DNA of 64,000 nucleotides, from the NCBI GenBank assembly GCA_027488975.1, contig JAIYAQ010000023.1:1-64000 (forward strand), in the 5' to 3' direction. The DNA comes from Cyanobium sp. E1_MAG_00006. GTDB lineage: Bacteria > Cyanobacteriota > Cyanobacteriia > PCC-6307 > Cyanobiaceae. Positions 1-64,000 of this stretch are shown here, piece by piece; within the stretch, counting starts at the first letter, position 1; the number at the start of each line of letters is the position of its first letter. The notes under the pieces are model-generated. The model did no database searches. It saw nothing but the letters and a program-made list of their open reading frames with translations, and was not told the DNA's origin. A program made the position numbers and the translations under genes.

Positions 1-1328
1 AACGGTGAGGCGCCGCGCTCCAGGCGGCGGCCGATGTCTTCACACACCACGATGGCGTCGTCCACCACCAGGCCCGAGGCCAGCACCATCCCGAACAGGC
101 TGAGGGTGTTGATCGAGCTGCCCGAGAGCTTGATCAGGGTGATGGATCCCAACAGCGACACCGGCACCGCCAGGGCGCTGATCAGGGCCAGGCGGCTGTT
201 GCCCAGCCCCAGCAGCAGGGTCAGGAACACCAGCACCACCGCATCCCGCAGGCTGCCGGTGGCCTCAGCGATGCTTTCTCGCACCGTGTCGGCTTCGTTG
301 ACGATCAACTGCAGGTCGATCCCCGGCGGGAAGCGGGGCTCCAGTTCGGCGATGGCCTGCTCCAGCCGTTCGCTCACCTCCAGGGCATTGCTGCCATCGC
401 GCTGGAATACCGCCAGCGCCACGGTGGGATCGCCTTTCAGGTTGGTGGCGATCGTGTCGTAGGTCTCGCTGCCCAGCTCCACCCGGCCGATGTCGCGCAG
501 CAGCACCACGCCCCCCTCCGGCCCGCGGCCCACCACCAGTTGCTCGAGTTCCTCGGGGCTGCGCAGTCGCCCCTCCATCCGCAACGGCAGGGTGGTGGCC
601 TGGCCTGGTGGACCGGGTGCATCGCCTGTCTGCCCCAGGGCCGCCAGCACGTTCTGGGCCTCCAGGGCACGGCTCACGTCGGCGATGGTGAGTTGGCGCT
701 CCAGCAGCGCCGCCGGCTTGAGCCACAGGCGAAAGGCCAGCGGGCTGCCGCCGTTGAGGGTCACCAGGCCCACCCCCTCCACCCGTTGCAGGCGTTCCTT
801 CACCACCTGGTTCACCCAGCCGCTCAGGAACTGCGGCGAGTAGCGCCCTTCGCGGGCGCTGAAGCTGAGCACCATCAGCAGGTCGTCGGAGCTGCGGCGC
901 ACCTGCACCCCGAGCCGCGCCACTTGTGCCGGCAGCTGACGCAGCACCTGGTTGGCTTCGTTCTGGGCATTGATCTGGTTGAGCTCCGGCTCACCCCCCT
1001 CGAAGCTGAGGGTGATGGAGCTGCCGTTGGCGCTGCTGCTGGAGCGGATCGTCTGCAGGCGCTCGAGACCGTTCAGCTGTCTCTCGAGCAGAGCGGTCAC
1101 CCCCTGCTCCACCACCTCCGGATTGCCGCCGGGGTAGGTGCTGCGCACCGTGACCCGGCCGGGAGCGATGGGCGGCAGGTTCTCCACCTGCAAGCCCGCC
1201 AGGCTCAGGGCCCCCAGCAGCAACAGCAACAGGCTCAGCACCAGGCTGAACACCGGCCGGCGCAGGAACAGATCCGAGATGGTGCGGCGCGGCTGGCGAG
1301 ACCCTGGCCCAGGCGACGGGGTGCTCAT
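1..1328 (-). CDS. RND-family efflux pump inner-membrane subunit (AcrB/AcrD/AcrF-like), N-terminal part
   Basis: Inner-membrane proton/drug antiporter of the resistance-nodulation-division family. The visible 442 residues are the N-terminal part of a protein that is normally about 1,000-1,050 residues; the rest lies beyond the left window edge. After a short basic leader there is the first membrane helix (starting near FLRRPVFSLVL), then the periplasmic porter region with the family-typical VENLPPIAPGRVTV and TYPGGNPEVVE stretches, then the helix pair containing LRDAVVLVFLTLLLGLG and ASGLVVDDAIVVCEDIGRRLE. The ATG at 1328 overlaps the stop codon of the upstream metalloprotease as ATGA, so the two are translationally coupled. 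Substrate cannot be told from this part; a membrane-fusion partner is not in the window. Confidence 0.93.
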   Translation of the reverse strand, partial: MSTPSPGPGSRQPRRTISDLFLRRPVFSLVLSLLLLLLGALSLAGLQVENLPPIAPGRVTVRSTYPGGNPEVVEQGVTALLERQLNGLERLQTIRSSSSANGSSITLSFEGGEPELNQINAQNEANQVLRQLPAQVARLGVQVRRSSDDLLMVLSFSAREGRYSPQFLSGWVNQVVKERLQRVEGVGLVTLNGGSPLAFRLWLKPAALLERQLTIADVSRALEAQNVLAALGQTGDAPGPPGQATTLPLRMEGRLRSPEELEQLVVGRGPEGGVVLLRDIGRVELGSETYDTIATNLKGDPTVALAVFQRDGSNALEVSERLEQAIAELEPRFPPGIDLQLIVNEADTVRESIAEATGSLRDAVVLVFLTLLLGLGNSRLALISALAVPVSLLGSITLIKLSGSSINTLSLFGMVLASGLVVDDAIVVCEDIGRRLERGASP

Positions 1329-2026
1329 CGGGGTGATGCGGGTGCCGTTGCCGGCAACGGCAGGTCCTGCCGGAGCCCCGGCTGGGCCTGCAGCCAGCGC
1401 AGGGTGGCCCGGTCGCGCGGACTGAGCTCCAGCACCGGCTGCGCTCCGGGGCTCACGGCCATGGCATCACCGGGCTGATCGCTGTGGCCCCAGAGGCCGA
1501 AGGCATGGCCCAGCTCATGCAGGGCGGTGGCCTGGATCGCCGGTTCGGCCTGGCCGGGGCTGATCAGCACCGCCACCTGGGGCTCCAGGCTCCAGACCCC
1601 CGCGCGCTGCACCTGCAGCAGCTGCAGCACGGCGCGGCCATGGCTGGCTCTGCGGTTCTGGATGGGGGGGCGGCGTCGCTGCACCTGCACCTGGGCCTCG
1701 GCCGGATCGCTCACCAGCTGGATCGGCAGCAGCTGCTGCCAGCTGGCCACGGCTCTGGTCACAGCACGCCACCAGCGCTGTTCCCACAGGGCCGCGGGGC
1801 CATCGACAGCTGCCGGTTCGAGCCACACGCACCAGAGCGGCCGGGTGGGCCAGCCGGCCGGGGTGGGGCGCAGCTGCTGGCGGTAGTCGGTGTTGGTGCC
1901 AGACGCCAGCGGAGGGACGCTGGCCTCTGCTGGTGCAAGCGGTGTCCAGGGACGCTGCTGCTGGGCCGCTGGGCAGCTGGGAGCTGCAGACACGACCGGC
2001 GCGGGCGTGGCGGGCGGGATCAGCAT
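1325..2026 (-). CDS. Matrixin-like zinc metalloprotease
   Basis: Putative zinc endopeptidase of the metzincin/matrixin type, 233 residues from the chosen ATG. The zinc site is HELGHAFGLWGHS (His170, Glu171, His174, His181), followed by a DAM segment that could form the Met-turn. The third histidine is one residue further on than in the classical HExxHxxGxxH motif. The N-terminal 50 residues are proline-rich and may be a secretion or linker region; no clear signal peptide is seen. An in-frame ATG at 2095 would lengthen the protein but overlaps the upstream membrane-protein gene, so 2026 is preferred. It ends in an ATGA overlap with the RND pump gene, suggesting co-expression. Substrate unknown. 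Confidence 0.75.
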   Translation of the reverse strand: MLIPPATPAPVVSAAPSCPAAQQQRPWTPLAPAEASVPPLASGTNTDYRQQLRPTPAGWPTRPLWCVWLEPAAVDGPAALWEQRWWRAVTRAVASWQQLLPIQLVSDPAEAQVQVQRRRPPIQNRRASHGRAVLQLLQVQRAGVWSLEPQVAVLISPGQAEPAIQATALHELGHAFGLWGHSDQPGDAMAVSPGAQPVLELSPRDRATLRWLQAQPGLRQDLPLPATAPASPR

Positions 2027-2063
2027 CAGGGAAATCTCGCCGGATTGAACCCGCTGGAAGACC

Positions 2064-2561
2064 TCAGCCGGCCAGGGCCGGCAGCCCCACGCCACGGGCC
2101 ATCAGGGTGGCCAGGAGGGGCACCAGGGCAAAGCCCACCAGCTCGATGTTCAGGATCCAGCCCAGCCGAGCCGCGAGTGCCTCGCTCACCTGGGGCAGCT
2201 CGCCCTTGCGCAGCGGAATCGCCCAGAGGATGTAGGTGACGGTGGGGTACAGGGACAGGCCGCCCACACCCAGGTAGAGGCCCACCTTCCACCAGAACAG
2301 GGGGTTCTCTGTATAGAACTCGCTGCCCTGGCCGAAGTAGAGCACCCGCAGGATGCCGCTCACCAGCAGGGCCAGCGCCGCCAGGCCGTACACCACGTCG
2401 GTGATCACCATCAAGGTGGCCTCCTGCTTGCTGGGGTTGGCTTTGATCAGCCGGCGTTCCAGCACCAGGGCCCCGAAGCAGAGCATGAAGCTCAGGTAGT
2501 GCACGTAGGCCACCCCAGCGCGGGGGAGCACATCGGCGGGGAGGGCCGCAAACACGGGCAT
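2064..2561 (-). CDS. DUF2214-family integral membrane protein
   Basis: A 165-residue polytopic membrane protein with four predicted hydrophobic helices (about residues 14-33, 50-72, 90-110 and 137-155). Sequence and length fit the cyanobacterial DUF2214 family, whose function is not established. A conserved-looking HYLSFMLCFGALVLERR opening helix and a FWWKVGLYLGVGG helix are visible. It is the first gene of a minus-strand set with the metalloprotease and the RND pump (37 bp gap to the protease start chosen here). No catalytic residues can be named. Confidence 0.8.
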   Translation of the reverse strand: MPVFAALPADVLPRAGVAYVHYLSFMLCFGALVLERRLIKANPSKQEATLMVITDVVYGLAALALLVSGILRVLYFGQGSEFYTENPLFWWKVGLYLGVGGLSLYPTVTYILWAIPLRKGELPQVSEALAARLGWILNIELVGFALVPLLATLMARGVGLPALAG

Positions 2562-2715
2562 GACCTGAGTGACGTGCAGCGACCGTAGCGAGCAGCCATC
2601 AGCCGGTGCGGTCGCGCCGGCGACGTGCCGACGAGCCGCCCGCGATGCAGCGCAGCCGCGCCCACGGCTGAAGGCGGAAAAACGAAGACAAGCTTCACTT
2701 CGGCAGTGAATCTGT

Positions 2716-2748
2716 ACTTGCGAAGCAAACCCGCACTTGCGAAGCCAA
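2716..2748. repeat. Direct repeat upstream of the sigma factor gene
   Basis: The 11-mer ACTTGCGAAGC occurs at 2716 and again at 2735 (19-bp period), about 80-115 bp upstream of the sigma factor ATG. This is a possible operator for the sigma gene, or for the divergent DUF2214 set. The surrounding 2562-2829 intergenic stretch holds no gene I can support. Confidence 0.4.
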
Positions 2749-2829
2749 TTGGAAACCTGGAAGCCTTTCTGCTGCTTTCCTTTTGTAGCGAAAAAGCTTC
2801 TAGGTTCGAATCACTGAATTGCGTTGATC

Positions 2830-3753
2830 ATGGCCAGCTCGCTGAGCGCATTCCTGGGTGAAATCGGGCGGCATCAGCTGCTCACTCCCGAGCAGGAGCT
2901 GATGCTGGGGCGCAAGGTGCAAGCGATGGTGGTGCTGCAGGAACGCTGCACCAGATCTGGTGGTGTGGGCGATGCCTGCACCTATAACGACCTCGAAAAG
3001 CGGGCGCTGCGGGTAGGTGAGCGGGCCAAGGATCAGATGATCACCGCCAATCTGCGCCTCGTGGTCAACCTGGCCAAGCGCTATCAGGGCAAGGGGCTGG
3101 ATCTGCTCGATCTGATCCAGGAGGGCACGCTTGGGCTCACCCGCGCCGTGGAGAAATACGACCCAACCCGTGGCCATCGATTCAGTACTTATGCCTATTG
3201 GTGGATCCGTCAGGGGTTGAACCGTGCGCTCTCCACCCAGAGCCGCACGATTCGTATTCCCGTCAACGTGAATGAAAAGCTCACGCGCCTGCGCGCGGCC
3301 AAGGCACGGCTGATGCAGCTCAACGGTCTGGTGCCAAGCCCCCGCCAGCTGGCCCAGTTTCTCGATCTACCGCTGGATGAGGTGGAGGACCTGCTCGGCT
3401 GCGAACTGCGCAGCGTCACCGTGAGCCTTCAGGGGGTGGTCAAGTCGAAATCCGACCCGACCGAGCTGGTGGATGTGCTGCCCAGCAATGAGCTGCCGCC
3501 GATGGAGCGCTGTGAGATGGCCGAGCGCAATGCGGCGGTGTGGAAGCTGCTGGATCAGTCCAACCTCACCCCGAAGGAGCGCACCGTGGTGATGCTGCGC
3601 TTCGGGCTCGACGGCAGCAACGAATGGCGCACCCTGGCGGAGGTGGCGCGGCTGCTGGGCTGCAGCCGCGAGTACTGCCGGCAGGTGGTGCAGCGGGCCC
3701 TGCGCAAATTGCGCAAGGCCGGCATCCAGAGCGGCCTGGTCGAGGTGCCCTGA
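2830..3753 (+). CDS. Group 2 RNA polymerase sigma-70 factor (RpoD-like)
   Basis: Alternative primary-like sigma factor, 307 residues, the length of cyanobacterial group 2 sigma factors (SigB/C/D/E type). It begins with region 1.2 (SLSAFLGEIGRHQLLTPEQE). Region 2 includes DLIQEGTLGLTRAVEKYDP and the -10-binding FSTYAYWWIRQGLNRAL segment. Region 3 follows, then region 4 with the -35-binding helix-turn-helix (LAEVARLLGCSREYCRQVV). The long acidic N-terminal region 1.1 of the principal sigma factor is missing. ATG at 2830 is preferred over an in-frame TTG at 2824. A direct repeat lies upstream. Which group 2 member it is cannot be decided from sequence alone. Confidence 0.95.
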   Translation: MASSLSAFLGEIGRHQLLTPEQELMLGRKVQAMVVLQERCTRSGGVGDACTYNDLEKRALRVGERAKDQMITANLRLVVNLAKRYQGKGLDLLDLIQEGTLGLTRAVEKYDPTRGHRFSTYAYWWIRQGLNRALSTQSRTIRIPVNVNEKLTRLRAAKARLMQLNGLVPSPRQLAQFLDLPLDEVEDLLGCELRSVTVSLQGVVKSKSDPTELVDVLPSNELPPMERCEMAERNAAVWKLLDQSNLTPKERTVVMLRFGLDGSNEWRTLAEVARLLGCSREYCRQVVQRALRKLRKAGIQSGLVEVP

Positions 3754-3869
3754 GCTGGATTCGCCGGTCGTCACACCTCGCGGTGACGGATTTCACCCGT
3801 TCCGCAGGGGGTGGGCCGCGCCCAATCCGGGTTCCAGAATGAAGCGCTTGTTCCTGACAGGGAACCCCC

Positions 3870-4259
3870 ATGGTTGTGGACCCGTTCGCTGATCCCGCTG
3901 CTGATCCCGGCGCCGAACCGATCGATGCCCAGGTGCTCGGCAGTACGGAGGTCGATGAAGGCGCCCTGCGGCGTCTGCTGCGGCGGGCTGGCCGCACCCT
4001 GGCGCGCCCGGCGATCGAGTGCCTGGAGCTGCTGCTCGATGGCAACACGCCGCCGCAGGTGCGGTTGACGATGCTGGCGGCCCTCACCTACCTGCTGGTG
4101 CCGATCGATCTGATCCCGGACTTCATCCCCGCGGCCGGCTTCAGCGACGATCTGGTGGCGCTGACGGCTCTGCTCGGGCTCTGCACCACCCACATGAGCG
4201 ATGCCATTCGCATCCGCGCCCAGCGCAAACTGGATCGCTGGTTCCCCCCTGGGCGCTGA
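3870..4259 (+). CDS. DUF1232 (YkvA-like) protein
   Basis: 129 residues. The C-terminal half carries the DUF1232 signature: a hydrophobic helix followed by YLLVPIDLIPDFIPAAGFSD, then LVALTALLGL. The family is widespread and often membrane-associated, with no confirmed activity. The N-terminal 40 residues are acidic and low-complexity. Its TGA overlaps the ATG of the next gene (TGATG), implying coupled translation with the helical hypothetical protein that follows. Confidence 0.85.
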   Translation: MVVDPFADPAADPGAEPIDAQVLGSTEVDEGALRRLLRRAGRTLARPAIECLELLLDGNTPPQVRLTMLAALTYLLVPIDLIPDFIPAAGFSDDLVALTALLGLCTTHMSDAIRIRAQRKLDRWFPPGR

Positions 4260-4588
4260 TGGCCACGCTCACCACCGAGCAACTGGATGATCTGCAGGGC
4301 TTCCTGAAGGATTGGCTGCGCCACAGCGGCCGCACCCAGGCCGACCTGCGCCGAGCCCTGCGGGCCAGCTCGATCCGCATGCCCGTGCTGCTGGAGGAGC
4401 TGGCGGCGATTCACCGCCGCGACGGCCTGGTGGGCCTGGCCGATCGCCTCTGCGCGATCGAGGCTCTCTGGCAGGGCGAGGACCAGGGCGATGAAACCCT
4501 GGCGGCTCTGCCGGCGGATCTGGAGGATTCCTTCGGCCAGCTGGATCTGTTGTTGCAAGAGATCCGTCTCGATGCCGGCGGAGCCTGA
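4259..4588 (+). CDS. Hypothetical helical protein coupled to the DUF1232 gene
   Basis: 109 residues, soluble, predicted mostly alpha-helical, with no membrane segment or signal peptide. I do not recognise the family with certainty. It starts MATLTTEQLDDLQGFLKDWL and contains a stretch (RTQADLRRALRASSIRMPVL) that could be a helix-turn-helix. The start is fixed by the TGATG overlap with the DUF1232 stop codon. Codon use matches its neighbours, so it is a real gene; its function is unknown, though coupling suggests it works with the DUF1232 protein. Confidence 0.7.
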   Translation: MATLTTEQLDDLQGFLKDWLRHSGRTQADLRRALRASSIRMPVLLEELAAIHRRDGLVGLADRLCAIEALWQGEDQGDETLAALPADLEDSFGQLDLLLQEIRLDAGGA

Positions 4589-4635
4589 CGGCACTGTTCC
4601 GACGCGCCAGAGTGGGGTCCGATCCTCAGACCCCC

Positions 4636-4890
4636 ATGCCACCGCTTCGTCCCATGGTTCCGGTGCTTGTTCTGCTCGCCGGAGCTGTCGCTGCGCTCGC
4701 CCAGGCCCCAGCCCGGGCCCAGGTTGAGAGTTTTCTCTGGGGACCGGGCAGCAACGTGGGGCCCGCCACGAAGGTGGAACCCCAGAACTGCAAGACAGCG
4801 GCCGACGGCGCCATCACCTGTGACACCAAGCTGGTGAACCCCGCCGGCGATACGCAGGCCAAGCCCCAGTACAACCCCTTCAAGTACTGA
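4636..4890 (+). CDS. Small secreted protein, unknown function
   Basis: About 84 residues from the ATG at 4636 (an earlier in-frame ATG at 4612 is possible). It has a hydrophobic signal segment (VPVLVLLAGAVAALAQ) and a probable cleavage site after ARA. The mature part is about 55 residues with two cysteines (NCKTA and ITCDT) that could form a disulfide, and ends YNPFKY. It is read together with the PsiE-family gene through a TGATG overlap. I know no function for it. Confidence 0.65.
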   Translation: MPPLRPMVPVLVLLAGAVAALAQAPARAQVESFLWGPGSNVGPATKVEPQNCKTAADGAITCDTKLVNPAGDTQAKPQYNPFKY

Positions 4891-5369
4891 TGCTGCCCAT
4901 CGGCGACGGCAACTTTCTGCGGCTGGTTGGCGGCTTTGAACGTGCGCTGGCCAAGGTTCTTTCTGCTGCGCTGACCGTGGTGGTGGTGGTGGCCACGGTT
5001 CAGCTGCTTCTCCTGCTTGGTGAGGATCTATTGGATTTGCAGGTGAACTGGACCGGCGACGGCCTGATTCGTCTGCTCGACGAAATTCTGGTCATCCTGA
5101 TCGCCTTGGAGGTGCTGCAGAACCTCACGGCCTACCTGCGGGAGCACACGATTCAGATTGAGCTGGTGCTGGTCACGGCGCTCACGGCCGTGGCGCGCAA
5201 GGTGATCGTGATGCAACCCGGCGTGCAGAAGAACCCAAGCGAGTTGATCGGCCTGGGGGTGTCCGTCCTCTGCCTGGCTGGCGCCTACTGGCTGGTGCGC
5301 CAGTCCCACCTCATCCGCCCGGCCGCCAGAACAGAGCCAGCCACACAGTCCCTGGATCGGGATCCGTAG
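4890..5369 (+). CDS. PsiE-family (phosphate-starvation-inducible) membrane protein
   Basis: 159 residues with four hydrophobic helices (approximately 18-45, 62-85, 95-112 and 123-140). The pattern and the central ILIALEVLQNLTAYLRE segment match the PsiE family, which is named for phosphate-starvation induction in Escherichia coli but has no known biochemical role. Its start overlaps the stop of the small secreted protein gene by one base. The last 59 bp overlap the convergent Nif11-cupin gene, so the two 3' ends are antisense to each other. Confidence 0.85.
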   Translation: MLPIGDGNFLRLVGGFERALAKVLSAALTVVVVVATVQLLLLLGEDLLDLQVNWTGDGLIRLLDEILVILIALEVLQNLTAYLREHTIQIELVLVTALTAVARKVIVMQPGVQKNPSELIGLGVSVLCLAGAYWLVRQSHLIRPAARTEPATQSLDRDP

Positions 5370-5859
5370 CCAGAAGCCGATGGCGGCGGTGCGGCGGGAT
5401 CAGCAGGCTGTCGCCCACACACAGATCGCGCACGTGCGTTTCATCTTCGAACCGAAGCCTGGCGCTGCCCCGTAACACCAGCACCGATTCGTGTTCCGCC
5501 TGGTCGTACCAGAAGCCCTCGGGGCTGCTGGCCAGGCAGGAGTGAATTCGCTCCAGCCGCCAGTGCGTGCCACTGAGCAATCGTTCCACCCGTTCTTCTC
5601 CCGGGGCGGGGCATGTGCCGCTGAGAAGGTTCCACTGATCGCTGTGTTCCCGTTCTCTGGGCGGGCCCCCTGCTGCAGGGGCATCGCCCCAGCGGCGCCC
5701 GATGTCGAAGCCAACGCTGGCCGCCAGGGTCACCACGTCGTGGTGATTGCTGCAGTCGCGCAGGGCCTGCCGCAGCTCGGGGCGGGCCTCGCTCAGGGCC
5801 ACGAAGGCATTGAGCTGCCGGACTTTCTCGAGGAACTGCTGGAGCTGGGCTTCGGCCAT
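5311..5859 (-). CDS. Nif11-domain/cupin fusion protein
   Basis: 182 residues with two modules. Residues 1-55 form a Nif11-like domain (QLQQFLEKVRQLNAFVALSE, then a DVVTLAASVGFDIGRRWGD end typical of the family). Residues about 95-180 form a cupin barrel (HESVLVLRGSARLRFEDET, then VGDSLLIPPHRRHRL). Nif11 domains are known as leader segments of some cyanobacterial ribosomal peptides but also occur alone; cupins bind small molecules, often through a metal. No precursor core peptide or double-glycine cleavage site is seen here. The gene overlaps the next acetyltransferase gene by TGATG, suggesting joint expression. An enzymatic role for the cupin is not established. Confidence 0.85.
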   Translation of the reverse strand: MAEAQLQQFLEKVRQLNAFVALSEARPELRQALRDCSNHHDVVTLAASVGFDIGRRWGDAPAAGGPPREREHSDQWNLLSGTCPAPGEERVERLLSGTHWRLERIHSCLASSPEGFWYDQAEHESVLVLRGSARLRFEDETHVRDLCVGDSLLIPPHRRHRLLATDPDPGTVWLALFWRPGG

Positions 5860-6338
5860 CAGTTCAGTATCGGCTGTAGTGGTTTATGCAGGCGGAAGCG
5901 GCGGAAGTGGATTCCGTTGATCAACAGCTCCTCCTGCCAGCTCGGCTGCCAGCCCTGGCGCCTGAACAACGCCCGCGAGAGAAAGCTGGCCTCGGTGCGC
6001 AAGCGGGCGATGCCCTCCTGGCGGGCGTCCTGCTCCAGGGCCAGCAGCAGCCTGCCGGCATGGCCCTGATGTTGATGGGCGGGCCGGCAATAGAGCAGGG
6101 CGATGCGGTCGGCGGGCTCACGCACGGCGAAGGCGGCAATCGTGCCGTTCGCTGCACAGCTCACCAGGCCCTGCCCCCGCTGCAGGCAGCTGAGCAGTGT
6201 GGCGCTGCCGGACTGATGCGCCCAGGCAGCACGTTGAGCGGCGGTGTAGAGCTCGCTGCAGCAACTCTCCACGGCCTCGCGATAGACCTCACGTACGGCA
6301 TCGTGATCGCTGCACTCCAGCCGGCGCAACGGCTTCAT
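5859..6338 (-). CDS. GNAT-family N-acetyltransferase
   Basis: About 159 residues from the ATG at 6338, which begins MKPLRRLECSDHDAVREVY, a usual GNAT start. Upstream in-frame ATGs would add a basic, non-family extension and are less likely. The acetyl-CoA-binding motif A is seen in IALLYCRPAHQHQGHAGRLL (H-Q-G-H-A-G in place of Q-x-x-G-x-G/A). A late LFRRQGWQ segment is typical of the fold. Substrate unknown. It is the first gene of a two-gene minus-strand unit with the Nif11-cupin gene. Confidence 0.85.
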   Translation of the reverse strand: MKPLRRLECSDHDAVREVYREAVESCCSELYTAAQRAAWAHQSGSATLLSCLQRGQGLVSCAANGTIAAFAVREPADRIALLYCRPAHQHQGHAGRLLLALEQDARQEGIARLRTEASFLSRALFRRQGWQPSWQEELLINGIHFRRFRLHKPLQPILN

Positions 6339-6454
6339 GTCGGGTATGCCGCGCAGTTCATGCTCTGATTCTCGCCGGTATGGCCGGACTGACTGGCAAG
6401 CATCCTGCCGATGTTGTAGGTTCGTTGTGTTGAAGAATTTCACTCCTCAGATCA

Positions 6455-6820
6455 ATGCTCACCGGATCGGAACTGCTGGCCAAGGTCAAAGAGCTGGGCG
6501 ATGCGGGCAAGTCCGAGATCGTCCGGGCCTGCGGTTATGTGTCCACCAAGAAGGATGGCGCTGAGCGCCTGAATTTCACCGCGTTCTATGAGGCGCTGCT
6601 GGAAGCCAAGGGTGTTGAGCTCGGCGTCAGCGGCAAGGTTGGCAAGGGTGGTCGCAAGCTGAGCTATGTGGCCACGGTTCAGGGCAATGGCAACCTGCTG
6701 ATCGGCAAGGCCTACACCGCGCTCCTGGATCTCAAGCCTGGCGATGAATTTGAGATCAAGCTTGGCCGCAAGCAGATCCGCCTGATTCCCGCTGGTGCCA
6801 GCGAAGAGGACGAAGAGTGA
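6455..6820 (+). CDS. cyAbrB-type transcriptional regulator
   Basis: 121-residue DNA-binding regulator of the cyanobacteria-specific AbrB-like family (cyAbrB/CalA type). These proteins control carbon and nitrogen balance and other global responses. The N-terminal MLTGSELLAKVKELGD and RACGYVSTKKDG segments are characteristic. The C-terminal AbrB-like fold shows KLSYVATVQGNGNLLIGKAY and KPGDEFEIKLGRKQIRL. An acidic tail (EEDEE) closes the protein. The next gene, for a cytochrome c6-like protein, follows within 50 bp on the same strand. Confidence 0.93.
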   Translation: MLTGSELLAKVKELGDAGKSEIVRACGYVSTKKDGAERLNFTAFYEALLEAKGVELGVSGKVGKGGRKLSYVATVQGNGNLLIGKAYTALLDLKPGDEFEIKLGRKQIRLIPAGASEEDEE

Positions 6821-6870
6821 GTTTGAGCCCTGAAGGTCCGCGTCAACTGAGGTTGGCGCAGGACCTTGTT

Positions 6871-7206
6871 GTGCGCGTGATGCGCCCACTGCTTGGGCTC
6901 TTGCTTGTGCTTGTCCTGCCCCTGTGCAGCGTCTCCCCGGCCCGGGCCGACGGTGCCGAACTGTTCAGCCAGCACTGCGCCGGCTGTCACTTGAACGGTG
7001 GCAACATTATTCGCCGCGGTAAGAATCTCCGCCTGACGGCGCTTGAGCGGCAGGGGCTGGCGTCACCCGAGGCGATCGCTGCGATCGCCCGCAAGGGGGT
7101 GGGCCAGATGAGCGGTTACGGCACCGTTCTGGGCGACGCTGGTGTTGAGCAGGTCGCGGACTGGGTGTGGCAGCAGGCTCAGCTGGGCTGGCCGAAAGCC
7201 TCCTGA
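6871..7206 (+). CDS. Cytochrome c6-like class I c-type cytochrome
   Basis: 111-residue exported monohaem cytochrome. A signal peptide (MRVMRPLLGLLLVLVLPLCS) ends at a probable ARA cleavage site. The haem site is CAGCH (Cys36, Cys39, His40) and the likely sixth ligand is Met80 in QMSGYG. Size and the NGGNIIRRGKNL segment fit cytochrome c6 and its c6B/c6C relatives, which carry electrons in the thylakoid lumen. Start choice: GTG at 6871 lies 7 nt after AGGA; ATG at 6880 or GTG at 6817 are alternatives. Whether it serves photosystem I, the oxidases or another role is not shown. Confidence 0.9.
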   Translation: MRVMRPLLGLLLVLVLPLCSVSPARADGAELFSQHCAGCHLNGGNIIRRGKNLRLTALERQGLASPEAIAAIARKGVGQMSGYGTVLGDAGVEQVADWVWQQAQLGWPKAS

Positions 7207-7230
7207 CGCTGAGCGTCTGCTGAAGCCCGA

Positions 7231-7497
7231 TCAGAAAGCCTGAATCCAGGGGTAGACCTGCAGCGCCGTCCAGATGCCGTTGCGCCAGTAGACATCGTTG
7301 TGGAGCAGTTGCTCCACCTGCTGCTGGCTCTCCGCTTCGTAGATGCCGAACACGTGGGTGCTTCCCTCGGTGGGACCGAGGGTGATCAGCAGGCCGTCGT
7401 CCTTCTGCTGCTGCAGACCACGGAGGTGTTCCTCCCGGAATGGTGCACGTTTCTCCAGAGCGTTCTCGCAGTAGGTGCCCCAGAGAACGAAGCGCAT
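7231..7497 (-). CDS. YciI-family protein
   Basis: 88 residues, a single YciI domain (ferredoxin-like fold): MRFVLWGTYCENALEKR, then EEHLRGLQQQKDDGLLITLGP, then VFGIYEAESQQQVEQLLHND. Family members are small dimeric proteins with a conserved His-Asp pair, usually of unknown substrate. It is convergent with the cytochrome gene; the short GACGC-TGA-GCGTC inverted repeat between them (from about 7205) lacks a T-run. Confidence 0.85.
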   Translation of the reverse strand: MRFVLWGTYCENALEKRAPFREEHLRGLQQQKDDGLLITLGPTEGSTHVFGIYEAESQQQVEQLLHNDVYWRNGIWTALQVYPWIQAF

Positions 7498-7524
7498 GGT
7501 TGGCAGCTCAGATCGGGCTGAAAC

Positions 7525-7839
7525 TTACAGCCAGCCGTTCCAGATGATCGGGATCGACACGGCGTTGGGCAGCAGGATCGGGCGGTTGGTGGGCATGGCC
7601 TTGCTGTCCTTGCTCCAGCTCACGCTGCAGTTGAACAGCGGCCCCTGCTTGTCGGCTGTGGTGCCCAGCCGGTATCCCTGCACCACGGCCTTGTCCGGCA
7701 TCAGGTACTGGGCCTGGTTGCAGGCATCCACCTCGGAGATGCGTGAGCTGAAGCTGCTCGACTCTGCCTTGGCCAGGTTGGGGATGAGAAGCACGCCTCC
7801 GGAGAGCAGGCCTGCAGCAAGCCGTGTGCGCACGGACAT
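7525..7839 (-). CDS. Secreted hypothetical protein
   Basis: 104 residues. It begins MSVRTRLAAGLLSGGVLLIP, a signal peptide with a probable site after AKA. The mature protein has cysteines in DACNQAQYL and FNCSVSW that could pair. I do not recognise a domain; similar small exported proteins occur in picocyanobacteria. The ATG at 7839 is preferred because it places the signal peptide at the N-terminus; longer in-frame extensions are proline/arginine-rich and look non-coding. Confidence 0.65.
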   Translation of the reverse strand: MSVRTRLAAGLLSGGVLLIPNLAKAESSSFSSRISEVDACNQAQYLMPDKAVVQGYRLGTTADKQGPLFNCSVSWSKDSKAMPTNRPILLPNAVSIPIIWNGWL

Positions 7840-7931
7840 GGCGTGAGTGGCTGGAACTGGTGTGATTCTGACCCCAATCCAGTCCTCTGACCTGCTCTCG
7901 TCAGGATGGGCTTGTGCCGGTGTGTCCGCTG

Positions 7932-8387
7932 ATGACCCCCTCGTTCCCACGCTCCGTTGCCGGCGCCGCCGCGATCTGCGCCCTGCGGCTGCGCAGCCTC
8001 TGGCTCGGCTGGTTTCTCTGCCTGCTGTTCCATACCGACCTGGGGCTGATGCCGCTGTTTCACGGCCTTTCACCGGAGATCGCCAGTGAGGTGGAGCCGG
8101 CTCGGCTGCCACTGGTGTACTGGGGGATGTTGCTCTACTTCCTGCTGCCGCTGGCGGCCTATCTGTTGAACAGCTATGCGGCAACGGCTGAGGCTGGCCG
8201 CTGGAGCCGCTGGCGCTGGTTTCACTTCGGCCTGGGCATCGTCTACACGATCACCAACATCGCCCACCTGGTGGTCGACATCCTGATCCCCGATTCCCGC
8301 GCGGATCAGGTGCTGCTGATGGCGGTGATGGTGGTGATCGGTCTGCTGATCAACCGCGAGAGCTGGCGCTGGTGCCAGGCCCGCTGA
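7932..8387 (+). CDS. Hypothetical integral membrane protein
   Basis: About 151 residues with four hydrophobic segments ([63 protein letters not shown]). Histidines and an aspartate sit in or near the helices (ITNIAHLVVDIL). I do not recognise the family. ATG at 7932 is taken as start, with GTG at 7914 as an alternative. The last 38 bp overlap the 3' end of the convergent MscS gene. Confidence 0.65.
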   Translation: MTPSFPRSVAGAAAICALRLRSLWLGWFLCLLFHTDLGLMPLFHGLSPEIASEVEPARLPLVYWGMLLYFLLPLAAYLLNSYAATAEAGRWSRWRWFHFGLGIVYTITNIAHLVVDILIPDSRADQVLLMAVMVVIGLLINRESWRWCQAR

Positions 8388-9333
8388 GGGGAGCTCCCAG
8401 CTGCGGTATCGGCTCGGCCAGCTCCAGTTCGCCCGCGCGCAGGCCCTGCAACAACTCCAGATTGATCAGCTGCTGCGCCGCCGCTGCCGCCACCGGTTCA
8501 CGGGTGGAGAGGAAATAGCAGAGCTCGAACACCAGGCCGGCAGTGCTCAGCTCCTGCAGATGGCAGCGCTCGAAGCGGGCGTCGCTGCTGGTGGCCACGG
8601 CATTGCGGGCGATCTCCAGCAGCCGCGCTGCGGCGTCGGTCGGGCTGTCGCGCCGCAGCACCAGGCGCTGCAGCACCCGCCGTTCCTGCTGATCTCCGAA
8701 GTTGCGCAGGGTCTTGGTGAGCAGTTCGCTGTTGGCCACCACCACCAGCTCGCCATCAATGCTGCGCAGCTGTGTGGAGCGCAGGCCCACCTGCAGCACC
8801 CGGCCGGTCACGTCGTCGAACCGCAGCAGATCGCCGATGCGGAAAGGCCGATCGAGCAGGATCGTCAGGTAGGTGAAGAAGTCGCGCGCGGGGCCCTGCA
8901 GCGCGAAGCCGATGCCCAGGCCGGCGCCGGCCAGGGCCCCCACCACCGCCGTGAGCTGCAGCCCCTGGTTCTGCAGGAACACCAGGGCCCCCAGCAGCCA
9001 GATGAGCGTGCGCTGCATTGGCAGCAGCGCCTTGACGGCGCTCAGTTCACCCGAGGGCACCAGCCGCTGCAGGCTGGTGAGCAACACCAGCTCGAGCAGA
9101 GCATTCAGGAAGCGCACCACCAGCACGGTGGCCACCAGACCGATGGCGCCGGCGGCGAGGCGGTCCGCCAGGCCGGTGGCCGGCAGCAGATCCCAGAGGC
9201 TTGCCGCCAGTGTGAGCAGGGCCAGCGGGATGCCGGTGCTCAGCAGATGGCGGCGCAGCAGCCGAGCCAGGGATTCAGGCGTCGAGAGCACGGCGGAGTT
9301 CGGTGCAGAAGGCTCCGGCGGCGGCGGCGACAT
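8350..9333 (-). CDS. MscS-family mechanosensitive ion channel
   Basis: 327-residue small-conductance mechanosensitive channel. Three N-terminal membrane helices are followed by the pore helix with the family's Gly/Ala packing ([20 protein letters not shown]). The beta domain contains [18 protein letters not shown] and the [18 protein letters not shown] segment; a C-terminal alpha/beta domain follows. The role is pressure release on hypo-osmotic shock. The ATG at 9333 lies 59 bp inside trpA; a GTG at 9291 is an alternative that shortens the overlap to 17 bp. It sits at the end of the ndhL-DUF3007-trpA run. Confidence 0.9.
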
Positions 9334-10102
9334 CCTGCTGCTGTGTGCAGGCTTCGGCCATCACCTTCACCAGGGCACTCCCCACGATGGCGCCATCTGC
9401 GCCCCAGTCGCGCACCTGGCGCGCCTGCTCGGGGCCGGCGATGCCGAAGCCCACGGCCACGGGTGTGGGGCCCATCCCCTTGAGCTGCTGCACCAGGCCC
9501 TCCACGCGGGTTTCGATGCTGGTGCGCACTCCCGTCACCCCGGTGACGCTCACCAGATAGGTGAAGCCGCGGCTGGCGGCGGCGATGCGCCCCATGCGAT
9601 CGGCTGGCGTGGTGGGGGCCACCAGCAACACCAGATCAAGGCCTTCGGCGGCGGCGATGGCGGAGAGCTTCTCGGCTTCTTCAAGCGGCAGGTCGGGCAC
9701 GACCAGGCCAGCGGCGCCTGCGGCGACCGCTGCGCGGCAGAAGGCCTCCATGCCGCGATTCAGCAGCGGATTGCTGTAGGTGAACAGGATCACGGGGATC
9801 GTCAGTTCACCTCGGAGGCTCCCGAGCATCTCCAGCACCTTGCCGGGGGTGGTGGCGGAGGCGAGGGCGCGGCTGGCGGCCGCCTGGATCACCGGCCCAT
9901 CAGCCAGGGGATCGCTGTAGGGGATTCCCAGCTCGATCATGTCGGCGCCGGCGGCCTGCAGGGCCAGCAGGACAGCACGGGTGCGCTCCAGATCGGGATC
10001 GCCCGCCATCAGGAAGGGCATCAGCGCGCAGCGGCCCTCAGCCTGCAGCTGGCTGAACCGTTGCTGGATCGGCGTGCGCTGGATCGGGGTGCTGGTGGTC
10101 AC
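9275..10102 (-). CDS. trpA: Tryptophan synthase alpha chain
   Basis: 275 residues. Cleaves indole-3-glycerol phosphate to indole and glyceraldehyde 3-phosphate, passing indole to TrpB. It is a TIM barrel with catalytic Glu57 ([11 protein letters not shown]) and Asp68 (LADGPVIQ), and phosphate-binding loops [10 protein letters not shown]-like and [10 protein letters not shown]. Full length for the family. It lies downstream of ndhL and a DUF3007 gene, a gene order I recall from other cyanobacteria. trpB is not in the window. Confidence 0.97.
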
Positions 10103-10163
10103 GGCAGCGCGGGATCTGCGCTGAGCCTATGGGGTCAGAGGGCTGCAGCCGGGCGCGGTGGCT

Positions 10164-10559
10164 TCAGAGCTCGCTGCTGTCATGCAGCTGGCCGAGTTCA
10201 CGCAGCAGCTTCTCCTGCTCGTCCGGGCTGAGGGCATCGAAGCGCTTCTGCAGTTCCTCGTCGGTGGCGGCGTCGTAGCTGGAGCGGTAGCGGCGCCGCT
10301 GCTGCATGTAGGTCATGTTGCCGCTCACCACCCGGAACAGGTAGGAGCCTGTCCACACCAGCAGGATCGCCACCAGAAGCGCCTGGGTGGCGATGCCGGC
10401 GCTGAAGCCCTCGAAGCCGGCGGCCTCGAAGGCCCAGTAGCCGAGGCCGCCGATGGCGAACACCGCCCCTCCGGCCAGCAGGGCGCCGCCGCGGGTGAGT
10501 CGTGATGTGCCGCTGCTGCTGCTGCTGGTGTGGCCGCCGGGTGAAGTGCCGTCGCTCAC
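10164..10559 (-). CDS. DUF3007-family membrane protein
   Basis: 131 residues starting at a GTG that overlaps the ndhL stop codon (GTGA). Two membrane helices ([20 protein letters not shown] and [19 protein letters not shown]) are followed by a charged cytosolic tail with [15 protein letters not shown] and [20 protein letters not shown]. The family is confined to cyanobacteria and plastid-bearing organisms as far as I know, and typically sits between ndhL and trpA. This suggests a role linked to NDH-1 or thylakoid function, but none is proven. Confidence 0.85.
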
Positions 10560-10810
10560 GCCACCTCGCCCTGGCCCTGCAGGCGGAGGTTGATGAACGG
10601 GGCGAACAGGATCAGGCCGGGAAAGAACAGAAACACCAGGCCATAGACACCCGTGCGCTCGATCTTGCCCATCACGGTCCAGCGGCGTGACATCCAGGCG
10701 ATCAACGCCAGGGGCACCACCACCAGGTACGCACCGGCGAGGGCGACGTAGGCCCCGAGCACCAGCAGGGTGTCCGTTGAGATGGTGCTGAGGAACCCAG
10801 GCAGGGCCAC
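10556..10810 (-). CDS. ndhL: NDH-1 complex subunit NdhL
   Basis: 84-residue small membrane subunit of the photosynthetic NDH-1 (NAD(P)H:quinone/ferredoxin oxidoreductase) complex. It has two helices ([19 protein letters not shown] and [19 protein letters not shown]) separated by a basic loop, and ends in [11 protein letters not shown]. The central GAYL-VVPLAL and FFFPGL-like motifs fit NdhL. It is the first gene of a coupled minus-strand set (GTGA overlap with the DUF3007 gene) leading to trpA. Confidence 0.92.
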
Positions 10811-10879
10811 GGCGGCGGTCCAGATCGTTGATCGAATCTAGGATGGCCTGCCGGGATGCGGGGAAACCCCTGTCGGCTA

Positions 10880-10963
10880 GGGAGCATGGCGGAATTGGTA
10901 GACGCAGCGGACTTAAAATCCGCAGACGGCAACGTTGTGGGGGTTCAAGCCCCCCTGCTCCCA
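10880..10963 (+). tRNA. trnL(uaa): tRNA-Leu (anticodon TAA)
   Basis: 84-nt type II tRNA. Acceptor arms GGGAGCA (10880-10886) and TGCTCCC (10956-10962) pair, with discriminator A at 10963. The D-loop contains TTGGTAGAC. The anticodon loop CTTAAAA holds TAA at 10914-10916. A short variable arm (ACGGCAACGT region) and the T-loop GTTCAAG follow. No group I intron interrupts the anticodon loop, unlike in many cyanobacteria. CCA is not encoded. Confidence 0.98.
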
Positions 10964-11026
10964 TCCCTGGCTGTCCGGTTCTGGCGGTAATGCTCTGGAA
11001 GAGTGGCCTGCCAGGACGGAGAGCCG

Positions 11027-11107
11027 ATGGACCAAGTCGATACGGCCACGGCGCTTGTGCTTGCGGCCGTGCTGCTGCTGGCGTTGTTGATCACCGGACG
11101 CAGCTGA
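11027..11107 (+). CDS. Candidate 26-residue membrane peptide
   Basis: Reads MDQVDTATALVLAAVLLLAL then a short LITGRS tail: an acidic N-terminus, one hydrophobic helix and a basic end, the layout of small thylakoid or plasma-membrane subunits. A good Shine-Dalgarno (GGAG, 5 nt before the ATG) supports translation. It does not match the PsbM, PsbT, PetN, PetL or PetG sequences I can recall. It stands alone between tRNA-Leu and the desaturase gene. Confidence 0.45.
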   Translation: MDQVDTATALVLAAVLLLALLITGRS

Positions 11108-11201
11108 GGGGCTCGACCGGGCGAGGCCAACCACTAGTCTTAACAATTACAAACAAACCCTGGACCAGGTCATCCGTCCCGCCCAGATCGGGCGCCACCG
11201 C

Positions 11202-12074
11202 GTGCGGCGTCTGCTCCATGGACTGGGTCCACCGATCATCGTGCTGGCCCACCTGGGTTGTGCCCTGCTGCTGCTGAAAGGCCTCGGACCTGCCGCGTTG
11301 CTGTGGTGCCTTGCGCTTTATCTGTTGCGCATGCTGGCGATCACCGCCATCTACCACCGCCTGCTGGCCCACGGCAGCTACCAGGCGCCGCGGCTGGTGT
11401 GGTGGCTGGGCTCGCTGCTGGCTGCTTCGGCCGGACAGATGGGCCCCAGCTGGTGGAAGGCGCATCATTTGCAGCATCACCGCCACGCCGATACGGAGGC
11501 GGACCCCCACACCCCCCTCACCGAGCCAGCGGCCTGGCGCGGTTTTCTGCGCTCCCAGTTCGGCTGGCTGCTCGACGAGGGCTTCCACCCCACCAGCCTG
11601 CCGGCGGATGTCGAAGCCGATCCGGTGCTGCGCCTGATCGATCGGCTGCACACCCTGCCGGTGCTGGCTTTGGCGGCCCTCTCCTGGTGGATCGGCGGAC
11701 TGGAGTGGCTCGGGGCGTTCTGCCTGAGCACCACGCTGCTGTTCCACGGGGTGGCCACGGTGAATTCGGTGGCGCATCTGCTGGGAGATCAGCCCTTCGC
11801 CTCCGGCGATGCCAGCCGCAACAACGGCTGGGTGGCCCTGATCACCCTCGGCGAGGGTTGGCACAACCTGCACCACGGCTTTCAGGGCTCCGTGCGCCAG
11901 GGTTTCAGCGTGCGCGATGGTCGCCTGATCAGGCTGCCCGATCCCACCTACCACTTCATCCGCCTGCTGGAGTCGCTGGGCTGGGCGTCGCGGCTGCGGG
12001 TGCCCAGTGAGCGTGCGCTGCTGGCCCGGGCTGCCACGGCTGCGTCCGAACGGCCGCTGCCGCTGGCCGCCTGA
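11202..12074 (+). CDS. Membrane fatty-acid (acyl-lipid/acyl-CoA) desaturase, DesC-like
   Basis: 290-residue di-iron membrane desaturase. The three histidine boxes are present: HRLLAH (about residue 52), HHLQHH (about 88) and HNLHH (about 222). Hydrophobic segments flank them as in delta-9 desaturases. It introduces a double bond into fatty acyl chains, usually using ferredoxin in cyanobacteria. The C-terminal 25 residues are alanine/arginine-rich. The start is a GTG; no in-frame ATG exists close upstream. Regioselectivity is inferred only from the family resemblance. Confidence 0.9.
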   Translation: MRRLLHGLGPPIIVLAHLGCALLLLKGLGPAALLWCLALYLLRMLAITAIYHRLLAHGSYQAPRLVWWLGSLLAASAGQMGPSWWKAHHLQHHRHADTEADPHTPLTEPAAWRGFLRSQFGWLLDEGFHPTSLPADVEADPVLRLIDRLHTLPVLALAALSWWIGGLEWLGAFCLSTTLLFHGVATVNSVAHLLGDQPFASGDASRNNGWVALITLGEGWHNLHHGFQGSVRQGFSVRDGRLIRLPDPTYHFIRLLESLGWASRLRVPSERALLARAATAASERPLPLAA

Positions 12075-12079
12075 CAATC

Positions 12080-12103
12080 AAAAAGCCACCCTTGCGGGTG
12101 GCC
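12080..12103 (-). terminator. Rho-independent terminator of the RRM gene
   Basis: Inverted repeat GCCACCC (12085-12091)/GGGTGGC (12096-12102) with a TTGC loop. On the minus strand it is followed by TTTTT (12084-12080), the orientation that ends transcription of the RNA-binding-protein gene at 12152. On the plus strand the stem lies 10 bp after the desaturase stop but has no T-run. Confidence 0.8.
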
Positions 12104-12151
12104 TGATCGGAAGAGTTGCTGATGGTCAGCAGGGTCGGGATCGCGGGGCGA

Positions 12152-12475
12152 TCACCAGCGGTTGCCACCGCCACCGCCACCGCCACCGCCACCGCCACCG
12201 CCGTAGCCACCACCGCCACCACCACCACCGCCGGTGCGGGGTTCGGCTTTGTTGACGCGGATGCTGCGGCCCATCCATTCGACGTTCTGGAGGTCGTCGA
12301 TGGCGGTGGTCTCCTCGGCGTCGCTGCTCATCTCCACGAAGGCGAAACCGCGCTTGCGACCGGTGTCGCGATCCAAGGGCAGGCTGCACTTGCGCACGCT
12401 CCCGTAGGAAGCGAACAGCTGCTGCAGATCCTCCACTTCGGCATCGAAGGAGAGGTTGCCGACATAAATGGTCAT
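12152..12475 (-). CDS. RRM-type RNA-binding protein with glycine-rich tail
   Basis: 107 residues: a single RNA recognition motif (residues 1-80) and a Gly-rich tail. RNP2 is IYVGNL and RNP1 is KRGFAFVE. The tail is 13-20 glycines broken by one Tyr, ending NRW. Small RRM proteins of this type (Rbp family) are common in cyanobacteria, some induced by cold and some directing mRNAs to membranes. The gene has its own terminator and is read away from the Nif11 gene at 12708. Confidence 0.93.
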   Translation of the reverse strand: MTIYVGNLSFDAEVEDLQQLFASYGSVRKCSLPLDRDTGRKRGFAFVEMSSDAEETTAIDDLQNVEWMGRSIRVNKAEPRTGGGGGGGGGYGGGGGGGGGGGGGNRW

Positions 12476-12707
12476 GAACTAATGGTTAACGGTGAAACCG
12501 ATTCGTCGAAAGCCCTGAAGAAAGTCGCTGGCCTGGAGGAGAAATCTGAGGGAAAGCGCCGCGCTGGTGAGAAACCCGCTGAAGAGTGATCTCTGAATCG
12601 TTTCAACCCTACTCCCTTGGATTGGCCTGTTTGGCGACTGGTGCAGCACCATCGCAGCAGGTGTCGCCATTCCTGGCTAGGCATGGGGGGCTCATTGTCT
12701 GAGTCCG

Positions 12708-12872
12708 ATGTCCAAAGCACAGCTTCATGCCTTTGTGGCAAAGGTTCAGGCCGATTCCGCGCTCAAGGATCGTGTCGACCATGCCGCCGATGCGGCAGCG
12801 GTGGCGGCCATCGCCGCTGAACTGGGCCATGCCTTCTCGGCGGCCTCCTGGACCCGTCATCTGCGCGGATGA
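12708..12872 (+). CDS. Small Nif11-domain protein
   Basis: 54 residues (MSKAQLHAFVAKVQADSALK at the start, AAIAAELGHAFSAASW near the end). The spacing of FVxKV, DSALKDRV, and A-x-ELG-x-x-F matches the Nif11 domain. There is nothing after the domain, so it carries no core peptide. It is too short for default gene callers. It lies alone before the DUF2231/oxidase cluster. Other Nif11 domains in the window are at 5311, 25381 and 52443. Confidence 0.8.
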   Translation: MSKAQLHAFVAKVQADSALKDRVDHAADAAAVAAIAAELGHAFSAASWTRHLRG

Positions 12873-12981
12873 GCCAGGTGTGAGGCCGGCGTGCTGTAGC
12901 CGCCGCCGGCCTTACCAGCATTTCGTGACAGCAGTGATGACGAGCTTCTGAGGGGTTGCCAGCCTGAGGCCTGATCAGGTC

Positions 12982-13491
12982 ATGGTCAGACCGATGCTCG
13001 AGCTGCTGCCGCCGCTCAACGACCACAACCTTCCCTGGATGGACACGATCCATCCGATCGTCGTTCACTTCGTGATCGCGATGGCGCTGATTGCCTTCGT
13101 GTTCGATGTGATCGGCGTTGTCTGGCGGAAACCCGCCCTGTTCGAAGCCAGTTTCTGGAACCTGCTGTTCGCCACCGGAGCGATCTTCGTGGCGATCATC
13201 TTCGGCCAGGTGGAGGCCGGCCTGGCCTCGCCCTACGGCGCCTCCCGCCACATCCTCGACATCCACACCACCATCGGCTGGTCGCTGGCGGGTGTGCTGT
13301 CGCTGCTCACCGGCTGGCGCTACGTGCTGCGCAATCGCGATCCCGAGGTGCTGCCGGCGACATTCCTCGGGGCCGGTGCCCTGGTGAGCTCCCTGATCGT
13401 GGTTCAGATGGTGCTGGGCGATCGCCTGATCTGGACCTATGGCCTGCACACCGTGAAGGTCGTGGCCGCTGCGCGTGCGGGGCTGATCTGA
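12982..13491 (+). CDS. DUF2231 membrane protein (first copy) of the terminal-oxidase cluster
   Basis: 169 residues, four membrane helices. It opens the first long plus-strand run with IHPIVVHFVIAMALIAFVFD, the DUF2231 signature in which histidines sit at the membrane face, and continues with HTTIGWSLAGVLSLLTGWRY. Its function is unknown, but its coupling (TGATG) to a paralogue and then to ctaC/D/E points to the quinol oxidase, for example in assembly, haem/copper delivery or redox relay. The histidines (HP..VH, HTT, LHTVK) could bind haem; this is not shown. Confidence 0.85.
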   Translation: MVRPMLELLPPLNDHNLPWMDTIHPIVVHFVIAMALIAFVFDVIGVVWRKPALFEASFWNLLFATGAIFVAIIFGQVEAGLASPYGASRHILDIHTTIGWSLAGVLSLLTGWRYVLRNRDPEVLPATFLGAGALVSSLIVVQMVLGDRLIWTYGLHTVKVVAAARAGLI

Positions 13492-14174
13492 TGGCTGCGG
13501 TTCTGTCGTCGTGCCTCTCCCTGGCCTCGGCTGTGCCTTTCGGTCTGCCCTTCGCTCTGGCTTATGCGCCGGAGGCCTCGCCGATCGAGCAGATCGCCGA
13601 TGAGCTGGGAGCCAATGGGCTGCCCTATGCCCTGCCGATTCACCCGAATCTGGTGCACCTCACCATCGGGTTGTTCGTGATTGCGATCGCCTTTGATGTG
13701 GTGGGCGCCCTCTATCCACTTGAGAAGCGGGTGTTCCGCTTCCTGGACCTGCCGATCACCCGCGGTGGTTTCCACGATGTGGGCTGGTACAACCTGCTGG
13801 CCTGCTGTCTGGTCACTTACCTCACGGTGGCGGTGGGCTTCTACGAGATGCTCACTGCTGTGCCGTTGCCGGGGGTGACGAGCACCTTCGGCCTGGGCAG
13901 CATGACCACCATGCTTGTGCATGGGGTGGGCGGCGTGCTGCTGCTGGCGATCATCACGGCGATGACCGTGTGGCGCGGCTTCCAGCGCTTCGCCTGGCGG
14001 CGCGATATGGGCCGTCAGGTTCAGTGGCTCTACCTGCTGGTGGGCGTGGTCATGTTTGCCCTGCTGGGACTTCACGGCACCCTCGGGGCCCAGATGGCGG
14101 CTGAGTTCGGTGTGCACATCGCCGCCGATCAGCTGCTGCAGGCCGGTGCTGATCTGAATACCGCGCTCCCATGA
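13491..14174 (+). CDS. DUF2231 membrane protein (second copy) of the terminal-oxidase cluster
   Basis: 227 residues, paralogous to the preceding gene but longer. The shared signature is IHPNLVHLTIGLFVIAIAFD. A possible signal-like N-terminus of about 25 residues precedes it; helices around WYNLLACCLVTYLTVAVGFYE, MLVHGVGGVLLLAIITAM and WLYLLVGVVMFALLGLHG follow. Its ATG overlaps the first copy's stop by one base. Its own stop overlaps an ATG that opens a six-codon reading frame leading into ctaC. Confidence 0.85.
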   Translation: MAAVLSSCLSLASAVPFGLPFALAYAPEASPIEQIADELGANGLPYALPIHPNLVHLTIGLFVIAIAFDVVGALYPLEKRVFRFLDLPITRGGFHDVGWYNLLACCLVTYLTVAVGFYEMLTAVPLPGVTSTFGLGSMTTMLVHGVGGVLLLAIITAMTVWRGFQRFAWRRDMGRQVQWLYLLVGVVMFALLGLHGTLGAQMAAEFGVHIAADQLLQAGADLNTALP

Positions 14175-14187
14175 ACAGCCTGTCGTC

Positions 14188-15126
14188 ATGAACAGCTCCG
14201 CTGGATCGTCGATCAACCGGGCCGCTGTGCTCGGGCTCAGCCTCTGGGTGGGAGTGCTGGTGCTGCTCAGCCACTGGATGGGCCAGCAGGCCCACCATTG
14301 GCTACCGGTGCAGGCCTCCAATGCCGCACCGCTGGTGGATGGCCTGTTCAGCTTTGAGACGGCCATCGGCACCTTCGTGTTCGGCGGGGTGTTGTCGGTG
14401 GTGGGGTGGGTGCTGCTGTTCAACCGCGCCGAGAAGTACGACGCCACCGATGCTGTGCCGATTGAGGGCAACACACGCCTGGAGGTGATCTGGACGGCGA
14501 TTCCCTTCGTGCTGGTGATGGCGATTGCCGCCTATGCGATGCAGGTGAGTCACCGCCTTGGCTTGGTGGGTCCGATGGAGCACATTCATGCCCACAGCCC
14601 GATCGAGATGCAGGGGGGCTATGCCGGCGACCGGCTGCCGAGTGAGCAGATCGAGGTGATCGCCCGTCAGTGGTCGTGGGAGTTCCGCTATCCGGGCAGC
14701 AACGTCTCCACCACCGAGCTGCACCTGCCCATCGATCAGCCCGTCACCTTCCGGCTCACGTCGGACGACGTGCTGCACGGCTTCTACATCCCGGCCTTCC
14801 GGCTCAAGCAGGACGTGATTCCCGGCCGGGCGATCGACTTCAATCTCACCCCCACCCGCGAAGGGCGGTATCGCCTGCGTGATTCCCAGTTCAGCGGCAC
14901 CTGGTTCGCCGCCAATCAGGCCGATGTGGTGGTGGAGAGCCGCGAGGCCTACGACGCCTGGTTGAAGCAGGCCGCTGCTCAGCCGCTGCAGCCCGGGCTG
15001 AGCCTGGCGGTGCAGGAATACGCCGAGCGCCAGCAGCGCAACACCTCCGGCTGGGCCACCGTGCCTCCCGCGCCGCCGCCCCAGGTGAACGTGCCCGGAT
15101 CCAGCGACCTCCCCCACGACGCCTGA
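14188..15126 (+). CDS. ctaC: Alternative respiratory terminal oxidase subunit II, CuA-less
   Basis: 312 residues. Two membrane helices (about 10-32 and 52-75, then EVIWTAIPFVLVMAIAAYA) anchor a periplasmic/lumenal cupredoxin domain starting near EQIEVIARQWSWEFRYPGS. In cytochrome c oxidases the C-terminal loop carries the two CuA cysteines. Here the equivalent RLRDSQFSGTWFAANQADVV has no cysteine, His or Met set, so CuA cannot form. This is the known hallmark of the cyanobacterial alternative oxidase (ARTO, CtaCII), thought to oxidise quinol. The proline-rich tail is unusual in length. It is followed 10 bp later by ctaD. Confidence 0.9.
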   Translation: MNSSAGSSINRAAVLGLSLWVGVLVLLSHWMGQQAHHWLPVQASNAAPLVDGLFSFETAIGTFVFGGVLSVVGWVLLFNRAEKYDATDAVPIEGNTRLEVIWTAIPFVLVMAIAAYAMQVSHRLGLVGPMEHIHAHSPIEMQGGYAGDRLPSEQIEVIARQWSWEFRYPGSNVSTTELHLPIDQPVTFRLTSDDVLHGFYIPAFRLKQDVIPGRAIDFNLTPTREGRYRLRDSQFSGTWFAANQADVVVESREAYDAWLKQAAAQPLQPGLSLAVQEYAERQQRNTSGWATVPPAPPPQVNVPGSSDLPHDA

Positions 15127-15136
15127 GCCCTTCGCC

Positions 15137-16813
15137 ATGACCATCGCCACCTTCCCGCCCGAACCGCCCCCGCCGCCGAGCTGGACCCGTTACCTGGGCT
15201 TCAGCACCGATGCCAAGGTCATCGGTATTCAGTACATCGTTACCGCCTTTTTCTTCTTTCTGATCGGCGGTCTGCTGGCGATGGTGATCCGCGGTGAGCT
15301 GATCACTCCCGCCGCCGATCTGGTGGATCGCAGCGTCTACAACGGCATCTACACGATGCACGGGACGATCATGCTGTTCCTGTTCATCTTTCCGGTGCTG
15401 AACGGGCTCAACAACCTGCTGATCCCCACGATGATCGGCGCACCGGATATGGCCTTCCCGCGGCTGAATACCGCCGCGTTCTGGCTGGTGCCGGTTTTCG
15501 GCACGCTGTTGATCGCCAGCTTCTTCGTGCCCGGTGGTCCGGCCACGGCGGGCTGGTGGAGCTATCCGCCGGTGAGCATCCAGAACCCGCTCGGCCACTT
15601 GATCAACGGTGAATCGATGTGGATCCTGGCGGTGGCCCTTTCCGGCATCTCCTCGATCATGGGCGCGGTGAACTTCGTCACCACGATCCTGCGGATGCGG
15701 GCGCCGGGCATGGGGTTCTTCCGCATGCCGGTGTTCTGCTGGACGGCTCTCGCCGCCCAGAGCCTGCAGCTGATCGGCCTGCCGGCCCTCACCGGTGGAG
15801 CGGTGATGCTGCTGATGGATCTGAGCTTCGGCACCAGCTTCTATCGGCCGGAGGGCGGCGGTGATCCGGTGCTCTACCAGCACTTCTTCTGGTTCTATTC
15901 GCACCCCGCTGTTTATGTGATCATCCTGCCGGTGTTCGGCATCTTCTCGGAGCTCTTCCCCGTCTACAGCCGTAAGCCCCTGTTCGGCTATGTGTATGTG
16001 GCGGTGGCGTCTTTCATCATCGTTGGCCTGGGGCTGATCGTCTGGGTGCATCACTTTTTCTCCAGTGGCGTGCCCCAGTGGATGCGTGATCTGTTCATGG
16101 CCACCACCATGCTGATCGCCGTTCCCACCGGCGTGAAGGTGTTCGCCTGGCTGGGAACGCTCTGGGGCGGCAAGCTGCGGCTCACCACACCGATGCTGTT
16201 CTGCATCGGCGGCCTGGTGAACTTCGTGTTCGCCGGCATTACCGGCGTGATGCTGGCCACGGTGCCGATCGACATTCACGTGTCCAACACCTACTTCGTG
16301 GTGGGCCACTTCCACTATGTGATCTACGGCGCTGCGGTGATGGGCATCTTCGCCGCCGTCTACCACTGGTTCCCCAAGTTCACCGGTCGCATGCCCTACG
16401 AGGGCCTTGGCAAGCTGCACTGCCTGCTCACCTTCGTTGGCGCGAATCTCAACTTCCTGCCGATGCATCCGCTCGGCCTGATGGGCATGCCACGGCGCGT
16501 GTCGAGCTATGACCCGGAGTTCGCCTTCTGGAATGTGATCGCCAGCCTGGGGGCGTTCCTGCTGGGTGTGTCAATCATCCCCTTCCTGCTGAACATGCTG
16601 AGCTCCTGGATTCGCGGCCCCCGCGCCACCCATAACCCCTGGGATGCCATTGGTCTGGAGTGGCTGCTGCCTTCGCCGCCGCCGGAGGACAACTTCGGCG
16701 AGGAGGTTCCCACCGTGATCAGTCGCCCCTACGGCTATGGCAGCGGTGAACCGCTTGTGGAACACCAGGCGGAGATTGAACGCCGACTCCAGCTCCAGGA
16801 GGCCGCCGCATGA
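15137..16813 (+). CDS. ctaD: Alternative respiratory terminal oxidase subunit I (haem-copper)
   Basis: 558-residue catalytic subunit with about 12 membrane helices; it reduces O2 to water with haem a/o and CuB. CuB ligands are visible as HPAVYVIILPVFG (His, with the cross-linked Tyr) and VWVHHFFSSG (His-His). The haem pair is in VGHFHYVIYGAAVMG, and the low-spin haem His is in YTMHGTIMLFLF. HPAVY replaces the HPEVY of proton-pumping A1 oxidases, so the Glu at that place is absent. Its 3' end overlaps ctaE by ATGA. Confidence 0.96.
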   Translation: MTIATFPPEPPPPPSWTRYLGFSTDAKVIGIQYIVTAFFFFLIGGLLAMVIRGELITPAADLVDRSVYNGIYTMHGTIMLFLFIFPVLNGLNNLLIPTMIGAPDMAFPRLNTAAFWLVPVFGTLLIASFFVPGGPATAGWWSYPPVSIQNPLGHLINGESMWILAVALSGISSIMGAVNFVTTILRMRAPGMGFFRMPVFCWTALAAQSLQLIGLPALTGGAVMLLMDLSFGTSFYRPEGGGDPVLYQHFFWFYSHPAVYVIILPVFGIFSELFPVYSRKPLFGYVYVAVASFIIVGLGLIVWVHHFFSSGVPQWMRDLFMATTMLIAVPTGVKVFAWLGTLWGGKLRLTTPMLFCIGGLVNFVFAGITGVMLATVPIDIHVSNTYFVVGHFHYVIYGAAVMGIFAAVYHWFPKFTGRMPYEGLGKLHCLLTFVGANLNFLPMHPLGLMGMPRRVSSYDPEFAFWNVIASLGAFLLGVSIIPFLLNMLSSWIRGPRATHNPWDAIGLEWLLPSPPPEDNFGEEVPTVISRPYGYGSGEPLVEHQAEIERRLQLQEAAA

Positions 16814-17412
16814 CCAGCACCACGCCACTCGCCGGCAGCGCGCCGGCCAGTCCAGAGGCGGCCCACGGGCACGCCAACCACAACCTCACCGGCTTCATCA
16901 TCTTTCTCTGCTCCGAGAGCGTCATCTTCCTGGCGTTCTTCAGCGGCTACGCCATCCTGCGCACCTCCGCCCTCGACTGGCTGCCCCCTGGGGTGGAGGG
17001 CCTGGAGTGGCGCACGCCACTGGTGAACACCGCCGTGCTGATCTCCAGTTCCGGCACGATGGTGCTCGCCGAGCAATTCAAGGCTCGCGAGAAGCTCTGG
17101 CTGTTCCGCGGTTTTTGGCTGCTGACCATGGCCATGGGGGGCTATTTCCTCGTCGGACAGGCGGTGGAGTGGAGCGGCCTGGCCTTCGGCTTCAGTTCCG
17201 GCACCTTCGGCGGCACCTTCTATCTGCTGACGGGTTTTCACGGCCTGCACGTGGCCACCGGCATTCTGCTGATGGCGATCATGTTGGTGAAATCATTCAT
17301 CCCAGGCAATTACACCGGTGGTGAACAGGGCGTTCAGGCCACATCCCTGTTCTGGCACTTTGTGGATGTGATCTGGATCATTCTTTTCCTGCTGCTTTAC
17401 GTCTGGCGATGA
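16810..17412 (+). CDS. ctaE: Alternative respiratory terminal oxidase subunit III
   Basis: 200 residues, five membrane helices: the short cyanobacterial form of subunit III. Typical segments are FIIFLCSESVIFLAFFSGYA, GGTFYLLTGFHGLHVATGIL and SLFWHFVDVIWIILFLLLYV. It supports stability and proton uptake of subunit I in better-studied oxidases. ATGA overlaps join it to ctaD upstream and, unusually, to the GMC flavoprotein gene downstream. Confidence 0.95.
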   Translation: MTSTTPLAGSAPASPEAAHGHANHNLTGFIIFLCSESVIFLAFFSGYAILRTSALDWLPPGVEGLEWRTPLVNTAVLISSSGTMVLAEQFKAREKLWLFRGFWLLTMAMGGYFLVGQAVEWSGLAFGFSSGTFGGTFYLLTGFHGLHVATGILLMAIMLVKSFIPGNYTGGEQGVQATSLFWHFVDVIWIILFLLLYVWR

Positions 17413-18923
17413 TCATCGACGACCGGCATTACAACGTGATCGTGATCGGCAGTGGTGCCGGTGGCGGTACCTTGGCGGGCCAGCTGGCGGCCTCCGGCAG
17501 GACGGTGCTGCTGCTGGAACGGGGCGGGTCGATGCCGCTGGCTGATCAGAACGTTGCCGATGTCGACCTGTTCCGCAAGGATCGCTACCACCCCGGTGAG
17601 CAGTGGTTCGGCACCGACGGTGATCCCTTCTCGCCACAGACCATCTACGCGCTGGGCGGCAACACCAAGATCTGGGGTGGTGTGCTGGAGCGGATGCGCG
17701 AACGCGAGTTCGCGGCCGTGCCGCTGCAGGAGGGGCCGGTGCCGGGCTGGGAGCTCACCTATGGCGACCTGGCCCCGTATTACGAGCGAGCTGAGGCCCT
17801 CTACCGGGTGCACGGCAAGGCCGGTGTGGATCCCACGGAACCGCCGCGCAACGGCGATTACCCCTTCATGCCGAAGCCGATCGAGCCGTTCATGCAGGAG
17901 CTGCGCAGCTGCCTGGAGCGCCAAGGCACCCACCCCTACGACCTGCCGCTGAGCTGGTCGGAATCGGCTGCTGATCCCAGCGGTGATGCCGAGCTGTTCG
18001 GCGTCGATCGGGCGCGCCAGGCCGCCACGGTGACGGTGCGCGAGCGGACACGGGTGCGGCGCCTGCATGTGAATCCCTCCGGCCACGAGGTGCGCGGCGT
18101 TGAGGCGGAGATTGATGGCAACACCTGGCTGTTTAGCGCCGATGCCGTGGTGCTGGCCGCTGGTGCGATCAACAGCGCCGAGATTCTGCTGCGCTCGGCT
18201 ACTGAACACCACAGCCGCGGCCTGGCCAACGGCTCGGATCAGGTGGGCCGCAACCTGATGAAGCCTCAGCTCACCTCGGTGATTCAGCTGGCGGCCGCCG
18301 CCAACTCCGGCCGCTACGCCCGCAGCCTCGGCATCACCGACTACTACTGGGGCGATCAGAACGTGAGCTTCCCGCTCGGTTCGATCGCCAGTGGTGGCGG
18401 TGTGCTTCAGGACGCTCTATTCGCCGAGTCGCCACCAGTGCTCTCGCTGGTGACCAAGCTGATGCCCAGCTTCGGACTGGAGCAACTTGCATCGCGCTCT
18501 GTGGTCTGGTGGGCCACCAGCGCCGTTCGGCCTGATCCGCACAACCGGCTGACGCTGCGCGGCAATCACCTGCAGATCCACTACCTGCCGAACAACCGCG
18601 AGGCCCACGATCGGCTCGTGTACCGCTGGATCGACACCCTCAAGCAGGTGGAAGCCGATCCCCTCTGTGAGGTGGTGAAGCCTGCCCCCACCCATCCCCG
18701 CGGCGAGGCCCCGCTCACGGTGATGGGCAGCGTCTGCGGCACCTGCCGCATGGGCTCCAACCCCGCCACCTCGGTGGTGGATCTGCAGGGGCGCTGCCAT
18801 GAGCTGACCAACCTCTGGATCGCCGATGCCAGCGTCTTCCCCAGCTGCCCGTCGGTGCCGATCGGTCTCACCGTGATCGCCAATGCCCTGCGCATCGGTG
18901 ATCACCTACTGGCTTCCCTCTGA
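17409..18923 (+). CDS. GMC-family FAD oxidoreductase lacking the usual catalytic residues
   Basis: 504 residues. The N-terminal Rossmann FAD site (VIVIGSGAGGGTLAGQLA) and the FAD-linking GGNTKIWGG loop are intact. Compared with the paralogue at 21700, three sites are altered. The active-site His (GHQAGTCR there) is Ser441 in GSVCGTCRMG. The second catalytic residue (Asn in AVNPSLT) is Pro484 in SVPIGLT. The five-cysteine patch is missing (WSESAADPSGDAEL). It may bind FAD without the normal alcohol oxidation and could be a structural or electron-transfer partner. Its ATG overlaps the ctaE stop (ATGA), tying it to the oxidase; GH63 follows after 16 bp. Confidence 0.92.
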   Translation: MIIDDRHYNVIVIGSGAGGGTLAGQLAASGRTVLLLERGGSMPLADQNVADVDLFRKDRYHPGEQWFGTDGDPFSPQTIYALGGNTKIWGGVLERMREREFAAVPLQEGPVPGWELTYGDLAPYYERAEALYRVHGKAGVDPTEPPRNGDYPFMPKPIEPFMQELRSCLERQGTHPYDLPLSWSESAADPSGDAELFGVDRARQAATVTVRERTRVRRLHVNPSGHEVRGVEAEIDGNTWLFSADAVVLAAGAINSAEILLRSATEHHSRGLANGSDQVGRNLMKPQLTSVIQLAAAANSGRYARSLGITDYYWGDQNVSFPLGSIASGGGVLQDALFAESPPVLSLVTKLMPSFGLEQLASRSVVWWATSAVRPDPHNRLTLRGNHLQIHYLPNNREAHDRLVYRWIDTLKQVEADPLCEVVKPAPTHPRGEAPLTVMGSVCGTCRMGSNPATSVVDLQGRCHELTNLWIADASVFPSCPSVPIGLTVIANALRIGDHLLASL

Positions 18924-18939
18924 CCACGCCGCCACTGCC

Positions 18940-21642
18940 ATGACCACAACCCCCAGCACGTCCGATCCAGTGGTGCAGGAATCGGAACTGCGCCGTATGG
19001 CGGAGCGTGACCACTCGGGGGTGCCCTGGGGACTGTGGGGCAGCTACCTGCCGGAGCGCCAGTGGGGCACCGTTCGGGAGGACTACTCCGCCGACGGCAA
19101 CGCCTGGCGCTCCTTCCCCCACGACCACGCCCGCTCGCGGGCTTATCGCTGGGGAGAGGACGGTCTGCTCGGCATCTGCGACAACCAGTGCAGGCTCTGC
19201 TTCTCTCTGGCCCTGTGGAACGGTGTTGATCCGATTCTCAAGGAACGGCCGTTCGGCCTCGCCAACGAGGAAGGCAACCACGGGGAGGACATCAAGGACT
19301 ACTACTTCCACCTCGCCAATACCCCCACCCACAGCTTCATGCGGGGGCTCTACAAATACCCGCAGCAGCGCTTCCCCTACGAAGACCTGATTGCCGAGAA
19401 CGGCCGCCGCAGCCGTGATCAGCCCGAATACGAACTGGTCGACACAGGCATCTTCAACGAGAGCCGCTACTTCGATGTGTTCATCGAGTACGCCAAGGCC
19501 TCGGCCGATGACATTGCCATTCGCATCCGTGTGATCAACCGCGGCCCGGATCCTGCTCCGCTCACCCTGCTGCCCACCCTCTGGCTGCGCAACACCTGGA
19601 GCTGGGGCTACCCCGATGAGCAGGAGCGGCCGCTGCAGTTGGAGGGCGATGTGCTCGTGGCGGAGCCTGCTGGTGGGCTCGGTCGCTACGAGCTGCGCAG
19701 CGCCGATCCAGGCCGCTGGATCTTCACCGACAACGAAACCAATACCGCACGCCTCTACAACCAGCCTAATGACCGTCCGTATCAGAAAGATGGCTTTCAC
19801 CGCTACCTGATCGAGAACCAGCAGGGGGCGATCAACGCGGCGCAGCAGGGCACCAAAGCGGCACGGCTGCTACAGCGCACCCTGCAGCCCGGTGAGGAAT
19901 GGCAGGTGGACCTGCGCCTCAGCGGGCCGGCTGCCATGGCCGATCCCGAGCCCTTCGGGGAGGGGCTGAACACACTGTTCCAGTGCCGCGAGCAGGAATG
20001 GCGCGACTTCTTCGCCTCGCGGGTGCAGAACCTCTCCGAAGATGATCGCCTGGTGCACAGCAGCGGCGCTGCCGGCTTGCTGTGGTGCAAGAAGTACTAC
20101 GGCTGGAGCGTGCTGCGCTGGTTGGAAGGAGATGCCACGGCAGCGTCGGCGCCGCCACCGGAGCGTTGGCATACGCAGAACGCCCAGTGGCAGCGCATGC
20201 ATGCCCACGATGTGATCTCCATGCCGGATGCCTGGGAGTACCCCTACTTCTGCCAGTGGGATCTGATGTTCCATTCGGTGGCGTTCGCGATCTTCGATCC
20301 AGCCACCGCCAAGCAGCAGTGCAACCTGCTGCGCACACCCCACTACACGGCGCCGAATGCCCAGACGCCGGCCTATGAGTGGGCTCTCTCCGATCCCAAT
20401 CCGCCGCTTGGAGCCTGGGCGGCACTGCGCATCTTCCAGATCGACCGCAAGACCAGCGACGTGCCCGACCTCGCTTTTCTGCGCGCCTCTCTGCGCAAGC
20501 TGATTCTCGAGTACGGCTGGTGGGCGAACCGCAACGACCGCTCCGGCGACAACGTGTTCGAGGGGGGCTTCCTCGGGCTCGACAACATTGCCGTGTTCGA
20601 CCGCCGTTATCCCCTGGCCGATGGCAGTCGCATCGAGCAGTGCGACGGCACCTCCTGGATGGCGTCCCTGAGCCTGAATCTGCTGAGCATCAGCGTGGAG
20701 CTCAGCCGTGAGGAGGCAGAGTATGCCGACATCTGTGAGCGTTTCGTCTACGACTTTGTGCAGCTGGCACTCACCCTGAACAGGCCGGGCAGCCGGGGCT
20801 ATGTGAACTGGGATGAGCAGGACGGCTTTTATTACGATGTGATCAAGCGGCCAGACGGTAGTTCCGAATTTCTGCGCAGCCGTTCGGTGTCAGGCCTGAT
20901 CCCACTGCTGGCTGTGGCCAGCTTCGATGTGGATACGGTGAAGCGGCTGCCGGTTCTGGATGTGAACCAGAGCCTGAAGTGGTTCCTGCACGAGCGCACC
21001 GACCCATGCTGGATGATCGAGCATCTGGGGCAATGGCGCAACGATCGCCTGCTGTTCTCGCTGGTGCCGGAGGATCGCCTGCGCCGCATCTGCCAGCGCC
21101 TGTTTGATGAGAACGAATTCCTGTCGCCCTATGGAATCCGTGCTCTCTCGAAGGTGTATGGCGATCACCCCTACAGTTTCACGGAGGGTAGTGATAGCCA
21201 GACCCTGGCCTATAGCCCGGCCGACAGCCCGGTGGCGATGTTCGGCGGTAACTCCAACTGGCGCGGCCCGGTGTGGATGCCGATCAACTTCCTGCTGATC
21301 GAATCGCTGCAGAAATTCGGCCACTACTACGGCGACACCTTCAAAGTGGAGTTCCCCACCGGCTCCGGCAACTGGGTGAACCTTTGGGATGCCTCGCTGC
21401 TGCTGGAACATCGCCTCGTGAATCTGTTCCGCCGCGACGCCGAGGGCCGTCGCCCGTTCAATGGCGATGTGGAACTGTTCCAGCAGGATCCCCACTGGCG
21501 CGATCTGATTCTGTTCAACGAGTATTTCCACGGTGATGACGGCCGTGGTGTGGGCGCCAGCCATCAGACCGGCTGGACGGCGATGGTCTGCAAGATGATC
21601 AATCAGCTCGGCCGCTACCCGACGACGGCTTCCGGCTCATGA
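18940..21642 (+). CDS. GH63-like glycoside hydrolase (glucosidase; MGH1-like)
   Basis: 900 residues, no signal peptide, so probably cytosolic. Visible family features are the N-terminal WGLWGSYLPERQWGTVREDY segment, a beta-rich N-terminal domain (to about residue 370), and a C-terminal alpha/alpha barrel. The barrel carries QWDLMFHSVAFAIFD, NNSNWRGPVWMP-like GGNSNWRGPVWMPINF and HQTGWTAMVCKM. GH63 members hydrolyse alpha-glucosides, including glucosylglycerate and mannosylglycerate, which some cyanobacteria use as compatible solutes. The product would be glucose or a related sugar, matching the flanking GMC genes, the lactonase and glucose dehydrogenase. Exact substrate not shown. A candidate catalytic Asp lies in QWDLMF. 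Confidence 0.88.
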   Translation: MTTTPSTSDPVVQESELRRMAERDHSGVPWGLWGSYLPERQWGTVREDYSADGNAWRSFPHDHARSRAYRWGEDGLLGICDNQCRLCFSLALWNGVDPILKERPFGLANEEGNHGEDIKDYYFHLANTPTHSFMRGLYKYPQQRFPYEDLIAENGRRSRDQPEYELVDTGIFNESRYFDVFIEYAKASADDIAIRIRVINRGPDPAPLTLLPTLWLRNTWSWGYPDEQERPLQLEGDVLVAEPAGGLGRYELRSADPGRWIFTDNETNTARLYNQPNDRPYQKDGFHRYLIENQQGAINAAQQGTKAARLLQRTLQPGEEWQVDLRLSGPAAMADPEPFGEGLNTLFQCREQEWRDFFASRVQNLSEDDRLVHSSGAAGLLWCKKYYGWSVLRWLEGDATAASAPPPERWHTQNAQWQRMHAHDVISMPDAWEYPYFCQWDLMFHSVAFAIFDPATAKQQCNLLRTPHYTAPNAQTPAYEWALSDPNPPLGAWAALRIFQIDRKTSDVPDLAFLRASLRKLILEYGWWANRNDRSGDNVFEGGFLGLDNIAVFDRRYPLADGSRIEQCDGTSWMASLSLNLLSISVELSREEAEYADICERFVYDFVQLALTLNRPGSRGYVNWDEQDGFYYDVIKRPDGSSEFLRSRSVSGLIPLLAVASFDVDTVKRLPVLDVNQSLKWFLHERTDPCWMIEHLGQWRNDRLLFSLVPEDRLRRICQRLFDENEFLSPYGIRALSKVYGDHPYSFTEGSDSQTLAYSPADSPVAMFGGNSNWRGPVWMPINFLLIESLQKFGHYYGDTFKVEFPTGSGNWVNLWDASLLLEHRLVNLFRRDAEGRRPFNGDVELFQQDPHWRDLILFNEYFHGDDGRGVGASHQTGWTAMVCKMINQLGRYPTTASGS

Positions 21643-21699
21643 CAGACAACGGACAGATCTGGTTGCCGTTTCTAGCTTGCGGGTATCGGCGGCATTTCT

Positions 21700-23301
21700 G
21701 TGGACGCTCTGCTCTCTCCGACCCAGCTTCAGAAACCTGAGGCCACCCACTTCGATCTGCTGATCATCGGCAGCGGCGCTGGCGGTGGCACTCTGGCGCG
21801 GGTGCTGGCTCCCACTGGGCTGCGCATCCTGATTCTGGAGCGGGGCGACTGGCTGCCGCAGGAAGCGCAGAACTGGGATGCTGATGAGGTGTTCCAGAAG
21901 GGCCGCTACATCTCACGCGACATCTGGTACGACGGCAAGGGCAACCCTTTCCAGCCGGGCAGCCATTACTTCGTTGGTGGTGCCACCAAGATGTACGGCG
22001 CCCACCACTTCCGTCTGCGTCAGCGCGATTTTGAGGCGCTTGAACATCACGACGGCGTCTCGCCGGCCTGGCCGCTGCGCTACAGCGACTTCGAGCCCTG
22101 GTATCAGCAGGCCGAGGCGATGTATCACGTGCACGGCCTGCGCGGTGAGGATCCCACGGATCCACCCAGCCCGGTGCCCTATCCGCATCCGCCGATCAGT
22201 CATGAACCGCGCATTAAGAAGCTGGCCGATGACCTGCGCGCTGCCGGCCTGCACCCCTTCCATGCCCCCAGTGGCGTGATGCTCGATGAGAGCAACATGC
22301 CTTATAGCCGTTGCCGGCGTTGCAATAACTGTGATGGGTTCCCCTGCCTGGTGCATGCCAAGGGGGATGCGGAGGTCTGCGGCGTGCGGCCGGCCCTGGG
22401 TAGCAGCGCCAACGTGTCGCTGCTGACACGCGCCGAGGTGAAAAGGCTGCATACCGATGCCAGCGGCCGCACGGTGACTGGGGTGGAACTGCTGCGCGAT
22501 GGCGAGGAGCTGCGTTACTCCGCCGACATCGTGGTGGTGAGCTGCGGTGCCGCCAACAGTGCCCGGTTGCTGCTGATGTCGGCCAACGACAAGCACCCCC
22601 GCGGCCTGGCCAATGGCTCCGATCAGGTGGGACGCAACTACATGTTCCACAACAGCAAGGCGGCGGTGGCGCTGTCGCACGAGCCGAACCCCACCGTGTT
22701 CCAGAAGACGATTTCGATCAACGACTGGTATTTCGGTGATGCCGATTACGACTACCCGATGGGCAATATCCAGATGACCGGCAAGACCCGTGGCGCGATC
22801 ATGAAGGGGTATGCGCCTCTGGAAACTTTCCTGATGCCCAACTGGAGCATGGATGACATTGCGGCCCATACCCTGGATTTCTGGCTCACCACCGAGGACC
22901 TGCCCGACCCCAACAACCGGGTGACGATCGATTCAGCTGGTCACATTCACCTCGACTACACGGTGAATAATCAGACCTCCGCCAATCGGCTGTGGGGCCG
23001 CCTGGAGGGCATGCTCGACAAGCTCTACCTCAAGAAGCATCTAGTGGAGCGGCAGATCTACATCAAGAACCCGATGGGCCTCTCGGCCGTTGGCCATCAG
23101 GCCGGCACCTGCCGCTTCGGCACCGATCCGGCCACCTCAGTGCTCGATGTGAACTGCAAGGCCCACGAGCTCGACAACCTCTACGTGGTGGATACGAGCT
23201 TCTTCCCCAGCATCGGCGCGGTGAATCCCTCGCTCACGGCGATCGCCAATGCGATCCGGGTGGGCGAGCATCTCAAGGAGCGCTTGGCGGTGCAGGCCTG
23301 A
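21700..23301 (+). CDS. GMC-family FAD dehydrogenase with cysteine cluster
   Basis: 533 residues, GTG start. FAD site LLIIGSGAGGGTLARVLAP (residues about 20-37). Catalytic His466 lies in GHQAGTCRFGTDPATS and Asn509 in AVNPSLTAIANAIR, so this copy looks active. A cysteine patch (Cys205, 208, 211, 216 and 227; CRRCNNCDGFPC) resembles the Fe-S-binding insertion of bacterial FAD-glucose dehydrogenases, which pass electrons to cytochromes or quinone rather than O2. No signal peptide is seen. Likely substrates are sugars or sugar alcohols, judged from the neighbouring GH63 and lactonase genes. Confidence 0.93.
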   Translation: MDALLSPTQLQKPEATHFDLLIIGSGAGGGTLARVLAPTGLRILILERGDWLPQEAQNWDADEVFQKGRYISRDIWYDGKGNPFQPGSHYFVGGATKMYGAHHFRLRQRDFEALEHHDGVSPAWPLRYSDFEPWYQQAEAMYHVHGLRGEDPTDPPSPVPYPHPPISHEPRIKKLADDLRAAGLHPFHAPSGVMLDESNMPYSRCRRCNNCDGFPCLVHAKGDAEVCGVRPALGSSANVSLLTRAEVKRLHTDASGRTVTGVELLRDGEELRYSADIVVVSCGAANSARLLLMSANDKHPRGLANGSDQVGRNYMFHNSKAAVALSHEPNPTVFQKTISINDWYFGDADYDYPMGNIQMTGKTRGAIMKGYAPLETFLMPNWSMDDIAAHTLDFWLTTEDLPDPNNRVTIDSAGHIHLDYTVNNQTSANRLWGRLEGMLDKLYLKKHLVERQIYIKNPMGLSAVGHQAGTCRFGTDPATSVLDVNCKAHELDNLYVVDTSFFPSIGAVNPSLTAIANAIRVGEHLKERLAVQA

Positions 23302-23352
23302 GGCTGGTCGTGCTGATCCTGGCCGTGCCGATCCTGGTGTAGCCGCTGGGGC

Positions 23353-23853
23353 TCATGCCCCGAGCGCCATACGCACCAGATCAGCGATCAGCAGGTTGTC
23401 GAGGGAGAGGAAGCCACCGCCGCAACCCATCAGCACCAGGCACATCACCACGTACATGGCGGCCTTCTCCCAGCTCGGGGGCTCGCCGGTTCCCATCGGG
23501 CCGGCGTAGTCGCCATCGGGAATCAGGTAGGGGTCCGGGGCGATGAAGGGAAAGCCGCTGCGGATCTCCAGCAGCATCGCGTAGGCCATCGACACGAGGA
23601 TGCCGAAGGCGGCCAGCGGTGTGAGCAGGCCGAGGATCAGGGCAATGCCGCCGGCCCACATCGACCCGGCGGAAAGGAAGCAGAGCCAGGCCGGTGTCTT
23701 CAGGCCCTGGGCCCAGGTGTTGAGGTTGCGGAGCTTGGGCCAGCCGTGGCGGATGAAGCAGAGCCCCATGAACAGCCGCAGCAGCAGCAAGGCGGCCTGG
23801 GCAACAGCGGAGGGAGCGGCGGGAACCAGCAGCTCCACCACGGTGATCTCCAT
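23353..23853 (-). CDS. DoxX-family membrane protein
   Basis: 166 residues with four membrane helices. The DoxX signature LLLLRLFMGLCFIRHGWPKL (residues 22-41) and a LGLLTPLAAFGILVSMAYAM helix are clear. DoxX proteins are quinone-linked or redox-associated membrane proteins, poorly characterised except as a thiosulfate:quinone oxidoreductase subunit in archaea. The loop FPFIAPDPYLIPDGDY with Pro/Asp is unusual. It is last in a minus-strand series that starts with RidA, 69 bp after the VOC gene. Confidence 0.88.
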   Translation of the reverse strand: MEITVVELLVPAAPSAVAQAALLLLRLFMGLCFIRHGWPKLRNLNTWAQGLKTPAWLCFLSAGSMWAGGIALILGLLTPLAAFGILVSMAYAMLLEIRSGFPFIAPDPYLIPDGDYAGPMGTGEPPSWEKAAMYVVMCLVLMGCGGGFLSLDNLLIADLVRMALGA

Positions 23854-23922
23854 TGGTCTGACCCCAGCAGGCGGAATGCCCGCAAGCTAGGTCGCGTGCC
23901 CGAATCCGGCAGCGGGATTGCC

Positions 23923-24936
23923 TCAGTCGCTCACCAGCTGCAGGGCATGGCCATCAGGATCGCGGATCTGCAGGGCGCGGCTGAAGCCCAGCTGTGTTGC
24001 CAACTCAGGCTCCAGCTCAAGCGGCCCGCTGAAGCATCGGCCACCGAAGCTCTCCACCTGTGATGTGATCGTCTCCAGATCACTGACGGCCATGCGGATC
24101 TGCCAATGGGCGCCATCGGCTGCGCTCAGATCGATTGGCAGGGGACGGCCCCCTGTGGGCTCGCGGTAGTCGAGGCATTCAATGCCGGCGCCGCTCGCAC
24201 AGCGGTGGCTGCTGATGTGCACGCGGGTGCCCTCGAGCCCATCCAGGCGGTCCTGTTCGATGCCGCTGTTGACGCCATCACCCCCCAGCTGCAGCCCCAG
24301 CAGCTCCTCATAGAACCGGCAGCTGCGCGCCGTATCGGCGTTGGCGATGGCGCTGTGGTCGATTCCCAGCACGGGGGAGTCGCCCAGGGCGGTGGCGGCT
24401 CTGGCCTGCTCATGCCAGCGGGCGTCGCCCTTGTCGGCCGGGAACTGCAGCAGCTCCAGGCAGTGGCCCTCGGGGTCATGGAACTTGTAGGCCTGGATGC
24501 CGGCGGCGGCCTGATTCCAGCTGGGCAGGGTCTGGGGTGCGCTGGAGATCGGCAGCAGCGTGCCGGCGGCCACGGCGGCCTCGATCGGTCCCGCAGCGGC
24601 TGCCATGTCGGCCACCACCAGGCAGATGTGCTGGAACCAGAGGTCGCAGCTGCGCGAATCGGCCGGAATCGGCTGCCCAGGCCGCAGGCCTGGCCCCAGC
24701 TCCAGCACCTGGGTGAGTTCGAGGGTTTCCTGGCCGATGTGCAGCTGCTGTAGCTGCAGCTGGCTGTTCGGCAGCCCCAGCAGCGCGGCGTAGGCCCCGC
24801 CGTTGATGGTTGCGCGCTTGCCGCGCTGGAAGCCGAGCTGCTCGCAGTAGAAGGTCGCCAGGCTGTCGGCATCACGGCAGCTGAAGCCGATGCTGCGGAT
24901 GTGGGGCAGGGCGGTTGGGGGCAAGGTGGTGCTCAT
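23923..24936 (-). CDS. Two-domain VOC (glyoxalase/dioxygenase superfamily) protein
   Basis: 337 residues made of two vicinal-oxygen-chelate halves (about 10-165 and 188-335). Each half has the beta-alpha-beta-beta-beta pattern; the end of the first shows KFHDPEGHCLELLQ and of the second IRDPDGHALQLVS, both with candidate metal ligands. The likely metal-binding His residues are near HIRSIGFSC and GIDHSAIAN. Activity could be a glyoxalase, isomerase or ring-cleavage dioxygenase. ATGA overlap with the GlcG-like gene implies coupled translation. Confidence 0.85.
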   Translation of the reverse strand: MSTTLPPTALPHIRSIGFSCRDADSLATFYCEQLGFQRGKRATINGGAYAALLGLPNSQLQLQQLHIGQETLELTQVLELGPGLRPGQPIPADSRSCDLWFQHICLVVADMAAAAGPIEAAVAAGTLLPISSAPQTLPSWNQAAAGIQAYKFHDPEGHCLELLQFPADKGDARWHEQARAATALGDSPVLGIDHSAIANADTARSCRFYEELLGLQLGGDGVNSGIEQDRLDGLEGTRVHISSHRCASGAGIECLDYREPTGGRPLPIDLSAADGAHWQIRMAVSDLETITSQVESFGGRCFSGPLELEPELATQLGFSRALQIRDPDGHALQLVSD

Positions 24937-25373
24937 CGCGTGGACTGATCGCTGAGGGCAGCCAGAACGGCTACCCCGGCGGCGCCGATGGCGCCATCCA
25001 CCTCGGGCGTCATGCCGGAGACGCCGACGGCGCCGAGGGTCTGCCGGTTCAGCTGCAGCGGCAGTCCGCCAGCCATGGCCACGGCCGGCTGGCCGAACAG
25101 GCCGGAGAGCTGCAGCAGCGCCGGTCGCTCCCCGTTGATGGCCTGCTCCTGCTCGGCGGTGGGCTTGCCGTTCAGGGCGGCCATCCGTGCCTTGGCTGCT
25201 GCTGCTTCCGTGCTGGCGGGGCTGGCGCCGTCGAGGCGCTCCAGCAGCAGCAGGTGGCCGCCAGCGTCGCAGATGGCGATGCTCACGGCGGCACCGCGCC
25301 GCTCTGCCTCGCCCCGTGCGGCTGCAGCGATGCTGCGGGCATCGGCGAGATCGAGCTGAGGGCTGGCGTGCAT
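24933..25373 (-). CDS. GlcG/HbpS-family protein
   Basis: 146 residues, a single GlcG/HbpS domain. It contains VSIAICDAGGHLLLLERLDG, SPASTEAAAAKARMAALNGK and GAVGVSGMTPEVDGAIGAAG, which are typical of the family. Members include the GlcG of glycolate-use operons and the haem-binding sensor HbpS of Streptomyces; biochemical roles vary. Here it lies among sugar-oxidation genes; ligand unknown. Its 3' end is coupled to the VOC gene (ATGA), and a Nif11 gene lies 7 bp upstream. Confidence 0.85.
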   Translation of the reverse strand: MHASPQLDLADARSIAAAARGEAERRGAAVSIAICDAGGHLLLLERLDGASPASTEAAAAKARMAALNGKPTAEQEQAINGERPALLQLSGLFGQPAVAMAGGLPLQLNRQTLGAVGVSGMTPEVDGAIGAAGVAVLAALSDQSTR

Positions 25374-25380
25374 CGCCGCT

Positions 25381-25638
25381 TCAACCCCAGACGATCCGCA
25401 TCAGCCAGAGGTGACCCTCCAGCTCGACCCCGGCGGCGGCGGCCTCCAGATCGCTCTCCTCGAGCCGGAGGGTGGCCTCGGCCTGGTGCTTTACCAGGTC
25501 GACCCCGGTGAAGGCAAAGCCGAGGTCGGCCCCCAGTGCCGCGATGGCATTGAGGTTGGGGCAGGCGCTGAAGCGCTGCAGCAGGGCGGGGTCGCCCTTC
25601 ACCTGCTTCAGGAAGGTTTCGAGCTGGGGATTGGCCAT
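25381..25638 (-). CDS. Nif11-domain protein within the sugar-oxidation run
   Basis: 85 residues. The Nif11 domain is at 1-50: LETFLKQVKGDPALLQRFSA followed by AIAALGADLGFAFTG. A 35-residue C-terminal part, rich in Glu and Leu and ending HLWLMRIVWG, has no cysteines or double-glycine cleavage site, so it is not an evident lanthipeptide precursor. It lies 3 bp from the SMP-30 gene and 7 bp from the GlcG gene, within an apparently coupled operon. Confidence 0.85.
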   Translation of the reverse strand: MANPQLETFLKQVKGDPALLQRFSACPNLNAIAALGADLGFAFTGVDLVKHQAEATLRLEESDLEAAAAGVELEGHLWLMRIVWG

Positions 25639-25641
25639 GGG

Positions 25642-26553
25642 TCAGACGGCGGAGCGGGTGTTGGTGAACAGGGCGTAGAGCGCTGAGGAGGCACAGAGGA
25701 AGAGTCGATGGCCGTACCGACCGCCGAGGCAGACATTGGAGACGCGCCGAGGCACGAGCACCTTGCCCAGCAGGGTTCCATCGGGGGCGATCACATGCAC
25801 CCCATCGGCGGCACCGCACCAGAGGTTGCCGTGCTCATCCACGCAGAACCCATCGGCCCAGCCGGGGCTGATCTTGTGGAACGGCTCGCCGCCGCTGAGG
25901 GTCTGTCCATCGCTGTTCACCTGGAAGCGACGGATGAACTGGCGGGGTTCACTGGCTCCCGCGGCACCGGATTCCGCCACGTAGAGCAGCTGCTCATCCG
26001 GGGAGAACGCCAGACCGTTGGGTCCATCGAAATCCGTGGCCACCGCCGTGATCGAGCCGGTGTCTGGATCCAGCCGGTAGACGGCCGGAGGCTGCTCGGA
26101 CTCCTGGCGGCCGCCCTCGTAGTCGTTCATCAGGCCGTAGAGCGGATCGGTGAACCAGATCGAGCCGTCTCGTTTCACCACCACATCATTGGGGGCATTG
26201 AGGCGATGACCGCGAGCCTCGCGCACCAGGGTCGTGATGCTGCCGTTGTGCTCGACGCGGGTGAGGCTGCGGCTGCTGTGATGGCACTGGATCAGGCGAC
26301 CCTGCAGGTCGCGGACCTGGCCATTGGCGAAATCGGAGGGGTCGAGGAAGGTGCTGACACCATGCGCCTCACTCCAGCGGAGGGTGCGGTTGTTGGGGAT
26401 GTCGTTGAACATCAGGCAGTGGTGATCGCCGAACCACACGGGCCCTTCCAGCCAGCGGAAGCCTTCCGCCAGCAGCTCGAGCTCCGCGTTGAACAGCACC
26501 AGCTGCTCGAAGCGCGGGTCGTAGCTCTCGGTGCACGACGATGGCTGCCTCAT
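25642..26553 (-). CDS. SMP-30/gluconolactonase-family hydrolase
   Basis: 303 residues, six-bladed beta-propeller. Metal-site candidates are Glu36 (WLEGPVWFGD), the Asn in LNAPNDVVVK, the Asn in DGPNGLAFSPDE, and the Asp in DGFCVDEHGNLW. Family members hydrolyse sugar lactones such as glucono-1,5-lactone to the acid. In this cluster it would open the lactone made by the GMC or SDR dehydrogenases. ATGA overlap with the cupin gene upstream. No signal peptide. Confidence 0.92.
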   Translation of the reverse strand: MRQPSSCTESYDPRFEQLVLFNAELELLAEGFRWLEGPVWFGDHHCLMFNDIPNNRTLRWSEAHGVSTFLDPSDFANGQVRDLQGRLIQCHHSSRSLTRVEHNGSITTLVREARGHRLNAPNDVVVKRDGSIWFTDPLYGLMNDYEGGRQESEQPPAVYRLDPDTGSITAVATDFDGPNGLAFSPDEQLLYVAESGAAGASEPRQFIRRFQVNSDGQTLSGGEPFHKISPGWADGFCVDEHGNLWCGAADGVHVIAPDGTLLGKVLVPRRVSNVCLGGRYGHRLFLCASSALYALFTNTRSAV

Positions 26554-27011
26554 CGGAAGAATCCGGGTGGAGCCTGTCGCCAGGCGTTGTCGTTGCGCTG
26601 GATGATCAGCTGCACACAGGGCTCATCGCCCACCTGGGCGGAGAGGTGACCCTGATGGCCTTCGGCTGAGCTCGTGCAGCCCTGGTCGCCACCGAAGGAA
26701 TACTCACCGGCGCGCATGATCACCAGCTGGCCATCCATGCTCTGCACCGACCAGGCACCGCGCAGCACGTAGATCCACTTCGGCACATGGTTCTCATGCC
26801 AGTCGGCGGTCCAGCCCACCGGCAGGTAGGTGATGAAGGCATTGCCCTGATCGAACAGGGGCCTCGAGAACTGCGGTGAGTCGCCCGGCCCCAGTTGGCC
26901 CAGCTGGAAGTCGTCGATCGTGCATTGCTGCTGGCGGCTGATGCCGTCCTCACCCGTCCAGAGGTGCCAGTAGGTCTCCGGTTGCGGGGCGAGGCTGAAG
27001 GGATCGCTCAT
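26550..27011 (-). CDS. Cupin-domain protein
   Basis: 153 residues, one cupin barrel. Segments that fit are DWHENHVPKWIYVLRGAWSV (first motif, with His-x-x-x-His-like ligands) and MRAGEYSFGGDQGCTSS (second motif). The N-terminal 40 residues mention a WHLWTGEDG stretch. Cupins include sugar isomerases, dioxygenases and binding proteins; here a sugar- or lactone-related role is inferred only from context. It is separated from RidA by 6 bp and coupled to the SMP-30 gene. Confidence 0.85.
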   Translation of the reverse strand: MSDPFSLAPQPETYWHLWTGEDGISRQQQCTIDDFQLGQLGPGDSPQFSRPLFDQGNAFITYLPVGWTADWHENHVPKWIYVLRGAWSVQSMDGQLVIMRAGEYSFGGDQGCTSSAEGHQGHLSAQVGDEPCVQLIIQRNDNAWRQAPPGFFR

Positions 27012-27017
27012 GGCAGG

Positions 27018-27422
27018 TCAGTCCTTGATGGCGATGGCGGAAATCTCCAGCTGAATGCCGAGCACCAGCGCGGCCACCTCCACCACGGCCCGCGAGGGGT
27101 AGGCCTGGGGATCGGGGAAATACTCCTGCCAGACGGCATCGAAGGTGTCGAGCGTGTTGATGTCGGTGAGGTACACCGTGGCGCTCACCACATGCTCGAA
27201 ACCGAAGCCGGCCTCCTCGAGCACCGCCTGCATGTTGCGCATCACCTGCCGCGATTCAAGGGTGATGTCGCCGTCGCCCACCTTCTGATTGGTCAGCGGG
27301 TCGACAGGCAGCTGGCCGGTGATGAACAGCATGTTGCCGATCTGGAAGCCCTGGCTGTAGGAGGCCACGGGCTTGGGAAAGCGATCGCTGTGTATCGCCC
27401 GACGCGTCACACCGGCTGCCAT
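27018..27422 (-). CDS. RidA-family (YjgF/YER057c) enamine/imine deaminase
   Basis: About 134 residues from the ATG at 27422. Motifs present are YSQGFQIGNMLFITGQLPVD, the family-typical NMQAVLEEAGFGFEHVV and YPSRAVVEVAAL, in which the Arg is the residue binding the substrate carboxylate. RidA proteins hydrolyse reactive 2-aminoacrylate-type enamines. It is the first gene of the minus-strand run to DoxX, diverging from the glucose-dehydrogenase-like gene. Confidence 0.9.
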   Translation of the reverse strand: MAAGVTRRAIHSDRFPKPVASYSQGFQIGNMLFITGQLPVDPLTNQKVGDGDITLESRQVMRNMQAVLEEAGFGFEHVVSATVYLTDINTLDTFDAVWQEYFPDPQAYPSRAVVEVAALVLGIQLEISAIAIKD

Positions 27423-27451
27423 TGGGAATCCCTGGGAGGAGGCCGCCTTCA

Positions 27452-27468
27452 CCGTAGGGATCCCACGG
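27452..27468. promoter_or_regulatory. Palindrome in the RidA/SDR divergent promoter region
   Basis: CCGTAGGGATCCCACGG, with a perfect GGGATCCC core (27457-27464) and flanking CCGT/ACGG arms offset by one unpaired position. It sits between the divergent ridA run and the glucose-dehydrogenase-like gene, where an operator is expected. A second GGGAATCCC lies at 27424-27432, next to the ridA start. The binding protein is unknown. Confidence 0.4.
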
Positions 27469-27564
27469 GGAATGTCACCGTTATGTCATCGCTGTTGCAT
27501 CGCAAGCACGATCCGCGCCATCGACCTAGCGTTCAGCAAACACGATTCACTCTCTCCGCTGGCC

Positions 27565-28371
27565 ATGACTGCCTCCAATCCCTACGCCCTCGAAACCCTC
27601 TCCAACCTGCTCAAGGGCAAGGTGATCATCGTGACGGGAGGGAACAGCGGCATTGGCAAGTCGATTGTGGAAACCGTGGCACGCCTCGGTGCCCGCGTGG
27701 TGATCGACTACCGCTCCCATCCCGAGGCCACCGAGGCGATCGAAGAGGAGATCGGTGAGCTGGGCGGCACCTGCATCGGTGTTCAGGCCGACGTGGGCAA
27801 ACTCGACGACCTTCAGCGCCTGGTGGATGCCGCCGTGTCCCAATACGGGCGGCTTGATGTGATGGTGAACAACGCCGGCATCGAGACCCGCACCTCGATC
27901 CTCGACACCACGCCGGACGACTTCGACAAGGTGCTCAACGTCAACCTGCGCGGTGTGTTCTTCGCCACCCAGTACGCCGCCAAGCAGATGATCGCCCAGG
28001 GCAGCGGCGGCCGCATCATCAACATCTCCTCGGTGCATGAGGACTGGCCGATGCCCAACAACACCCCGTACTGCGTGGCCAAGGGTGGTGTGCGCATGCT
28101 CACCCGCACCGCCGGTGTGGAGCTGGCGGGCAAGGGGGTGACGATCGTCAACGTGGGGCCCGGTGCCGTGGCCACGCCGATCAACGATTCGACGATGAAC
28201 GACCCCGAGCTGCTGGCCAAGCTCAATGCCGCCATTCCGATGGGGCGCATGGCCCAGCCGGATGAGATCGCCCGGGTGGTGGCCTTCCTGGCGAGCGATG
28301 CCGCCAGCTACATCACCGCCACCAGCATCTTCGCCGACGGCGGCATCATGCAGAGCAGCCCCGGCCTCTGA
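27565..28371 (+). CDS. Glucose 1-dehydrogenase-like short-chain dehydrogenase/reductase
   Basis: 268 residues, classical SDR. Rossmann motif TGGNSGIGK (about 24-32), NNAG at 102-105, catalytic Ser155/156 in NISSVHEDW, Tyr169 and Lys173 in YCVAKGG. The SSVHE, GPGA-x-x-TPI and IPMG segments match bacillary glucose 1-dehydrogenases, which oxidise beta-D-glucose to the lactone with NAD(P). This suits the lactonase on the opposite strand. Arg at the end of DYRSHP suggests NADP may be usable. The ATG at 27565 gives the family-standard N-terminus. Confidence 0.9.
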   Translation: MTASNPYALETLSNLLKGKVIIVTGGNSGIGKSIVETVARLGARVVIDYRSHPEATEAIEEEIGELGGTCIGVQADVGKLDDLQRLVDAAVSQYGRLDVMVNNAGIETRTSILDTTPDDFDKVLNVNLRGVFFATQYAAKQMIAQGSGGRIINISSVHEDWPMPNNTPYCVAKGGVRMLTRTAGVELAGKGVTIVNVGPGAVATPINDSTMNDPELLAKLNAAIPMGRMAQPDEIARVVAFLASDAASYITATSIFADGGIMQSSPGL

Positions 28372-28375
28372 GGCC

Positions 28376-29089
28376 GTGAGGCTCACACGGGAGGGGTTGC
28401 GGCGGATCCGGCATCGCCATTTCGGCTACCGGATCACTCTGGTGGTGGAGATGGTGCTGCTGTTCCTGCTGCCGGCGGCACAGCAGGTGCCCTGGCTGCT
28501 CTCTGCAATGCTCTGCCTGCTGGCGGTGGTGCTGGTGGGCTTCATCAGCCGGTATTCGGTGTTGCGGCGCAGTCGGCCGTTGATCTACGGCCTGGGAGGC
28601 CTGGCGATCGTGCTGGAGCTGCTCTGGCATGCCGGCCTGGTCTGGGCGCCGCCGCTGGGCCGCATGCTCACCTTCCCGCATGTGGTGGTGTGGGTGGTGT
28701 TCCTGCTCGTGGCCGTGTTCCGCAAGGTGTGGACGCTGATCCGTGAGCCGTTCGTCACCGTGTCGGTGGTGCTGGGTGCTGCGTCCGGTTACTTCACCCT
28801 CGGAATCGCCGGCGGTGCTCTGCTCACCTCCCTGTGGGTGCTGCAGCCCAGCGCCTTCGTGACGGCGTCGCTGCCCATGGCCAGCTCCGGCCATGACCTC
28901 AGCGTGGCGGTGGCACCGGCTCTGATGGCGGCCTCCTTCGGCCTGCTCACGACCGTGGGCACAGAGGTGCTCAGCCCCGCCAGCGTCAGCGCTCAGGTGC
29001 TGGCCAACGGCATCACGATCGCCGGCCAGCTCTACGTGGCGATCCTGATCGCGCTGATTCTTGGACGGGTGCACCAGCGGCTGCTCTGA
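28376..29089 (+). CDS. Potassium-channel-like membrane protein with altered selectivity filter
   Basis: 237 residues from GTG at 28376 (4 bp after the SDR stop). Six to seven hydrophobic segments. The last two form an ion-channel pore module: ASFGLLTTVGTEVLSP (pore helix and filter) followed by GQLYVAILIALILGRVHQRL (inner helix). In known K channels the filter is TVGYG; here it is TVGTE. The S4 voltage-sensor arginines are not evident, so gating is unclear. It could be a K channel with changed selectivity or a non-conducting relative. Confidence 0.75.
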   Translation: MRLTREGLRRIRHRHFGYRITLVVEMVLLFLLPAAQQVPWLLSAMLCLLAVVLVGFISRYSVLRRSRPLIYGLGGLAIVLELLWHAGLVWAPPLGRMLTFPHVVVWVVFLLVAVFRKVWTLIREPFVTVSVVLGAASGYFTLGIAGGALLTSLWVLQPSAFVTASLPMASSGHDLSVAVAPALMAASFGLLTTVGTEVLSPASVSAQVLANGITIAGQLYVAILIALILGRVHQRLL

Positions 29090-29142
29090 AGCCGATCGTG
29101 GTGGTGCCAATCGTGGTGAGGCGCACACCAGCGCCAGCCATC

Positions 29143-30486
29143 ATGGGTCGGTCTGAATCGGCGGCTCAGGTGTTCCGTTCTCGCGATCCGATCCGCGTTC
29201 GCCTGCCTGCGCTGCTGCGCCAGCTGGGGCAGCTGGCTTTGCTGGGCCTGCTGGTGGGGCTTGCCTGCCTGCCGTTCAACCTGCTGGATCGCTGGCAGGA
29301 CGCCCTGCTGCATCAGCTGCCCAGCTTCAGCGGCAAGCCGTGGCGGTTTGAGACGCTCCTGCTGGCCGCCTCACCGATGTTGACGGTGCCGCTGCTGCTG
29401 CTCCTGCAACGGGGCGTCTGGGCTGCTGGGGCTGGCTCCGGCATCCCCCAGACGATGGCCAGCGTGGAGGATCCGGCTCAGGCCGACCGCTTGCTGGGAC
29501 CCTGGCCCACCCTGAAGCGGCTGGGGCTCTGGGCGATCGCCACCCTCAGCCTGCTGCCCCTGGGCCGTGAGGGCCCGGTGGTGCAGGTGGGGGCCGCTGT
29601 GGCACAGGGCCTGCGGCGCCGCTTCCCCCGTTTCCTGGGATCGCTCAGCCAGGCGGATCTGCTGGCGGTGGCCGCCGGTGCCGGTCTGGCAGGCGGTTTC
29701 AACACGCCGCTGATGGGGGTGGTGTTCGTGGCGGAGGAATTCACCAACCGCTTCGCGGCGGCGCTGGTGTGGCCGGCTCTGGTGATCTGCGGTGTGGCGG
29801 CGGCCTTCAGCAACCTCACCGGTCAGCCGCAGTTTGCCCTTGGCACCCTCGGCGTGGAGCCGATCGAGATGATGCAGGTGCTGTGGGCGATCCCGATCGG
29901 GGTGCTGGGCGGCCTGCTGGGTGCTGGCTTCGGGCTGTTGCTGCTGGCGTTCACACGCTTCTGCCTGGGTTGGAGCCGTCGTCATCCGCTTGCTCTCGGC
30001 CTGGCGGTGGGGGCGCTGCTGAGCCTGTTCCTGCTGGTGAGCGGTGGTGGCGCCGGTGGCGACGGCGAGGCGCTGATGGCGCTGATGATCAGTGGCGGCA
30101 GCCCGGCTGGCCCGTTGGGCGATGGCCTGTTCGGCGATCTGATCATCCTGGTGGTGCGGGTGCTGGGGCCGGTGCTGGCCCTGGGCACAGGCATCCCCGG
30201 CGGGCTGATCGATCCGGCCTTCGCCTTCGGTGCCCTGCTGGGTCGGGGTGTGGGTGAACTGGCGGGAGTGGCGGGCCTGGGGCTGGCCCTGGGCATGACG
30301 GCCGGGTTGGCCGGCGCCACCCAGCTGCCGGTGATCACGGTGTTGTTCGCCCTGCGCCTGGCCGGTGATCAGCAGCTGCTGCCGGGGATGCTCGTGGCCT
30401 CGGTGCTGGCGGCGCTGGTGAGCCGGCTGGTGCTGCCCCAGCCCATTTATCACGCCCTGGCGGAGGTCACGCGCCCTGCTCCGTGA
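29143..30486 (+). CDS. ClC-family chloride/proton antiporter
   Basis: About 447 residues (an in-frame GTG at 29098 is an alternative start), with around ten to twelve helices. Signature sequences are GSGIPQTMA, PLGREGPVVQVG (gating Glu), GTGIPGGLIDPAFAFGA, and a late Tyr in PQPIYHAL. The proton-transfer Glu is present in VVFVAEEFTNRF. Both glutamates point to a 2Cl-/H+ exchanger rather than a channel. It follows the K-channel-like gene closely, suggesting shared ion-homeostasis expression. Its 3' end overlaps the convergent NDH-2 gene by 20 bp. Confidence 0.93.
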   Translation: MGRSESAAQVFRSRDPIRVRLPALLRQLGQLALLGLLVGLACLPFNLLDRWQDALLHQLPSFSGKPWRFETLLLAASPMLTVPLLLLLQRGVWAAGAGSGIPQTMASVEDPAQADRLLGPWPTLKRLGLWAIATLSLLPLGREGPVVQVGAAVAQGLRRRFPRFLGSLSQADLLAVAAGAGLAGGFNTPLMGVVFVAEEFTNRFAAALVWPALVICGVAAAFSNLTGQPQFALGTLGVEPIEMMQVLWAIPIGVLGGLLGAGFGLLLLAFTRFCLGWSRRHPLALGLAVGALLSLFLLVSGGGAGGDGEALMALMISGGSPAGPLGDGLFGDLIILVVRVLGPVLALGTGIPGGLIDPAFAFGALLGRGVGELAGVAGLGLALGMTAGLAGATQLPVITVLFALRLAGDQQLLPGMLVASVLAALVSRLVLPQPIYHALAEVTRPAP

Positions 30487-31789
30487 TCAGCAGGGCGGAG
30501 CGCTCACGGGTGGCGATCACCCAGAGCCATTTGGTGAGCAGGGTGAGGCGGTTTTCGGTGTCTGGCATGAAGGCCAGGTGAGCCAGGCCCCAGAGCAGCC
30601 AGCCGAAGCTGCCGCTCACCTTGAGACCGCGCAGGTTGGCGACGGCGAACAGCGGGCCCACCACAGCCATGCTGCCGAAGTCGCTGAACACGAAGGGCTT
30701 GTGCTCCTGGTTCTGGCTGCGGGCCAGGATGTCGGCGGCCACCCAGCCGCCCATCTGAACGGCAGGGCCCGCCATGCCGGGCAGGGGTTTGGCATCGGCG
30801 GTGTGGCTGTAGCTGCAGAGGTCACCCACCACGCGAATCTCGGGATGGCCGGGAATCGAGAAGTCGGGCTCCACCACCACCCGGCCGCCACGGTCGACCG
30901 TGCAGCCGCTGCGTTCGGCCAGCAGCTTGCCGAGCGGTGAGGCGCTGACGCCGGCGGTCCAGCAGATGGTGTTGGCTTCGAGGGTCTGTTCGCCTTCCGT
31001 GGTGGTCACGACCACCCGCCCGGCCTGAAGTTCCTTGACGCGGCCTCCCAGCAGCAGCCGCACGCCTTTGTGCAGCAGGTGATCACCCGCCGCTTTCGAG
31101 AGCTGCGGATCCATGGCTCGCAGCACCCGATCGCCTGGATCCACCAGGGTCACCGTGCACTGGGCCGGATCGAGCTGCTTGAAGTCGCGCTCGAGGGTGT
31201 GGCGCATCAGGTCGTTGAGGGAGGCGGCCAGCTCACAGCCGGTGGGGCCGCCGCCGATCACCACCACCGACTGCAGCAGCTTGCGGCGGGCTGGATCGGG
31301 CGTCTGCTCCGCTTCCTCGAGGGCATTGAGCACCTGGTGGCGGATGGCGGCGGCATCCTCGAGGGTCTTCATCGGTGTGGCGAAGGCCCGCCACTCGTCG
31401 TGGCCGAAGAAGCTGCTGCCGGCGCCGGCGGCCAGGATCAGGTGGTCGTAGCGGTAGCGCCGATTGTTGAAGATCAGCTCCTTCTGCTCCACGTCGAGGT
31501 CTTCGACCTCACCCATCAGCACCTGCACATTCGCGGCCTGGCCAACCAGGTGGCGGAGTGGTGAGGCCACATCGGTCGGGGAAACAAGCCCCGAAGCCAC
31601 CTGATAGAGCAGAGGCTGAAACAGATTGAAGTTGCGCCGGTCGATCAGGGTGACGCGCACGGTCTTGCCGGCCAGCGCATGGGCGGCCTTCAGACCTGCG
31701 AAGCCGCCGCCCACGATCACCACATGGGGTGCATCCCGCAGCAGTTCCGAGGGGGGAGTGAGCTCGAGAAAAAAGCGCTCGGGCGCCAT
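30467..31789 (-). CDS. Type II NAD(P)H:quinone dehydrogenase (NDH-2)
   Basis: 440 residues from the ATG at 31789. Two Rossmann motifs: VVIVGGGFAGLKAAHAL (FAD, near residue 23) and VVIGGGPTGCELAASL (NADH, near 180). Further family features are NFNLFQPLLYQVASGLV, GDLCSYSHT and GPAVQMGGWVAADI. A C-terminal hydrophobic stretch (FGWLLWGLAHLAFM) anchors it to the membrane surface. It oxidises NAD(P)H and reduces quinone without pumping protons, and can feed the quinol oxidase at 14 kb. One of the cyanobacterial Ndb group; which one is not decided. Confidence 0.93.
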   Translation of the reverse strand: MAPERFFLELTPPSELLRDAPHVVIVGGGFAGLKAAHALAGKTVRVTLIDRRNFNLFQPLLYQVASGLVSPTDVASPLRHLVGQAANVQVLMGEVEDLDVEQKELIFNNRRYRYDHLILAAGAGSSFFGHDEWRAFATPMKTLEDAAAIRHQVLNALEEAEQTPDPARRKLLQSVVVIGGGPTGCELAASLNDLMRHTLERDFKQLDPAQCTVTLVDPGDRVLRAMDPQLSKAAGDHLLHKGVRLLLGGRVKELQAGRVVVTTTEGEQTLEANTICWTAGVSASPLGKLLAERSGCTVDRGGRVVVEPDFSIPGHPEIRVVGDLCSYSHTADAKPLPGMAGPAVQMGGWVAADILARSQNQEHKPFVFSDFGSMAVVGPLFAVANLRGLKVSGSFGWLLWGLAHLAFMPDTENRLTLLTKWLWVIATRERSALLITEQGA

Positions 31790-31833
31790 GGAAACCAGGC
31801 AGTCCACTCACGCTAGGGAGATTTGCTCAAACG

Positions 31834-32025
31834 TCAGCGCTGGCCCAGGAGTTCTTCCCAGCTGGGGTAATCCCTGGCAGGGCTCGGGGGTGCTGCGGGC
31901 GCCGCCGCGAGGCGGATGCTGCCCGCATTGAGGGCACAGCCGTTGGCTGTGATGGTTTGTGTGACGCTGCCGTGCCGCTGGGGCCGGGCAGGGTGGGGCG
32001 CATGAGCGCGGGTGTTGTGTTGCAT
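31834..32025 (-). CDS. Possible small protein upstream of NDH-2
   Basis: 63 residues from the ATG at 32025; an ATG at 32064 is also in frame. Ends RDYPSWEELLGQR, which looks coding, and has one cysteine (NGCALNAG). No recognised domain. It is on the same strand and just upstream of the NDH-2 gene, so it may be a leader cistron. Weak codon support in its first part. Confidence 0.35.
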   Translation of the reverse strand: MQHNTRAHAPHPARPQRHGSVTQTITANGCALNAGSIRLAAAPAAPPSPARDYPSWEELLGQR

Positions 32026-32143
32026 GGTTGAACTGTGTTGACGGAGATATCGATCGCGCACCACCGCCCTGTGGGGCGGAGTCCTGTCTGACGGATGTGA
32101 CTGTCGCGTGGAAAGGAATGGGTGCCGGAGACGGCTGGACTGA

Positions 32144-32178
32144 GCTGATCTGAACGGGGCTGATCTGAGCTGATCTGA
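32144..32178. repeat. Three copies of GCTGATCTGA
   Basis: The 10-mer GCTGATCTGA occurs at 32144, 32159 and 32169. It lies in the roughly 310-bp intergenic stretch between the small ORF upstream of NDH-2 and the hydrolase gene. No gene was found in this stretch. Confidence 0.5.
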
Positions 32179-32285
32179 TCGGATGATCAGTGACTGCGTC
32201 GGGTGGAATGGCGTTGCCGGAGCTGGCGTGGCCTGGTCGTCGACTCGGTGACTCTTTGACTCGCTTGTTCTTCTCGTTCCCGCTG

Positions 32286-32330
32286 GCCGGTGTTGGGAAC
32301 CCGGCGCAGCTGCCGGTGTTGGGAAACCGG
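32286..32330. repeat. Tandem imperfect repeat upstream of the hydrolase gene
   Basis: GCCGGTGTTGGGAACCCGG (32286-32304) recurs as GCCGGTGTTGGGAAACCGG (32312-32330), one mismatch, 26-bp period. The unit ends in CCGG on both sides and is partly self-complementary. It lies 46 bp before the hydrolase ATG, so a protein-binding site is possible. Confidence 0.5.
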
Positions 32331-32375
32331 CCCGTCTGCGATCACAATAGCCCCAATCCCTGAAACGACCGAACC

Positions 32376-33053
32376 ATGGCCGCCCAACCGATCGTGATCC
32401 TGGGCGGTTTTCTGATCACCGGCGAGGCCTATGTACCGATGTGCCGCTGGCTGGAGCAGCGTTGCGATCAACCGGTGCGGCTGGTGCCGGCCAGCCGGAT
32501 CGACTGGCTCTTCACCGTGGGGGCCTGGGGCTGGCGGCGCCTGCTGGATCGCACCGCGGCGCTGGTGGAGGAGCTGGCGGCCGGCTCGCCCACCGGCAAG
32601 GTGACCCTGATCGGCCACAGCTCCGGCGGCGTGATGCTGCGCCTGTTTCTGGGGGCCGAACCCTTCGCCGGGCGCGTCTACAACGGCGTCGCGCTGGTGG
32701 ATCGGCTGGTCTGCCTGGGCAGTCCGCACACGGCTCTGCGGGCCACACCGCTGCGGCAGCTTGTGGATCGTCGCTACCCCGGCGCCTGCTTCGCCGATGC
32801 GGTGGCGTACGTCTCCGTGGCGGGAGATCTGGCCCTGGAGGATGGCTCGGCCACGGCCCGGCGATTGGCCCCAGGTTCCTACCGTGCGATCAGCGGCAGC
32901 GAGGCGGTGGCCGGTGACGGCCTGGTGCCGGTGGGCTCCGCCTGCCTGCAGGGGTCGCAGCAGCTGGTGCTGCCGGGGGTGGCCCATGGCGGTGCCTTCG
33001 GCCCCCGCTGGTACGGAACTCCGGAGGTGGTGGCGCAGTGGTGGTGCGACTGA
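32376..33053 (+). CDS. Alpha/beta-hydrolase, lipase-like
   Basis: 225 residues. The nucleophile elbow GHSSGG (Ser near residue 82) follows VTLIGHSSG, with an N-terminal PIVILGGFLITGEAY oxyanion strand. Catalytic Asp and His candidates are in VAGDGLVPVGSA and GVAHGGAFG. It is cytosolic by appearance (no signal peptide). Substrate is unknown; this length fits cyanobacterial lipase/esterase-like proteins. Repeats lie just upstream. Confidence 0.85.
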   Translation: MAAQPIVILGGFLITGEAYVPMCRWLEQRCDQPVRLVPASRIDWLFTVGAWGWRRLLDRTAALVEELAAGSPTGKVTLIGHSSGGVMLRLFLGAEPFAGRVYNGVALVDRLVCLGSPHTALRATPLRQLVDRRYPGACFADAVAYVSVAGDLALEDGSATARRLAPGSYRAISGSEAVAGDGLVPVGSACLQGSQQLVLPGVAHGGAFGPRWYGTPEVVAQWWCD

Positions 33054-33119
33054 GCTGCATTCCCGCGCCGGCAGCAGGTCGTCTGCATAGGGTCCGGCGA
33101 TAGCCCCCGACCCGCCGCC

Positions 33120-33869
33120 ATGAAGCGTCAGCACCGGCAGACCCTGCAGGCTCTCTACGCTCACCCCCTGCAGCACGGCCTGCGCTGCTCGCTGGTGGAG
33201 GGCCTGCTGCTGAGCCTCGGCGCCGAGGTGGAGCGGCTGTCAGACCATCGTCTGCAGGTGCGGCTGGCGAGCGGGGAGACCGCCGTTCTGCATGGCGCTC
33301 ACGGCGTTCACCACCCCTGGCTTGATGCGGATGGGGTGCTGCGGCTGCGGCGCCTGTTGGAGCAGGCCGGCATCACACCGGAGCATCCCGAGGCGAGCGA
33401 GCCGGGGCCCCGCGGCGATCAGGCCCATCGCCTGGTGATGCGGCTCGACCATCGCGGCGCCGACCTCTGGCATCTGGTGGGCGAGGCGGTGGAGCAGGCC
33501 GAGCTGGAGCCCCATGGCCTGTGGGGCAGCGATCAGAACCTCAGCCATCGCCACGAGCGCGACATCGCCGGCCAGCGTGCCCCGCTGGATCACGCCTATC
33601 TGGAGGGGCTGAGCGACGCCATCGCTCAGGCCGATGCGGTGCTGCTGCTGGGCCATGGCCATGGCCAGGCGGATGTGCGCCAACTGCTGGTGACCCACCT
33701 GCGCCGCCACCATCCGCAGCTCCTGCAGCGGATCGTTGGGGTGGTGACGGTGGACGACAGCGCCATGAGCGAGGCGGAACTGCTGGCCCTGGCGCGCGAG
33801 CATTTCGGCAACCAGCCCCACCGCCGGCCGCTGGCGGCGCCTGGCCAGGAGCGGCGCGAGGCGCCCTGA
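33120..33869 (+). CDS. HicA-like domain fused to an eRF1-like C-terminal domain
   Basis: 249 residues. Residues 1-90 resemble HicA-type small double-stranded-RNA-binding-fold toxins (HRQTLQALYAHPLQHGLRCS, LLSLGAEVERL, then LRLRRLLEQAGITP). Residues about 105-235 resemble proteins annotated as translational machinery/bacterial eRF1-like: LDHRGADLWHL, LSHRHERDIAG, ADAVLLLGHGHGQADVRQLL, and IVGVVTVDD. No antitoxin (HicB) neighbour is seen. Both assignments are from pattern recall, so treat them as provisional. The gene itself is certain from codon use. Confidence 0.7.
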   Translation: MKRQHRQTLQALYAHPLQHGLRCSLVEGLLLSLGAEVERLSDHRLQVRLASGETAVLHGAHGVHHPWLDADGVLRLRRLLEQAGITPEHPEASEPGPRGDQAHRLVMRLDHRGADLWHLVGEAVEQAELEPHGLWGSDQNLSHRHERDIAGQRAPLDHAYLEGLSDAIAQADAVLLLGHGHGQADVRQLLVTHLRRHHPQLLQRIVGVVTVDDSAMSEAELLALAREHFGNQPHRRPLAAPGQERREAP

Positions 33870-33940
33870 CGGGCTGCAGGGGCAGGTGGCTGGTTCAAAC
33901 CTGTGGGATTCGATCGCTGCCGAACAGATCGGCCCTGAGC

Positions 33941-34165
33941 TCACAGAGGCTGATCGGCGGCTTTGTGGGCATCGCAGAGCACCTGGAGCAGAACCCGTGG
34001 GGACTCCTTGAGCAGCTCAGCCCAGTGCCCCAGACCGGCGGCGTGGCTGGCCATGGCACTGCCGATCTCAAGGCGATCGCCGAGCAGCACGGCGCCCAGC
34101 TCGGCCACCAGCTCTTCGCGGGCGGCATCCGCATCGACCAACCGGATGCCCTGCGCCGGGAGCAC
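33941..34165 (-). pseudogene. Remnant of an ArdC-like antirestriction/metallopeptidase gene
   Basis: The frame reads AREELVAELGAVLLGDRLEI and HAAGLGHWAELLKESPRVLL then CDAHKAAD. This matches the C-terminal end of ArdC-type zincin-like proteins (typically EELVAEIGAAFL, then HAxYIxSWLxxLKxD, then AxxAAD). The N-terminal DNA-binding part and the HExxH zinc site are absent: upstream lies a non-matching sequence and then the next gene. Full proteins are about 300 residues, so about 75 remain. ArdC genes travel on plasmids and integrative elements, suggesting an old insertion. A plus-strand open frame also covers the region, so the call is moderate. Confidence 0.5.
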
Positions 34166-34251
34166 TGCCGCACCCTCGAGGAGGCCCTGGCGGTGTATCG
34201 CTGAGCAACCGGTGGATCCGCCAAGCTTGGCGGGCTCTGAGCTGAGGATCC

Positions 34252-35109
34252 GTGCGTCGTCGCACCCTGCTGCGCCTGCTGCCGGCCGCGCTGGCGGGTG
34301 CCGGGCTGGCCTGGCTGCAACCCCTCAAGGCGGCTGAAACCAGCCAGCGCCTGCGCTGGCTGGCGCTGGCGGATAGCGGCAGCGGCGATTCCAACCAGCG
34401 CGCCGTGGGCCAGCAGATGGCCGCAGTGCATCGGCGCCGGCCGGTGGATCTGGTGGTGCTGGGGGGCGACAACATCTACCCCTCCGGCGACATGGCCCTG
34501 ATCGAGGCCACCTTCCGGCGCCCCTATGCCGACCTGCTGGCCGCAGGCGTTCCCTTCCACGCGGTGCTTGGCAACCACGACATCCGCACCGCCAACGGCG
34601 ACCCGCAGGTGGCCTATAAGCCCTTCGGCATGCAGGGGCGCTTTTACAACCTGCGCCGCGGCCCGGTGGAGTTCTTCATGCTCGATACCAACGGCAATGC
34701 CGACTGGCAGGGCCAGGTGAGCTGGTTGCGCACCGTGCTGGCCCGCAGCACCGCCCCCTGGAAGGTGGTGGTGGGCCATCACCCCATCTATTCCTCGGGC
34801 TTCTACGGCAATAATCCGGGCCTGCAGGCGAAGCTCGCCGCCCTGATGCGGAAGCACGGCGTGCAGCTCTACATCAACGGCCATGAGCACAACTACGAGC
34901 GCAGCGTGCCGATCGATGGCATCACCTACCTCGTGGTGGGCGGCGGCGGCGCCAGCCTGCGTCCGGTGATCCCCACGGCGCAGTCGGTCAGAGCCAGCAG
35001 CGTGTTCAGCTTCGCTGAGCTCGAGGCCACCCCCCGCGAGCTGAGCATCACCGCCTGGGACAAGGACGGCCGGCAGATCGATCGCGGTGTGCTCACCCGC
35101 CGCAACTGA
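34252..35109 (+). CDS. Exported metallophosphoesterase (purple acid phosphatase-like)
   Basis: 285 residues, GTG start. N-terminus MRRRTLLRLLPAALAGAGLA is a likely Tat/Sec signal with twin arginines and probable cleavage after LKA. Metal-binding motifs are LADSGSGDSN (in place of the usual GDxG), LGGDNIYPSG, LGNHDIRT, GHHPIYSSG and NGHEHNYERS. The set identifies a calcineurin-like phosphatase with a dinuclear metal centre, probably periplasmic. Substrate unknown; phosphate-scavenging is plausible. Confidence 0.92.
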   Translation: MRRRTLLRLLPAALAGAGLAWLQPLKAAETSQRLRWLALADSGSGDSNQRAVGQQMAAVHRRRPVDLVVLGGDNIYPSGDMALIEATFRRPYADLLAAGVPFHAVLGNHDIRTANGDPQVAYKPFGMQGRFYNLRRGPVEFFMLDTNGNADWQGQVSWLRTVLARSTAPWKVVVGHHPIYSSGFYGNNPGLQAKLAALMRKHGVQLYINGHEHNYERSVPIDGITYLVVGGGGASLRPVIPTAQSVRASSVFSFAELEATPRELSITAWDKDGRQIDRGVLTRRN

Positions 35110-35133
35110 GCCGCCGCAACTGACCCGCGGCAA

Positions 35134-36681
35134 TCAGCGCCGCTCCAGCCGCTCCAGGCTGGGGATCAGGGCGCTGGCGGCCAGCAGGCCCAGGCCGAGG
35201 ATCAGCAGGGCCGGCACCAGGGCGGCACCCACCCGCTCGTCGCTGGCGTACTGATACACACGCACCGCCAGGGTGTCGAAGTCGAACGGGCGCAGGGCGA
35301 AGGTGAGCGGCAGTTCCTTCACCGTGTCCACAAACACCAGCAGCGCGCCCACCAGCAGCGGGCCGCGCAGCAGCGGCAGATGCACGCGCCGCAGCACCCC
35401 CGGCCAGCTCTGGCCCAGGGAGGTGGCGGCCTCATCCACGCTGGGCGGGATGCGTTCGAGGGCCGCATCCAGGCCACCCTTGGCCACCGCCAGGAAGCGG
35501 TCGCCGTAGCCCCACACCAGCAGCAGCAGCGGCGCCAGGGCCAGGGGGCCGCCCAGCAGCATCAGCGCCAGGGCCAGCACCGTGCCGGGGATCGCGTAGC
35601 CCAGGCCGGCGATGAAGGTGAGCCGCTGCAGCAGCGCGCTGGCGATCCAGCGGCGAGCGATCGCCAGCACCACACCTGCCGCCACGGTGATCAGGGCCGC
35701 CAGCAGCGCCAGAGTGAAGCTGCGGCCGCTGAGCTGCAGCAGCTCCAGCACGGCGTCCCCCTGCAGCTGATCCCAGCTCAGCGCCGCCCAGAACAGTGGC
35801 AGGCCCAGGCTGAGCAGGGGCGGCAGCAGGCAGAGCAGCTGGGCCGCCCAGCGGCGGCTCCCTGTCAGCGGCCAGCGCTGATCGGCGTCGCCATCGTTGC
35901 CGAGGTTCCAGCAGCGGCTGCGGCGGCGCAAGCTGCGCTCGGCTCCTACCAGCAGCGCCACGATCAGCATCGCCAGCAGCGCCAGAGCCACGGCTCCCTG
36001 GGGATCGGCCTCCTGTTGCCAGCGCTGCAGGATCCCCACCGACAGCGTCGGCACCCCCAGCAGCTCCACTGCCCCCAGCTCGTTCACCACCTCCATGCCC
36101 CCCAGGGCTGTGCCGGCGCCGATGGCGGGCAGGGCCATCGGCAGGGCGACGCGTCGGAAGCTGCCCCAAGGCCCCACCCCCAGGCTGCGGCAGGCCTCCA
36201 GCTGGCGGCGGCCGCTCACCGAGAAGCTCTCGGTGGAGAGCAGAAACACATAGCTGTAGGTGCTCAGCACCAGCACCGCCGTGGTGGGGGCCAGGCCGTG
36301 CACCCGCAGCCCCAGGCGGCTGCCGAGGTCGATCAGGGTGGCGGCCAGCAGGTAGCTGGGGGTGGCCAGCGGCAGCAGCTGGGCAATGCGCAGGCCGCGG
36401 CGGCCGGGAAAGCTGCAGCGGGCCGTGAGCCAGCCGTTGGCGGTGCCCAGCAGGGCGGCCAGGCCGCCCACCAGCAGCACCAGGGCCACGGTGTTGAGCA
36501 GCTGGCGTGGTCCGTCGCTGCCCAGCTGCAGCCCGGCGGTACCGCCGGTGCCGCCCAGGGCGAACAGCACCAGCGCGAGCACCGGCGCCAGGGCAAGGCC
36601 GCAGAGCAGCAGCACCCCGGAGCCCAGCAGCCCCCGCTTGGGTGGTGCGGCCAGGGGGGCGGTGGCGGCGGTGGTTGCCAT
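35134..36681 (-). CDS. futB: Ferric iron ABC transporter permease, FutB-like
   Basis: 515 residues, about 12 helices in two fused permease halves, each ending with an ABC-interaction loop: SLGVGPWGSFRRVALPMALP (residues about 168-187) and SLGQSWPGVLRRVHLPLLRG near 430. This two-halved layout with no periplasmic domain is typical of FutB/SfuB-type iron permeases. The long open stretch upstream of 36681 is not part of the gene. It is divergent from futA, with the 119-bp region between them serving as promoter. The ATPase (futC) is not in the window. Confidence 0.9.
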   Translation of the reverse strand: MATTAATAPLAAPPKRGLLGSGVLLLCGLALAPVLALVLFALGGTGGTAGLQLGSDGPRQLLNTVALVLLVGGLAALLGTANGWLTARCSFPGRRGLRIAQLLPLATPSYLLAATLIDLGSRLGLRVHGLAPTTAVLVLSTYSYVFLLSTESFSVSGRRQLEACRSLGVGPWGSFRRVALPMALPAIGAGTALGGMEVVNELGAVELLGVPTLSVGILQRWQQEADPQGAVALALLAMLIVALLVGAERSLRRRSRCWNLGNDGDADQRWPLTGSRRWAAQLLCLLPPLLSLGLPLFWAALSWDQLQGDAVLELLQLSGRSFTLALLAALITVAAGVVLAIARRWIASALLQRLTFIAGLGYAIPGTVLALALMLLGGPLALAPLLLLVWGYGDRFLAVAKGGLDAALERIPPSVDEAATSLGQSWPGVLRRVHLPLLRGPLLVGALLVFVDTVKELPLTFALRPFDFDTLAVRVYQYASDERVGAALVPALLILGLGLLAASALIPSLERLERR

Positions 36682-36800
36682 GGCCAAAAAGCCTACGGGG
36701 CGGGGGTTCTGAACCTGCCGGCGTGACCAATGGCACACCCCCGCGTGGCCGATGTACATGGCGGCTCCGATGGTCGCCATCCAAAGGCAGAGTGCCGCTC

Positions 36801-37895
36801 ATGCCGTTGCCGCAAGCCGTGACTCCCCGCCGATCTCGCCTCGCCTGCACGCCGGAGCGCCTGGCCACTGCCGCCCTGCTCGCCTTCAGCGGCATCGCCG
36901 CCGTGGCGGTGGCCGTGGCTGGATCACCCGCCCGGGCCCAGAGCCAGAGCCAGAGCCAGGAGATCGGTGTGTATTCCGGCCGCCACTACAACACCGACAA
37001 GGCGCTCTACGAGCAGTTCACCGCCCGCACCGGCATCAAGGTGAAGCTGCTGGAGGCCAAGGACGATGCCCTGATCCAGCGGGTGCGCAGTGAGGGCAGC
37101 AAGAGCCCGGCCGATGTGCTCGTGCTGGTGGATGCCGCCCGCCTCGATCAGGCGGCCGATCTGGGACTGTTCCGGCCCTCGCCCTCGGCGGCGTTGCTGC
37201 GGGATGTGCCGATCAATCTGCGCGATTCCAAGGGGCGCTGGTACGGCCTCACCCGCCGGGTTCGGGTGGTGGTTGTCAATCCGAAGCAGGTGAACCCCGC
37301 CAGCATCCGCACCTATGCCGACCTAGCCAGTCCGTCTTTGAAGGGCAAGCTCTGCCTGCGGGATCGCAAGAGCGTCTACAACCAGTCGCTGGTGGCTGAT
37401 CAGCTGATCCTGCGCGGCGATGCCGCTGCCGCCGCCTGGGTGAAGGGGATGGTGGCCAACGTGCGTCAGCCCTTCTTCACCTCCGACACGCCGCTGATCC
37501 GTGCGATCGCCAACGGCCAGTGCGGCGTGGGGCTGGTGAACAGCTACTACGTGGCGCGCATGGCCGCCGGCGAGAGCGGCGCGGCCGACAAGGCTCTGGC
37601 CAGCCGCATCAAGGTGGTGTTCCCGACGCCCGCCCACGTGAATATCAGTGGCGCCGGCGTGCTGAAGAGCGCCACCAACCCGGCGGCAGCTCTGAAGCTG
37701 ATCGAGTTCCTGGCGTCCCCCACCGGTGGCCGCGGTTATGCCGAGGCCAACAACGAATATCCGCTCAAGGGCAACGGCAACAACCCGGTGCTGCAGCGCT
37801 TCGGCAGCTTCAAGGCCGATGGCGTTTCCGCCGAGCAGCTGGGGGCCAGGAACAAGGCGGCGGTGCGGCTGATGGAGGTCAACGGCTGGCAGTGA
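36801..37895 (+). CDS. futA: Ferric iron ABC transporter substrate-binding protein, FutA/IdiA-like
   Basis: 364 residues. Basic N-terminal region, hydrophobic core (ATAALLAFSGIAAVAVAVAG) and cleavage after ARA. Mature protein starts with EIGVYSGRHYNTDKALYEQF, characteristic of FutA/IdiA; the iron ligands include the His and Tyr of SGRHYN and the paired Tyr of VNSYYVAR. It binds Fe(III) in the periplasm (or, for FutA1/IdiA, acts at photosystem II). A Crp-family regulator gene follows. ATG at 36801 gives the best signal peptide. Confidence 0.94.
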   Translation: MPLPQAVTPRRSRLACTPERLATAALLAFSGIAAVAVAVAGSPARAQSQSQSQEIGVYSGRHYNTDKALYEQFTARTGIKVKLLEAKDDALIQRVRSEGSKSPADVLVLVDAARLDQAADLGLFRPSPSAALLRDVPINLRDSKGRWYGLTRRVRVVVVNPKQVNPASIRTYADLASPSLKGKLCLRDRKSVYNQSLVADQLILRGDAAAAAWVKGMVANVRQPFFTSDTPLIRAIANGQCGVGLVNSYYVARMAAGESGAADKALASRIKVVFPTPAHVNISGAGVLKSATNPAAALKLIEFLASPTGGRGYAEANNEYPLKGNGNNPVLQRFGSFKADGVSAEQLGARNKAAVRLMEVNGWQ

Positions 37896-37961
37896 GCCGG
37901 GGCCGGCGGGTCGACACGAGCCGGCGGGCCTTCGCAGCAGCGCACTGCACTTGAGAATCGC

Positions 37962-38006
37962 TTGCAAAAAGGGGACCGGCTTGTTTAGGTTGCGACGCAT
38001 TCGCAA
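37962..38006 (+). promoter_or_regulatory. Promoter and palindromic operator before the Crp-family regulator
   Basis: A -35-like TTGCAA (37962-37967) and -10-like TAGGTT (37986-37991) are separated by 18 bp. Overlapping the expected start is a perfect inverted repeat TTGCGA-N5-TCGCAA (37990-38006), 42 bp before the ATG. Just upstream TGAGAATCGCTTGCAA resembles part of a Fur box. It probably governs iron-dependent expression; which protein binds is not shown. Confidence 0.5.
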
Positions 38007-38047
38007 TTAGCCCGTCGGTCTGCTCCGGCGGGCGCCCCTGCCGTGCC

Positions 38048-38644
38048 ATGAGCTTCCGTTCTCTGCCTGATGCCCCCCTCAGCGCCGTGCGCATGCCGGT
38101 GGGTCAGACGGTGCTGCTGGATCCAGCCCTGCGGCCGGTGGGCAGCTGCATCGAGGTGCTCGAGGGCATGGCGCGGGTGTATTGCCCCTGCGAGGAAACC
38201 GAGGGCATGACCCTGGCCTTCCTGCAGCCGGGCGACCAGCTGCGCACCGACCGCCTCTGCAGCGAGGGCGTCTGCGTGGAGGCCCTCACGCCGCTGCTGT
38301 TCCGCAGCGATGCCGAACCCCACCCGGCCGGCGGTTTTGATCCGGTGAATGAGTGGACGCTGCAGCTGCTGCGCATCCGCCATCTCGGCAGCGCCGAGCA
38401 GCGGCTGCACGCCCTGCTCAGCCTGCTGGTGCGGCGCCTGGGCCGGCGCTGCGGCGGTTGGTGCGACCTGCCCTTCCGCCTCACCCATGAGCGCATCGGC
38501 GAACTGATCGGCACTACACGGGTCACCACCACCCGCCTGATCTCACGCATCCGTCAGGCCCAGCTGCTGCAGGTGCCCGCCGGGGAGAGTGGCCTGCGGC
38601 TGGCACCGGAGCTGGTGGAATCGGCGCCGTTGGCGGCGGCCTGA
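38048..38644 (+). CDS. Crp/Fnr-family transcriptional regulator, IdiB-like
   Basis: 198 residues: a short cyclic-nucleotide-like domain (residues 1-90) and a winged helix-turn-helix (FRLTHERIGELIGTTRVTTTRLISRIRQ). The cAMP-contact residues of Crp are not conserved, as in other cyanobacterial members. In Synechococcus elongatus the Crp-type regulator IdiB sits beside idiA and activates it under iron limitation. This gene follows futA on the same strand, so an IdiB-type role is inferred. Cysteine pairs in the N-domain (VYCPCEE, CSEGVC) may sense redox. Confidence 0.82.
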   Translation: MSFRSLPDAPLSAVRMPVGQTVLLDPALRPVGSCIEVLEGMARVYCPCEETEGMTLAFLQPGDQLRTDRLCSEGVCVEALTPLLFRSDAEPHPAGGFDPVNEWTLQLLRIRHLGSAEQRLHALLSLLVRRLGRRCGGWCDLPFRLTHERIGELIGTTRVTTTRLISRIRQAQLLQVPAGESGLRLAPELVESAPLAAA

Positions 38645-39438
38645 GCGGGGCGCTGCAGCTCCGCTCGATCGGCTTGGCTCGGCTGGCGGCGCCAGGCCTC
38701 AACGCCGCTGAGCAGGGCCGAGCCGATCAGCAGCGCCGAGAACCCCCGCCGCAGCTGCTGATCGTTCAGCCGCGGGGCCAGGCGCTGGCCGGCGGCGGCG
38801 CCGATCACGCCGCCGAGCAGCAGGGGCAGCAGCAGCGGCAGGCTGGTGGCGGGCCAGTGGCCGATGGCCGCCAGGGCCACCAGGGCGTTCACGACAATCA
38901 GCAGCAGGCTGGTGCCGCTGGCCAGCGCCATCGGTAGCCCCGCCAGCAGCACCAGGGCCGGCACGATCGCGAAGCCGCCGCCTACGCCGGCGATGCCGGT
39001 GAGCAGGCCAACCAGCAGCCCCTGGATCGCCAGCAGAACGGGCTGGCCGGTGCGTTGGCGTTCGCTGTGGAGCGGCCGGCTGAGCAGCCAGGAGGCCAGC
39101 AGCGCCGCTGCTGCGAACACCCCCAGCTGCAGGGCTTCCGGCACGAGGCCGGCCTTCACCCAGCTGCCGCCGATCCAGCTGCCGGCCAGGGCGGGCAGCC
39201 CCAGGATCAGCGCCGGCCGCGGCGCAATCTGGCGGCGGCGCAGACAGGGGCCGAGATTGGCCAGGGCCAGCAGCATCACCACCAGCAGCGAGAGCGGCAC
39301 CGCCTCGCGGGTTGGCAGTGCTGCACCGCTCACCAGCAGAGGCAGCAGCAGGATCGAGCCGCCGGCACCCAGCACGGCCAGCAGCAGGCCGATCAGGCCG
39401 CCGCCCGCCGTCAGCAGCAGCAGGGTCGCGATCGTCAT
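38554..39438 (-). CDS. TauE/SafE-family sulfite/anion exporter
   Basis: 294 residues with seven to eight membrane helices. Duplicated helices open with GGLIGLLLAVLGAGGSILLL and LLTGIAGVGGGFAIVPALVL, the paired TauE/SafE motif. It probably exports sulfite or thiosulfate formed by the dioxygenase upstream. The last 91 bp overlap the Crp-type regulator gene (opposite strand), and ATGA joins it to the rhodanese-DUF2892 gene. Its hydrophilic tail is serine/proline-rich. Confidence 0.9.
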   Translation of the reverse strand: MTIATLLLLTAGGGLIGLLLAVLGAGGSILLLPLLVSGAALPTREAVPLSLLVVMLLALANLGPCLRRRQIAPRPALILGLPALAGSWIGGSWVKAGLVPEALQLGVFAAAALLASWLLSRPLHSERQRTGQPVLLAIQGLLVGLLTGIAGVGGGFAIVPALVLLAGLPMALASGTSLLLIVVNALVALAAIGHWPATSLPLLLPLLLGGVIGAAAGQRLAPRLNDQQLRRGFSALLIGSALLSGVEAWRRQPSQADRAELQRPAQAAANGADSTSSGASRRPLSPAGTCSSWA

Positions 39439-39974
39439 CGTGCGGGCATCCGGTTCCAGGGCATGGCGGCCAGCAGGCGGGCCATGCCGCAGAAGCCGCT
39501 GATGCCGGCAAAGCAGAGGCCAGCGCCCACGAACCAGGTGAGGGCGATCCAGGCCGGCGCCACGGTGTGGCTGAGGATCAGGCCGAGCAGCACCAGCGAG
39601 CCGGCGGCGATCTGCACCTGGCGCATCAGCGGCAGTGGTGCGTTCGCCTGCCGCAGCAAGGGCAGACCGGCCTGCTGCCAGGCGGGGATGCCGCCCTCGA
39701 GATCCAGCAGCAGGCGGCTGGGCTGGCGCTCCAGCAACCGCCTGCAGCCCTGCAGGCTGCGGTTGCCGCTCTGGCAGACCAGCACCAGGGGCCCGTCCGG
39801 CAGCTGCGTGTCGGCGAGCCGGGCCAGCGGCACGTTGAGGCTGCCGGCGATGTGGCCATCGGCGAATTCCATCGGTTCGCGCACATCGATCACGCCGATG
39901 GCTCCGCTCTCCAGCTGGCGGGCCAGTTCCTGGGCGGTGAGGCGGACGGGTTGGTTGATGGTGGTGGGGTTCAT
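39435..39974 (-). CDS. Rhodanese with DUF2892-like membrane tail
   Basis: 179 residues. Residues 10-105 are a rhodanese domain with active Cys67 in VLVCQSGNRSL (persulfide carrier). Residues 115-170 contain two membrane helices of DUF2892 type (VLLGLILSHTVAPAWIALTW and FAGISGFCGMARLLA). It probably relays persulfide sulfur at the membrane. It is coupled to the TauE gene and lies 12 bp after the dioxygenase-rhodanese gene. Confidence 0.9.
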   Translation of the reverse strand: MNPTTINQPVRLTAQELARQLESGAIGVIDVREPMEFADGHIAGSLNVPLARLADTQLPDGPLVLVCQSGNRSLQGCRRLLERQPSRLLLDLEGGIPAWQQAGLPLLRQANAPLPLMRQVQIAAGSLVLLGLILSHTVAPAWIALTWFVGAGLCFAGISGFCGMARLLAAMPWNRMPAR

Positions 39975-39986
39975 TGCTCTCTCGGT

Positions 39987-41141
39987 TCAGATGGTTTCGG
40001 TGCCGCTGATGTCAGTGCCGCTGAGGGGGTAGCCCTCATCCGCCCAGCGGGCCAGGCCGCCGCGCAGGTTCGCCACCCGCTCCCGGCCGGCCTTCAGCAG
40101 CTGCTGGGTGGCCAGGGCGGAGCGGCTGCCGGCGTGGCAGACCACCACCAGCGGTTGGTCGTCCGGCAGTTCGCCGAGGCGCCCCTGCAGCTCGGGTAGG
40201 GGGATGGTGAGGCTGCCGGCGATGTGGCCGTCAGGGCCCTGCACCTCCTCCAGGCCGCGCACATCGAGGATGGCGACCTCGCCGCGATGGGCCGCCACCC
40301 AGGCTGGCGGCAGCTCTGGCAGGCCGGCATAGCTGCGCTGCACCGGCGCCCAGCTGGGCTTGCTGACCGGGTCGTGCGGCTTGCCTGAACGCATGTTGCC
40401 GGGCAGCGCCACGGCGATCCGGTACGGGTGCGGCAGCTTCATCGCCTGCATGTGGCCCACGAAATCCCGCTCGCTGGCGGCACCGCCGAGGCGGGCGTTG
40501 AAGGCCTTCTCCTCCGCCACCGAGCTCACGCCACGGCCGGTGTAATCGTGCCCTGGATAGAGCAGGCAGGCCTCCGGCAGGGAGAGGAGCTGCTCGGTGA
40601 TCGAGCGCCAGAGGGTGTGGGCGTCGCCCTGCTGGAAATCGCAGCGGCCGCAGCCCCGCACCAGCAGGGCATCGCCGGTGAAGGCCAGGCTGCGGTCGTC
40701 GAGCACGAAGCTGAGGCAGCCGTCGGTGTGGCCGGGGGTGCTGCGCACCTCCAGATGGCGCGCCCCGAACGGCACCCGATCGCCGTGCTGCAGGGGCAGG
40801 GTCACGTTCGCGGCGCCGACCGCCGCCGCCAGGCCGATGGCGCTGCCGGTGGCCTCATGCAGCAGCCAGCTGCCGGTCACATGGTCGGCATGGGCGTGGG
40901 TGTCGAGGCTGGCCACCAGCTTGATTCCCAGTTCGCGGATCAGCGAGAGATCGCGCTCGTGCTGCTCAAACACCGGATCGATCAGCACCCCCTGCCGGCT
41001 GGTCACGTCGGCCAGCAGATACGTGAAGGTGCCGGTCTCAGCATCGAACAGCTGGCGCATCAGCAGCGCTGCGCCACCGGCGGCCGCGGCAAGCGAGAGG
41101 GTGGGCGCGGGCGCGGAGCCCGCCGCAGGGGTGACCGCCAT
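39987..41141 (-). CDS. Persulfide dioxygenase (ETHE1-like)-rhodanese fusion
   Basis: 384 residues. The metallo-beta-lactamase-fold dioxygenase domain (residues 28-245) begins MRQLFDAETGTFTYLLAD and carries THAHADH (His82, His84, Asp86, His87), RSTPGHTDGC and GDALLVRGCGRCDF. A C-terminal rhodanese has Cys in VVVCHAGSRSA. Such fusions oxidise glutathione persulfide to sulfite and move sulfur. The Met at residue 28 (41060) is an alternative start. Divergent from the ArsR regulator. Together with the downstream genes it resembles the BigR-controlled blh operon of proteobacteria. Confidence 0.92.
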   Translation of the reverse strand: MAVTPAAGSAPAPTLSLAAAAGGAALLMRQLFDAETGTFTYLLADVTSRQGVLIDPVFEQHERDLSLIRELGIKLVASLDTHAHADHVTGSWLLHEATGSAIGLAAAVGAANVTLPLQHGDRVPFGARHLEVRSTPGHTDGCLSFVLDDRSLAFTGDALLVRGCGRCDFQQGDAHTLWRSITEQLLSLPEACLLYPGHDYTGRGVSSVAEEKAFNARLGGAASERDFVGHMQAMKLPHPYRIAVALPGNMRSGKPHDPVSKPSWAPVQRSYAGLPELPPAWVAAHRGEVAILDVRGLEEVQGPDGHIAGSLTIPLPELQGRLGELPDDQPLVVVCHAGSRSALATQQLLKAGRERVANLRGGLARWADEGYPLSGTDISGTETI

Positions 41142-41175
41142 GGAGCAGAGCTTCACACTGCTATGACGATACACG

Positions 41176-41190
41176 CATAAAGCAGTTATG
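41176..41190. promoter_or_regulatory. Inverted repeat in the sulfide-locus divergent promoter
   Basis: CATAA-AGCAG-TTATG, a perfect 5-bp inverted repeat with 5-bp spacer. It lies between the persulfide dioxygenase and ArsR genes. A palindromic GCATAATGC lies at about 41227, overlapping a possible -10 (CATAAT) for the ArsR gene. Candidate ArsR operators. Confidence 0.45.
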
Positions 41191-41257
41191 GCGGCTGTTG
41201 TTGTGCCGCAGCTTTGCGTAGCTCGGCATAATGCGCTGAGCGACATACCCACGCCCC

Positions 41258-41596
41258 ATGGCTGCCGCCGGCTCGATGCCCTCTCCTCAGCTGCTGGAGG
41301 AGTACAGCCAGTTCTTTCGCCTGCTGGGCGAGCCGGCCCGGCTGCAGCTGCTCTGTCAGCTCCGGCAGGGTGCAATGGATGTCAGCGCGCTGATCGAGGC
41401 CACCGGTTTCTCCCAGTCCCACATCAGCCGCCAGCTGGGTCAGCTGCAGCGGGCCGGCCTGGTGAGCTGCAAGCGCGAGGGAGCCCGCACCATCTGGCAG
41501 GCCGAGAGCGCCCTGGTGGATGACCTCTGCCGGCTGGTCCAGACCCGACTCAAGCAGCGGCTCGAGGAGCAGCTGCAGCAGTTCCGGCAGGGCTGA
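41258..41596 (+). CDS. ArsR-family winged-helix regulator, possible persulfide sensor
   Basis: 112 residues. Winged helix-turn-helix with FFRLLGEPARLQLLCQLRQG and SQSHISRQLGQLQRAGLVSC. Cysteines 33, 71 and 91: Cys33 (helix alpha-2) and Cys91 (helix alpha-5, DDLCRLV) occupy places comparable to the two thiol sensor cysteines of BigR/SqrR. It would repress the divergent dioxygenase operon until persulfide forms a tetrasulfide or disulfide bridge. The sensor role is inferred from layout and gene order. Confidence 0.88.
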   Translation: MAAAGSMPSPQLLEEYSQFFRLLGEPARLQLLCQLRQGAMDVSALIEATGFSQSHISRQLGQLQRAGLVSCKREGARTIWQAESALVDDLCRLVQTRLKQRLEEQLQQFRQG

Positions 41597-41597
41597 T

Positions 41598-41981
41598 TCA
41601 GCAGTTGCCGAACAGGCGGGCGTCGGCGTCGAGAAACAGGCGGTAAGTCTCTTCGTTGTCGCTGCCGGACACGGCCACGGACACCGTCTGGCGCGGAGGG
41701 CAGACCTCCACCGCCAGGGCGACGCGGCTCTGGTTGTGCTGGGCGTGGTACGTGGCGCTCAGGGCATCCGTTGAGTAGAGCGTCTCGGCCTCCCGCTCGA
41801 AGCCCATCTCCCGGGCGATCAGCGTGATGCCCGCCAGCGACCGCACCAGGCCGGCGTTGGAGCTGATGGCCGTCGTGTAGACGAATGGGGCCTGCGCTGC
41901 CGGTTCGTGCCGATCGGCCTCAAGGCCGGCATCCAAGCCGGCGCTGAGGCTGCCGGCGAAGCTCTGAAGCAGGTGCCGCAT
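41598..41981 (-). CDS. Hypothetical protein
   Basis: 127 residues, no signal or membrane segment. Contains ALAVEVCPPRQTVSVAVSGS and ends LFLDADARLFGNC with a C-terminal Cys. Possibly a small beta/alpha domain; I cannot name it. Convergent with the ArsR gene (1 bp apart). Confidence 0.6.
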   Translation of the reverse strand: MRHLLQSFAGSLSAGLDAGLEADRHEPAAQAPFVYTTAISSNAGLVRSLAGITLIAREMGFEREAETLYSTDALSATYHAQHNQSRVALAVEVCPPRQTVSVAVSGSDNEETYRLFLDADARLFGNC

Positions 41982-42126
41982 GGTGCGTGCCGGGCTGGGC
42001 TCGGCTCGGATCAGGGTGCTAACGGGATGTTAAGGGTGAGACACCAGATCTGGTTGTTCTTGTCGCCGTCTCCCACTACTGGTGGTGCCTAGGTGGCTGT
42101 CCTCGGTGATCGGCTGCTGCATGTGT

Positions 42127-42516
42127 TCACGGGGCTGCGGCCTCCGTCAGGATCGCCACGGTGTCCTGCTCCACCTGTTCTGCCAGGGCCTGCACGCTGT
42201 CGGTGTCGTTCAGGCTCTGCAGCAGCTGTCGTGGCGAGAGCATCGACAGCGTGGTGGTGCCGTTCTGTTCAACGGCGGCGATGCGGCAGGGGAGTGCGGC
42301 CGCCAGGTGTGGGTCGGCCGCCAGGATTGCTGCCGCGTGGCCGGGATGGCAGATCTCGAACACCCTGCACTGCGCTGGATGCTCAAGCCCTTTGCTGTGC
42401 AGGGTGGCGCCGATGTCGTGGCTGGCCAGCACGCCGTAGCCATGGCGGCCACAGCTGTCGTTGAGGCGGGCGCACACCTCTGCGTAAGGGCGGCGACTGG
42501 TCTGGGTGATCAGCAT
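42127..42516 (-). CDS. DUF302-family protein
   Basis: 129 residues. The DUF302 fold is recognisable: YAEVCARLNDSCGRHGYGVL, LHSKGLEHPAQCRVFEICHP and ALPCRIAAVEQNGTTTLSML. Members are found in many bacteria, some beside sulfur- or redox-related genes; function unknown. Two cysteines close to the predicted ligand pocket (QCRVFEICHP) are notable. Confidence 0.85.
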   Translation of the reverse strand: MLITQTSRRPYAEVCARLNDSCGRHGYGVLASHDIGATLHSKGLEHPAQCRVFEICHPGHAAAILAADPHLAAALPCRIAAVEQNGTTTLSMLSPRQLLQSLNDTDSVQALAEQVEQDTVAILTEAAAP

Positions 42517-42676
42517 CGGTCTGGTCGGCGGCGATGCCGGAGTGAGCTGATTCGAGCATCACCGCAGTGGGCTCCCGCCAAGCACTCCCGTCAGCGGTTG
42601 TGTGGCGAAACCACGCCGGCGCCGCGGCACCTGCGACGCTTCTGTTTCGAGGCTTCCCGTTCACCCTGGGGTCGTC

Positions 42677-43324
42677 ATGGCTGAGCCGCTTCTCGACGCT
42701 GCCTGGTGGGATCAGCGCTACCGCGATGGGGGTGATGGCTGGGAGCTTGGGGAGCCGGCCCCGCCCCTGCGCCACTTTCTTGAGAGTGATCGGCAGGCGC
42801 CCCAGCCACCCGGCCGGGTGCTGGTGCCGGGTTGCGGCCGCGGCCACGAGGCGGCGCTGCTGGCGCGGCTGGGCTTCGCGGTGGTGGGGCTCGACCTCAG
42901 CGCCGCGGCCTTGCGCGAAGCACGCCGTTGCCATGGCGATGGCTCCACGCAGTTGCAGTTGCAGTGGCTGCAGGCGGATCTGTTCGATCGGCAGGCGCTG
43001 CAGGCCGGTGGCCTGGGTGCCGCCTGTTGCGATGGCGTGCTGGAGCACACCTGCTTCTGCGCCATCGACCCTGGCCTGCGTGAGGCCTACATCGCCCAGA
43101 TCGTGCAGCTGTTGCGGCCGGGTGGCTGGCTGCTGGGGCTGTTCTGGTGCCACAACCGCCCCGCTGGTCCGCCCTACGGCAGCGACCCTGACCAGCTCGC
43201 CGCTGCCTTCACTCGGGCGGGTCTGCAGGCCGAGCTCTGGCGGCCGGCGCAGCACTCCGCCATCGGCCGTGATGGGCGGCCCCGCGAGCAGGAATGGCTC
43301 GGCCTCTGGCGCCGGCCGGCATGA
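42677..43324 (+). CDS. Thiopurine/thiol S-methyltransferase-like SAM methyltransferase
   Basis: 215 residues. SAM-binding motif VLVPGCGRGHEAALLARLGF, second motif VVGLDLSAAALREA and the LEHTCFCAIDPGLREAYI stretch mark the thiopurine/halide/thiol methyltransferase group. The N-terminus WWDQRYRDGGDGWELGEPAP fits the start at 42677. These enzymes methylate thiols, halides or selenium compounds. It is followed closely by a carotenoid isomerase-like gene. Confidence 0.88.
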   Translation: MAEPLLDAAWWDQRYRDGGDGWELGEPAPPLRHFLESDRQAPQPPGRVLVPGCGRGHEAALLARLGFAVVGLDLSAAALREARRCHGDGSTQLQLQWLQADLFDRQALQAGGLGAACCDGVLEHTCFCAIDPGLREAYIAQIVQLLRPGGWLLGLFWCHNRPAGPPYGSDPDQLAAAFTRAGLQAELWRPAQHSAIGRDGRPREQEWLGLWRRPA

Positions 43325-43349
43325 TCGGGGGCACCGTCCCCGCCCAGGT

Positions 43350-44903
43350 GTGAGCAGCCGTCCGGATCTGATCGTGGTGGGCAGCGGCCTGGGGGGGCTG
43401 TGCTGCGCCGCGATCGCAGGCTGGCATGGCCTGGAGGTGTTGGTGCTCGAGGCCCACGACCGACCCGGTGGTGCCGCCCACGGGTTCGAGCGGCGGGGCT
43501 TTCAGTTCGAATCCGGCCCCTCCCTGTGGAGCGGCCTGGGCCGCTGGCCCTCCCGCAACCCGCTGGCTCAGGTGCTGCGGGCGGTGGGAGAGGAGCTGCC
43601 GGTGATCCCCTACCGCGAGTGGGGCCTGCTGCTGCCGGAGGGTCAGCTGCGCATCGGCGTCGGCGCCGATCCGTTTCTGGCGGTGCTGCGCCAGCTGCGT
43701 GGGCCGGCCGTGGCCGAGGAGTGGGCCGCCTTCCTGCGCTGGCTGGAGCCCTACTGCCGGGCTGCCAACGCCCTGCCGCTGCTGGCGTTGCGGCCGGGGC
43801 TGGGCATGGCCGGCGTGCTCGGCGCCCGTGGTTCGGCGGCCCTGCTGCGCCACGCGCCGCGCATGGCGGCCCTGGGTGGATCGTTCGGACCGATGGCGCG
43901 GCGCCATCTGCGCGATCCCTTCCTGCTCCATTGGGTGGAGATGCTGTCGTTCCTGATCTCCGGCCTGCCGTTGGATCAGACCAGCGCCGCCGCCATGGCC
44001 ACCCTGTTCGGCGAGTGGTTTGAGCCCGATGCCGCTCTCGACTATCCATCGGGTGGCAGTCCGGCGGTGGTGGCCGCCCTGGTGCGCGGCCTGGAGCGCC
44101 ACGGCGGCCGCGTGCGCTGCGGCGCCGCGGTGGAACAGATCCTGGTGGAGGACGGCCGGGCTGTGGGGGTGCGGCTGGCCGGCGGTGAGGAGCTGCGCAG
44201 CAGCCGCGGGGTGGTGAGCAACGCCAGCCCCTGGGACACGCTCACCCTGCTGCCGCCGGACTCCCTGCCGCGCCGCTGGCGGGAGCAGACCGAGGCCATC
44301 CCGGCCTGCGCCAGCTTTCTGCACTGGCATCTGGGCCTGCGAGGGGATGGCCTGGAGGAGTTGCCGATTCACCACGTCTGGGTGGGCGACTGGCGGCGCG
44401 GCATCGGCGCCGAGCGCAACATGCTCGTGCTGTCGATGCCCTCGCGGCTGGATCCCTCGCTGGCGCCGCCGGGCCATCAGGTGCTGCACGGTTACACCCC
44501 CGCCAACGAGCCCTGGGAGCTGTGGCGGGATCTCGAGCCGGGCAGCGCCGCCTACAACGCCCTCAAGGCGGAGCGTTGCGGCCTGTTCCACCAGGTGCTC
44601 GGTCATCTGGTGCCGGATCTGGCGGAGCGGATCGTGATCGAGCTGCAGGGCACGCCGCTCACCCATCGCCGTTATCTCAATGTGCAGCGCGGTAGCTATG
44701 GCCCGGCCATCGGCGCTGATCGCTCGCCGTTCCCCGGCGGCAGCACGCCGATCGAGGGCCTGGTGCTCTGCGGTGCCGGCGTGTTTCCGGGCATCGGCGT
44801 GCCGCCGGTGGCGGTGAGCGGCGCCATGGCGGCCCATAGCTTCGTGCCGGCGGCCCGCCAGCGGGCCCTGATCGACGCCCTGGATCTGCGCCTGCCGGCC
44901 TAG
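43350..44903 (+). CDS. FAD-dependent oxidoreductase, CrtISO/phytoene desaturase-like
   Basis: 517 residues from GTG at 43350. FAD-binding Rossmann IVVGSGLGGLCCAAIAGWHG, then EAHDRPGGAAHGFERRGF. The C-terminal STPIEGLVLCGAGVFPGIGV with PVAVSGAMAAHS matches carotenoid isomerases (CrtISO: GDSTFPGQGVPAVAxSG). Possible roles are prolycopene isomerisation or another carotenoid-type redox reaction. Starts with only 25 bp after the methyltransferase gene, so probably co-transcribed. Confidence 0.88.
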   Translation: MSSRPDLIVVGSGLGGLCCAAIAGWHGLEVLVLEAHDRPGGAAHGFERRGFQFESGPSLWSGLGRWPSRNPLAQVLRAVGEELPVIPYREWGLLLPEGQLRIGVGADPFLAVLRQLRGPAVAEEWAAFLRWLEPYCRAANALPLLALRPGLGMAGVLGARGSAALLRHAPRMAALGGSFGPMARRHLRDPFLLHWVEMLSFLISGLPLDQTSAAAMATLFGEWFEPDAALDYPSGGSPAVVAALVRGLERHGGRVRCGAAVEQILVEDGRAVGVRLAGGEELRSSRGVVSNASPWDTLTLLPPDSLPRRWREQTEAIPACASFLHWHLGLRGDGLEELPIHHVWVGDWRRGIGAERNMLVLSMPSRLDPSLAPPGHQVLHGYTPANEPWELWRDLEPGSAAYNALKAERCGLFHQVLGHLVPDLAERIVIELQGTPLTHRRYLNVQRGSYGPAIGADRSPFPGGSTPIEGLVLCGAGVFPGIGVPPVAVSGAMAAHSFVPAARQRALIDALDLRLPA

Positions 44904-46090
44904 AGCAGCGGCAGCAGCTGCGCGGCCAGGGCCTCGGCGCTGCGCAGGGCGCCCTCCACCCGGCCAAAGCCGGGGCCGGCGATGGCATCGCCGCAGAAGC
45001 CGATGCGGCTGGCCGGGCAGAGCTGGAGATCGGCGGGCAGGCCGGCCGTGGCAGTCCCGGTGCCCGCCGCCAGCGGGAAGGCGGCGCCCCAGCGCATCAG
45101 CTGAGCGTCAGCGTCAGCGCCGGTGCAGCTCAGACCCACCACCTGCTCCAGCGCGTGCTGCAGGGCCTCGATGGTGGCGGTTTCCTGCGTTGGATCTGGT
45201 GCGGCTCCCAGCAGCTGGGCGGCGGCGGAGCGGGAGCCGTAGACGTGGCGATGGGCCGTGGCGAAGGCGGGGCTCGATTCGGCCACCACGGCGCAGCGTC
45301 CGTCGGCGAGGGGCTGCAGCGATACCCGCCGCAGGCCCCAGCGCTCCTGGGCGGCGGTGCTGAGCTGCAGAACTCGCCAGGGCAGGGCCAGCCAGGCCGC
45401 CGCCAGCTCCGCCGGCAGGGTCAGCAGCAGGTTGCTGCTGGCGGTGCTGTCGATGGCGGCCAGCCGGGCGGCGGCCTCCAGCAGCTGCGCATCACCCAGG
45501 GCCTCGGCGGCCGCCTGCAGCGGCACCTCCGGCCAGCCGAATACCGCGCGGCAGCGGGGATGGGCCAGCAGCGTGCCGCTCAGCACCAGCCAGCGGCACT
45601 CCTGTAACAGGGCGTCGTCCTCGCCGTGCAGCCGCCAGCCTTCGCCGCCGGGCAGTGGCTCCAGCCGCCGCACCAGGGTGCCGCACCGCAGCTGGGTCTC
45701 GCCAGCTTCCGGTGTTGCCGCGTCGGCCAGGGCCAGCAGGCCGCGGCTGAGCTGCTCCATGCCGCCAGCGCCCTGCCAGAGGGTGCCCGCATGAAAGCCC
45801 GAGCCCGCGCCATCCAGCTCCTGGATCGCTCCCGTGAATGGCTGGATCCACTCCCCCTGCTGCAGCGGCGCCAGCAAGCCCGGCGGCGGCGAGCCGGTGA
45901 TGTTGAACAGCGGTGCGCCGTGGTTGATTGCCAGAGCGGGGTCGCGGCGGGAGCGGCGGGTTGCCGCCCGTCCGCCGGGGCCGCGGCCGATTTCCAGCAG
46001 GTTGATTGAGCCGCACCAGCCCTGCCGCCGCAGCTGGGCCGCCAGGGCGCAGCCGGCCACGCCGGCCCCGACGATGGCGAGCTCAGTCAT
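44900..46090 (-). CDS. NAD(P)/FAD-dependent oxidoreductase, renalase-like
   Basis: 396 residues. N-terminal FAD site LAIVGAGVAGCALAAQLRRQ and EIGRGPGGRAATRRSRRD; C-terminal GFCGDAIAGPGFGRVEGALR. This arrangement is typical of renalase-like amine-oxidase-fold proteins; substrates in cyanobacteria are unknown. It is convergent with and overlaps (4 bp) the CrtISO-like gene, and its start overlaps the methyltransferase gene by 8 bp. Confidence 0.85.
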   Translation of the reverse strand: MTELAIVGAGVAGCALAAQLRRQGWCGSINLLEIGRGPGGRAATRRSRRDPALAINHGAPLFNITGSPPPGLLAPLQQGEWIQPFTGAIQELDGAGSGFHAGTLWQGAGGMEQLSRGLLALADAATPEAGETQLRCGTLVRRLEPLPGGEGWRLHGEDDALLQECRWLVLSGTLLAHPRCRAVFGWPEVPLQAAAEALGDAQLLEAAARLAAIDSTASSNLLLTLPAELAAAWLALPWRVLQLSTAAQERWGLRRVSLQPLADGRCAVVAESSPAFATAHRHVYGSRSAAAQLLGAAPDPTQETATIEALQHALEQVVGLSCTGADADAQLMRWGAAFPLAAGTGTATAGLPADLQLCPASRIGFCGDAIAGPGFGRVEGALRSAEALAAQLLPLL

Positions 46091-46760
46091 GGCCGGCAGC
46101 GGGGGTGCGGGCGATCACAGCGAAGAAGGGATCCCCCTTGCCGCCGATCCAGCCCAGGGGGCCTTCGGCGCGGGTGTCCTCACAGATCAGCTGATCCAGC
46201 TGCCACCCCTGGCAGAGCAGCACATTCGCCACCATGGCCAGCCGATCCCGGTCGGAGGCCTCCAGCCAGGCCTGGGGCGCCTTGGTGGGGAACATGCGAT
46301 TGGAGAAGGCCACGATCAGCTGGCCGCCTGGGCGCAGCACCCGCCGCAGCTCCACTGCCACAGCCTCCGGCTGCTGCAGGTACTGCCAGCCGGCCACGAT
46401 CAGGGCGGCATCCACGCTGGCGGTGGCCAGCGGCAGGGTCTGGTCCTCGTTGAGGTTCTGCAGCCAGTGCCGCGTCAGGCGCGGGTTGGCGGCCAGCTCG
46501 GCGCCATTGAGCCCATGGCCGATCACCTCGGCGAAGGTCTGCTCATCCGGCAGGTGGCTCACCCAGCTGCTCATCAGATCGAGCACGCTGGCGCCGGCCT
46601 GCAGACGTTCCCGGTAGAGCGCCGTCAGGCGGGCGCGGAAGGCGCCATCGAGGTGGTGCACGAAGCGCGGCTGCGTATAGAAGAGGGCATCGCTGCTCTC
46701 GTCCTGCTTGCGGCGCTGGGCCTCGCTCAGCACCGGCACGGCCAGGGGAGTGGATGCCAT
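46083..46760 (-). CDS. SAM-dependent methyltransferase
   Basis: 225 residues. The SAM-binding motif is degenerate in glycine (SVLDLMSSWVSHLPDE), followed by DAALIVAGWQYLQQPEAVAV and LRRVLRPGGQLIVAFSNRMF, the methyltransferase 11-type pattern. No membrane segment. Substrate unknown. ATG at 46760 chosen; the longer open frame upstream is alanine/proline-rich. Coupled by 8-bp overlap to the renalase-like gene. Confidence 0.82.
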   Translation of the reverse strand: MASTPLAVPVLSEAQRRKQDESSDALFYTQPRFVHHLDGAFRARLTALYRERLQAGASVLDLMSSWVSHLPDEQTFAEVIGHGLNGAELAANPRLTRHWLQNLNEDQTLPLATASVDAALIVAGWQYLQQPEAVAVELRRVLRPGGQLIVAFSNRMFPTKAPQAWLEASDRDRLAMVANVLLCQGWQLDQLICEDTRAEGPLGWIGGKGDPFFAVIARTPAAGHD

Positions 46761-46951
46761 GGCGGGATCGAGCTGGGTGATGGGACACCATGCTGGCGCC
46801 CTGGCTGCTGCAGCGTTCCTGCGGGGGGTAGTGGGCGGAGCCGCAGCTGTTTCACTCTGAAGGGTGAAGCGCACTCACTCCTGAGGGTGTCTACAGCATC
46901 GGCTGTTTCCGGGAGGATTTCCTTGTCCCCACTTCGTTGGCAAACGATCCG

Positions 46952-47137
46952 ATGATGCTTTCAGCTGCTTCTAGCCAACCACGTCTGGAATTGATTCAGC
47001 GTTCTCCTCAGCGCTTGAGTGTGACGGTGTCGCATCACCTCTTTCAGATTCTTCAGGATCGCTCGGACTATGAAGGCCGCAGCATGAGCAATCTTGCGGC
47101 CTTCCTGCTCGAGCAGGGCCTGAATCGCGCCAGTTGA
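46952..47137 (+). CDS. Ribbon-helix-helix-like small DNA-binding protein
   Basis: 61 residues. The core RLSVTVSHHLFQILQDRSDY and EGRSMSNLAAFLLEQGL aligns with the ribbon-helix-helix protein at 59091 (RISISLHDAMFERLQELSQ, EGRSLSNLCAYLLEVAL). Such CopG/MetJ-type proteins bind DNA as dimers, often as autorepressors or antitoxins. No toxin gene is apparent next to it. Start could be either of two adjacent ATGs (46952/46955). Confidence 0.72.
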   Translation: MMLSAASSQPRLELIQRSPQRLSVTVSHHLFQILQDRSDYEGRSMSNLAAFLLEQGLNRAS

Positions 47138-47317
47138 GAGGGTTTCTATGGCCGCCTCTTTCGCCAGGGCCTGACGGCCTGAACCGGTTAATTTGCATCG
47201 ATCGATTGGGATCGATGCTGTCGCATTGGTTGATGCGCGTTGCCTGGAGTTCGAGGCCCTGCCCGGACTCCAGGCTTGTTTGCTATGGCATCAGTTGAAG
47301 GGCTTGGTTCAGCCGTG

Positions 47318-47356
47318 TCAATTCACGCTGTCAATCCACGCTTTCAATCCACGCTG
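47318..47356. repeat. Three 13-bp tandem repeats overlapping a response regulator stop codon
   Basis: TCAATTCACGCTG, TCAATCCACGCTT and TCAATCCACGCTG in direct succession (47318-47356), a partial fourth unit (TCA) following. On the minus strand each unit contains TGA; the last in-frame one ends the response regulator at 47344. Unit gain or loss could move the stop or add residues. Confidence 0.7.
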
Positions 47357-47970
47357 TCAGGTACGGTCACATAGCCTGCCTGAAGTGCCAGAACCAGGGC
47401 CTGGGTGCGGTCCTTGGCATGCAGCTTGGTGAGAATCGACTTGACGTGGGATTTGATTGTTTCGGTGGAAAGAAACAGCTTCTTGGCGATGTCGCCATTG
47501 CTGAGCCCACAGGCGATCAGGCTCAGCACATCTTTCTCCCGCTCTGAGAGTGGATTGGGCTCGTTTGAGCTGGGCCCAGCCACTTGCTGCCGCCGCCGGC
47601 TGATGGCATGGATGCGAGCAATCAGTTCATCGAAGGAGAATGGTTTGACCAGATAGTCGTCAAAGCCGCGGTTCAGCGCCTCAACACGATCTTCGACCCG
47701 ATCGCGGCCCGTGAGCATCAAGGCAGGAGGCCGGCACCCCTGCTTGCCAAGGCGTTCGTACACATCAAGCCCGGAGAAATCAGGCAGATCCCAGTCGATG
47801 ATCAGCACATCAATTCCCGTTTCTCCTGCTGGTAGGTGCTGATCTTGCCGGAGACGTGATAAGGCCTCGGCACCCGTGCGTGCGGTGACCACGTGGAAAC
47901 CTTCTGCTTCCAGTTCCTGGGCCAGGCAGTGAGCCAGCTGCTCGTTATCTTCGAGAAGCAGGATGTTCAT
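47344..47970 (-). CDS. NarL/LuxR-type response regulator
   Basis: 208 residues. Receiver domain (1-120) with acidic Glu7/Asp8 in LLLEDNEQ, phospho-acceptor Asp59 in LIIDWDLPDFSG, and Lys in DDYLVKPFSFDEL. Output is a LuxR helix-turn-helix (LSEREKDVLSLIACGLSNGD, IKSHVKSILTKLHAKDRTQA). Likely partner is the histidine kinase at 49185; a binding-protein gene lies between them. The ATG at 47970 is chosen for the canonical N-terminus. The last codons lie in a 13-bp repeat array. Confidence 0.92.
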   Translation of the reverse strand: MNILLLEDNEQLAHCLAQELEAEGFHVVTARTGAEALSRLRQDQHLPAGETGIDVLIIDWDLPDFSGLDVYERLGKQGCRPPALMLTGRDRVEDRVEALNRGFDDYLVKPFSFDELIARIHAISRRRQQVAGPSSNEPNPLSEREKDVLSLIACGLSNGDIAKKLFLSTETIKSHVKSILTKLHAKDRTQALVLALQAGYVTVPDSVD

Positions 47971-48206
47971 GCTGCCTACGACTACAGCTGGTGACAAGGG
48001 ATTTTGCTGACTGTAACCCGGCCAGGGTCAAAGTTTGAGCCGATCTGCACCAGAAGGCGGCAGAGTGCACCACAGTGCTGCTGAGATGCACTTTCAGGGC
48101 GGGAGCTCGCGGCAGGGCGCTGTGAACTGATGGTTACTTTGTTTGTTGCGTTCCCCAATCGCTGTGAGACGCTTTCCTTAACTGGTGGCCAAGGCTCGGT
48201 CTCTGG

Positions 48207-49211
48207 ATGAAGCGGCTTAGGCGAAGCCAGGCGTTTGTTCTTGTTGGTTGGCTCGTCGTCATCACGGCAGCCGCGGCTCTGTTGAGCTGGTGGCGCTTGG
48301 CACGGCTGCCGCTGCTGTCCGTGCCGGTGTCCCCCTGGCCTGGCTACGCCTATCTGGCCCTGGCGGCCGAGAAGGGTCTGGACCAGCAGCAGGGCATCAG
48401 GATCGAGGTTCGGCGCTATGCCGATCCCCAGCTGATCGTGCGCGATCTGGCCTGGGGACGCCTGCCGCTGGCCCAGATCACCACCGTGGAGCTGGTTGAT
48501 CTCTGTGGCCGGGTGCCGCAGCGCTGCCCGGTGGTGGTGCTGGCCGTTGATGAATCCCGCGGGGCCGATCAGCTGCTGCTGGCAAACGATCTTCCCGATC
48601 TGAAGGCTCTTAGGGGCCAGACCGTGGCCGTCACACCCAGCAGCCTGGGTCCGTTTCTGGTCAGTCGCGCCCTGGAACAGGCTGGGATGACACTGCAGGA
48701 CGTGAGCCTGAGCAGCATCTCCCTGCGCGAGATGCCGGCCCGATTGGCCAGTGGGGAGCTCGATGCCGCGGCGATGTATCCCCCCTTCAGCTCCTGGGCC
48801 CTGCGCACCGGCAAGGCGAGGGTGGTGTTTGACAGCCGCTCGATCCCCGGTGAAATCCACGATGTGCTGGTGGTGGATCGCCGCTTCCTGGCCTCGAATC
48901 GGGATCTGGTTGCTCGCTTGCTGCGTGCCTGGCAGGCGGCCCATCGCTATGCGGCCGAGCATCCGCGCACAGCCAACGCCTGGCTGGCGGAGCTGCAGGG
49001 GTTGTCGGTGGCCGAATTCGAGACGGTTCAGGACGGCATTGTTTATCTGCCCCTGGAGCAGCAGCGGCAGATGCTGGCCTCCGGCGGTGCGCTCGAGCGC
49101 AACCTTCGCGCGCTGCAGCGTGTGCAGGTGCAGCTGGGCCTTCTGCCTCCGGCTCGGCCGTTGCCGCAGGTGTCCGATGCACCGCTACGCCAGGCCCTTG
49201 CTCAGCCCTGA
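48207..49211 (+). CDS. Membrane-anchored periplasmic substrate-binding protein (NitT/TauT-like)
   Basis: 334 residues. An uncleaved-looking N-terminal helix (AFVLVGWLVVITAAAALLSW) is followed by a bilobed binding domain: SPWPGYAYLALAAEKG, LRGQTVAVTPSSLGPFLVSR and REMPARLASGELDAAAMYPP. Such domains bind nitrate, sulfonates, thiamin precursors or similar. No ABC permease or ATPase neighbours it; instead a histidine kinase and response regulator flank it, suggesting a sensor accessory. Its 3' end overlaps the kinase gene by 27 bp. Confidence 0.85.
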   Translation: MKRLRRSQAFVLVGWLVVITAAAALLSWWRLARLPLLSVPVSPWPGYAYLALAAEKGLDQQQGIRIEVRRYADPQLIVRDLAWGRLPLAQITTVELVDLCGRVPQRCPVVVLAVDESRGADQLLLANDLPDLKALRGQTVAVTPSSLGPFLVSRALEQAGMTLQDVSLSSISLREMPARLASGELDAAAMYPPFSSWALRTGKARVVFDSRSIPGEIHDVLVVDRRFLASNRDLVARLLRAWQAAHRYAAEHPRTANAWLAELQGLSVAEFETVQDGIVYLPLEQQRQMLASGGALERNLRALQRVQVQLGLLPPARPLPQVSDAPLRQALAQP

Positions 49212-50675
49212 GGGGCTCGGTTGCCGCGGCAGCAGGATGGTGAAACGGCTGCCTTGGCTGGGTTGGCTCCAGACCTCCAGCCTGCCGCCCATCGACTCCA
49301 CCAGGGCCTTCACCACGGGAAGGCCCAGGCCGGTTCCCTCGTGCTCGCCGGTGTTGCTGCCGCGGAAGAACGGCTCGAAGATCCTGGCTTGATCCTCCAG
49401 CGGAATGCCGATGCCGTGATCTTCAACGATCACCGCCATGTGCGCAGTGCGGGCTTCCAGCCGAATGGCGATCGTCTGCTGGGGGTCTGAGTACTTCTTG
49501 GCATTGCCGATCAGATTGATCAGGGCCTGCTCCAGCTGCTCCTGATCGCCCATGGCTTGCCAGGCTTCTGGATCTGCCGTTGGGCCCTGTTCCCTGATCA
49601 CGGCGATGGCATGGCCATCGCCCGTGTTGCTGCAGGCTTCCACGGCCTCCTGGATCACCTCCTCGAGGCTGATGGCGGTGATCGCCCGGGCCGGTAAGGC
49701 CTGGCCGGCCTTGAACAAGGTCATCAGGCCATCCAGCAGCTTCTTCATCCGGTTCAATTCCTGCTGCTGGATCTGCACGGTCTGCATCGCGGCCTCGGCG
49801 GATTGGCTCCTCAGTTCGCGCTTGAGCCGCCTCTGACAGAGCTCGATCGTCATCAGCGGATTTCTGAGCTCGTGGCTCAGCGAGCGGCTGAACTGCCGCT
49901 GGCTCTGCAGGCTCACATCCAGACGAGCGAGCAGGGCGTTGAAGGCTCCAGAGAGTTCGGCAACCTCCTTCGAGCTCTGGGCCATGCTCAGCCGGGTTGT
50001 GGGGAGATTCTCGGCCTGAATCGTGTTGGCCTTCAGCGACAACACTTTCAGCGGGCGTGTGATGCGGCGGGTGAGCAGCCATGAGATCACCAGGCTGAAG
50101 GCAACGCTGCCGATGTAGATGCCGGTGGCCGAACGAATCAGTGAGGCCTGCAGGGAGGTGAGATCGGTCGTGTTCTGCGTCACCCAGAGTGCCGAGAAGT
50201 AGCTCAGGAATTTGTAGCGGCTGGCTATATAGCTCTGCTGGTTGATTCGGATCGGTGTCTGCATGCTGTGCTGCAGATCCCTGGAGCTGGACCTCCAGCT
50301 GCCCGTGTCTTGCGGGCCTTTGGTTGCCTGCTCGATGATTGCCAGTTGCTCAGCGGGGATCGAGTTCCTGGTCTGTGCGGGGAAGATGGTCCTGCCGCTG
50401 GCTGTGCTGATCCAGTAGGCGTGGTTGCTGCCCCCGAGAGTTGCCAGGAGCTGCGCCAGCCGTTCCTGGCGCGCCCGCTCGGGGATGCCTTGGGTGTTGT
50501 CGTAGGTCTGCTGGATCAGGGCTGCGTCCCGACGCAGATTGCTCTCGCGTGCCTTGAGAACACTCTCGCGGCTGATGGCCAGGGTGGTCAGCGATGCCGC
50601 GGCCAGCGCAGCCAGCACGGTGGCCGCCTGGCTGAGAGCCAGTTGGCTGCCGATGCTGTTCAGCCATCTGCGCAT
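49185..50675 (-). CDS. Sensor histidine kinase
   Basis: 496 residues. Membrane helix (13-35), a periplasmic sensor region of about 140 residues, second helix (183-203, IGSVAFSLVISWLL), HAMP (RRITRPLKVLSLKANT), and HisKA with His268 in SLSHELRNPLM. The ATPase has N box NLIGNAKKYS, G1 DHGIGI, and G2 GTGLGLPVV. The periplasmic part has no recognised domain and could contact the binding protein encoded convergently. The response regulator at 47344 is the obvious partner. Confidence 0.93.
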   Translation of the reverse strand: MRRWLNSIGSQLALSQAATVLAALAAASLTTLAISRESVLKARESNLRRDAALIQQTYDNTQGIPERARQERLAQLLATLGGSNHAYWISTASGRTIFPAQTRNSIPAEQLAIIEQATKGPQDTGSWRSSSRDLQHSMQTPIRINQQSYIASRYKFLSYFSALWVTQNTTDLTSLQASLIRSATGIYIGSVAFSLVISWLLTRRITRPLKVLSLKANTIQAENLPTTRLSMAQSSKEVAELSGAFNALLARLDVSLQSQRQFSRSLSHELRNPLMTIELCQRRLKRELRSQSAEAAMQTVQIQQQELNRMKKLLDGLMTLFKAGQALPARAITAISLEEVIQEAVEACSNTGDGHAIAVIREQGPTADPEAWQAMGDQEQLEQALINLIGNAKKYSDPQQTIAIRLEARTAHMAVIVEDHGIGIPLEDQARIFEPFFRGSNTGEHEGTGLGLPVVKALVESMGGRLEVWSQPSQGSRFTILLPRQPSPSGLSKGLA

Positions 50676-50757
50676 GATGCTGATGCAGCTGTCGACCGGC
50701 CTGGTTGCACGCTAGAGCTGTCCTTGATTTCCGAGTCTTGACGTCCGTTTCGGCCTG

Positions 50758-51285
50758 ATGTCCCTGTCCGAACCCTCTGGTGCCGATCTGCTCCGGCTGG
50801 AGCGTGCGGTCCGGCGTGCCGGCTCTGGGCTGGTGGCAGACGATCTGCAGGGGTGCTGGCAGCTGCATCAGGTCTGGCCGAAGGGGAGTGAACGGCCCGC
50901 GTCCGTTTCTGCGGCCCTGTTGCGGGGCCTGGCGGCACGCCTCGAGATCTCCTCCAGCCCAGACGGCCTGATGCTGCGCAATGCCGTGACCCTGGGCCCG
51001 TTGGAGCTTTGCTTCCAGGGGCCTGGATGGCTCACGGGTGTGAGACCGCTGCTGGTGTTTCGCTTCGAGCTCCTGGAGCTGCAGCTGGCGGGCCGCACCC
51101 TGCTGCGGCGGCCTCTGCCGGCGCCGGACCCGCGGCGGCTGCCGTTCCTCGCCCTGATCGCCCGGGATTCGAGCGGCTGGCTGGCTGCCCGCGGCCGCGG
51201 CGGTGGCCTGGCCCTCTGGCGACTGGCCGCTGCCGCCGCTGCCTCCGATCCAGCCGCTGCAGCCGCTGCTGCGCCCTCGCCCTGA
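50758..51285 (+). CDS. Hypothetical cyanobacterial protein
   Basis: 175 residues, predicted beta-rich and soluble: LQGCWQLHQVWPKG, LRNAVTLGPLELCFQGPGWL and LLVFRFELLELQLAGRTLLR. The layout reminds one of plastid-lipid-associated/fibrillin-like proteins, but I cannot confirm that. An alanine-rich tail of about 20 residues ends the protein. Codon use supports a real gene. Confidence 0.62.
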   Translation: MSLSEPSGADLLRLERAVRRAGSGLVADDLQGCWQLHQVWPKGSERPASVSAALLRGLAARLEISSSPDGLMLRNAVTLGPLELCFQGPGWLTGVRPLLVFRFELLELQLAGRTLLRRPLPAPDPRRLPFLALIARDSSGWLAARGRGGGLALWRLAAAAAASDPAAAAAAAPSP

Positions 51286-51368
51286 TCGGCCCCGCGGCTT
51301 CGCGGCGCTCCAGTGCTGGAGGCCGATTGCATTGCCAACATGGGGGCGTTGTTCGCCCCGCCGCTTGC

Positions 51369-51662
51369 ATGGCCTGTCCGCAGTGCGGCAGCTGGTCCGT
51401 CCGGGCCGACCGCAGCCTGGCGGGCCGCATGGTGTGCGGCCGCTGCGGCACGCCGCTGCAGGGAGTGCAGCGCCAAGGGGGGCGATCAACGCGCCCCCAG
51501 CTGCTGCGGCGCCGCCTGCCGCAGCTGGGGCGTGGCTCCTGGCGTTGGTGGCTGCTGGGCCTGGTGGGCGCAGCGGCCCTGCTGGCGGCGCTCACACCTG
51601 AATCCCGTGTTCCCCAGCCAGCTGATGCTCCCCCCGATCGCGCTCAGCATCGCTGGCAGTGA
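51369..51662 (+). CDS. Zinc-ribbon protein with one membrane helix
   Basis: 97 residues. N-terminal zinc ribbon with CPQCG (4-8) and CGRCG (about 23-27), basic middle, one helix (WWLLGLVGAAALLAALT), short acidic tail. Probably a membrane-anchored zinc-binding protein of unknown role. It overlaps thiD by 38 bp at the 3' end. Confidence 0.65.
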   Translation: MACPQCGSWSVRADRSLAGRMVCGRCGTPLQGVQRQGGRSTRPQLLRRRLPQLGRGSWRWWLLGLVGAAALLAALTPESRVPQPADAPPDRAQHRWQ

Positions 51663-52416
51663 TTCCGGCGGTGGTGCCGGAATTCAGGCCGACCTCAAGA
51701 CGTTCAGCGCCTTGCAGGTGCACGGCTGCTCGGCGCTCACCTGCGTCACCGCCCAGAACACCTGCGGTGTCAGTCGGGTCGATGCCCTGCCGCCGGAGGC
51801 CCTCACGGCCCAGATCGAGGCGGTGCTGAGCGATCTGCCCGTGGCAGCCATCAAGACCGGCATGCTGCTGAACCCAGGCCTGATCGAGGCCACCGCTGCG
51901 GCGCTGGCCCCGCTGCTGATCCCCCGGCTGATCGATCCGGTGATGGTGTCGCGCGCCGGATCGCTGCTGCTGGAGCCGCAAGCGATCGAGGCCTACCGCC
52001 AGCTGCTCCTGCCTCTGGCGGAGCTGATCACACCCAACCTGCGTGAGGCACGGCTGCTGAGTGGCCTGCCGATCACCACCTCCGCCGAGGTGGAACAGGC
52101 GGCGGCGCTGCTGCTGGAGCAGGGGCCGGCGGCGGTGCTGATCAAGGGGGGCGGCCTGGCGGATCTGCGCGGCAGCGACTACCTGCTGCAGGCCGACGGC
52201 CAGGGCTGCTGGTTACGCAGCACCACGATCGACACCCCCCACACCCACGGCAGCGGTTGCACCCTTGCGGCGGCGATCACCGCCTGGCGCGCCCGTGGGC
52301 TGCCGCTGCTCGAGGCGGTGACGGCGGCCAAGCTCTACGTGGAGGGGGGCCTGCGCCATGCCCTGGCGATCGGGGCGGGCCAGGGGCCGCTGTGCCACTG
52401 GCATCCGCTGTTTTGA
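51625..52416 (+). CDS. thiD: Hydroxymethylpyrimidine (phosphate) kinase
   Basis: 263 residues. Phosphorylates HMP and HMP-phosphate for thiamin synthesis. Recognised by SIAGSDSGGGAGIQADLKTF at the N-terminus, KTGMLLN, DPVMVSRAG and the anion-hole motif HTHGSGCTLAAAI with its catalytic Cys. Full length. It overlaps the zinc-ribbon gene. Confidence 0.95.
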   Translation: MLPPIALSIAGSDSGGGAGIQADLKTFSALQVHGCSALTCVTAQNTCGVSRVDALPPEALTAQIEAVLSDLPVAAIKTGMLLNPGLIEATAAALAPLLIPRLIDPVMVSRAGSLLLEPQAIEAYRQLLLPLAELITPNLREARLLSGLPITTSAEVEQAAALLLEQGPAAVLIKGGGLADLRGSDYLLQADGQGCWLRSTTIDTPHTHGSGCTLAAAITAWRARGLPLLEAVTAAKLYVEGGLRHALAIGAGQGPLCHWHPLF

Positions 52417-52442
52417 GGCGGGCAGCCGGCTCAGGCGGCCGC

Positions 52443-52658
52443 TCAGTTGTATTCGCCGGGAATGTCGTTCTTGCGCACCGTCACGCGGTCGAATTTCTGG
52501 CCCGACACGCGCAGCAGCTCATCGCCGCTGAACTCGAAGCCCAGCGTCAGGGCGATCTGGGCCACATCGTCGGCGGTGGCGGCGGCCAGCACCTGCTGCC
52601 TGAGGGCGTCATCGCCCTGCATGCGCTTCAGGAAGGCCTTCAGCTGATCCAGGGCCAT
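52443..52658 (-). CDS. Nif11-domain protein
   Basis: 71 residues. Nif11 signature LDQLKAFLKRMQGDDALRQQ and DDVAQIALTLGFEFSGDELL. The remaining 20 residues (GQKFDRVTVRKNDIPGEYN region) have no Cys and no leader-cleavage site, so it is not an obvious peptide precursor. Convergent with thiD, divergent from the AhpC/TSA-like gene. Confidence 0.85.
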   Translation of the reverse strand: MALDQLKAFLKRMQGDDALRQQVLAAATADDVAQIALTLGFEFSGDELLRVSGQKFDRVTVRKNDIPGEYN

Positions 52659-52737
52659 GGGAGAGTCCGCCGCGCTGGCACCAGTCTCCCAGGCGCGCTG
52701 TGCCGCTGCCCGGCTCACCCTGGTTACGGTGGCGCCC

Positions 52738-53460
52738 ATGCAAACGCCCTCCCCCCTGCTGGAACGCCTCGCCGCGCTGCCGGGTCTGGGGCGCGGTCGC
52801 CGGCGCCTGGTGCTGCTGCTCTCCCAGCTCGGCGATTTCGACAGCCTCGAGTACGCCCAGGCGCTGGTGCCGGCTCTGCCCCGGCTGCAGGCCGCCGGCA
52901 TTGAGCTGCTGGCGATCGCCATCGGTGATGACGCCGGCGCCGATCGCTTTTGCCACTACACCGGCTTCCCGCGTGAGCGCCTGCTGGTGGATCAGGAGCC
53001 CAGGCTGCATCGGGCTCTCGGGCTCTACGAGGGGCTGCAAACGCCCGGCGGCCCCTGGCCCGGCCTGCTGCTGATGTGCGCCGGCATCGGTTCGCCGGGC
53101 ACCCTGGCGGAGGTGCTGCGCGGTTACACCGGCGATCGTTCGGCGCCGCAGCGGTTCGAGAGTCCGCTGTTCGCATTGGCGGGTGGGAGTGGTTTCCAGC
53201 GGCCCTTCGAGCTGGCCACGGTGCGGCTGGCCAACATGCGCGAGGTGCTGAGCCGCTGGCGCGTCTATGTGCCGAGCGATGCCTTCATCACCCAGCGGGG
53301 CGGCACCTTCCTGCTCGATGCCGACGACACCCTGCTCTACCGCCACGCCGACCGCGGCATCCTCGGCTTCTCCGAGACGATGGCCCGGCCCCTGGCCTTT
53401 CTCGAGCCCTATCTCGAGCCCGCAGCCGCAGCCGCACCAGCAACCCAGCCCATCCCCTGA
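52738..53460 (+). CDS. AhpC/TSA-like (peroxiredoxin-like 2) protein
   Basis: 240 residues, thioredoxin-like fold (LLLSQLGDFDSLEYAQALVP, ADRFCHYTGFPRERLLVDQE). Matches the AhpC-TSA_2 group of cyanobacteria. The peroxidatic-Cys position of true peroxiredoxins is not evident, so a redox role by the remaining Cys (FCHYTGFP) is uncertain. The start is ATG 52738; TGATG couples it to the DUF1499 gene. Confidence 0.82.
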   Translation: MQTPSPLLERLAALPGLGRGRRRLVLLLSQLGDFDSLEYAQALVPALPRLQAAGIELLAIAIGDDAGADRFCHYTGFPRERLLVDQEPRLHRALGLYEGLQTPGGPWPGLLLMCAGIGSPGTLAEVLRGYTGDRSAPQRFESPLFALAGGSGFQRPFELATVRLANMREVLSRWRVYVPSDAFITQRGGTFLLDADDTLLYRHADRGILGFSETMARPLAFLEPYLEPAAAAAPATQPIP

Positions 53461-53867
53461 TGCCCCAGCTCTTTTCCCACTGGTTCCTGCTTCTCAGCCT
53501 GGCCCTGTTCCACGTGGTGGGGCCGGTGCCGCCGGAGCTCGGGGTGCATGGCGGAGCCCTGGCCCCCTGCCCCTCTCCGGCCCACTGTGCCCGCGCCGAT
53601 TGGCTGGTGGCGGATCCGCAGGCCGCCCTGGCGGCGCTGCAGCCCGTGCTGGCGGCGATGCCGCGCACTGCAGTGCTGGAGCAGACGGCGGGCTACCTGC
53701 ACGCCACCGCCAGCAGCGCCCTGTTCGGCTTTGTCGATGATGTGGAGCTCTACGCCGACACGGCCCATGGCCTGCTGCAGGCGCGCTCGGTGTCGCGGCT
53801 GGGGGAATCCGATCTGGGGGTGAACGGCCGCCGGCTGGCAGCGCTGCAGCAGAGCCTCAGGGGTTGA
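53460..53867 (+). CDS. DUF1499-family exported protein
   Basis: 135 residues. Signal-like helix (SHWFLLLSLALFHVVGPVP), then DUF1499 body: MPRTAVLEQTAGYLHATASS, FGFVDDVELYADTAHGLLQA and SVSRLGESDLGVNGRRL, the family's most conserved end. Function unknown. Coupled to the preceding gene, and its 3' end overlaps the convergent PNPOx-like gene by 11 bp. Confidence 0.88.
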   Translation: MPQLFSHWFLLLSLALFHVVGPVPPELGVHGGALAPCPSPAHCARADWLVADPQAALAALQPVLAAMPRTAVLEQTAGYLHATASSALFGFVDDVELYADTAHGLLQARSVSRLGESDLGVNGRRLAALQQSLRG

Positions 53868-54438
53868 GCTCCTGCTCACGCCAGCCGTCGGCAGCGCACC
53901 AGCGCCGCCGCTGGTGCGGCACGCCGCTGAGTTGAAGCAGCTCCACCTGCACCAGGGCGATGCGCAGCAGCAGGAACGTCTGCGGCAGCGGCGTGCCATC
54001 CGCCAGCGCCGCCGGAAACGCTGCCGATCGCTCCAGCGGTTCCCCAGGGGTGGGCCAGCCCCAGAGGGCACGCGCTTCGGGGCGCAGCTGCTGCCAGTAC
54101 TGCTGCTGGGCCGCGGTGGCGGCCTCGGGCTCGAGCGCCTGCAGCGCTCCGCGCAGCCGGAACTGACAGCGGGCCTTCGGCAGCAGCCAGCAGAGTTCCA
54201 GCCGCGGCTCGCGCGCCAGCTCGGTGGCCTTGGCGCTGCGGCCATCCGTGAGCAGATCCAGCTGGGCTGGGCCGGCCCAGCCGCGGAACACCAGCGTGCG
54301 CACCCGCGGGCTGCCGTCGGCGGCGACGCTGGCCAGCTGCAGCCAACGGGCCTGCGGCAGCCGACCCTCCCGCTGGCGGGCCGCCCGCAGCAGCGGCCGC
54401 CAGGGGGGCAGTGCATCGCCGGGAGCGGCTCCGTCCAT
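53857..54438 (-). CDS. Pyridoxamine 5'-phosphate oxidase-like flavoprotein
   Basis: 193 residues. Split-barrel FMN-binding fold: WLQLASVAADGSPRVRTLVF, LDLLTDGRSAKATELAREPR and LELCWLLPKARCQFRLRGAL. The length and the conserved ARxLWGWPTPG-like segment fit the Alr4036-type branch, whose substrate is unknown. True vitamin B6 synthesis is not implied. Its start overlaps the secreted-protein gene by TGATG. Confidence 0.88.
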   Translation of the reverse strand: MDGAAPGDALPPWRPLLRAARQREGRLPQARWLQLASVAADGSPRVRTLVFRGWAGPAQLDLLTDGRSAKATELAREPRLELCWLLPKARCQFRLRGALQALEPEAATAAQQQYWQQLRPEARALWGWPTPGEPLERSAAFPAALADGTPLPQTFLLLRIALVQVELLQLSGVPHQRRRWCAADGWREQELNP

Positions 54439-54830
54439 CAGCCCGCCCGCTCGCAGGGGATGGTGGTGACGCCACCGCGCCGCTCGGCGAAGGTGGGCTG
54501 GGCGGGGTCGGCGGCCTGCCACCACCAGCGGCCATCGGTGTAGCTGGGCACGCCGGCGTTGTTGGTGCGCGGCAGCTGAAGCCGCACGCCGCGCCACTCG
54601 AGCACGATGAAGCCGCCCGGCACGGTGCCGCCGTTGCTGTTGGGAATGGCCGGGGCATCAACGGCGCCGCGATACACGCTGGCCTGCAGCGGCTCCCCAG
54701 CGCAGACGTAGCGCTGCACGTCGGCTGCAGCGGCTGCGGCCCAGGCCGGCGGGGCGGGAAACAGGGGCAGCGCAACGGCCAGCACCAAGGCCAGCAGGCT
54801 GGATTGCAGCAGGGCAAGAAACGACGTCAC
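54438..54830 (-). CDS. Small secreted protein
   Basis: 130 residues from GTG 54830. A signal peptide (LLALVLAVALPLFPAPPAWA) precedes a beta-rich mature domain of about 95 residues with two Cys (RYVCAGEPL, TIPCERAG) likely paired. No named domain. Coupled to the PNPOx-like gene. Confidence 0.72.
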   Translation of the reverse strand: MTSFLALLQSSLLALVLAVALPLFPAPPAWAAAAAADVQRYVCAGEPLQASVYRGAVDAPAIPNSNGGTVPGGFIVLEWRGVRLQLPRTNNAGVPSYTDGRWWWQAADPAQPTFAERRGGVTTIPCERAG

Positions 54831-54862
54831 GGCGCTGGTGGGCTGGTGGCCAGGATGGCGCC

Positions 54863-55255
54863 ATGACTCTGGTGCTCGTCTACGACGGCGGCTGTCCGTT
54901 CTGCAGGCATTTCGCCCTGCGCAGCGAGCTGGTGGGGGGTTTGCCGGGCCTGCAGATCCGCGATGGCAGGGCCGATGCGGCACTGCGGGCGGCGCTTAAG
55001 GCGCGGTGGTTGGATCTGGCCAACGGCGCCGTGCTGTTGGAGGGTGATCGGGCCTGGCATGGGGCGGAGGCTATTGCGGTGCTCTGCGGCAGGCTTGAGC
55101 CCAGCGACCCGCTGCTGCAGCTGCTGCGGACGGTGTTCGCTGCGCCTGGCCGCTCCCGGCAGTTCTATCCCCTGCTGCTGCTGGCCCGGCGGCTGGCACT
55201 GCAGTGGAAAGGCCTGCCGGAGGACCCCGATCAGGCGGGGTTCCGGCAGGCCTGA
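54863..55255 (+). CDS. DCC-family thiol-disulfide oxidoreductase (DUF393)
   Basis: 130 residues. N-terminal motif LVYDGGCPFCRHFA (Asp-x-x-Cys-x-x-Cys), and late RQFYPLLLLARRLALQWKGL. Family members are thioredoxin-like, some attached to membrane proteins. It ends 25 bp before the convergent cpcB stop, so nothing else lies between. Confidence 0.9.
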   Translation: MTLVLVYDGGCPFCRHFALRSELVGGLPGLQIRDGRADAALRAALKARWLDLANGAVLLEGDRAWHGAEAIAVLCGRLEPSDPLLQLLRTVFAAPGRSRQFYPLLLLARRLALQWKGLPEDPDQAGFRQA

Positions 55256-55279
55256 GGCCGCGCTACGGGTCGCTTGGCT

Positions 55280-55798
55280 TCAGGCGACGGCGGCGGCGGC
55301 GCGGTCGAAGTAGGTGCCGATCTCGCTCATCAGAGCGGAGCAGTCGCCGGGGGTGATGCCGTTGCGGTCGTTGGCGATCGCAATGGCGGCATCCTTCATC
55401 TTGCGGATGCCTTCCGCCACGGAAGCGCCGGGCACGCCCAGGGCCAGGTAGGTCTCGCGCAGGCCGTTCAGGCAGCGGTCTTCCAGCACGGATGCATCGC
55501 CGGTGAACAGCGAATAGGTGATGTAGCGCAGCACGATCTCCATATCGCGCAGGCAGGCGGCCATGCGGCGATGGGTGTAGGCGTTGCCGCCGGGGGCGAT
55601 CAGGGCGGGTTGCTGATCGAACAGCTCGCGGGCCGCGTTGGTGACGATCTTCGACGCATTGGAGGTGATGCGGTTCACGGCATCCATGCGCTTGAGACCC
55701 TCGGCCGCCATGGCGCCGAGGGCATCAATCTGGCCGGCGCTGAGGAACTCGCCGCGGGCATCGGCCTGGGCCACGACCCGGGTGAAGGCGTCAAACAT
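55280..55798 (-). CDS. cpcB: C-phycocyanin beta subunit, no adjacent alpha subunit
   Basis: 172 residues, the normal length. Binds two phycocyanobilins through Cys82 ([19 protein letters not shown]) and Cys153 ([14 protein letters not shown]), with Asn72 (GGNAYTH) present for methylation. [20 protein letters not shown] at the N-terminus is typical. Normally cpcA follows cpcB in one operon; here cpcA is missing and a DCC gene reads toward it. It is therefore a separate copy, perhaps a second beta subunit used with an alpha encoded elsewhere, or a relic under selection. All key residues are intact. Confidence 0.95.
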
Positions 55799-55896
55799 GA
55801 AGAGATGTGATCTCAGATTCGGGAATCTAGGGATCGTTCCAATCCCAGCGCGAGCGTGTCGGCCCCAGCCGTGGTCCCGCCAGGCCAGCTCCGCCC

Positions 55897-56382
55897 ATGC
55901 CCCTGTCGTTCCGCATCGCTGGCCCGGGCGCTCTCACCGGCTTGAGCTGCTTCGCTGCCCTGATGTTGGGGGCGCCGGCGCGGGCCGAGCTGCCCCCCTG
56001 GGTTTACGGCCAGGAGCAGCGCCAGGCCCCCCTGCGGGCGGAGATTCAGGTGCTGCAGGTGCAGCTCGATCCAGAACGGCAGGTGCGCGCCCGCCTGCGC
56101 CTGCTCGCGATCCAGCGTCAGCCGCTGCCGGCGCGTCTGCGGCCTGGCCAGACGATCGTGGTGACCTACACCCTGCCGCCAGCGCGCCCGCAGGGCTGGG
56201 CGGGTCCATCGCCCCTGCCGCTGCTGCGGCCTGGCCAGCGGCTGCCCGCCTGGCTGGCGCCGGAGCCGCAGACGGCCGCCCCTGCTGCTGCCGCGGTCTC
56301 GAACGGGGCGCTGTTCCGGCCGGCCGCGGGCGGCCGCTCATTCGGCCCCTCCCTGGAGGAGGCCCGGCAGGCGGAACCCTGA
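55897..56382 (+). CDS. Exported hypothetical protein before arsM
   Basis: 161 residues. Signal peptide ([16 protein letters not shown]) with cleavage after ARA. Mature part has [20 protein letters not shown] and [14 protein letters not shown], looking like a small beta domain, and a proline/alanine-rich end. No family assigned. TGATG joins it to arsM. Confidence 0.68.
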
Positions 56383-57494
56383 TGCCTACGGTGCAGGCGC
56401 CATCAATGGAGAGCGGTGCGATGCAGGAGCTGGTGCAGGCCTATTACGGCCAGGAGCTGCAGAGCACGGCCGATCTGCGCACCAGCGCCTGCTGCGACGC
56501 CGATGCGGTGCCGGCCTGGCTGAAGCCACTGCTGGCCCGGGTGCATCCGGAGGTGAGCAGCCGCTACTACGGCTGCGGTCTGGTCTGCCCGCCGCTGCTG
56601 GAGGGCTGCCGCGTGCTGGATCTGGGCTGTGGAACCGGCCGCGATGTGGTGTTGCTCTCCCAGCTGGTGGGCGCCACCGGTGAGGTGGTGGGGGTCGACA
56701 TGACCCCCGAGCAGCTGGCGGTGGCGCACCGCCATCAGGGGTTTCATGCCGAGCAGTTCGGCTTCAGCAACGTGCGCTTCCTCGAGGGGCACATCGAGCA
56801 GCTGGAGGCCCTCGATCTCGAGCCCGCCAGTTTCGATGTGATCGTGAGCAATTGCGTGCTCAATCTCTCCACCGACAAGCCGGCCGTGCTGCGCGGCGTG
56901 CAGCGCCTGCTCAGGCCCGGCGGCGAGTTCTACTTCTCCGATGTCTACGCCGATCGGCGCCTGCCGGAGCCGCTGCGCCGCCATCCGGTTCTTTATGGCG
57001 AGTGCCTCGGCGGCGCCCTCTACTGGAACGATTTTCTGCGCCTGGCCCGCGCCGCCGGCTTCGCCGATCCACGCCTGGTGAGCGATCGGCCCCTGGAGGT
57101 CACCGACCCTGAGCTGGCGGCCCTGCTGGGGGAGGCCCGCTTCTTCAGTGCCACCTATCGCCTGTTTCAGATCCCGGAGCTGGAGGATGCCTGCGAGGAC
57201 CACGGCCAGGCGGTGATCTACCGCGGCACGATTCCCGGCAGCCCCAGCCGCTTCGAGTTCGACAAGCACCACAGCCTCGAGGCGGGGCGGGTGTTCCCCG
57301 TGTGCGGCAATACCTGGCGGATGCTGCAGCAGACCCGCTTCGCCGCTCACTTCAGTTTCATCGGCGATTTCGAGCGCCACTACGGCCTGTACGAGGGCTG
57401 CGGCAGCAGCCTCCCCTTCGATGGGGGCGCCCGGTCGGCCCTGCACTCCTCAGGCTCGGACAACGCAACAACCGCAGGCGGCAGCTGCTGCTGA
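56382..57494 (+). CDS. arsM: Arsenite S-adenosylmethionine methyltransferase
   Basis: 370 residues. Methylates arsenite using SAM and thiols. SAM motif VLDLGCGTGRDVVLLSQLVG; arsenic-binding cysteines Cys65 (RYYGCGLVC), Cys158 (VSNCVLNLST) and Cys208 (LYGECLGGALY) match the conserved three of algal ArsM. The tail ends in GGSCC, giving two more cysteines. The start is fixed by TGATG overlap. Arsenic resistance is the likely purpose; no arsR or arsenite permease is adjacent. Confidence 0.94.
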   Translation: MPTVQAPSMESGAMQELVQAYYGQELQSTADLRTSACCDADAVPAWLKPLLARVHPEVSSRYYGCGLVCPPLLEGCRVLDLGCGTGRDVVLLSQLVGATGEVVGVDMTPEQLAVAHRHQGFHAEQFGFSNVRFLEGHIEQLEALDLEPASFDVIVSNCVLNLSTDKPAVLRGVQRLLRPGGEFYFSDVYADRRLPEPLRRHPVLYGECLGGALYWNDFLRLARAAGFADPRLVSDRPLEVTDPELAALLGEARFFSATYRLFQIPELEDACEDHGQAVIYRGTIPGSPSRFEFDKHHSLEAGRVFPVCGNTWRMLQQTRFAAHFSFIGDFERHYGLYEGCGSSLPFDGGARSALHSSGSDNATTAGGSCC

Positions 57495-57522
57495 GGGCCG
57501 CGCTTCGGCAGCCCCCGGTGCT

Positions 57523-57627
57523 TTAGCTGAAGAAGCCGATCGAGTTCAGCCACAGCCCCAGGGCCAGCATCGGCACGAAGAAGGCGGCGGCGATCTGCAG
57601 CTTGATTGTCAGAGCGGGGCGCTTCAT
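57523..57627 (-). CDS. 34-residue membrane peptide coupled to the nitroreductase gene
   Basis: Starts MKRPALTIKLQIAAAFFVPM and continues with LALGLWLNSIGFFS: a basic N-terminus, one hydrophobic helix and a short tail. Its ATG overlaps the nitroreductase stop (ATGA), so its translation is coupled. Not a subunit I recognise. It ends 28 bp beyond the convergent arsM stop. Confidence 0.6.
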   Translation of the reverse strand: MKRPALTIKLQIAAAFFVPMLALGLWLNSIGFFS

Positions 57628-58271
57628 CGGTGTTCGATCAGGGCATCGGCGCTGTAGCGCACCTTGGCCAGCGTGGCGTACTTGTCGTCTGCGCTGCGGT
57701 GGCCGCAGGCGCAGACGACGCAGCTGCGGTAGTCGCTGTCCTCCAGTCCGAGGATGCGATCGAAGTCCGCCGGGCTGAAGCCCTCGATCGGGCAGGTGTC
57801 GACCCCCAGCAGGGCGGCGCCGCTGAGCAGGGTGCCGAGGGCGATGTACACCTGCCGGGCGGCCCAGTCCTCGATGCGCTGGCTGCGCGGACCTTCGATC
57901 AGATCCACCTGGATCATCCGGCGGTAGCCATCAAGGGCGGCGGGATCCAGGCCGCGGGCCGCGGCGGTGGCGGCGATCAGCCGGTCGGCATCGGCGGCCG
58001 CGATCGATCGCTTGCTGAGCAGCACCACCAGGTGCGAACAGTCGGTGATCTGGCTCTGGTTCCAGGCGTGGGGGCGCAGGTCGGCCCGCAGCGCCGGATC
58101 GGTGATCACCAGAAACTTCCAGGGCTGCAGGCCATAGGAGGAGGCCGTCAGCACCAGCGCCTGCTCCAGGGCATCCCAGGCGGCAGGTTCGATCGTGCGG
58201 CTGGGATCGAAGGCCTTGGTGGCGTAGCGCCAGTGCAGGGCCTCAAGCAGCTGCGCAGCCTTGGTGGTCAT
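57624..58271 (-). CDS. Nitroreductase-family NAD(P)H:FMN oxidoreductase
   Basis: 215 residues, FMN-dependent. Typical segments are WRYATKAFDPSRTI, SYGLQPWKFLVI, WAARQVYIALGTLLSGAALL and GVDTCPIEGFSPADF. Close to the NfsB-type group. May reduce nitro compounds, quinones or flavins. It is the first gene of a coupled pair with a small membrane peptide. Confidence 0.92.
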   Translation of the reverse strand: MTTKAAQLLEALHWRYATKAFDPSRTIEPAAWDALEQALVLTASSYGLQPWKFLVITDPALRADLRPHAWNQSQITDCSHLVVLLSKRSIAAADADRLIAATAAARGLDPAALDGYRRMIQVDLIEGPRSQRIEDWAARQVYIALGTLLSGAALLGVDTCPIEGFSPADFDRILGLEDSDYRSCVVCACGHRSADDKYATLAKVRYSADALIEHR

Positions 58272-58312
58272 GCCGGAGTTCCCGTGGCGATGGCGTCAGC
58301 TTCTCATCAGCG

Positions 58313-58552
58313 TCAGCCCTGGCTGCGGGGCCCGGCCTCGCCGGATCCGATCACGCGCGATCGCAGCCGCCAGCTGCCGTCGCCATCGGGCTCCATCACC
58401 ATCCGCCGCTCATCGCAGTGCAGGTCGTTGCCGTCGGACAGGCCCTTCAGGTAGCCGGCCAGAAACCAGAGCGTCATGGCTGCCCGCTCACCGCTGAGCA
58501 GCTCATCGATGTTGCTGGAGCTGAAGCCGATCTCCCAGTTGCTGTTGTCCAT
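58313..58552 (-). CDS. Hypothetical small protein
   Basis: 79 residues from ATG 58552 (MDNSNWEIGFSSSNIDELLS). Contains GYLKGLSDGNDLHCDERRMV. No known family. Same strand as the nitroreductase, 41 bp before it. Confidence 0.62.
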   Translation of the reverse strand: MDNSNWEIGFSSSNIDELLSGERAAMTLWFLAGYLKGLSDGNDLHCDERRMVMEPDGDGSWRLRSRVIGSGEAGPRSQG

Positions 58553-58670
58553 GGCCTGGCGTTCTGCTGGAGGTCTCGCCCCAGCGTGAGCCACGAATCG
58601 CTGCTGCTGGCCCGGCTGCGGCCGGGCTGCAGCGGCTGTGCATTGCCGTTGCAACCGGTTGAGCCGGCCT

Positions 58671-58820
58671 TCAGTGGGGCAGCAGGGAGTGCAGCTGCTG
58701 CATCACTCCCTGGCCCGTGAGCAGTTCGGTGGCGATGGCGAGCACGAAGCCGAGCATGGCCAGGCGTCCGTTCCAGAGCTCGGCGGTGCTGGTCCAGCCC
58801 CAGGTGTTGCGAGCGAGCAT
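58671..58820 (-). CDS. High-light-inducible protein (Hlip, one-helix chlorophyll-binding)
   Basis: 49 residues. The chlorophyll-binding helix [20 protein letters not shown] has the conserved E-x-x-N-G-R-x-A-M-x-G motif. N-terminus [11 protein letters not shown]; tail ends HSLLPH. Binds chlorophyll and carotenoid near photosystem assembly intermediates and protects under light stress. Too short for common gene callers. Confidence 0.92.
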
Positions 58821-58951
58821 CGCTGTGTGTGCGTGGATGAGCCAGCCAAGTGGTTTCCGGCTGCAGCGGCGCGGATTGTGCGCCAGCGGAGCGCATCTGC
58901 CAGACCACTGCGGCGCCCCGGCCGCGCTGGCGCTGCCGAGGCCGGATGCAG

Positions 58952-58975
58952 AAAAGCCCCGGCGTTAGCCGGGGC
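58952..58975 (-). terminator. Rho-independent terminator
   Basis: GCCCCGGC (58956-58963)/GCCGGGGC (58968-58975) with a GTTA loop, followed on the minus strand by TTTTC. It ends transcription from the minus-strand ribbon-helix-helix genes upstream (59091, 59307). Confidence 0.8.
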
Positions 58976-59090
58976 GGGGTGGTGTGAGGAATGGTGCTAC
59001 CTCTGCAGGCGCCCATTGCCGCCGGCCTGAAGCAGTGGGGCGCTGATGGCCGCGTCGCCACCTCGGCGGTACTCCATCTCTAGCGCCACC

Positions 59091-59270
59091 TCAGTCCTGC
59101 TGGTCGTGGCGCTGCAGGGCCACCTCCAGCAGGTAGGCGCAGAGATTGCTGAGGCTGCGGCCCTCGCGCTGGGAGAGCTCTTGCAGGCGCTCGAACATGG
59201 CGTCGTGCAGGCTGATGCTGATGCGGTTGGCACGGCGCTGGCCCCTGGCCTGCGACTTCGAGCCGCTCAT
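59091..59270 (-). CDS. Ribbon-helix-helix (CopG-like) protein
   Basis: 59 residues. Basic N-terminus (MSGSKSQARGQRRANR), beta strand RISISL, helices around AMFERLQELSQ and EGRSLSNLCAYLLEVALQ. Clear paralogue of the protein at 46952. Possibly a regulator or an antitoxin; no toxin neighbours it. A terminator lies downstream. Confidence 0.75.
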   Translation of the reverse strand: MSGSKSQARGQRRANRISISLHDAMFERLQELSQREGRSLSNLCAYLLEVALQRHDQQD

Positions 59271-59306
59271 CGTTCTTGCACTCGACTGTTATGTCTCCTA
59301 CAGCAT

Positions 59307-59543
59307 CTATAGCCCCTCTACAGCACCTTTCTCCTCAAGGTCGCTCACCCGCCTCTCCAGGGCCTCCAGGCGTTGGCGCACCGGGCCGTGCTCTGCAGCA
59401 CTATGCAGCGGGATTTTTAGATCCTGCATCACCAGCATGGTGATGTAAGCCGTGATACTCAGCGCCTGCTCGGAGGCGCGCTGTTTGATGGCCTTGATCA
59501 GTTCGGTGGGCAGCACCATCGACAGCTGTTTACGCGCGGTCAT
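59307..59543 (-). CDS. Ribbon-helix-helix-like protein with coiled-coil tail
   Basis: 78 residues from ATG 59543. Opening MTARKQLSMVLPTELIKAIK followed by ASEQALSITAYITMLVMQ is a ribbon-helix-helix pattern. The C-terminus (VRQRLEALERRVSDLEEKGA) is a short coiled coil. Lies 36 bp upstream of the next ribbon-helix-helix gene on the same strand, so the two may be co-expressed. Confidence 0.68.
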   Translation of the reverse strand: MTARKQLSMVLPTELIKAIKQRASEQALSITAYITMLVMQDLKIPLHSAAEHGPVRQRLEALERRVSDLEEKGAVEGL

Positions 59544-59595
59544 GTGGTGGGTTGGGAGGTCTGCAGGGAGGGCGCTGTGCGCCGCGAGGCCGCTC

Positions 59596-60126
59596 TCATG
59601 ATGCAGCACTCTGCCGCACTTTGACCTGGGGTGCCCGAGTGCCGGCGTAGAGCCCTGTCAGCTCAGTCGTGGCCAGCAGGTGCCCCGCCATCGCCATGGT
59701 CAGGTCAGCCACGGTGCAGCCCGGCGGCAGGGGCAGCTCCTGATCCAGGGCATGCAGCCGGAACCGGTAGCGATGCAGCTGCCGCGCCGGCGGCAGCGGC
59801 CCTTGATAGCCAAGGCGCTGAAAGGTGCTCACCCCCCAGCAGCGGCCATGGCGGGCGCCGTTCGGCAGCTGTGCTGCGCGCTCCAGGCCGGCGGGCAGGC
59901 GCTCCAGCGTCGCGGGGATGTTGAACAGCACCCAGTGCACCCACGGGCCTGGCGGGGCGTCGGGGTCGTCGACCACAAGTGCATAGCTCGCGGTGCCGTT
60001 CGGAGCGCCATGCCAGTGCAGCGGCGGCGAGAGGTTCAGTCCCTCACCGCTGTGCAGGGCTGGGATCCGGTCGCCATCGGCGAAGGCCGGTGAGTCGAGC
60101 CGGAACGAGCCGTTGCTGCAGGCCAT
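59596..60126 (-). CDS. YbhB/YbcL-family PEBP-like protein
   Basis: 176 residues. Signature elements are NLSPPLHWHGAPNGTASYAL, VDDPDAPPGPWVHWVLFNIP and HRYRFRLHALDQELPLPPG. Family members bind phospholipid or small anions and have no settled bacterial role. ATG at 60126; longer upstream frame is not family-like. Confidence 0.9.
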   Translation of the reverse strand: MACSNGSFRLDSPAFADGDRIPALHSGEGLNLSPPLHWHGAPNGTASYALVVDDPDAPPGPWVHWVLFNIPATLERLPAGLERAAQLPNGARHGRCWGVSTFQRLGYQGPLPPARQLHRYRFRLHALDQELPLPPGCTVADLTMAMAGHLLATTELTGLYAGTRAPQVKVRQSAAS

Positions 60127-60323
60127 CGGGAACCCCCGGGATGATGCACTGCCGGCAGCCTGCTGGCCCGGCTGCGTGTCTCCCGTTGCCGGAGCCGTTC
60201 CGCCGCCCCATGGCGTCATCGCTGCTGCAGCTGTGCAGCTGCGGCCACCGAGCTGCGCCCAGGTCTGTACAGCAGGGATGTCCCTGCGCTGACTTTCTCT
60301 TCTGCGGGACAGCCAACGGGGCC

Positions 60324-60352
60324 GGGGGAGCAGGGGGATACCCCCCTCCCCC
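60324..60352. other. Strong GC hairpin upstream of a small ORF
   Basis: GGGGGAG-CA-GGGGG, ATA loop, then CCCCC and CTCCCCC form two stacked stems (60324-60337 with 60341-60352). It lies 21 bp before the membrane-peptide ORF at 60373. No T-run follows on either strand, so it is not a simple terminator. The stretch 60127-60372 otherwise shows no supported gene. Confidence 0.5.
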
Positions 60353-60372
60353 GCTCCCTCGCCACCGCTGCG

Positions 60373-60519
60373 ATGACCTTCGCCACCCCGCTGCTGCTGA
60401 CGCAGGTGCCGGTGCTCGACGTGCCGCTGACGACACGGCTGAGCCTGGTGCTGATCGTGGCGGGCCTGTTGCTGTTTCTGTGCGCCGCCCTGGTGCAGCA
60501 GTGGCGCGGGCAGGCCTGA
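60373..60519 (+). CDS. Candidate 48-residue membrane protein
   Basis: MTFATPLLLTQVPVLDVPLT followed by a helix LSLVLIVAGLLLFLCAALV and a QQWRGQA end. GC-rich codon use fits coding, but there is no clear ribosome-binding site. Location before the SpoIIAA-like gene and after a strong hairpin suggests it may be regulated. Confidence 0.45.
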   Translation: MTFATPLLLTQVPVLDVPLTTRLSLVLIVAGLLLFLCAALVQQWRGQA

Positions 60520-60604
60520 GGCACAAGCGCTTCGCTCTGTAGGCGCCGGCCGCCTGGGCCGTTTCGCCTCCATAGGTTTCGCCCTCAAGGCCAGAGACCG
60601 AGCC

Positions 60605-61330
60605 ATGATCGAACGCCTGAACGACCTGCCCGCCGGCTCCCTCGGCTTCCACTGCACCGGCCGACTCAGTGCGGAGGATGTGGAGCAGGTGGTGGCACCG
60701 GCCATCAGCGAGGCCGTTGCCGAATACGACCGGGTCAAGGCCCTGCTGCTGTTCGATGCCGGCTTCGAAGGCCTCAGCATCGCCGCCGCCTGGGAGGACA
60801 CAGGCCTGGGCCTGCGCTACTGGGATGGCTTTGAGCGCCTGGCCATCGTCACCGACCTGGGCTGGATGCGGCATGGGTTGCGCGCCTTGGCGGTGCTGCT
60901 GCCCTGCCCGTTGCAGATCTTCGGTCTTGCGGAGGAGGAGAACGCCCGGCGCTGGCTGAGCGAATCACTCGGCACCATCCATCTCGACCGCCAGGAGGAG
61001 GTGATCACCCTCAGCCTGATCGGCCAGCTGGATCCGCAGGCCTATGCCCGCATCGACGACGATCTGGCACAGGCGTTCAGCGCCGTGGACCAGCCGCGCG
61101 TGCTGCTGGATCTGCGTCAGTTCGATGGCTGGCAGGGGCTGGCTGCCCTGCGCCAGCACCTGGCGCTGATCCGCGAATACCGCCAGCGACCAAAACGACT
61201 GGCGGTGGTCAGCGCCCGGGGCCGCCGCCCCCTGGCCCAGCGGTTGCTGCAGCCCTTCAGCCAGGCCACCCGCCGCAGCTTCACCGCCGGCGATCTGCTC
61301 GCGGCCCAGGAGTGGGTCGGCGCGGATTGA
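60605..61330 (+). CDS. Tandem SpoIIAA-like (STAS-fold) protein
   Basis: 241 residues with two similar halves (about 1-118 and 120-241). Each half has the SpoIIAA-like pattern: a beta strand, an acidic start (LSAEDVEQVVAP; LDPQAYARIDDDLA), a hydrophobic strand (VKALLLFDAGFEG; RVLLDLRQFDGW) and a late RLAVVSARG-type strand. Single-domain members are usually about 120 residues. Role unknown; STAS folds often bind nucleotides or partner proteins. Confidence 0.78.
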   Translation: MIERLNDLPAGSLGFHCTGRLSAEDVEQVVAPAISEAVAEYDRVKALLLFDAGFEGLSIAAAWEDTGLGLRYWDGFERLAIVTDLGWMRHGLRALAVLLPCPLQIFGLAEEENARRWLSESLGTIHLDRQEEVITLSLIGQLDPQAYARIDDDLAQAFSAVDQPRVLLDLRQFDGWQGLAALRQHLALIREYRQRPKRLAVVSARGRRPLAQRLLQPFSQATRRSFTAGDLLAAQEWVGAD

Positions 61331-61400
61331 TGCGCGGCCGCCGCCGCCAGCCCGCTGCCAGTGCCGGGCGCCCGTTTCCTTACACACTTGCAGATCCGCC

Positions 61401-61709
61401 ATGAATACCCAGCACTGCCAGACCTGTTCCTATTGGGATCAGAGCCATGGGCTGGAGATGACCAACCTGGGGTCGATCGCACCCTGCATCCGGCATGCCC
61501 CGGCCCACTACAACCTGGAGACCGTGCAGATGAGTGGGGCGGCCATGAACTTCTCGGCTTATCCGAGCAGCCCCGATCTCTCAACCATGCAATTGCCGAT
61601 TGCACTCTGGCCCTACACCGGCCGTAATCAGATCTGCGGTGAGTATCAGCCCTGCGACCTTGAGGAAAATGCCCGCCGCTCTCGCCTGCGTTCGGCACCG
61701 CTGGCTTGA
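61401..61709 (+). CDS. Cysteine-containing hypothetical protein
   Basis: 102 residues. Cysteines occur as QHCQTCSYW, APCIRHAP and QICGEYQPCD, a spacing that could bind zinc or an Fe-S cluster. No signal peptide or membrane segment. I do not recognise the family, though short proteins with such an opening occur in marine Synechococcus. Confidence 0.65.
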   Translation: MNTQHCQTCSYWDQSHGLEMTNLGSIAPCIRHAPAHYNLETVQMSGAAMNFSAYPSSPDLSTMQLPIALWPYTGRNQICGEYQPCDLEENARRSRLRSAPLA

Positions 61710-61838
61710 GCCATGGCCTGCTGCCGCTTTCTGGTCTTGCCCTGCTGCGCTGTTGCCGCAGATGTGTCGGCGACAGCATGAATCAGTGAGCGATTCTTAG
61801 CCTGATGAGGTCATCCGTAAATCGTGAGGTCAAGCAGC

Positions 61839-62273
61839 ATGGGCCTGATCAAATGGGAGCCCCTGAGTGAAATTGAAGTGATCATGGATCGGGCCATGGG
61901 CTGGCCGATGCCTCGCCTGGGAGCGGCCCTGGCGATGAGCGAGTGGGGACCACGGGTGGACATCAGCGAGAGCGATGGCACCTATTTGTTCAAGGCCGAT
62001 CTTCCTGGCATGAACAAGCAGGACGTGTCCGTCACGCTGGCGGGCGACATGCTCACCATCCAGGGGGAGCGCAAGCGCGAGAGTGAGGTGACGAAGCTGC
62101 ACTTCCACCGGATGGAGCGCAGCAGCGGCAGTTTCAGCCGCAGCTTCTCACTGCCGGACGATGCCGATCCCGCCAGCATCCACGCCCACTGCGAGAACGG
62201 TGAGCTCACGATCAGCATCGCCCGCAAGACCGGCAGCCCCGCCAAGGAGCCGATGAGCGTCCCGGTGGACTGA
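61839..62273 (+). CDS. Small heat shock protein (Hsp20/alpha-crystallin)
   Basis: 144 residues. Alpha-crystallin domain about 42-135: PRVDISESDGTYLFKADLPG, LAGDMLTIQGERKRE and CENGELTISIARKT. The N-terminal region is short and Met-rich, and the C-terminal I-x-I-like motif is weak (SVPVD end). Acts as an ATP-independent holdase. Start ATG 61839. Confidence 0.93.
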   Translation: MGLIKWEPLSEIEVIMDRAMGWPMPRLGAALAMSEWGPRVDISESDGTYLFKADLPGMNKQDVSVTLAGDMLTIQGERKRESEVTKLHFHRMERSSGSFSRSFSLPDDADPASIHAHCENGELTISIARKTGSPAKEPMSVPVD

Positions 62274-62414
62274 GCCGTGCGCGAACAGCGATGCGCTGCG
62301 GCGTTCGCTCAGTCCGGGTCGGTGTAGTTGTCGCGGATGGTGAGGATCTCCGATTGGTGCTTCCTCACCGCCGCCAATCTTTCGGCCGTCAACGTGGTGA
62401 TGGTCAGAAGATTC

Positions 62415-63490
62415 TCAGTCGACGGTCGCATCCCAGGGGGCGGCGTTGAGCGGAGCGGGCCGGCCGAACAGGTAGCCCTGGCCAAGGTGGCAGCCCATCT
62501 CCAGCAGCCGCTGGCGTTGCTCCTCGGTTTCGATCCCCTCCGCCACCACCTGCAGCCCCATCTCCTGGAACACCCGCACGAAGCCCCGCACCAGCAGGGC
62601 GCAGCGCTCGTCCTCCGCCATCTGCTGCACGTAGGTCTGGTCAAGCTTCACCGCATCCACCGGCAGCCGGCTCAGCCAGGCCAGCGAGGAATAGCCGGTT
62701 CCGAAGTCGTCGAGGGCGATGCGCACGCCGGCGGCCTTGAGCTGCAGCAGGCGCTCGTGGGCTTCGGCCTGGGCCTGCAGCATCACGGTTTCGGTGATCT
62801 CCACCGTGAGTCCGCGCAGATCGGCCCCGCTGCGCTGCTGCTCGCGCAGCAGCTGCTCCACCAGATCACCGCGCTCCAGGTGCTGGGGGCTGATGTTCAC
62901 CGACAGGCTCCACGGCAGGCCCTGCAGTTGCCACTGCGCCAGGCAGTCGAGGGCCTTCCCGAAGGCTCCTGTCACGGCCTGATCGATGTCCGGAAACAGC
63001 TTAGGCTGCGGCCGAGCACCTGATTCAGGCTGTAGCCGGTCTGATGCAGCACGGCATCGTTGGCCTAAACGATTAGTGGCCCCGGTGCGTCCAGGGGCGC
63101 CGCCAGGGTGATCAGCAGCGAATCCTGAATCGTGTTCAGCACCGTTGCCAGCTGCAGCACCAGCGGATCCTCCGGCTCATCCGCCGGGCGGCTGCGCAGC
63201 AGGCCTACGCCGGTGCCGGTGTCGCTGAGGAAGAGGCGCAGGTGCAACAGCTCGCTACCGCTTGCCGGCGGAGGCGACAGCTGAATCTCCTGGGGACCGA
63301 TCTCCAGCAGCGGTTCCAGGGTCTCGATCCGCTCGGCCAGGGCGGGCCAGGCGTCCGCCAGGCCCCGCTGACGCAGATCATTAGCCAACGGTCCCAGCTG
63401 GGCAGCTGCCTGCGGATCGATCCATTCCAGTTCGCCGGCAGCACTGAACAGCAGCAGGCCATCGCCCGGCACCAGCAGAAAGCTGGCCAT
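62415..63490 (-). pseudogene. Decayed PAS-(GGDEF)-EAL sensory phosphodiesterase gene
   Basis: Three linked remnants on one strand. Residues from ATG 63490 form a sensor-like N-terminal part ending NTIQDSLLITLAAPLDAPG; a TAG at 63067-63065 stops it. The same frame continues as PAS sequence (ANDAVLHQTGYSLNQVLGRS). A frameshift of one base near 63007 then leads into an EAL domain (SVNISPQHLERGDLVEQL, LDDFGTGYSSLAWLS, VKLDQTY, VVAEGIETEEQRQ). The GGDEF domain and the EALLRW start of EAL are missing. The gene cannot make a full c-di-GMP enzyme. The EAL fragment from ATG 62975 is still open. Confidence 0.8.
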
Positions 63491-63690
63491 CGCTCCCAGT
63501 GGCCGGACGCGGCCGCCTTCAGGCACCGCTGCAGGGGACAGGTTACTGATCGTCGCGCGGCGACTGGCCCAATTCTGCCGGGCTTGTCATCCTGAGATGG
63601 CGCAATCTGAAGTCGCAACGCAACGTTGCGCGCGCTGATCGCTTCAACCTGCAGGCCCACCAACAGGTCATCCGCAGCGTCGGCGAGGGA

Positions 63691-63885
63691 TCAGGCCGCG
63701 CGACGGTCGTTGTTGAGGATGCCGCGGGCAGCGCACTCCAGGCAGGTGCGGTAGCCGCCGTGGCCCGTGCGCAGCTGACCGCTGCCACCGCAGCGCGGGC
63801 AGCGCATCAGCTCGGTCGGCGCGGCTTGTGTGCTCAGAGGGCTTGTGGGGCTGGCTGGGCGTGCTGAGAAGGAAGGCTCGGACAC
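63691..63885 (-). CDS. Small zinc-finger protein
   Basis: 64 residues. A DnaJ-type zinc-binding segment: CPRCGGSGQLRTGHGG followed by YRTCLECAARGILNN, giving four cysteines in two C-x-x-C pairs. The N-terminal 25 residues are Ser/Pro-rich. Common in picocyanobacteria; role unknown. The stretches 63491-63690 and 63886-64000 show no supported gene. Confidence 0.75.
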   Translation of the reverse strand: MSEPSFSARPASPTSPLSTQAAPTELMRCPRCGGSGQLRTGHGGYRTCLECAARGILNNDRRAA

Positions 63886-64000
63886 GGGACGAGGAAAGGC
63901 CTGGCAAGTGTGCGAGGGCGTGGCCCAATTTCGGCGGAAGGCTTTGTGAAGACTTCGTCGGTCGGCGTGTGCTCCCCCTGACAGGCCTGGCCGCGGCTGC

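Follow-up and report, generated by a model that had tools for sequence, protein, structure and literature searches.

A Cyanobium locus that looks like a compact respiratory line from sugar to oxygen

Introduction

The closest described counterpart of the locus reported here is Qox/Cox3, the type-1 ARTO of Anabaena PCC 7120, whose operon is given as alr2729-alr2730-coxB3-coxA3-coxC3 in the available text of PMC6616624. As in that operon, two extra genes precede a CuA-less ctaCDE set in our locus, where they are a pair of DUF2231 genes, and we infer that alr2729 and alr2730 also encode DUF2231 proteins. The annotation of Trichormus variabilis plasmid A shows the same order of two genes before ctaCDE. 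Earlier work connects ARTO with Fe(III) reduction and with low-iron Prochlorococcus, and discusses it as an electron sink under iron shortage (PMC10119275, available part). FAD glucose dehydrogenase and fructose dehydrogenase (PDB 6a2u and 7w2j) have the GMC fold in common with proteins of our locus, and the mycofactocin dehydrogenase MftG is a GMC flavoprotein reported, in the accessible sections of PMC11778925, to feed electrons toward respiration. A literature search that covered open PMC papers, with subscription reviews of cyanobacterial oxidases outside its scope, found nothing linking ARTO or cytochrome/quinol oxidase operons with a GMC oxidoreductase; for DUF2231, and for DoxX/GMC/gluconolactonase/glucoamylase/quinol oxidase, the same body of papers gave only unrelated work.

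Here we describe such an arrangement in a window of 64,000 nucleotides from Cyanobium sp. E1_MAG_00006 (contig JAIYAQ010000023.1). We consider it somewhat probable that the locus is a respiratory unit of two modules, an ARTO module that includes a GMC flavoprotein (GMC1) and a separable sugar-oxidation module feeding quinone.

Gene content and layout

The genes of the locus and a nearby NDH-2-like gene are as follows.

12982..13491, plus strand: DUF2231 membrane protein 1, four-helix, with four invariant His (PF09990)
13491..14174, plus strand: DUF2231 membrane protein 2 (PF09990)
14188..15126, plus strand: ctaC, subunit II without CuA (PF00116/PF02790)
15137..16813, plus strand: ctaD, subunit I of heme-copper oxidase (PF00115)
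16810..17412, plus strand: ctaE, subunit III (PF00510)
17409..18923, plus strand: GMC1, GMC flavoprotein linked to the oxidase, lacking both the catalytic His-Asn pair and the Cys motif
18940..21642, plus strand: GH63/MGH1-like glycoside hydrolase, in a conserved position (PF22422, PF03200)
21700..23301, plus strand: GMC2, GMC dehydrogenase with the His-Asn pair and the Cys motif (PF00732/PF05199)
23353..23853, minus strand: DoxX membrane protein (PF07681)
23923..24936, minus strand: VOC/glyoxalase-fold protein (PF00903)
24933..25373, minus strand: HbpS-like protein (PF03928)
25642..26553, minus strand: SGL (SMP-30/gluconolactonase) lactonase (PF08450, 161 bits)
26550..27011, minus strand: cupin (PF07883, 25.1 bits, just under the Pfam cut-off of 27.2)
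27018..27452, minus strand: RidA family protein (PF01042)
27565..28371, plus strand: SDR dehydrogenase, divergent (PF13561/PF00106)
30467..31807, minus strand: NDH-2-like pyridine nucleotide:quinone oxidoreductase (PF07992; PF22366 below cut-off)

The first-pass annotation had described a closely spaced plus-strand run, DUF2231-DUF2231-ctaC-ctaD-ctaE-GMC-GH63-GMC, followed by a minus-strand run with an SMP-30 lactonase and a divergent SDR gene. Pfam matched all families of the plus-strand run, including the DUF2231 copies (114 and 122 bits), COX1 (510 bits) and the GH63-like protein (PF22422, 67 bits; PF03200, i.e. GH63, 35.8 bits against a cut-off of 22.4), and the lactonase and SDR assignments held as well (PF08450 and PF13561/PF00106). 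The close spacing is also real. The two DUF2231 genes share one base (TGATG), gaps of 13 bp and 10 bp separate DUF2231b from ctaC and ctaC from ctaD, ATGA overlaps join ctaD to ctaE and ctaE to GMC1, and 16 bp and 57 bp lie between GMC1 and GH63 and between GH63 and GMC2. The 16-bp gap refers to a GH63 start that we placed at 18940; the longest ORF, from 18883, would overlap GMC1. The SDR start at 27565 was set from the SDR domain, within an ORF that opens at 27373. Promoter and terminator scans of the window were about at chance level and uninformative on transcription. The run is made of two modules, DUF2231-DUF2231-ctaCDE-GMC1 and then GH63-GMC2 with DoxX, VOC, SGL, cupin and SDR.

The oxidase and its conserved companions

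The CuA motif was found in none of 58 ctaC proteins, that of the window included, in agreement with the CuA-less oxidase proposed from the sequence at first reading. As a positive control, the motif is present beside the other COX1 gene of the same genome, where the pattern, which is not very specific, also matched two meaningless frames. In ctaD, H75, H256, H305, H306, H391 and H393, which we take to be the heme and CuB ligands, are conserved in 54-56 of 57 rows. The oxidase probably takes electrons from quinol, and as a type-1 ARTO it would be expected to oxidise plastoquinol.

Both DUF2231 proteins have four conserved histidines (H24, H29, H95 and H156 in 60 of 60 sequences of protein 1; H51, H56, H144 and H209 in 59 of 60 of protein 2). 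A predicted structure of protein 1 (pLDDT 87.7) would put its four near one end of the helix bundle, judging by helix positions. We also considered whether DUF2231 is a known heme protein and rejected this candidate: fold searches gave generic helical bundles and no match at E 0.001, and we therefore claim no cofactor for it.

GMC1 is tightly linked to this oxidase. It was present in 48 genomes of a wider sample of 386, and in 47 of these the second DUF2231 gene lies no more than 8 kb upstream, in the same orientation; the contig of the 48th begins inside the operon and still carries ctaD and ctaE. In all 40 fetched GMC1 loci ctaE and ctaD are upstream, together with the DUF2231 pair and ctaC in 39, the exception (L065) starting at a contig edge. 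GMC1 was also the best match in 69 of 80 named-genome loci, of which 58 have ctaD and ctaE upstream, two have ctaE at a contig edge, five are untestable at contig edges and four are without the oxidase. In-frame stops occur within some GMC1 and GH63 matches; since the GMC1 frames proved complete once extracted (496-525 aa), those in GMC1 look like alignments overrunning the true end. GMC1 occurs in only 48 of 99 genomes with DUF2231b, and the oxidase can therefore do without it in some cases. Many cyanobacteria have GMC1 beside the oxidase with no adjoining GH63 or GMC2. GMC1 belongs to the oxidase, not to the sugar set, and module 1 is an old cyanobacterial oxidase unit (a CuA-less, type-1 ARTO) with conserved companions, namely two DUF2231 proteins and GMC1.

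GMC1 and the oxidase might instead make up a plasma-membrane unit for iron reduction or redox balance, with the sugar set secondary. The reported ties of ARTO to Fe(III) reduction and low-iron Prochlorococcus (PMC10119275, available part) would fit, as would Trichormus variabilis plasmid A, where feoB and a TonB receptor gene are found close to the ARTO-GMC unit. However, one partial FeoB query (265 residues) matched none of 140 other loci, and we regard this reading as improbable.

Two different GMC proteins

The first-pass annotation had let both GMC enzymes oxidise sugar. This is likely to hold for GMC2, which keeps the catalytic pair and the Cys motif, and not for GMC1, which has no pair and goes with the oxidase. 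An intact His-Asn pair was found in none of the 101 GMC proteins directly behind ctaE. The Asn is absent in 100 of them, the remaining one (L171) keeping Asn and having N for His, and GMC1 of the window has S and P at the two positions. The pair is intact in all 45 GMC2-type proteins outside the ctaE slot, and the GMC2 of the window has it. The pair is also missing from four proteins of GMC1 type that do not follow an oxidase (L167, L185, L186 and L198), and therefore the change tracks the subfamily and not strictly the ctaE slot. A new histidine, H400, is present in 101 of 101 ctaE-slot proteins versus three of 45 intact-pair proteins. As the catalytic pair itself partly defines these two groups, we draw nothing from a Fisher test between them. 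The full Cys motif is missing from 95 of the ctaE-slot proteins. Seven slot proteins, among them that of Trichormus variabilis, keep the Cys motif without the pair, so pair and motif vary independently.

A GMC tree rooted with Salipiger and Gluconobacter GMCs had an outgroup branch of 2.65 changes, which joined the tree inside the GMC1 sequences of the window's family, and the Salipiger row itself aligns as I/A at the catalytic-pair columns. Which way the change went (loss or gain of the pair) is therefore judged from the wider family, which has the pair, and not from the root.

The GMC1 model (pLDDT 88.4) has fructose dehydrogenase as its nearest fold (large subunit: Z 46.6, rmsd 3.4, 470 aligned residues; Foldseek E 8.8e-40), and the changed positions align by eye with H1147 and N1190 of that enzyme, which its depositors mutated. 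GMC1 could be a structural or regulatory subunit without redox chemistry, given that none of the 101 slot proteins has an intact pair and 95 have no full Cys motif. We consider this unlikely, since GMC1 keeps the FAD-binding motif, has 82 invariant positions over 47 sequences and has gained an invariant histidine. Instead, the loss of the substrate-oxidising Asn, and usually of the His, together with the new invariant His leads us to infer that GMC1 has given up ordinary sugar oxidation and may serve the oxidase by transferring electrons or as a flavoprotein on the quinone side.

GMC2 gave a full-length match to the FAD glucose dehydrogenase 6a2u, and its C-x2-C-x7-C motif aligned to the Fe-S loop of that enzyme with a different spacing; one GMC2 relative (Acaryochloris L224) has no Cys motif. 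GMC2 probably carries FAD and an Fe-S cluster, and it is likely the only sugar dehydrogenase of the two. Neither an FAD sugar dehydrogenase small subunit nor a cytochrome c was found among the 20 ORFs scanned from 10164 to 31807. DoxX is a possible quinone-side partner of GMC2.

The sugar set in cyanobacteria and in other phyla

GMC1 is present in 94 of 201 genomes of the window's family. In 48 of these the GMC1 match is followed by a GH63 match at a distance of -4 to +74 bp (between match ends), whereas 46, including one of the same genus (L081), have no GH63 directly behind GMC1. Module 2 is separable from module 1. The linkage is conserved beyond this genome, so that the first-pass annotation is not refuted on this point, with GH63 directly behind GMC1 in 48 of the 201 family genomes; the plus-strand run, being conserved across genomes, is therefore more than chance. 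The GH63-like protein has only one weak solved relative by sequence, and glucosylglycerate as the released sugar is a guess.

Similar sets occur in other phyla. Paraburkholderia and Caballeronia have a cyo-type oxidase, SDR, GH15, SDR, GMC2, DoxX, cupin, SGL and VOC. In Roseomonas, VOC-SGL-cupin-DoxX is divergent from a GMC2 gene that shares 4 bp with the gene after it, which belongs to a cyo-type operon; no glucosidase or SDR is annotated in that stretch. Streptomyces has GH15, an annotated gluconokinase, GMC2, cydAB and SDR together, with SGL and DoxX absent from the stretch, and Lichenicola has oxidase subunits III-IV (donor unassigned), GMC2, GH15 and SDR. The SGL of the window is 56-58% identical to those of the Paraburkholderia and Roseomonas sets, and its VOC protein and cupin are 32-42% and 38-45% identical to homologues in three sets elsewhere. 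DoxX genes also lie near GMC2 relatives elsewhere.

We compared 18 plasmid loci of GMC2 relatives, hand-picked for different genera from 43 records and including two from one Caballeronia strain and two from Mesorhizobium. Left out were a slot-type locus of Trichormus (L215), a Thioclava locus (L227), both outgroups (L226 and L228) and an unannotated locus of Paraburkholderia PREW-6R (L229). A terminal oxidase was present in the fetched stretch of five loci, a GH15 or GH63-type glucosidase in nine with a 'glucoamylase family' annotation in three more, and an SGL lactonase in eight. The catalytic pair was intact in all ten loci checked (L216-L225; the other eight of the 18 are L230-L237). Two of seven comparison GMC loci also have a quinol oxidase, namely Caballeronia Lep1P3 (GMC-SDR-GH15-cyoABCD) and Deinococcus (cydAB), in a hand-picked and not neutral group in which several look like sugar GMCs, and therefore oxidase adjacency is not specific to GMC2. 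One of these two loci also has a ctaD-coxB pair.

The joining of a sugar set to a quinol-type oxidase, which the first-pass annotation had put forward, is thus partly supported by similar GMC2 sets in Proteobacteria, some next to a cyo-type oxidase, and by the partial set in Streptomyces with cydAB as neighbour. What speaks against a complete pathway is that the TIGR01313 profile found no GntK-type gluconokinase in the genome of the window. The match to the Edd profile TIGR01196 in this genome reached 258.6 of 708 bits, below the cut-off, and is probably a related dehydratase. The genome also has one FGGY kinase of unassigned substrate.

The conversion of glucose to gluconate requires no VOC, cupin, RidA or HbpS-like genes. 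These additional genes and the missing GntK-type gluconokinase agree with a module 2 that oxidises something other than glucose, such as a glycoside product from an osmolyte or another source, and whose only tie to the oxidase is co-regulation, the oxidase being fed by NDH-2 and other dehydrogenases. That no oxidase appears in 13 of the 18 plasmid loci points the same way, as do the NDH-2-like genes (>38% identity), which occasionally neighbour the oxidase (14 of the 125 loci that carry a ctaD of this type). However, the glucosidase or 'glucoamylase family' genes and SGL lactonases counted above, together with the gluconokinase annotated beside the Streptomyces set, speak for glucose, and we hold the non-glucose reading to be rather unlikely.

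Discussion

The two-module respiratory unit that we favour would work as follows. Glucose would be freed inside the cell by an enzyme resembling an alpha-glucosidase (GH63 in the window, and GH15 in several other bacteria), GMC2, with FAD and a probable Fe-S cluster, would oxidise it to the lactone, and SGL would open the lactone. Electrons would pass through a membrane partner, for which DoxX is the best candidate, to quinone, ARTO and oxygen. GMC1 would presumably act at the oxidase, as a flavoprotein that transfers electrons or works on the quinone side. Taken as a whole, the locus has the look of a compact respiratory line from sugar to oxygen. More tentatively, and with some doubt, GMC1 may be an unrecognised sixth ARTO component, rebuilt for the oxidase by losing the catalytic Asn, gaining an invariant His and, in most lineages, dropping the Fe-S motif, while GMC2-DoxX may be a glucose:quinone oxidoreductase docked on quinol oxidases of several kinds (ARTO, cyo-type and perhaps cyd) in at least two phyla.

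If this more tentative reading is true, picocyanobacteria would have a one-locus route from a stored alpha-glucoside to oxygen. The altered flavoprotein that co-occurs with ARTO and the adjoining sugar set provide named genes with which to ask what feeds ARTO and why cyanobacteria keep it. That similar sets lie close to other oxidases suggests a modular burning of glucosides without glycolysis, including in the ecologically weighty picocyanobacteria.

Among known systems, the account of the Anabaena type-1 ARTO mentions no GMC gene in the available part of PMC6616624, whereas in the window GMC1 overlaps ctaE and the sugar set follows. Like 6a2u and 7w2j, GMC2 has the His-Asn pair, and its Cys residues align, with another spacing, to the Fe-S loop; GMC1 has neither the pair nor the Cys motif. 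Unlike the FAD glucose and fructose dehydrogenase complexes, the locus has neither a small subunit nor a cytochrome c in the scanned neighbourhood. MftG retains the active-site His and goes with mycofactocin genes. In these respects GMC1 differs, and it scores only 71.8 bits against the NCBIfam equivalog of MftG, whose cut-off is 387.45. The plasmid GMC-SDR-lactonase sets of Paraburkholderia, Caballeronia and Roseomonas have no GMC1, and the first two carry GH15 where the window has GH63; all three are built from the same families as the sugar set of the window, with a cyo-type oxidase adjoining.

Gene order and the two modules

Every gene of the plus-strand run DUF2231-DUF2231-ctaC-ctaD-ctaE-GMC-GH63-GMC proposed in the first-pass annotation was found in place, as were the minus-strand genes that come after it, the lactonase gene included, and the divergent SDR gene; the overlaps and gaps matched the figures given in that annotation. 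The oxidase had been called CuA-less and is so: the CuA motif occurred in none of 58 subunit II proteins, including that of the window, and the identical test detected it beside the other COX1 gene of the genome (positive control). The plus-strand run is also kept elsewhere, but the single joint gene set claimed for the locus proved to be two modules. Module 1 is DUF2231-DUF2231-ctaCDE-GMC1 (type-1 ARTO), and module 2 is GH63-GMC2 with DoxX, VOC, SGL (lactonase), cupin and SDR.

13491-14174, plus strand: DUF2231b, second DUF2231 gene
17409-18923, plus strand: GMC1, GMC flavoprotein gene behind ctaE
21700-23301, plus strand: GMC2, GMC dehydrogenase gene behind GH63

GMC1 as a companion of the oxidase

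All 40 GMC1 loci fetched by similarity (23 representing all full-length matches outside the window's family in the sample, and 17 within the family) had ctaE and ctaD upstream of GMC1; ctaC and the DUF2231 pair were also upstream in 39, the exception (L065) lying at a contig edge. In the window GMC1 begins 4 bp before ctaE ends, and the gap elsewhere reaches 2.7 kb with other genes inside. In a phylum sample of 386 genomes, where presence was scored as a single full-length match, GMC1 was found in 48. In 47 of them a same-strand DUF2231b gene preceded it by no more than 8 kb, and in the 48th the contig begins inside the operon. GMC1 was the best match in 69 of 80 loci of a named set: 58 had ctaD and ctaE upstream, two had ctaE at a contig edge, five were untestable at contig edges, and four had no oxidase genes upstream (Petrachloros L167, Leptolyngbya PCC 7375 L185, Stenomitos L186 and Richelia L198). 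DUF2231b was present in 99 of the 386 genomes and GMC1 in 48 of those 99. Therefore, GMC1 is a common, not universal, companion of the CuA-less oxidase. No GMC gene was seen in 20 fetched DUF2231b loci without GMC1 (13 from family f7; some stretches cut by contig ends).

Several layouts varied. Calothrix parasitica NIES-267 (L205 1-11485) carries two tandem oxidase-GMC1 units: its stretch opens with ctaE-GMC1, and DUF2231-DUF2231-ctaCDE-GMC1 follows. The cydAB genes lie directly behind ctaCDE-GMC on Trichormus variabilis plasmid A (L215 9726-12190) and between ctaE and GMC1 in L062 (reverse strand), two quinol oxidases being joined to one GMC gene in both; they are also nearby in L210. In L130 and L131 the DUF2231 pair precedes an NDH-2-like gene and no adjoining ctaCDE was found (only a 25% COX1 stretch in L131), a layout suggesting that these two proteins may also act independently of the oxidase. 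The DUF2231 proteins of the window (12982-14174) each have four (nearly) invariant His, which in a model of the first copy lie, by position, near one end of a helix bundle and could form a possible metal or heme site.

Altered active site of GMC1

We aligned 154 distinct GMC proteins with the window's GMC2 and located the catalytic His and Asn columns by eye through the fructose dehydrogenase residues H1147 and N1190, which the depositors had mutated. None of the 101 proteins directly behind ctaE had the intact pair. Asn was missing in 100, and the L171 protein kept Asn with N replacing His; 22 GMC1-typed rows, including the distant L159 protein, kept His with Ser replacing Asn. All 45 GMC2-type proteins outside this slot had the intact pair, among them the window's GMC2 and 14 relatives behind GH63. 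His400 was present in 101/101 slot proteins versus 3/45 intact ones. Because four GMC1-type proteins without an upstream oxidase (L167, L185, L186 and L198) also lack the pair, its absence marks the GMC1 subfamily rather than the ctaE slot alone. Since 82 positions are invariant across 47 GMC1 sequences, GMC1 is under its own constraint and not decaying. The nearest matches to its structural model (pLDDT 88.4, pTM 0.92) were fructose dehydrogenase and FAD glucose dehydrogenase.

The window's GMC2 has a Cys motif, C-x2-C-x7-C, that aligns with the Fe-S loop of FAD glucose dehydrogenase but differs from it in spacing. Six slot proteins closer to GMC2 kept the Cys motif and lacked Asn; the slot protein of the Trichormus variabilis plasmid likewise had the motif and no Asn. 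In a tree of 68 of the aligned proteins, built without the pair columns and taken as unrooted, a single branch (SH-aLRT 100) set the intact-pair proteins apart from all others, and the Cys-keeping slot proteins lay next to it. The simplest reading of this unrooted tree would be a single take-up by the oxidase operon, followed by loss of Asn and then of the Cys motif.

The sugar set

Module 2 comprises the sugar genes. A GH63 relative (E 1e-100 or better) was found in 62 of 201 genomes of the window's family, or 58 of the window's type when four genomes with only a distant copy, and second copies, are left out. In 48 of the 58 it directly followed GMC1, the match ends being -4 to +74 bp apart; in the other ten it stood at a different place or on a different contig. 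L081, from the window's genus, has the oxidase and GMC1 with no GH63 behind GMC1. The window's genome has a second GH63-like gene (contig C15 of G000, 22703-25330; 47% identical).

Among 18 loci fetched separately for GMC2 relatives outside the window's family, GH63 lay within about 1.6 kb of a GMC2 gene in seven (L095-L098, L104, L109 and L112), and DoxX and SGL were both near it in six (L103, L105-L108 and L110), four of which had VOC too (L105, L107, L108 and L110). In L103 and L106, the oxidase operon next to an intact-pair GMC2 is a more divergent one (63% identity in ctaD).

We also examined 18 plasmid loci of GMC2 relatives in other bacteria, chosen from 43 records. Nine had a GH15 or GH63-type glucosidase (L216, L217, L219-L222, L224, L230 and L236), three a "glucoamylase family" annotation (L218, L223 and L233) and one an alpha-amylase (L225); SGL was present in eight and DoxX in nine. 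A terminal oxidase lay within the stretch in five, and none was found in the fetched stretch of 13. The oxidase near the GMC2 relative was cyo-type in Paraburkholderia, Caballeronia and Roseomonas, with no CuA motif in subunit II of these three, and cydAB in Streptomyces; Lichenicola showed subunits III-IV, where the record ends. The Roseomonas GMC2 gene shares 4 bp with the oxidase operon, and the genes VOC-SGL-cupin-DoxX are oriented oppositely. A CLC chloride channel gene lies near the set in the window (29098-30486) and likewise in Paraburkholderia (L216), and an Aureimonas plasmid (L230 7986-15878) reads GMC2-zwf-GH63-DedA-chloride channel. In Caballeronia pSBC2-3 (L237 768-8572), genes for a DUF2231 protein and for an FAD oxidoreductase are located about 6 kb upstream of GMC2-DoxX-cupin-SGL.

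A quinol oxidase was also found in two of seven other GMC loci taken for comparison: GMC-SDR-GH15-(two genes)-cyoABCD on the Caballeronia Lep1P3 plasmid (L241 7259-17302), and a locus with cydAB. Therefore, an adjacent oxidase is not peculiar to GMC2, and GMC genes may generally tend toward a quinol oxidase neighbourhood. The L241 GMC protein is distant and accompanied by gluconate 2-dehydrogenase subunit 3, in otherwise similar company (SDR, GH15 and cyoABCD).

Proposed pathway

GH63 and GH15 enzymes free glucose from alpha-glucosides by inversion, and FAD glucose dehydrogenases use the beta anomer; inversion would therefore yield the anomer suited to the latter. From family membership, GH63 (or GH15) would release glucose from alpha-glucosides, and GMC2 and SGL with quinone would give lactone, gluconate and quinol. 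This chemistry is tentatively placed in the cytoplasm because the N-termini of GMC2 and GH63 showed, by eye, no obvious signal peptide. DoxX, from its co-occurrence, is a putative membrane partner. For the gluconate so formed, no GntK-type kinase was found in the window's genome, which has one FGGY kinase, known by family only.

Comparison with known systems

SGL of the Paraburkholderia and Roseomonas sets is 56-58% identical to the window's, and three cupins of sets elsewhere are 38-45% identical. The Streptomyces set has in addition an annotated gluconokinase, and its NDH-2-like protein is 41% identical to the window's. The open PMC literature searched yielded no paper joining ARTO with a GMC gene or this sugar set. 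The type-1 ARTO operon of Anabaena, with two genes and CuA-less ctaCDE (PMC6616624), ARTO in marine picocyanobacteria and its tie to low iron (PMC10119275), and a mycobacterial GMC protein feeding the respiratory chain (PMC11778925) have already been described.
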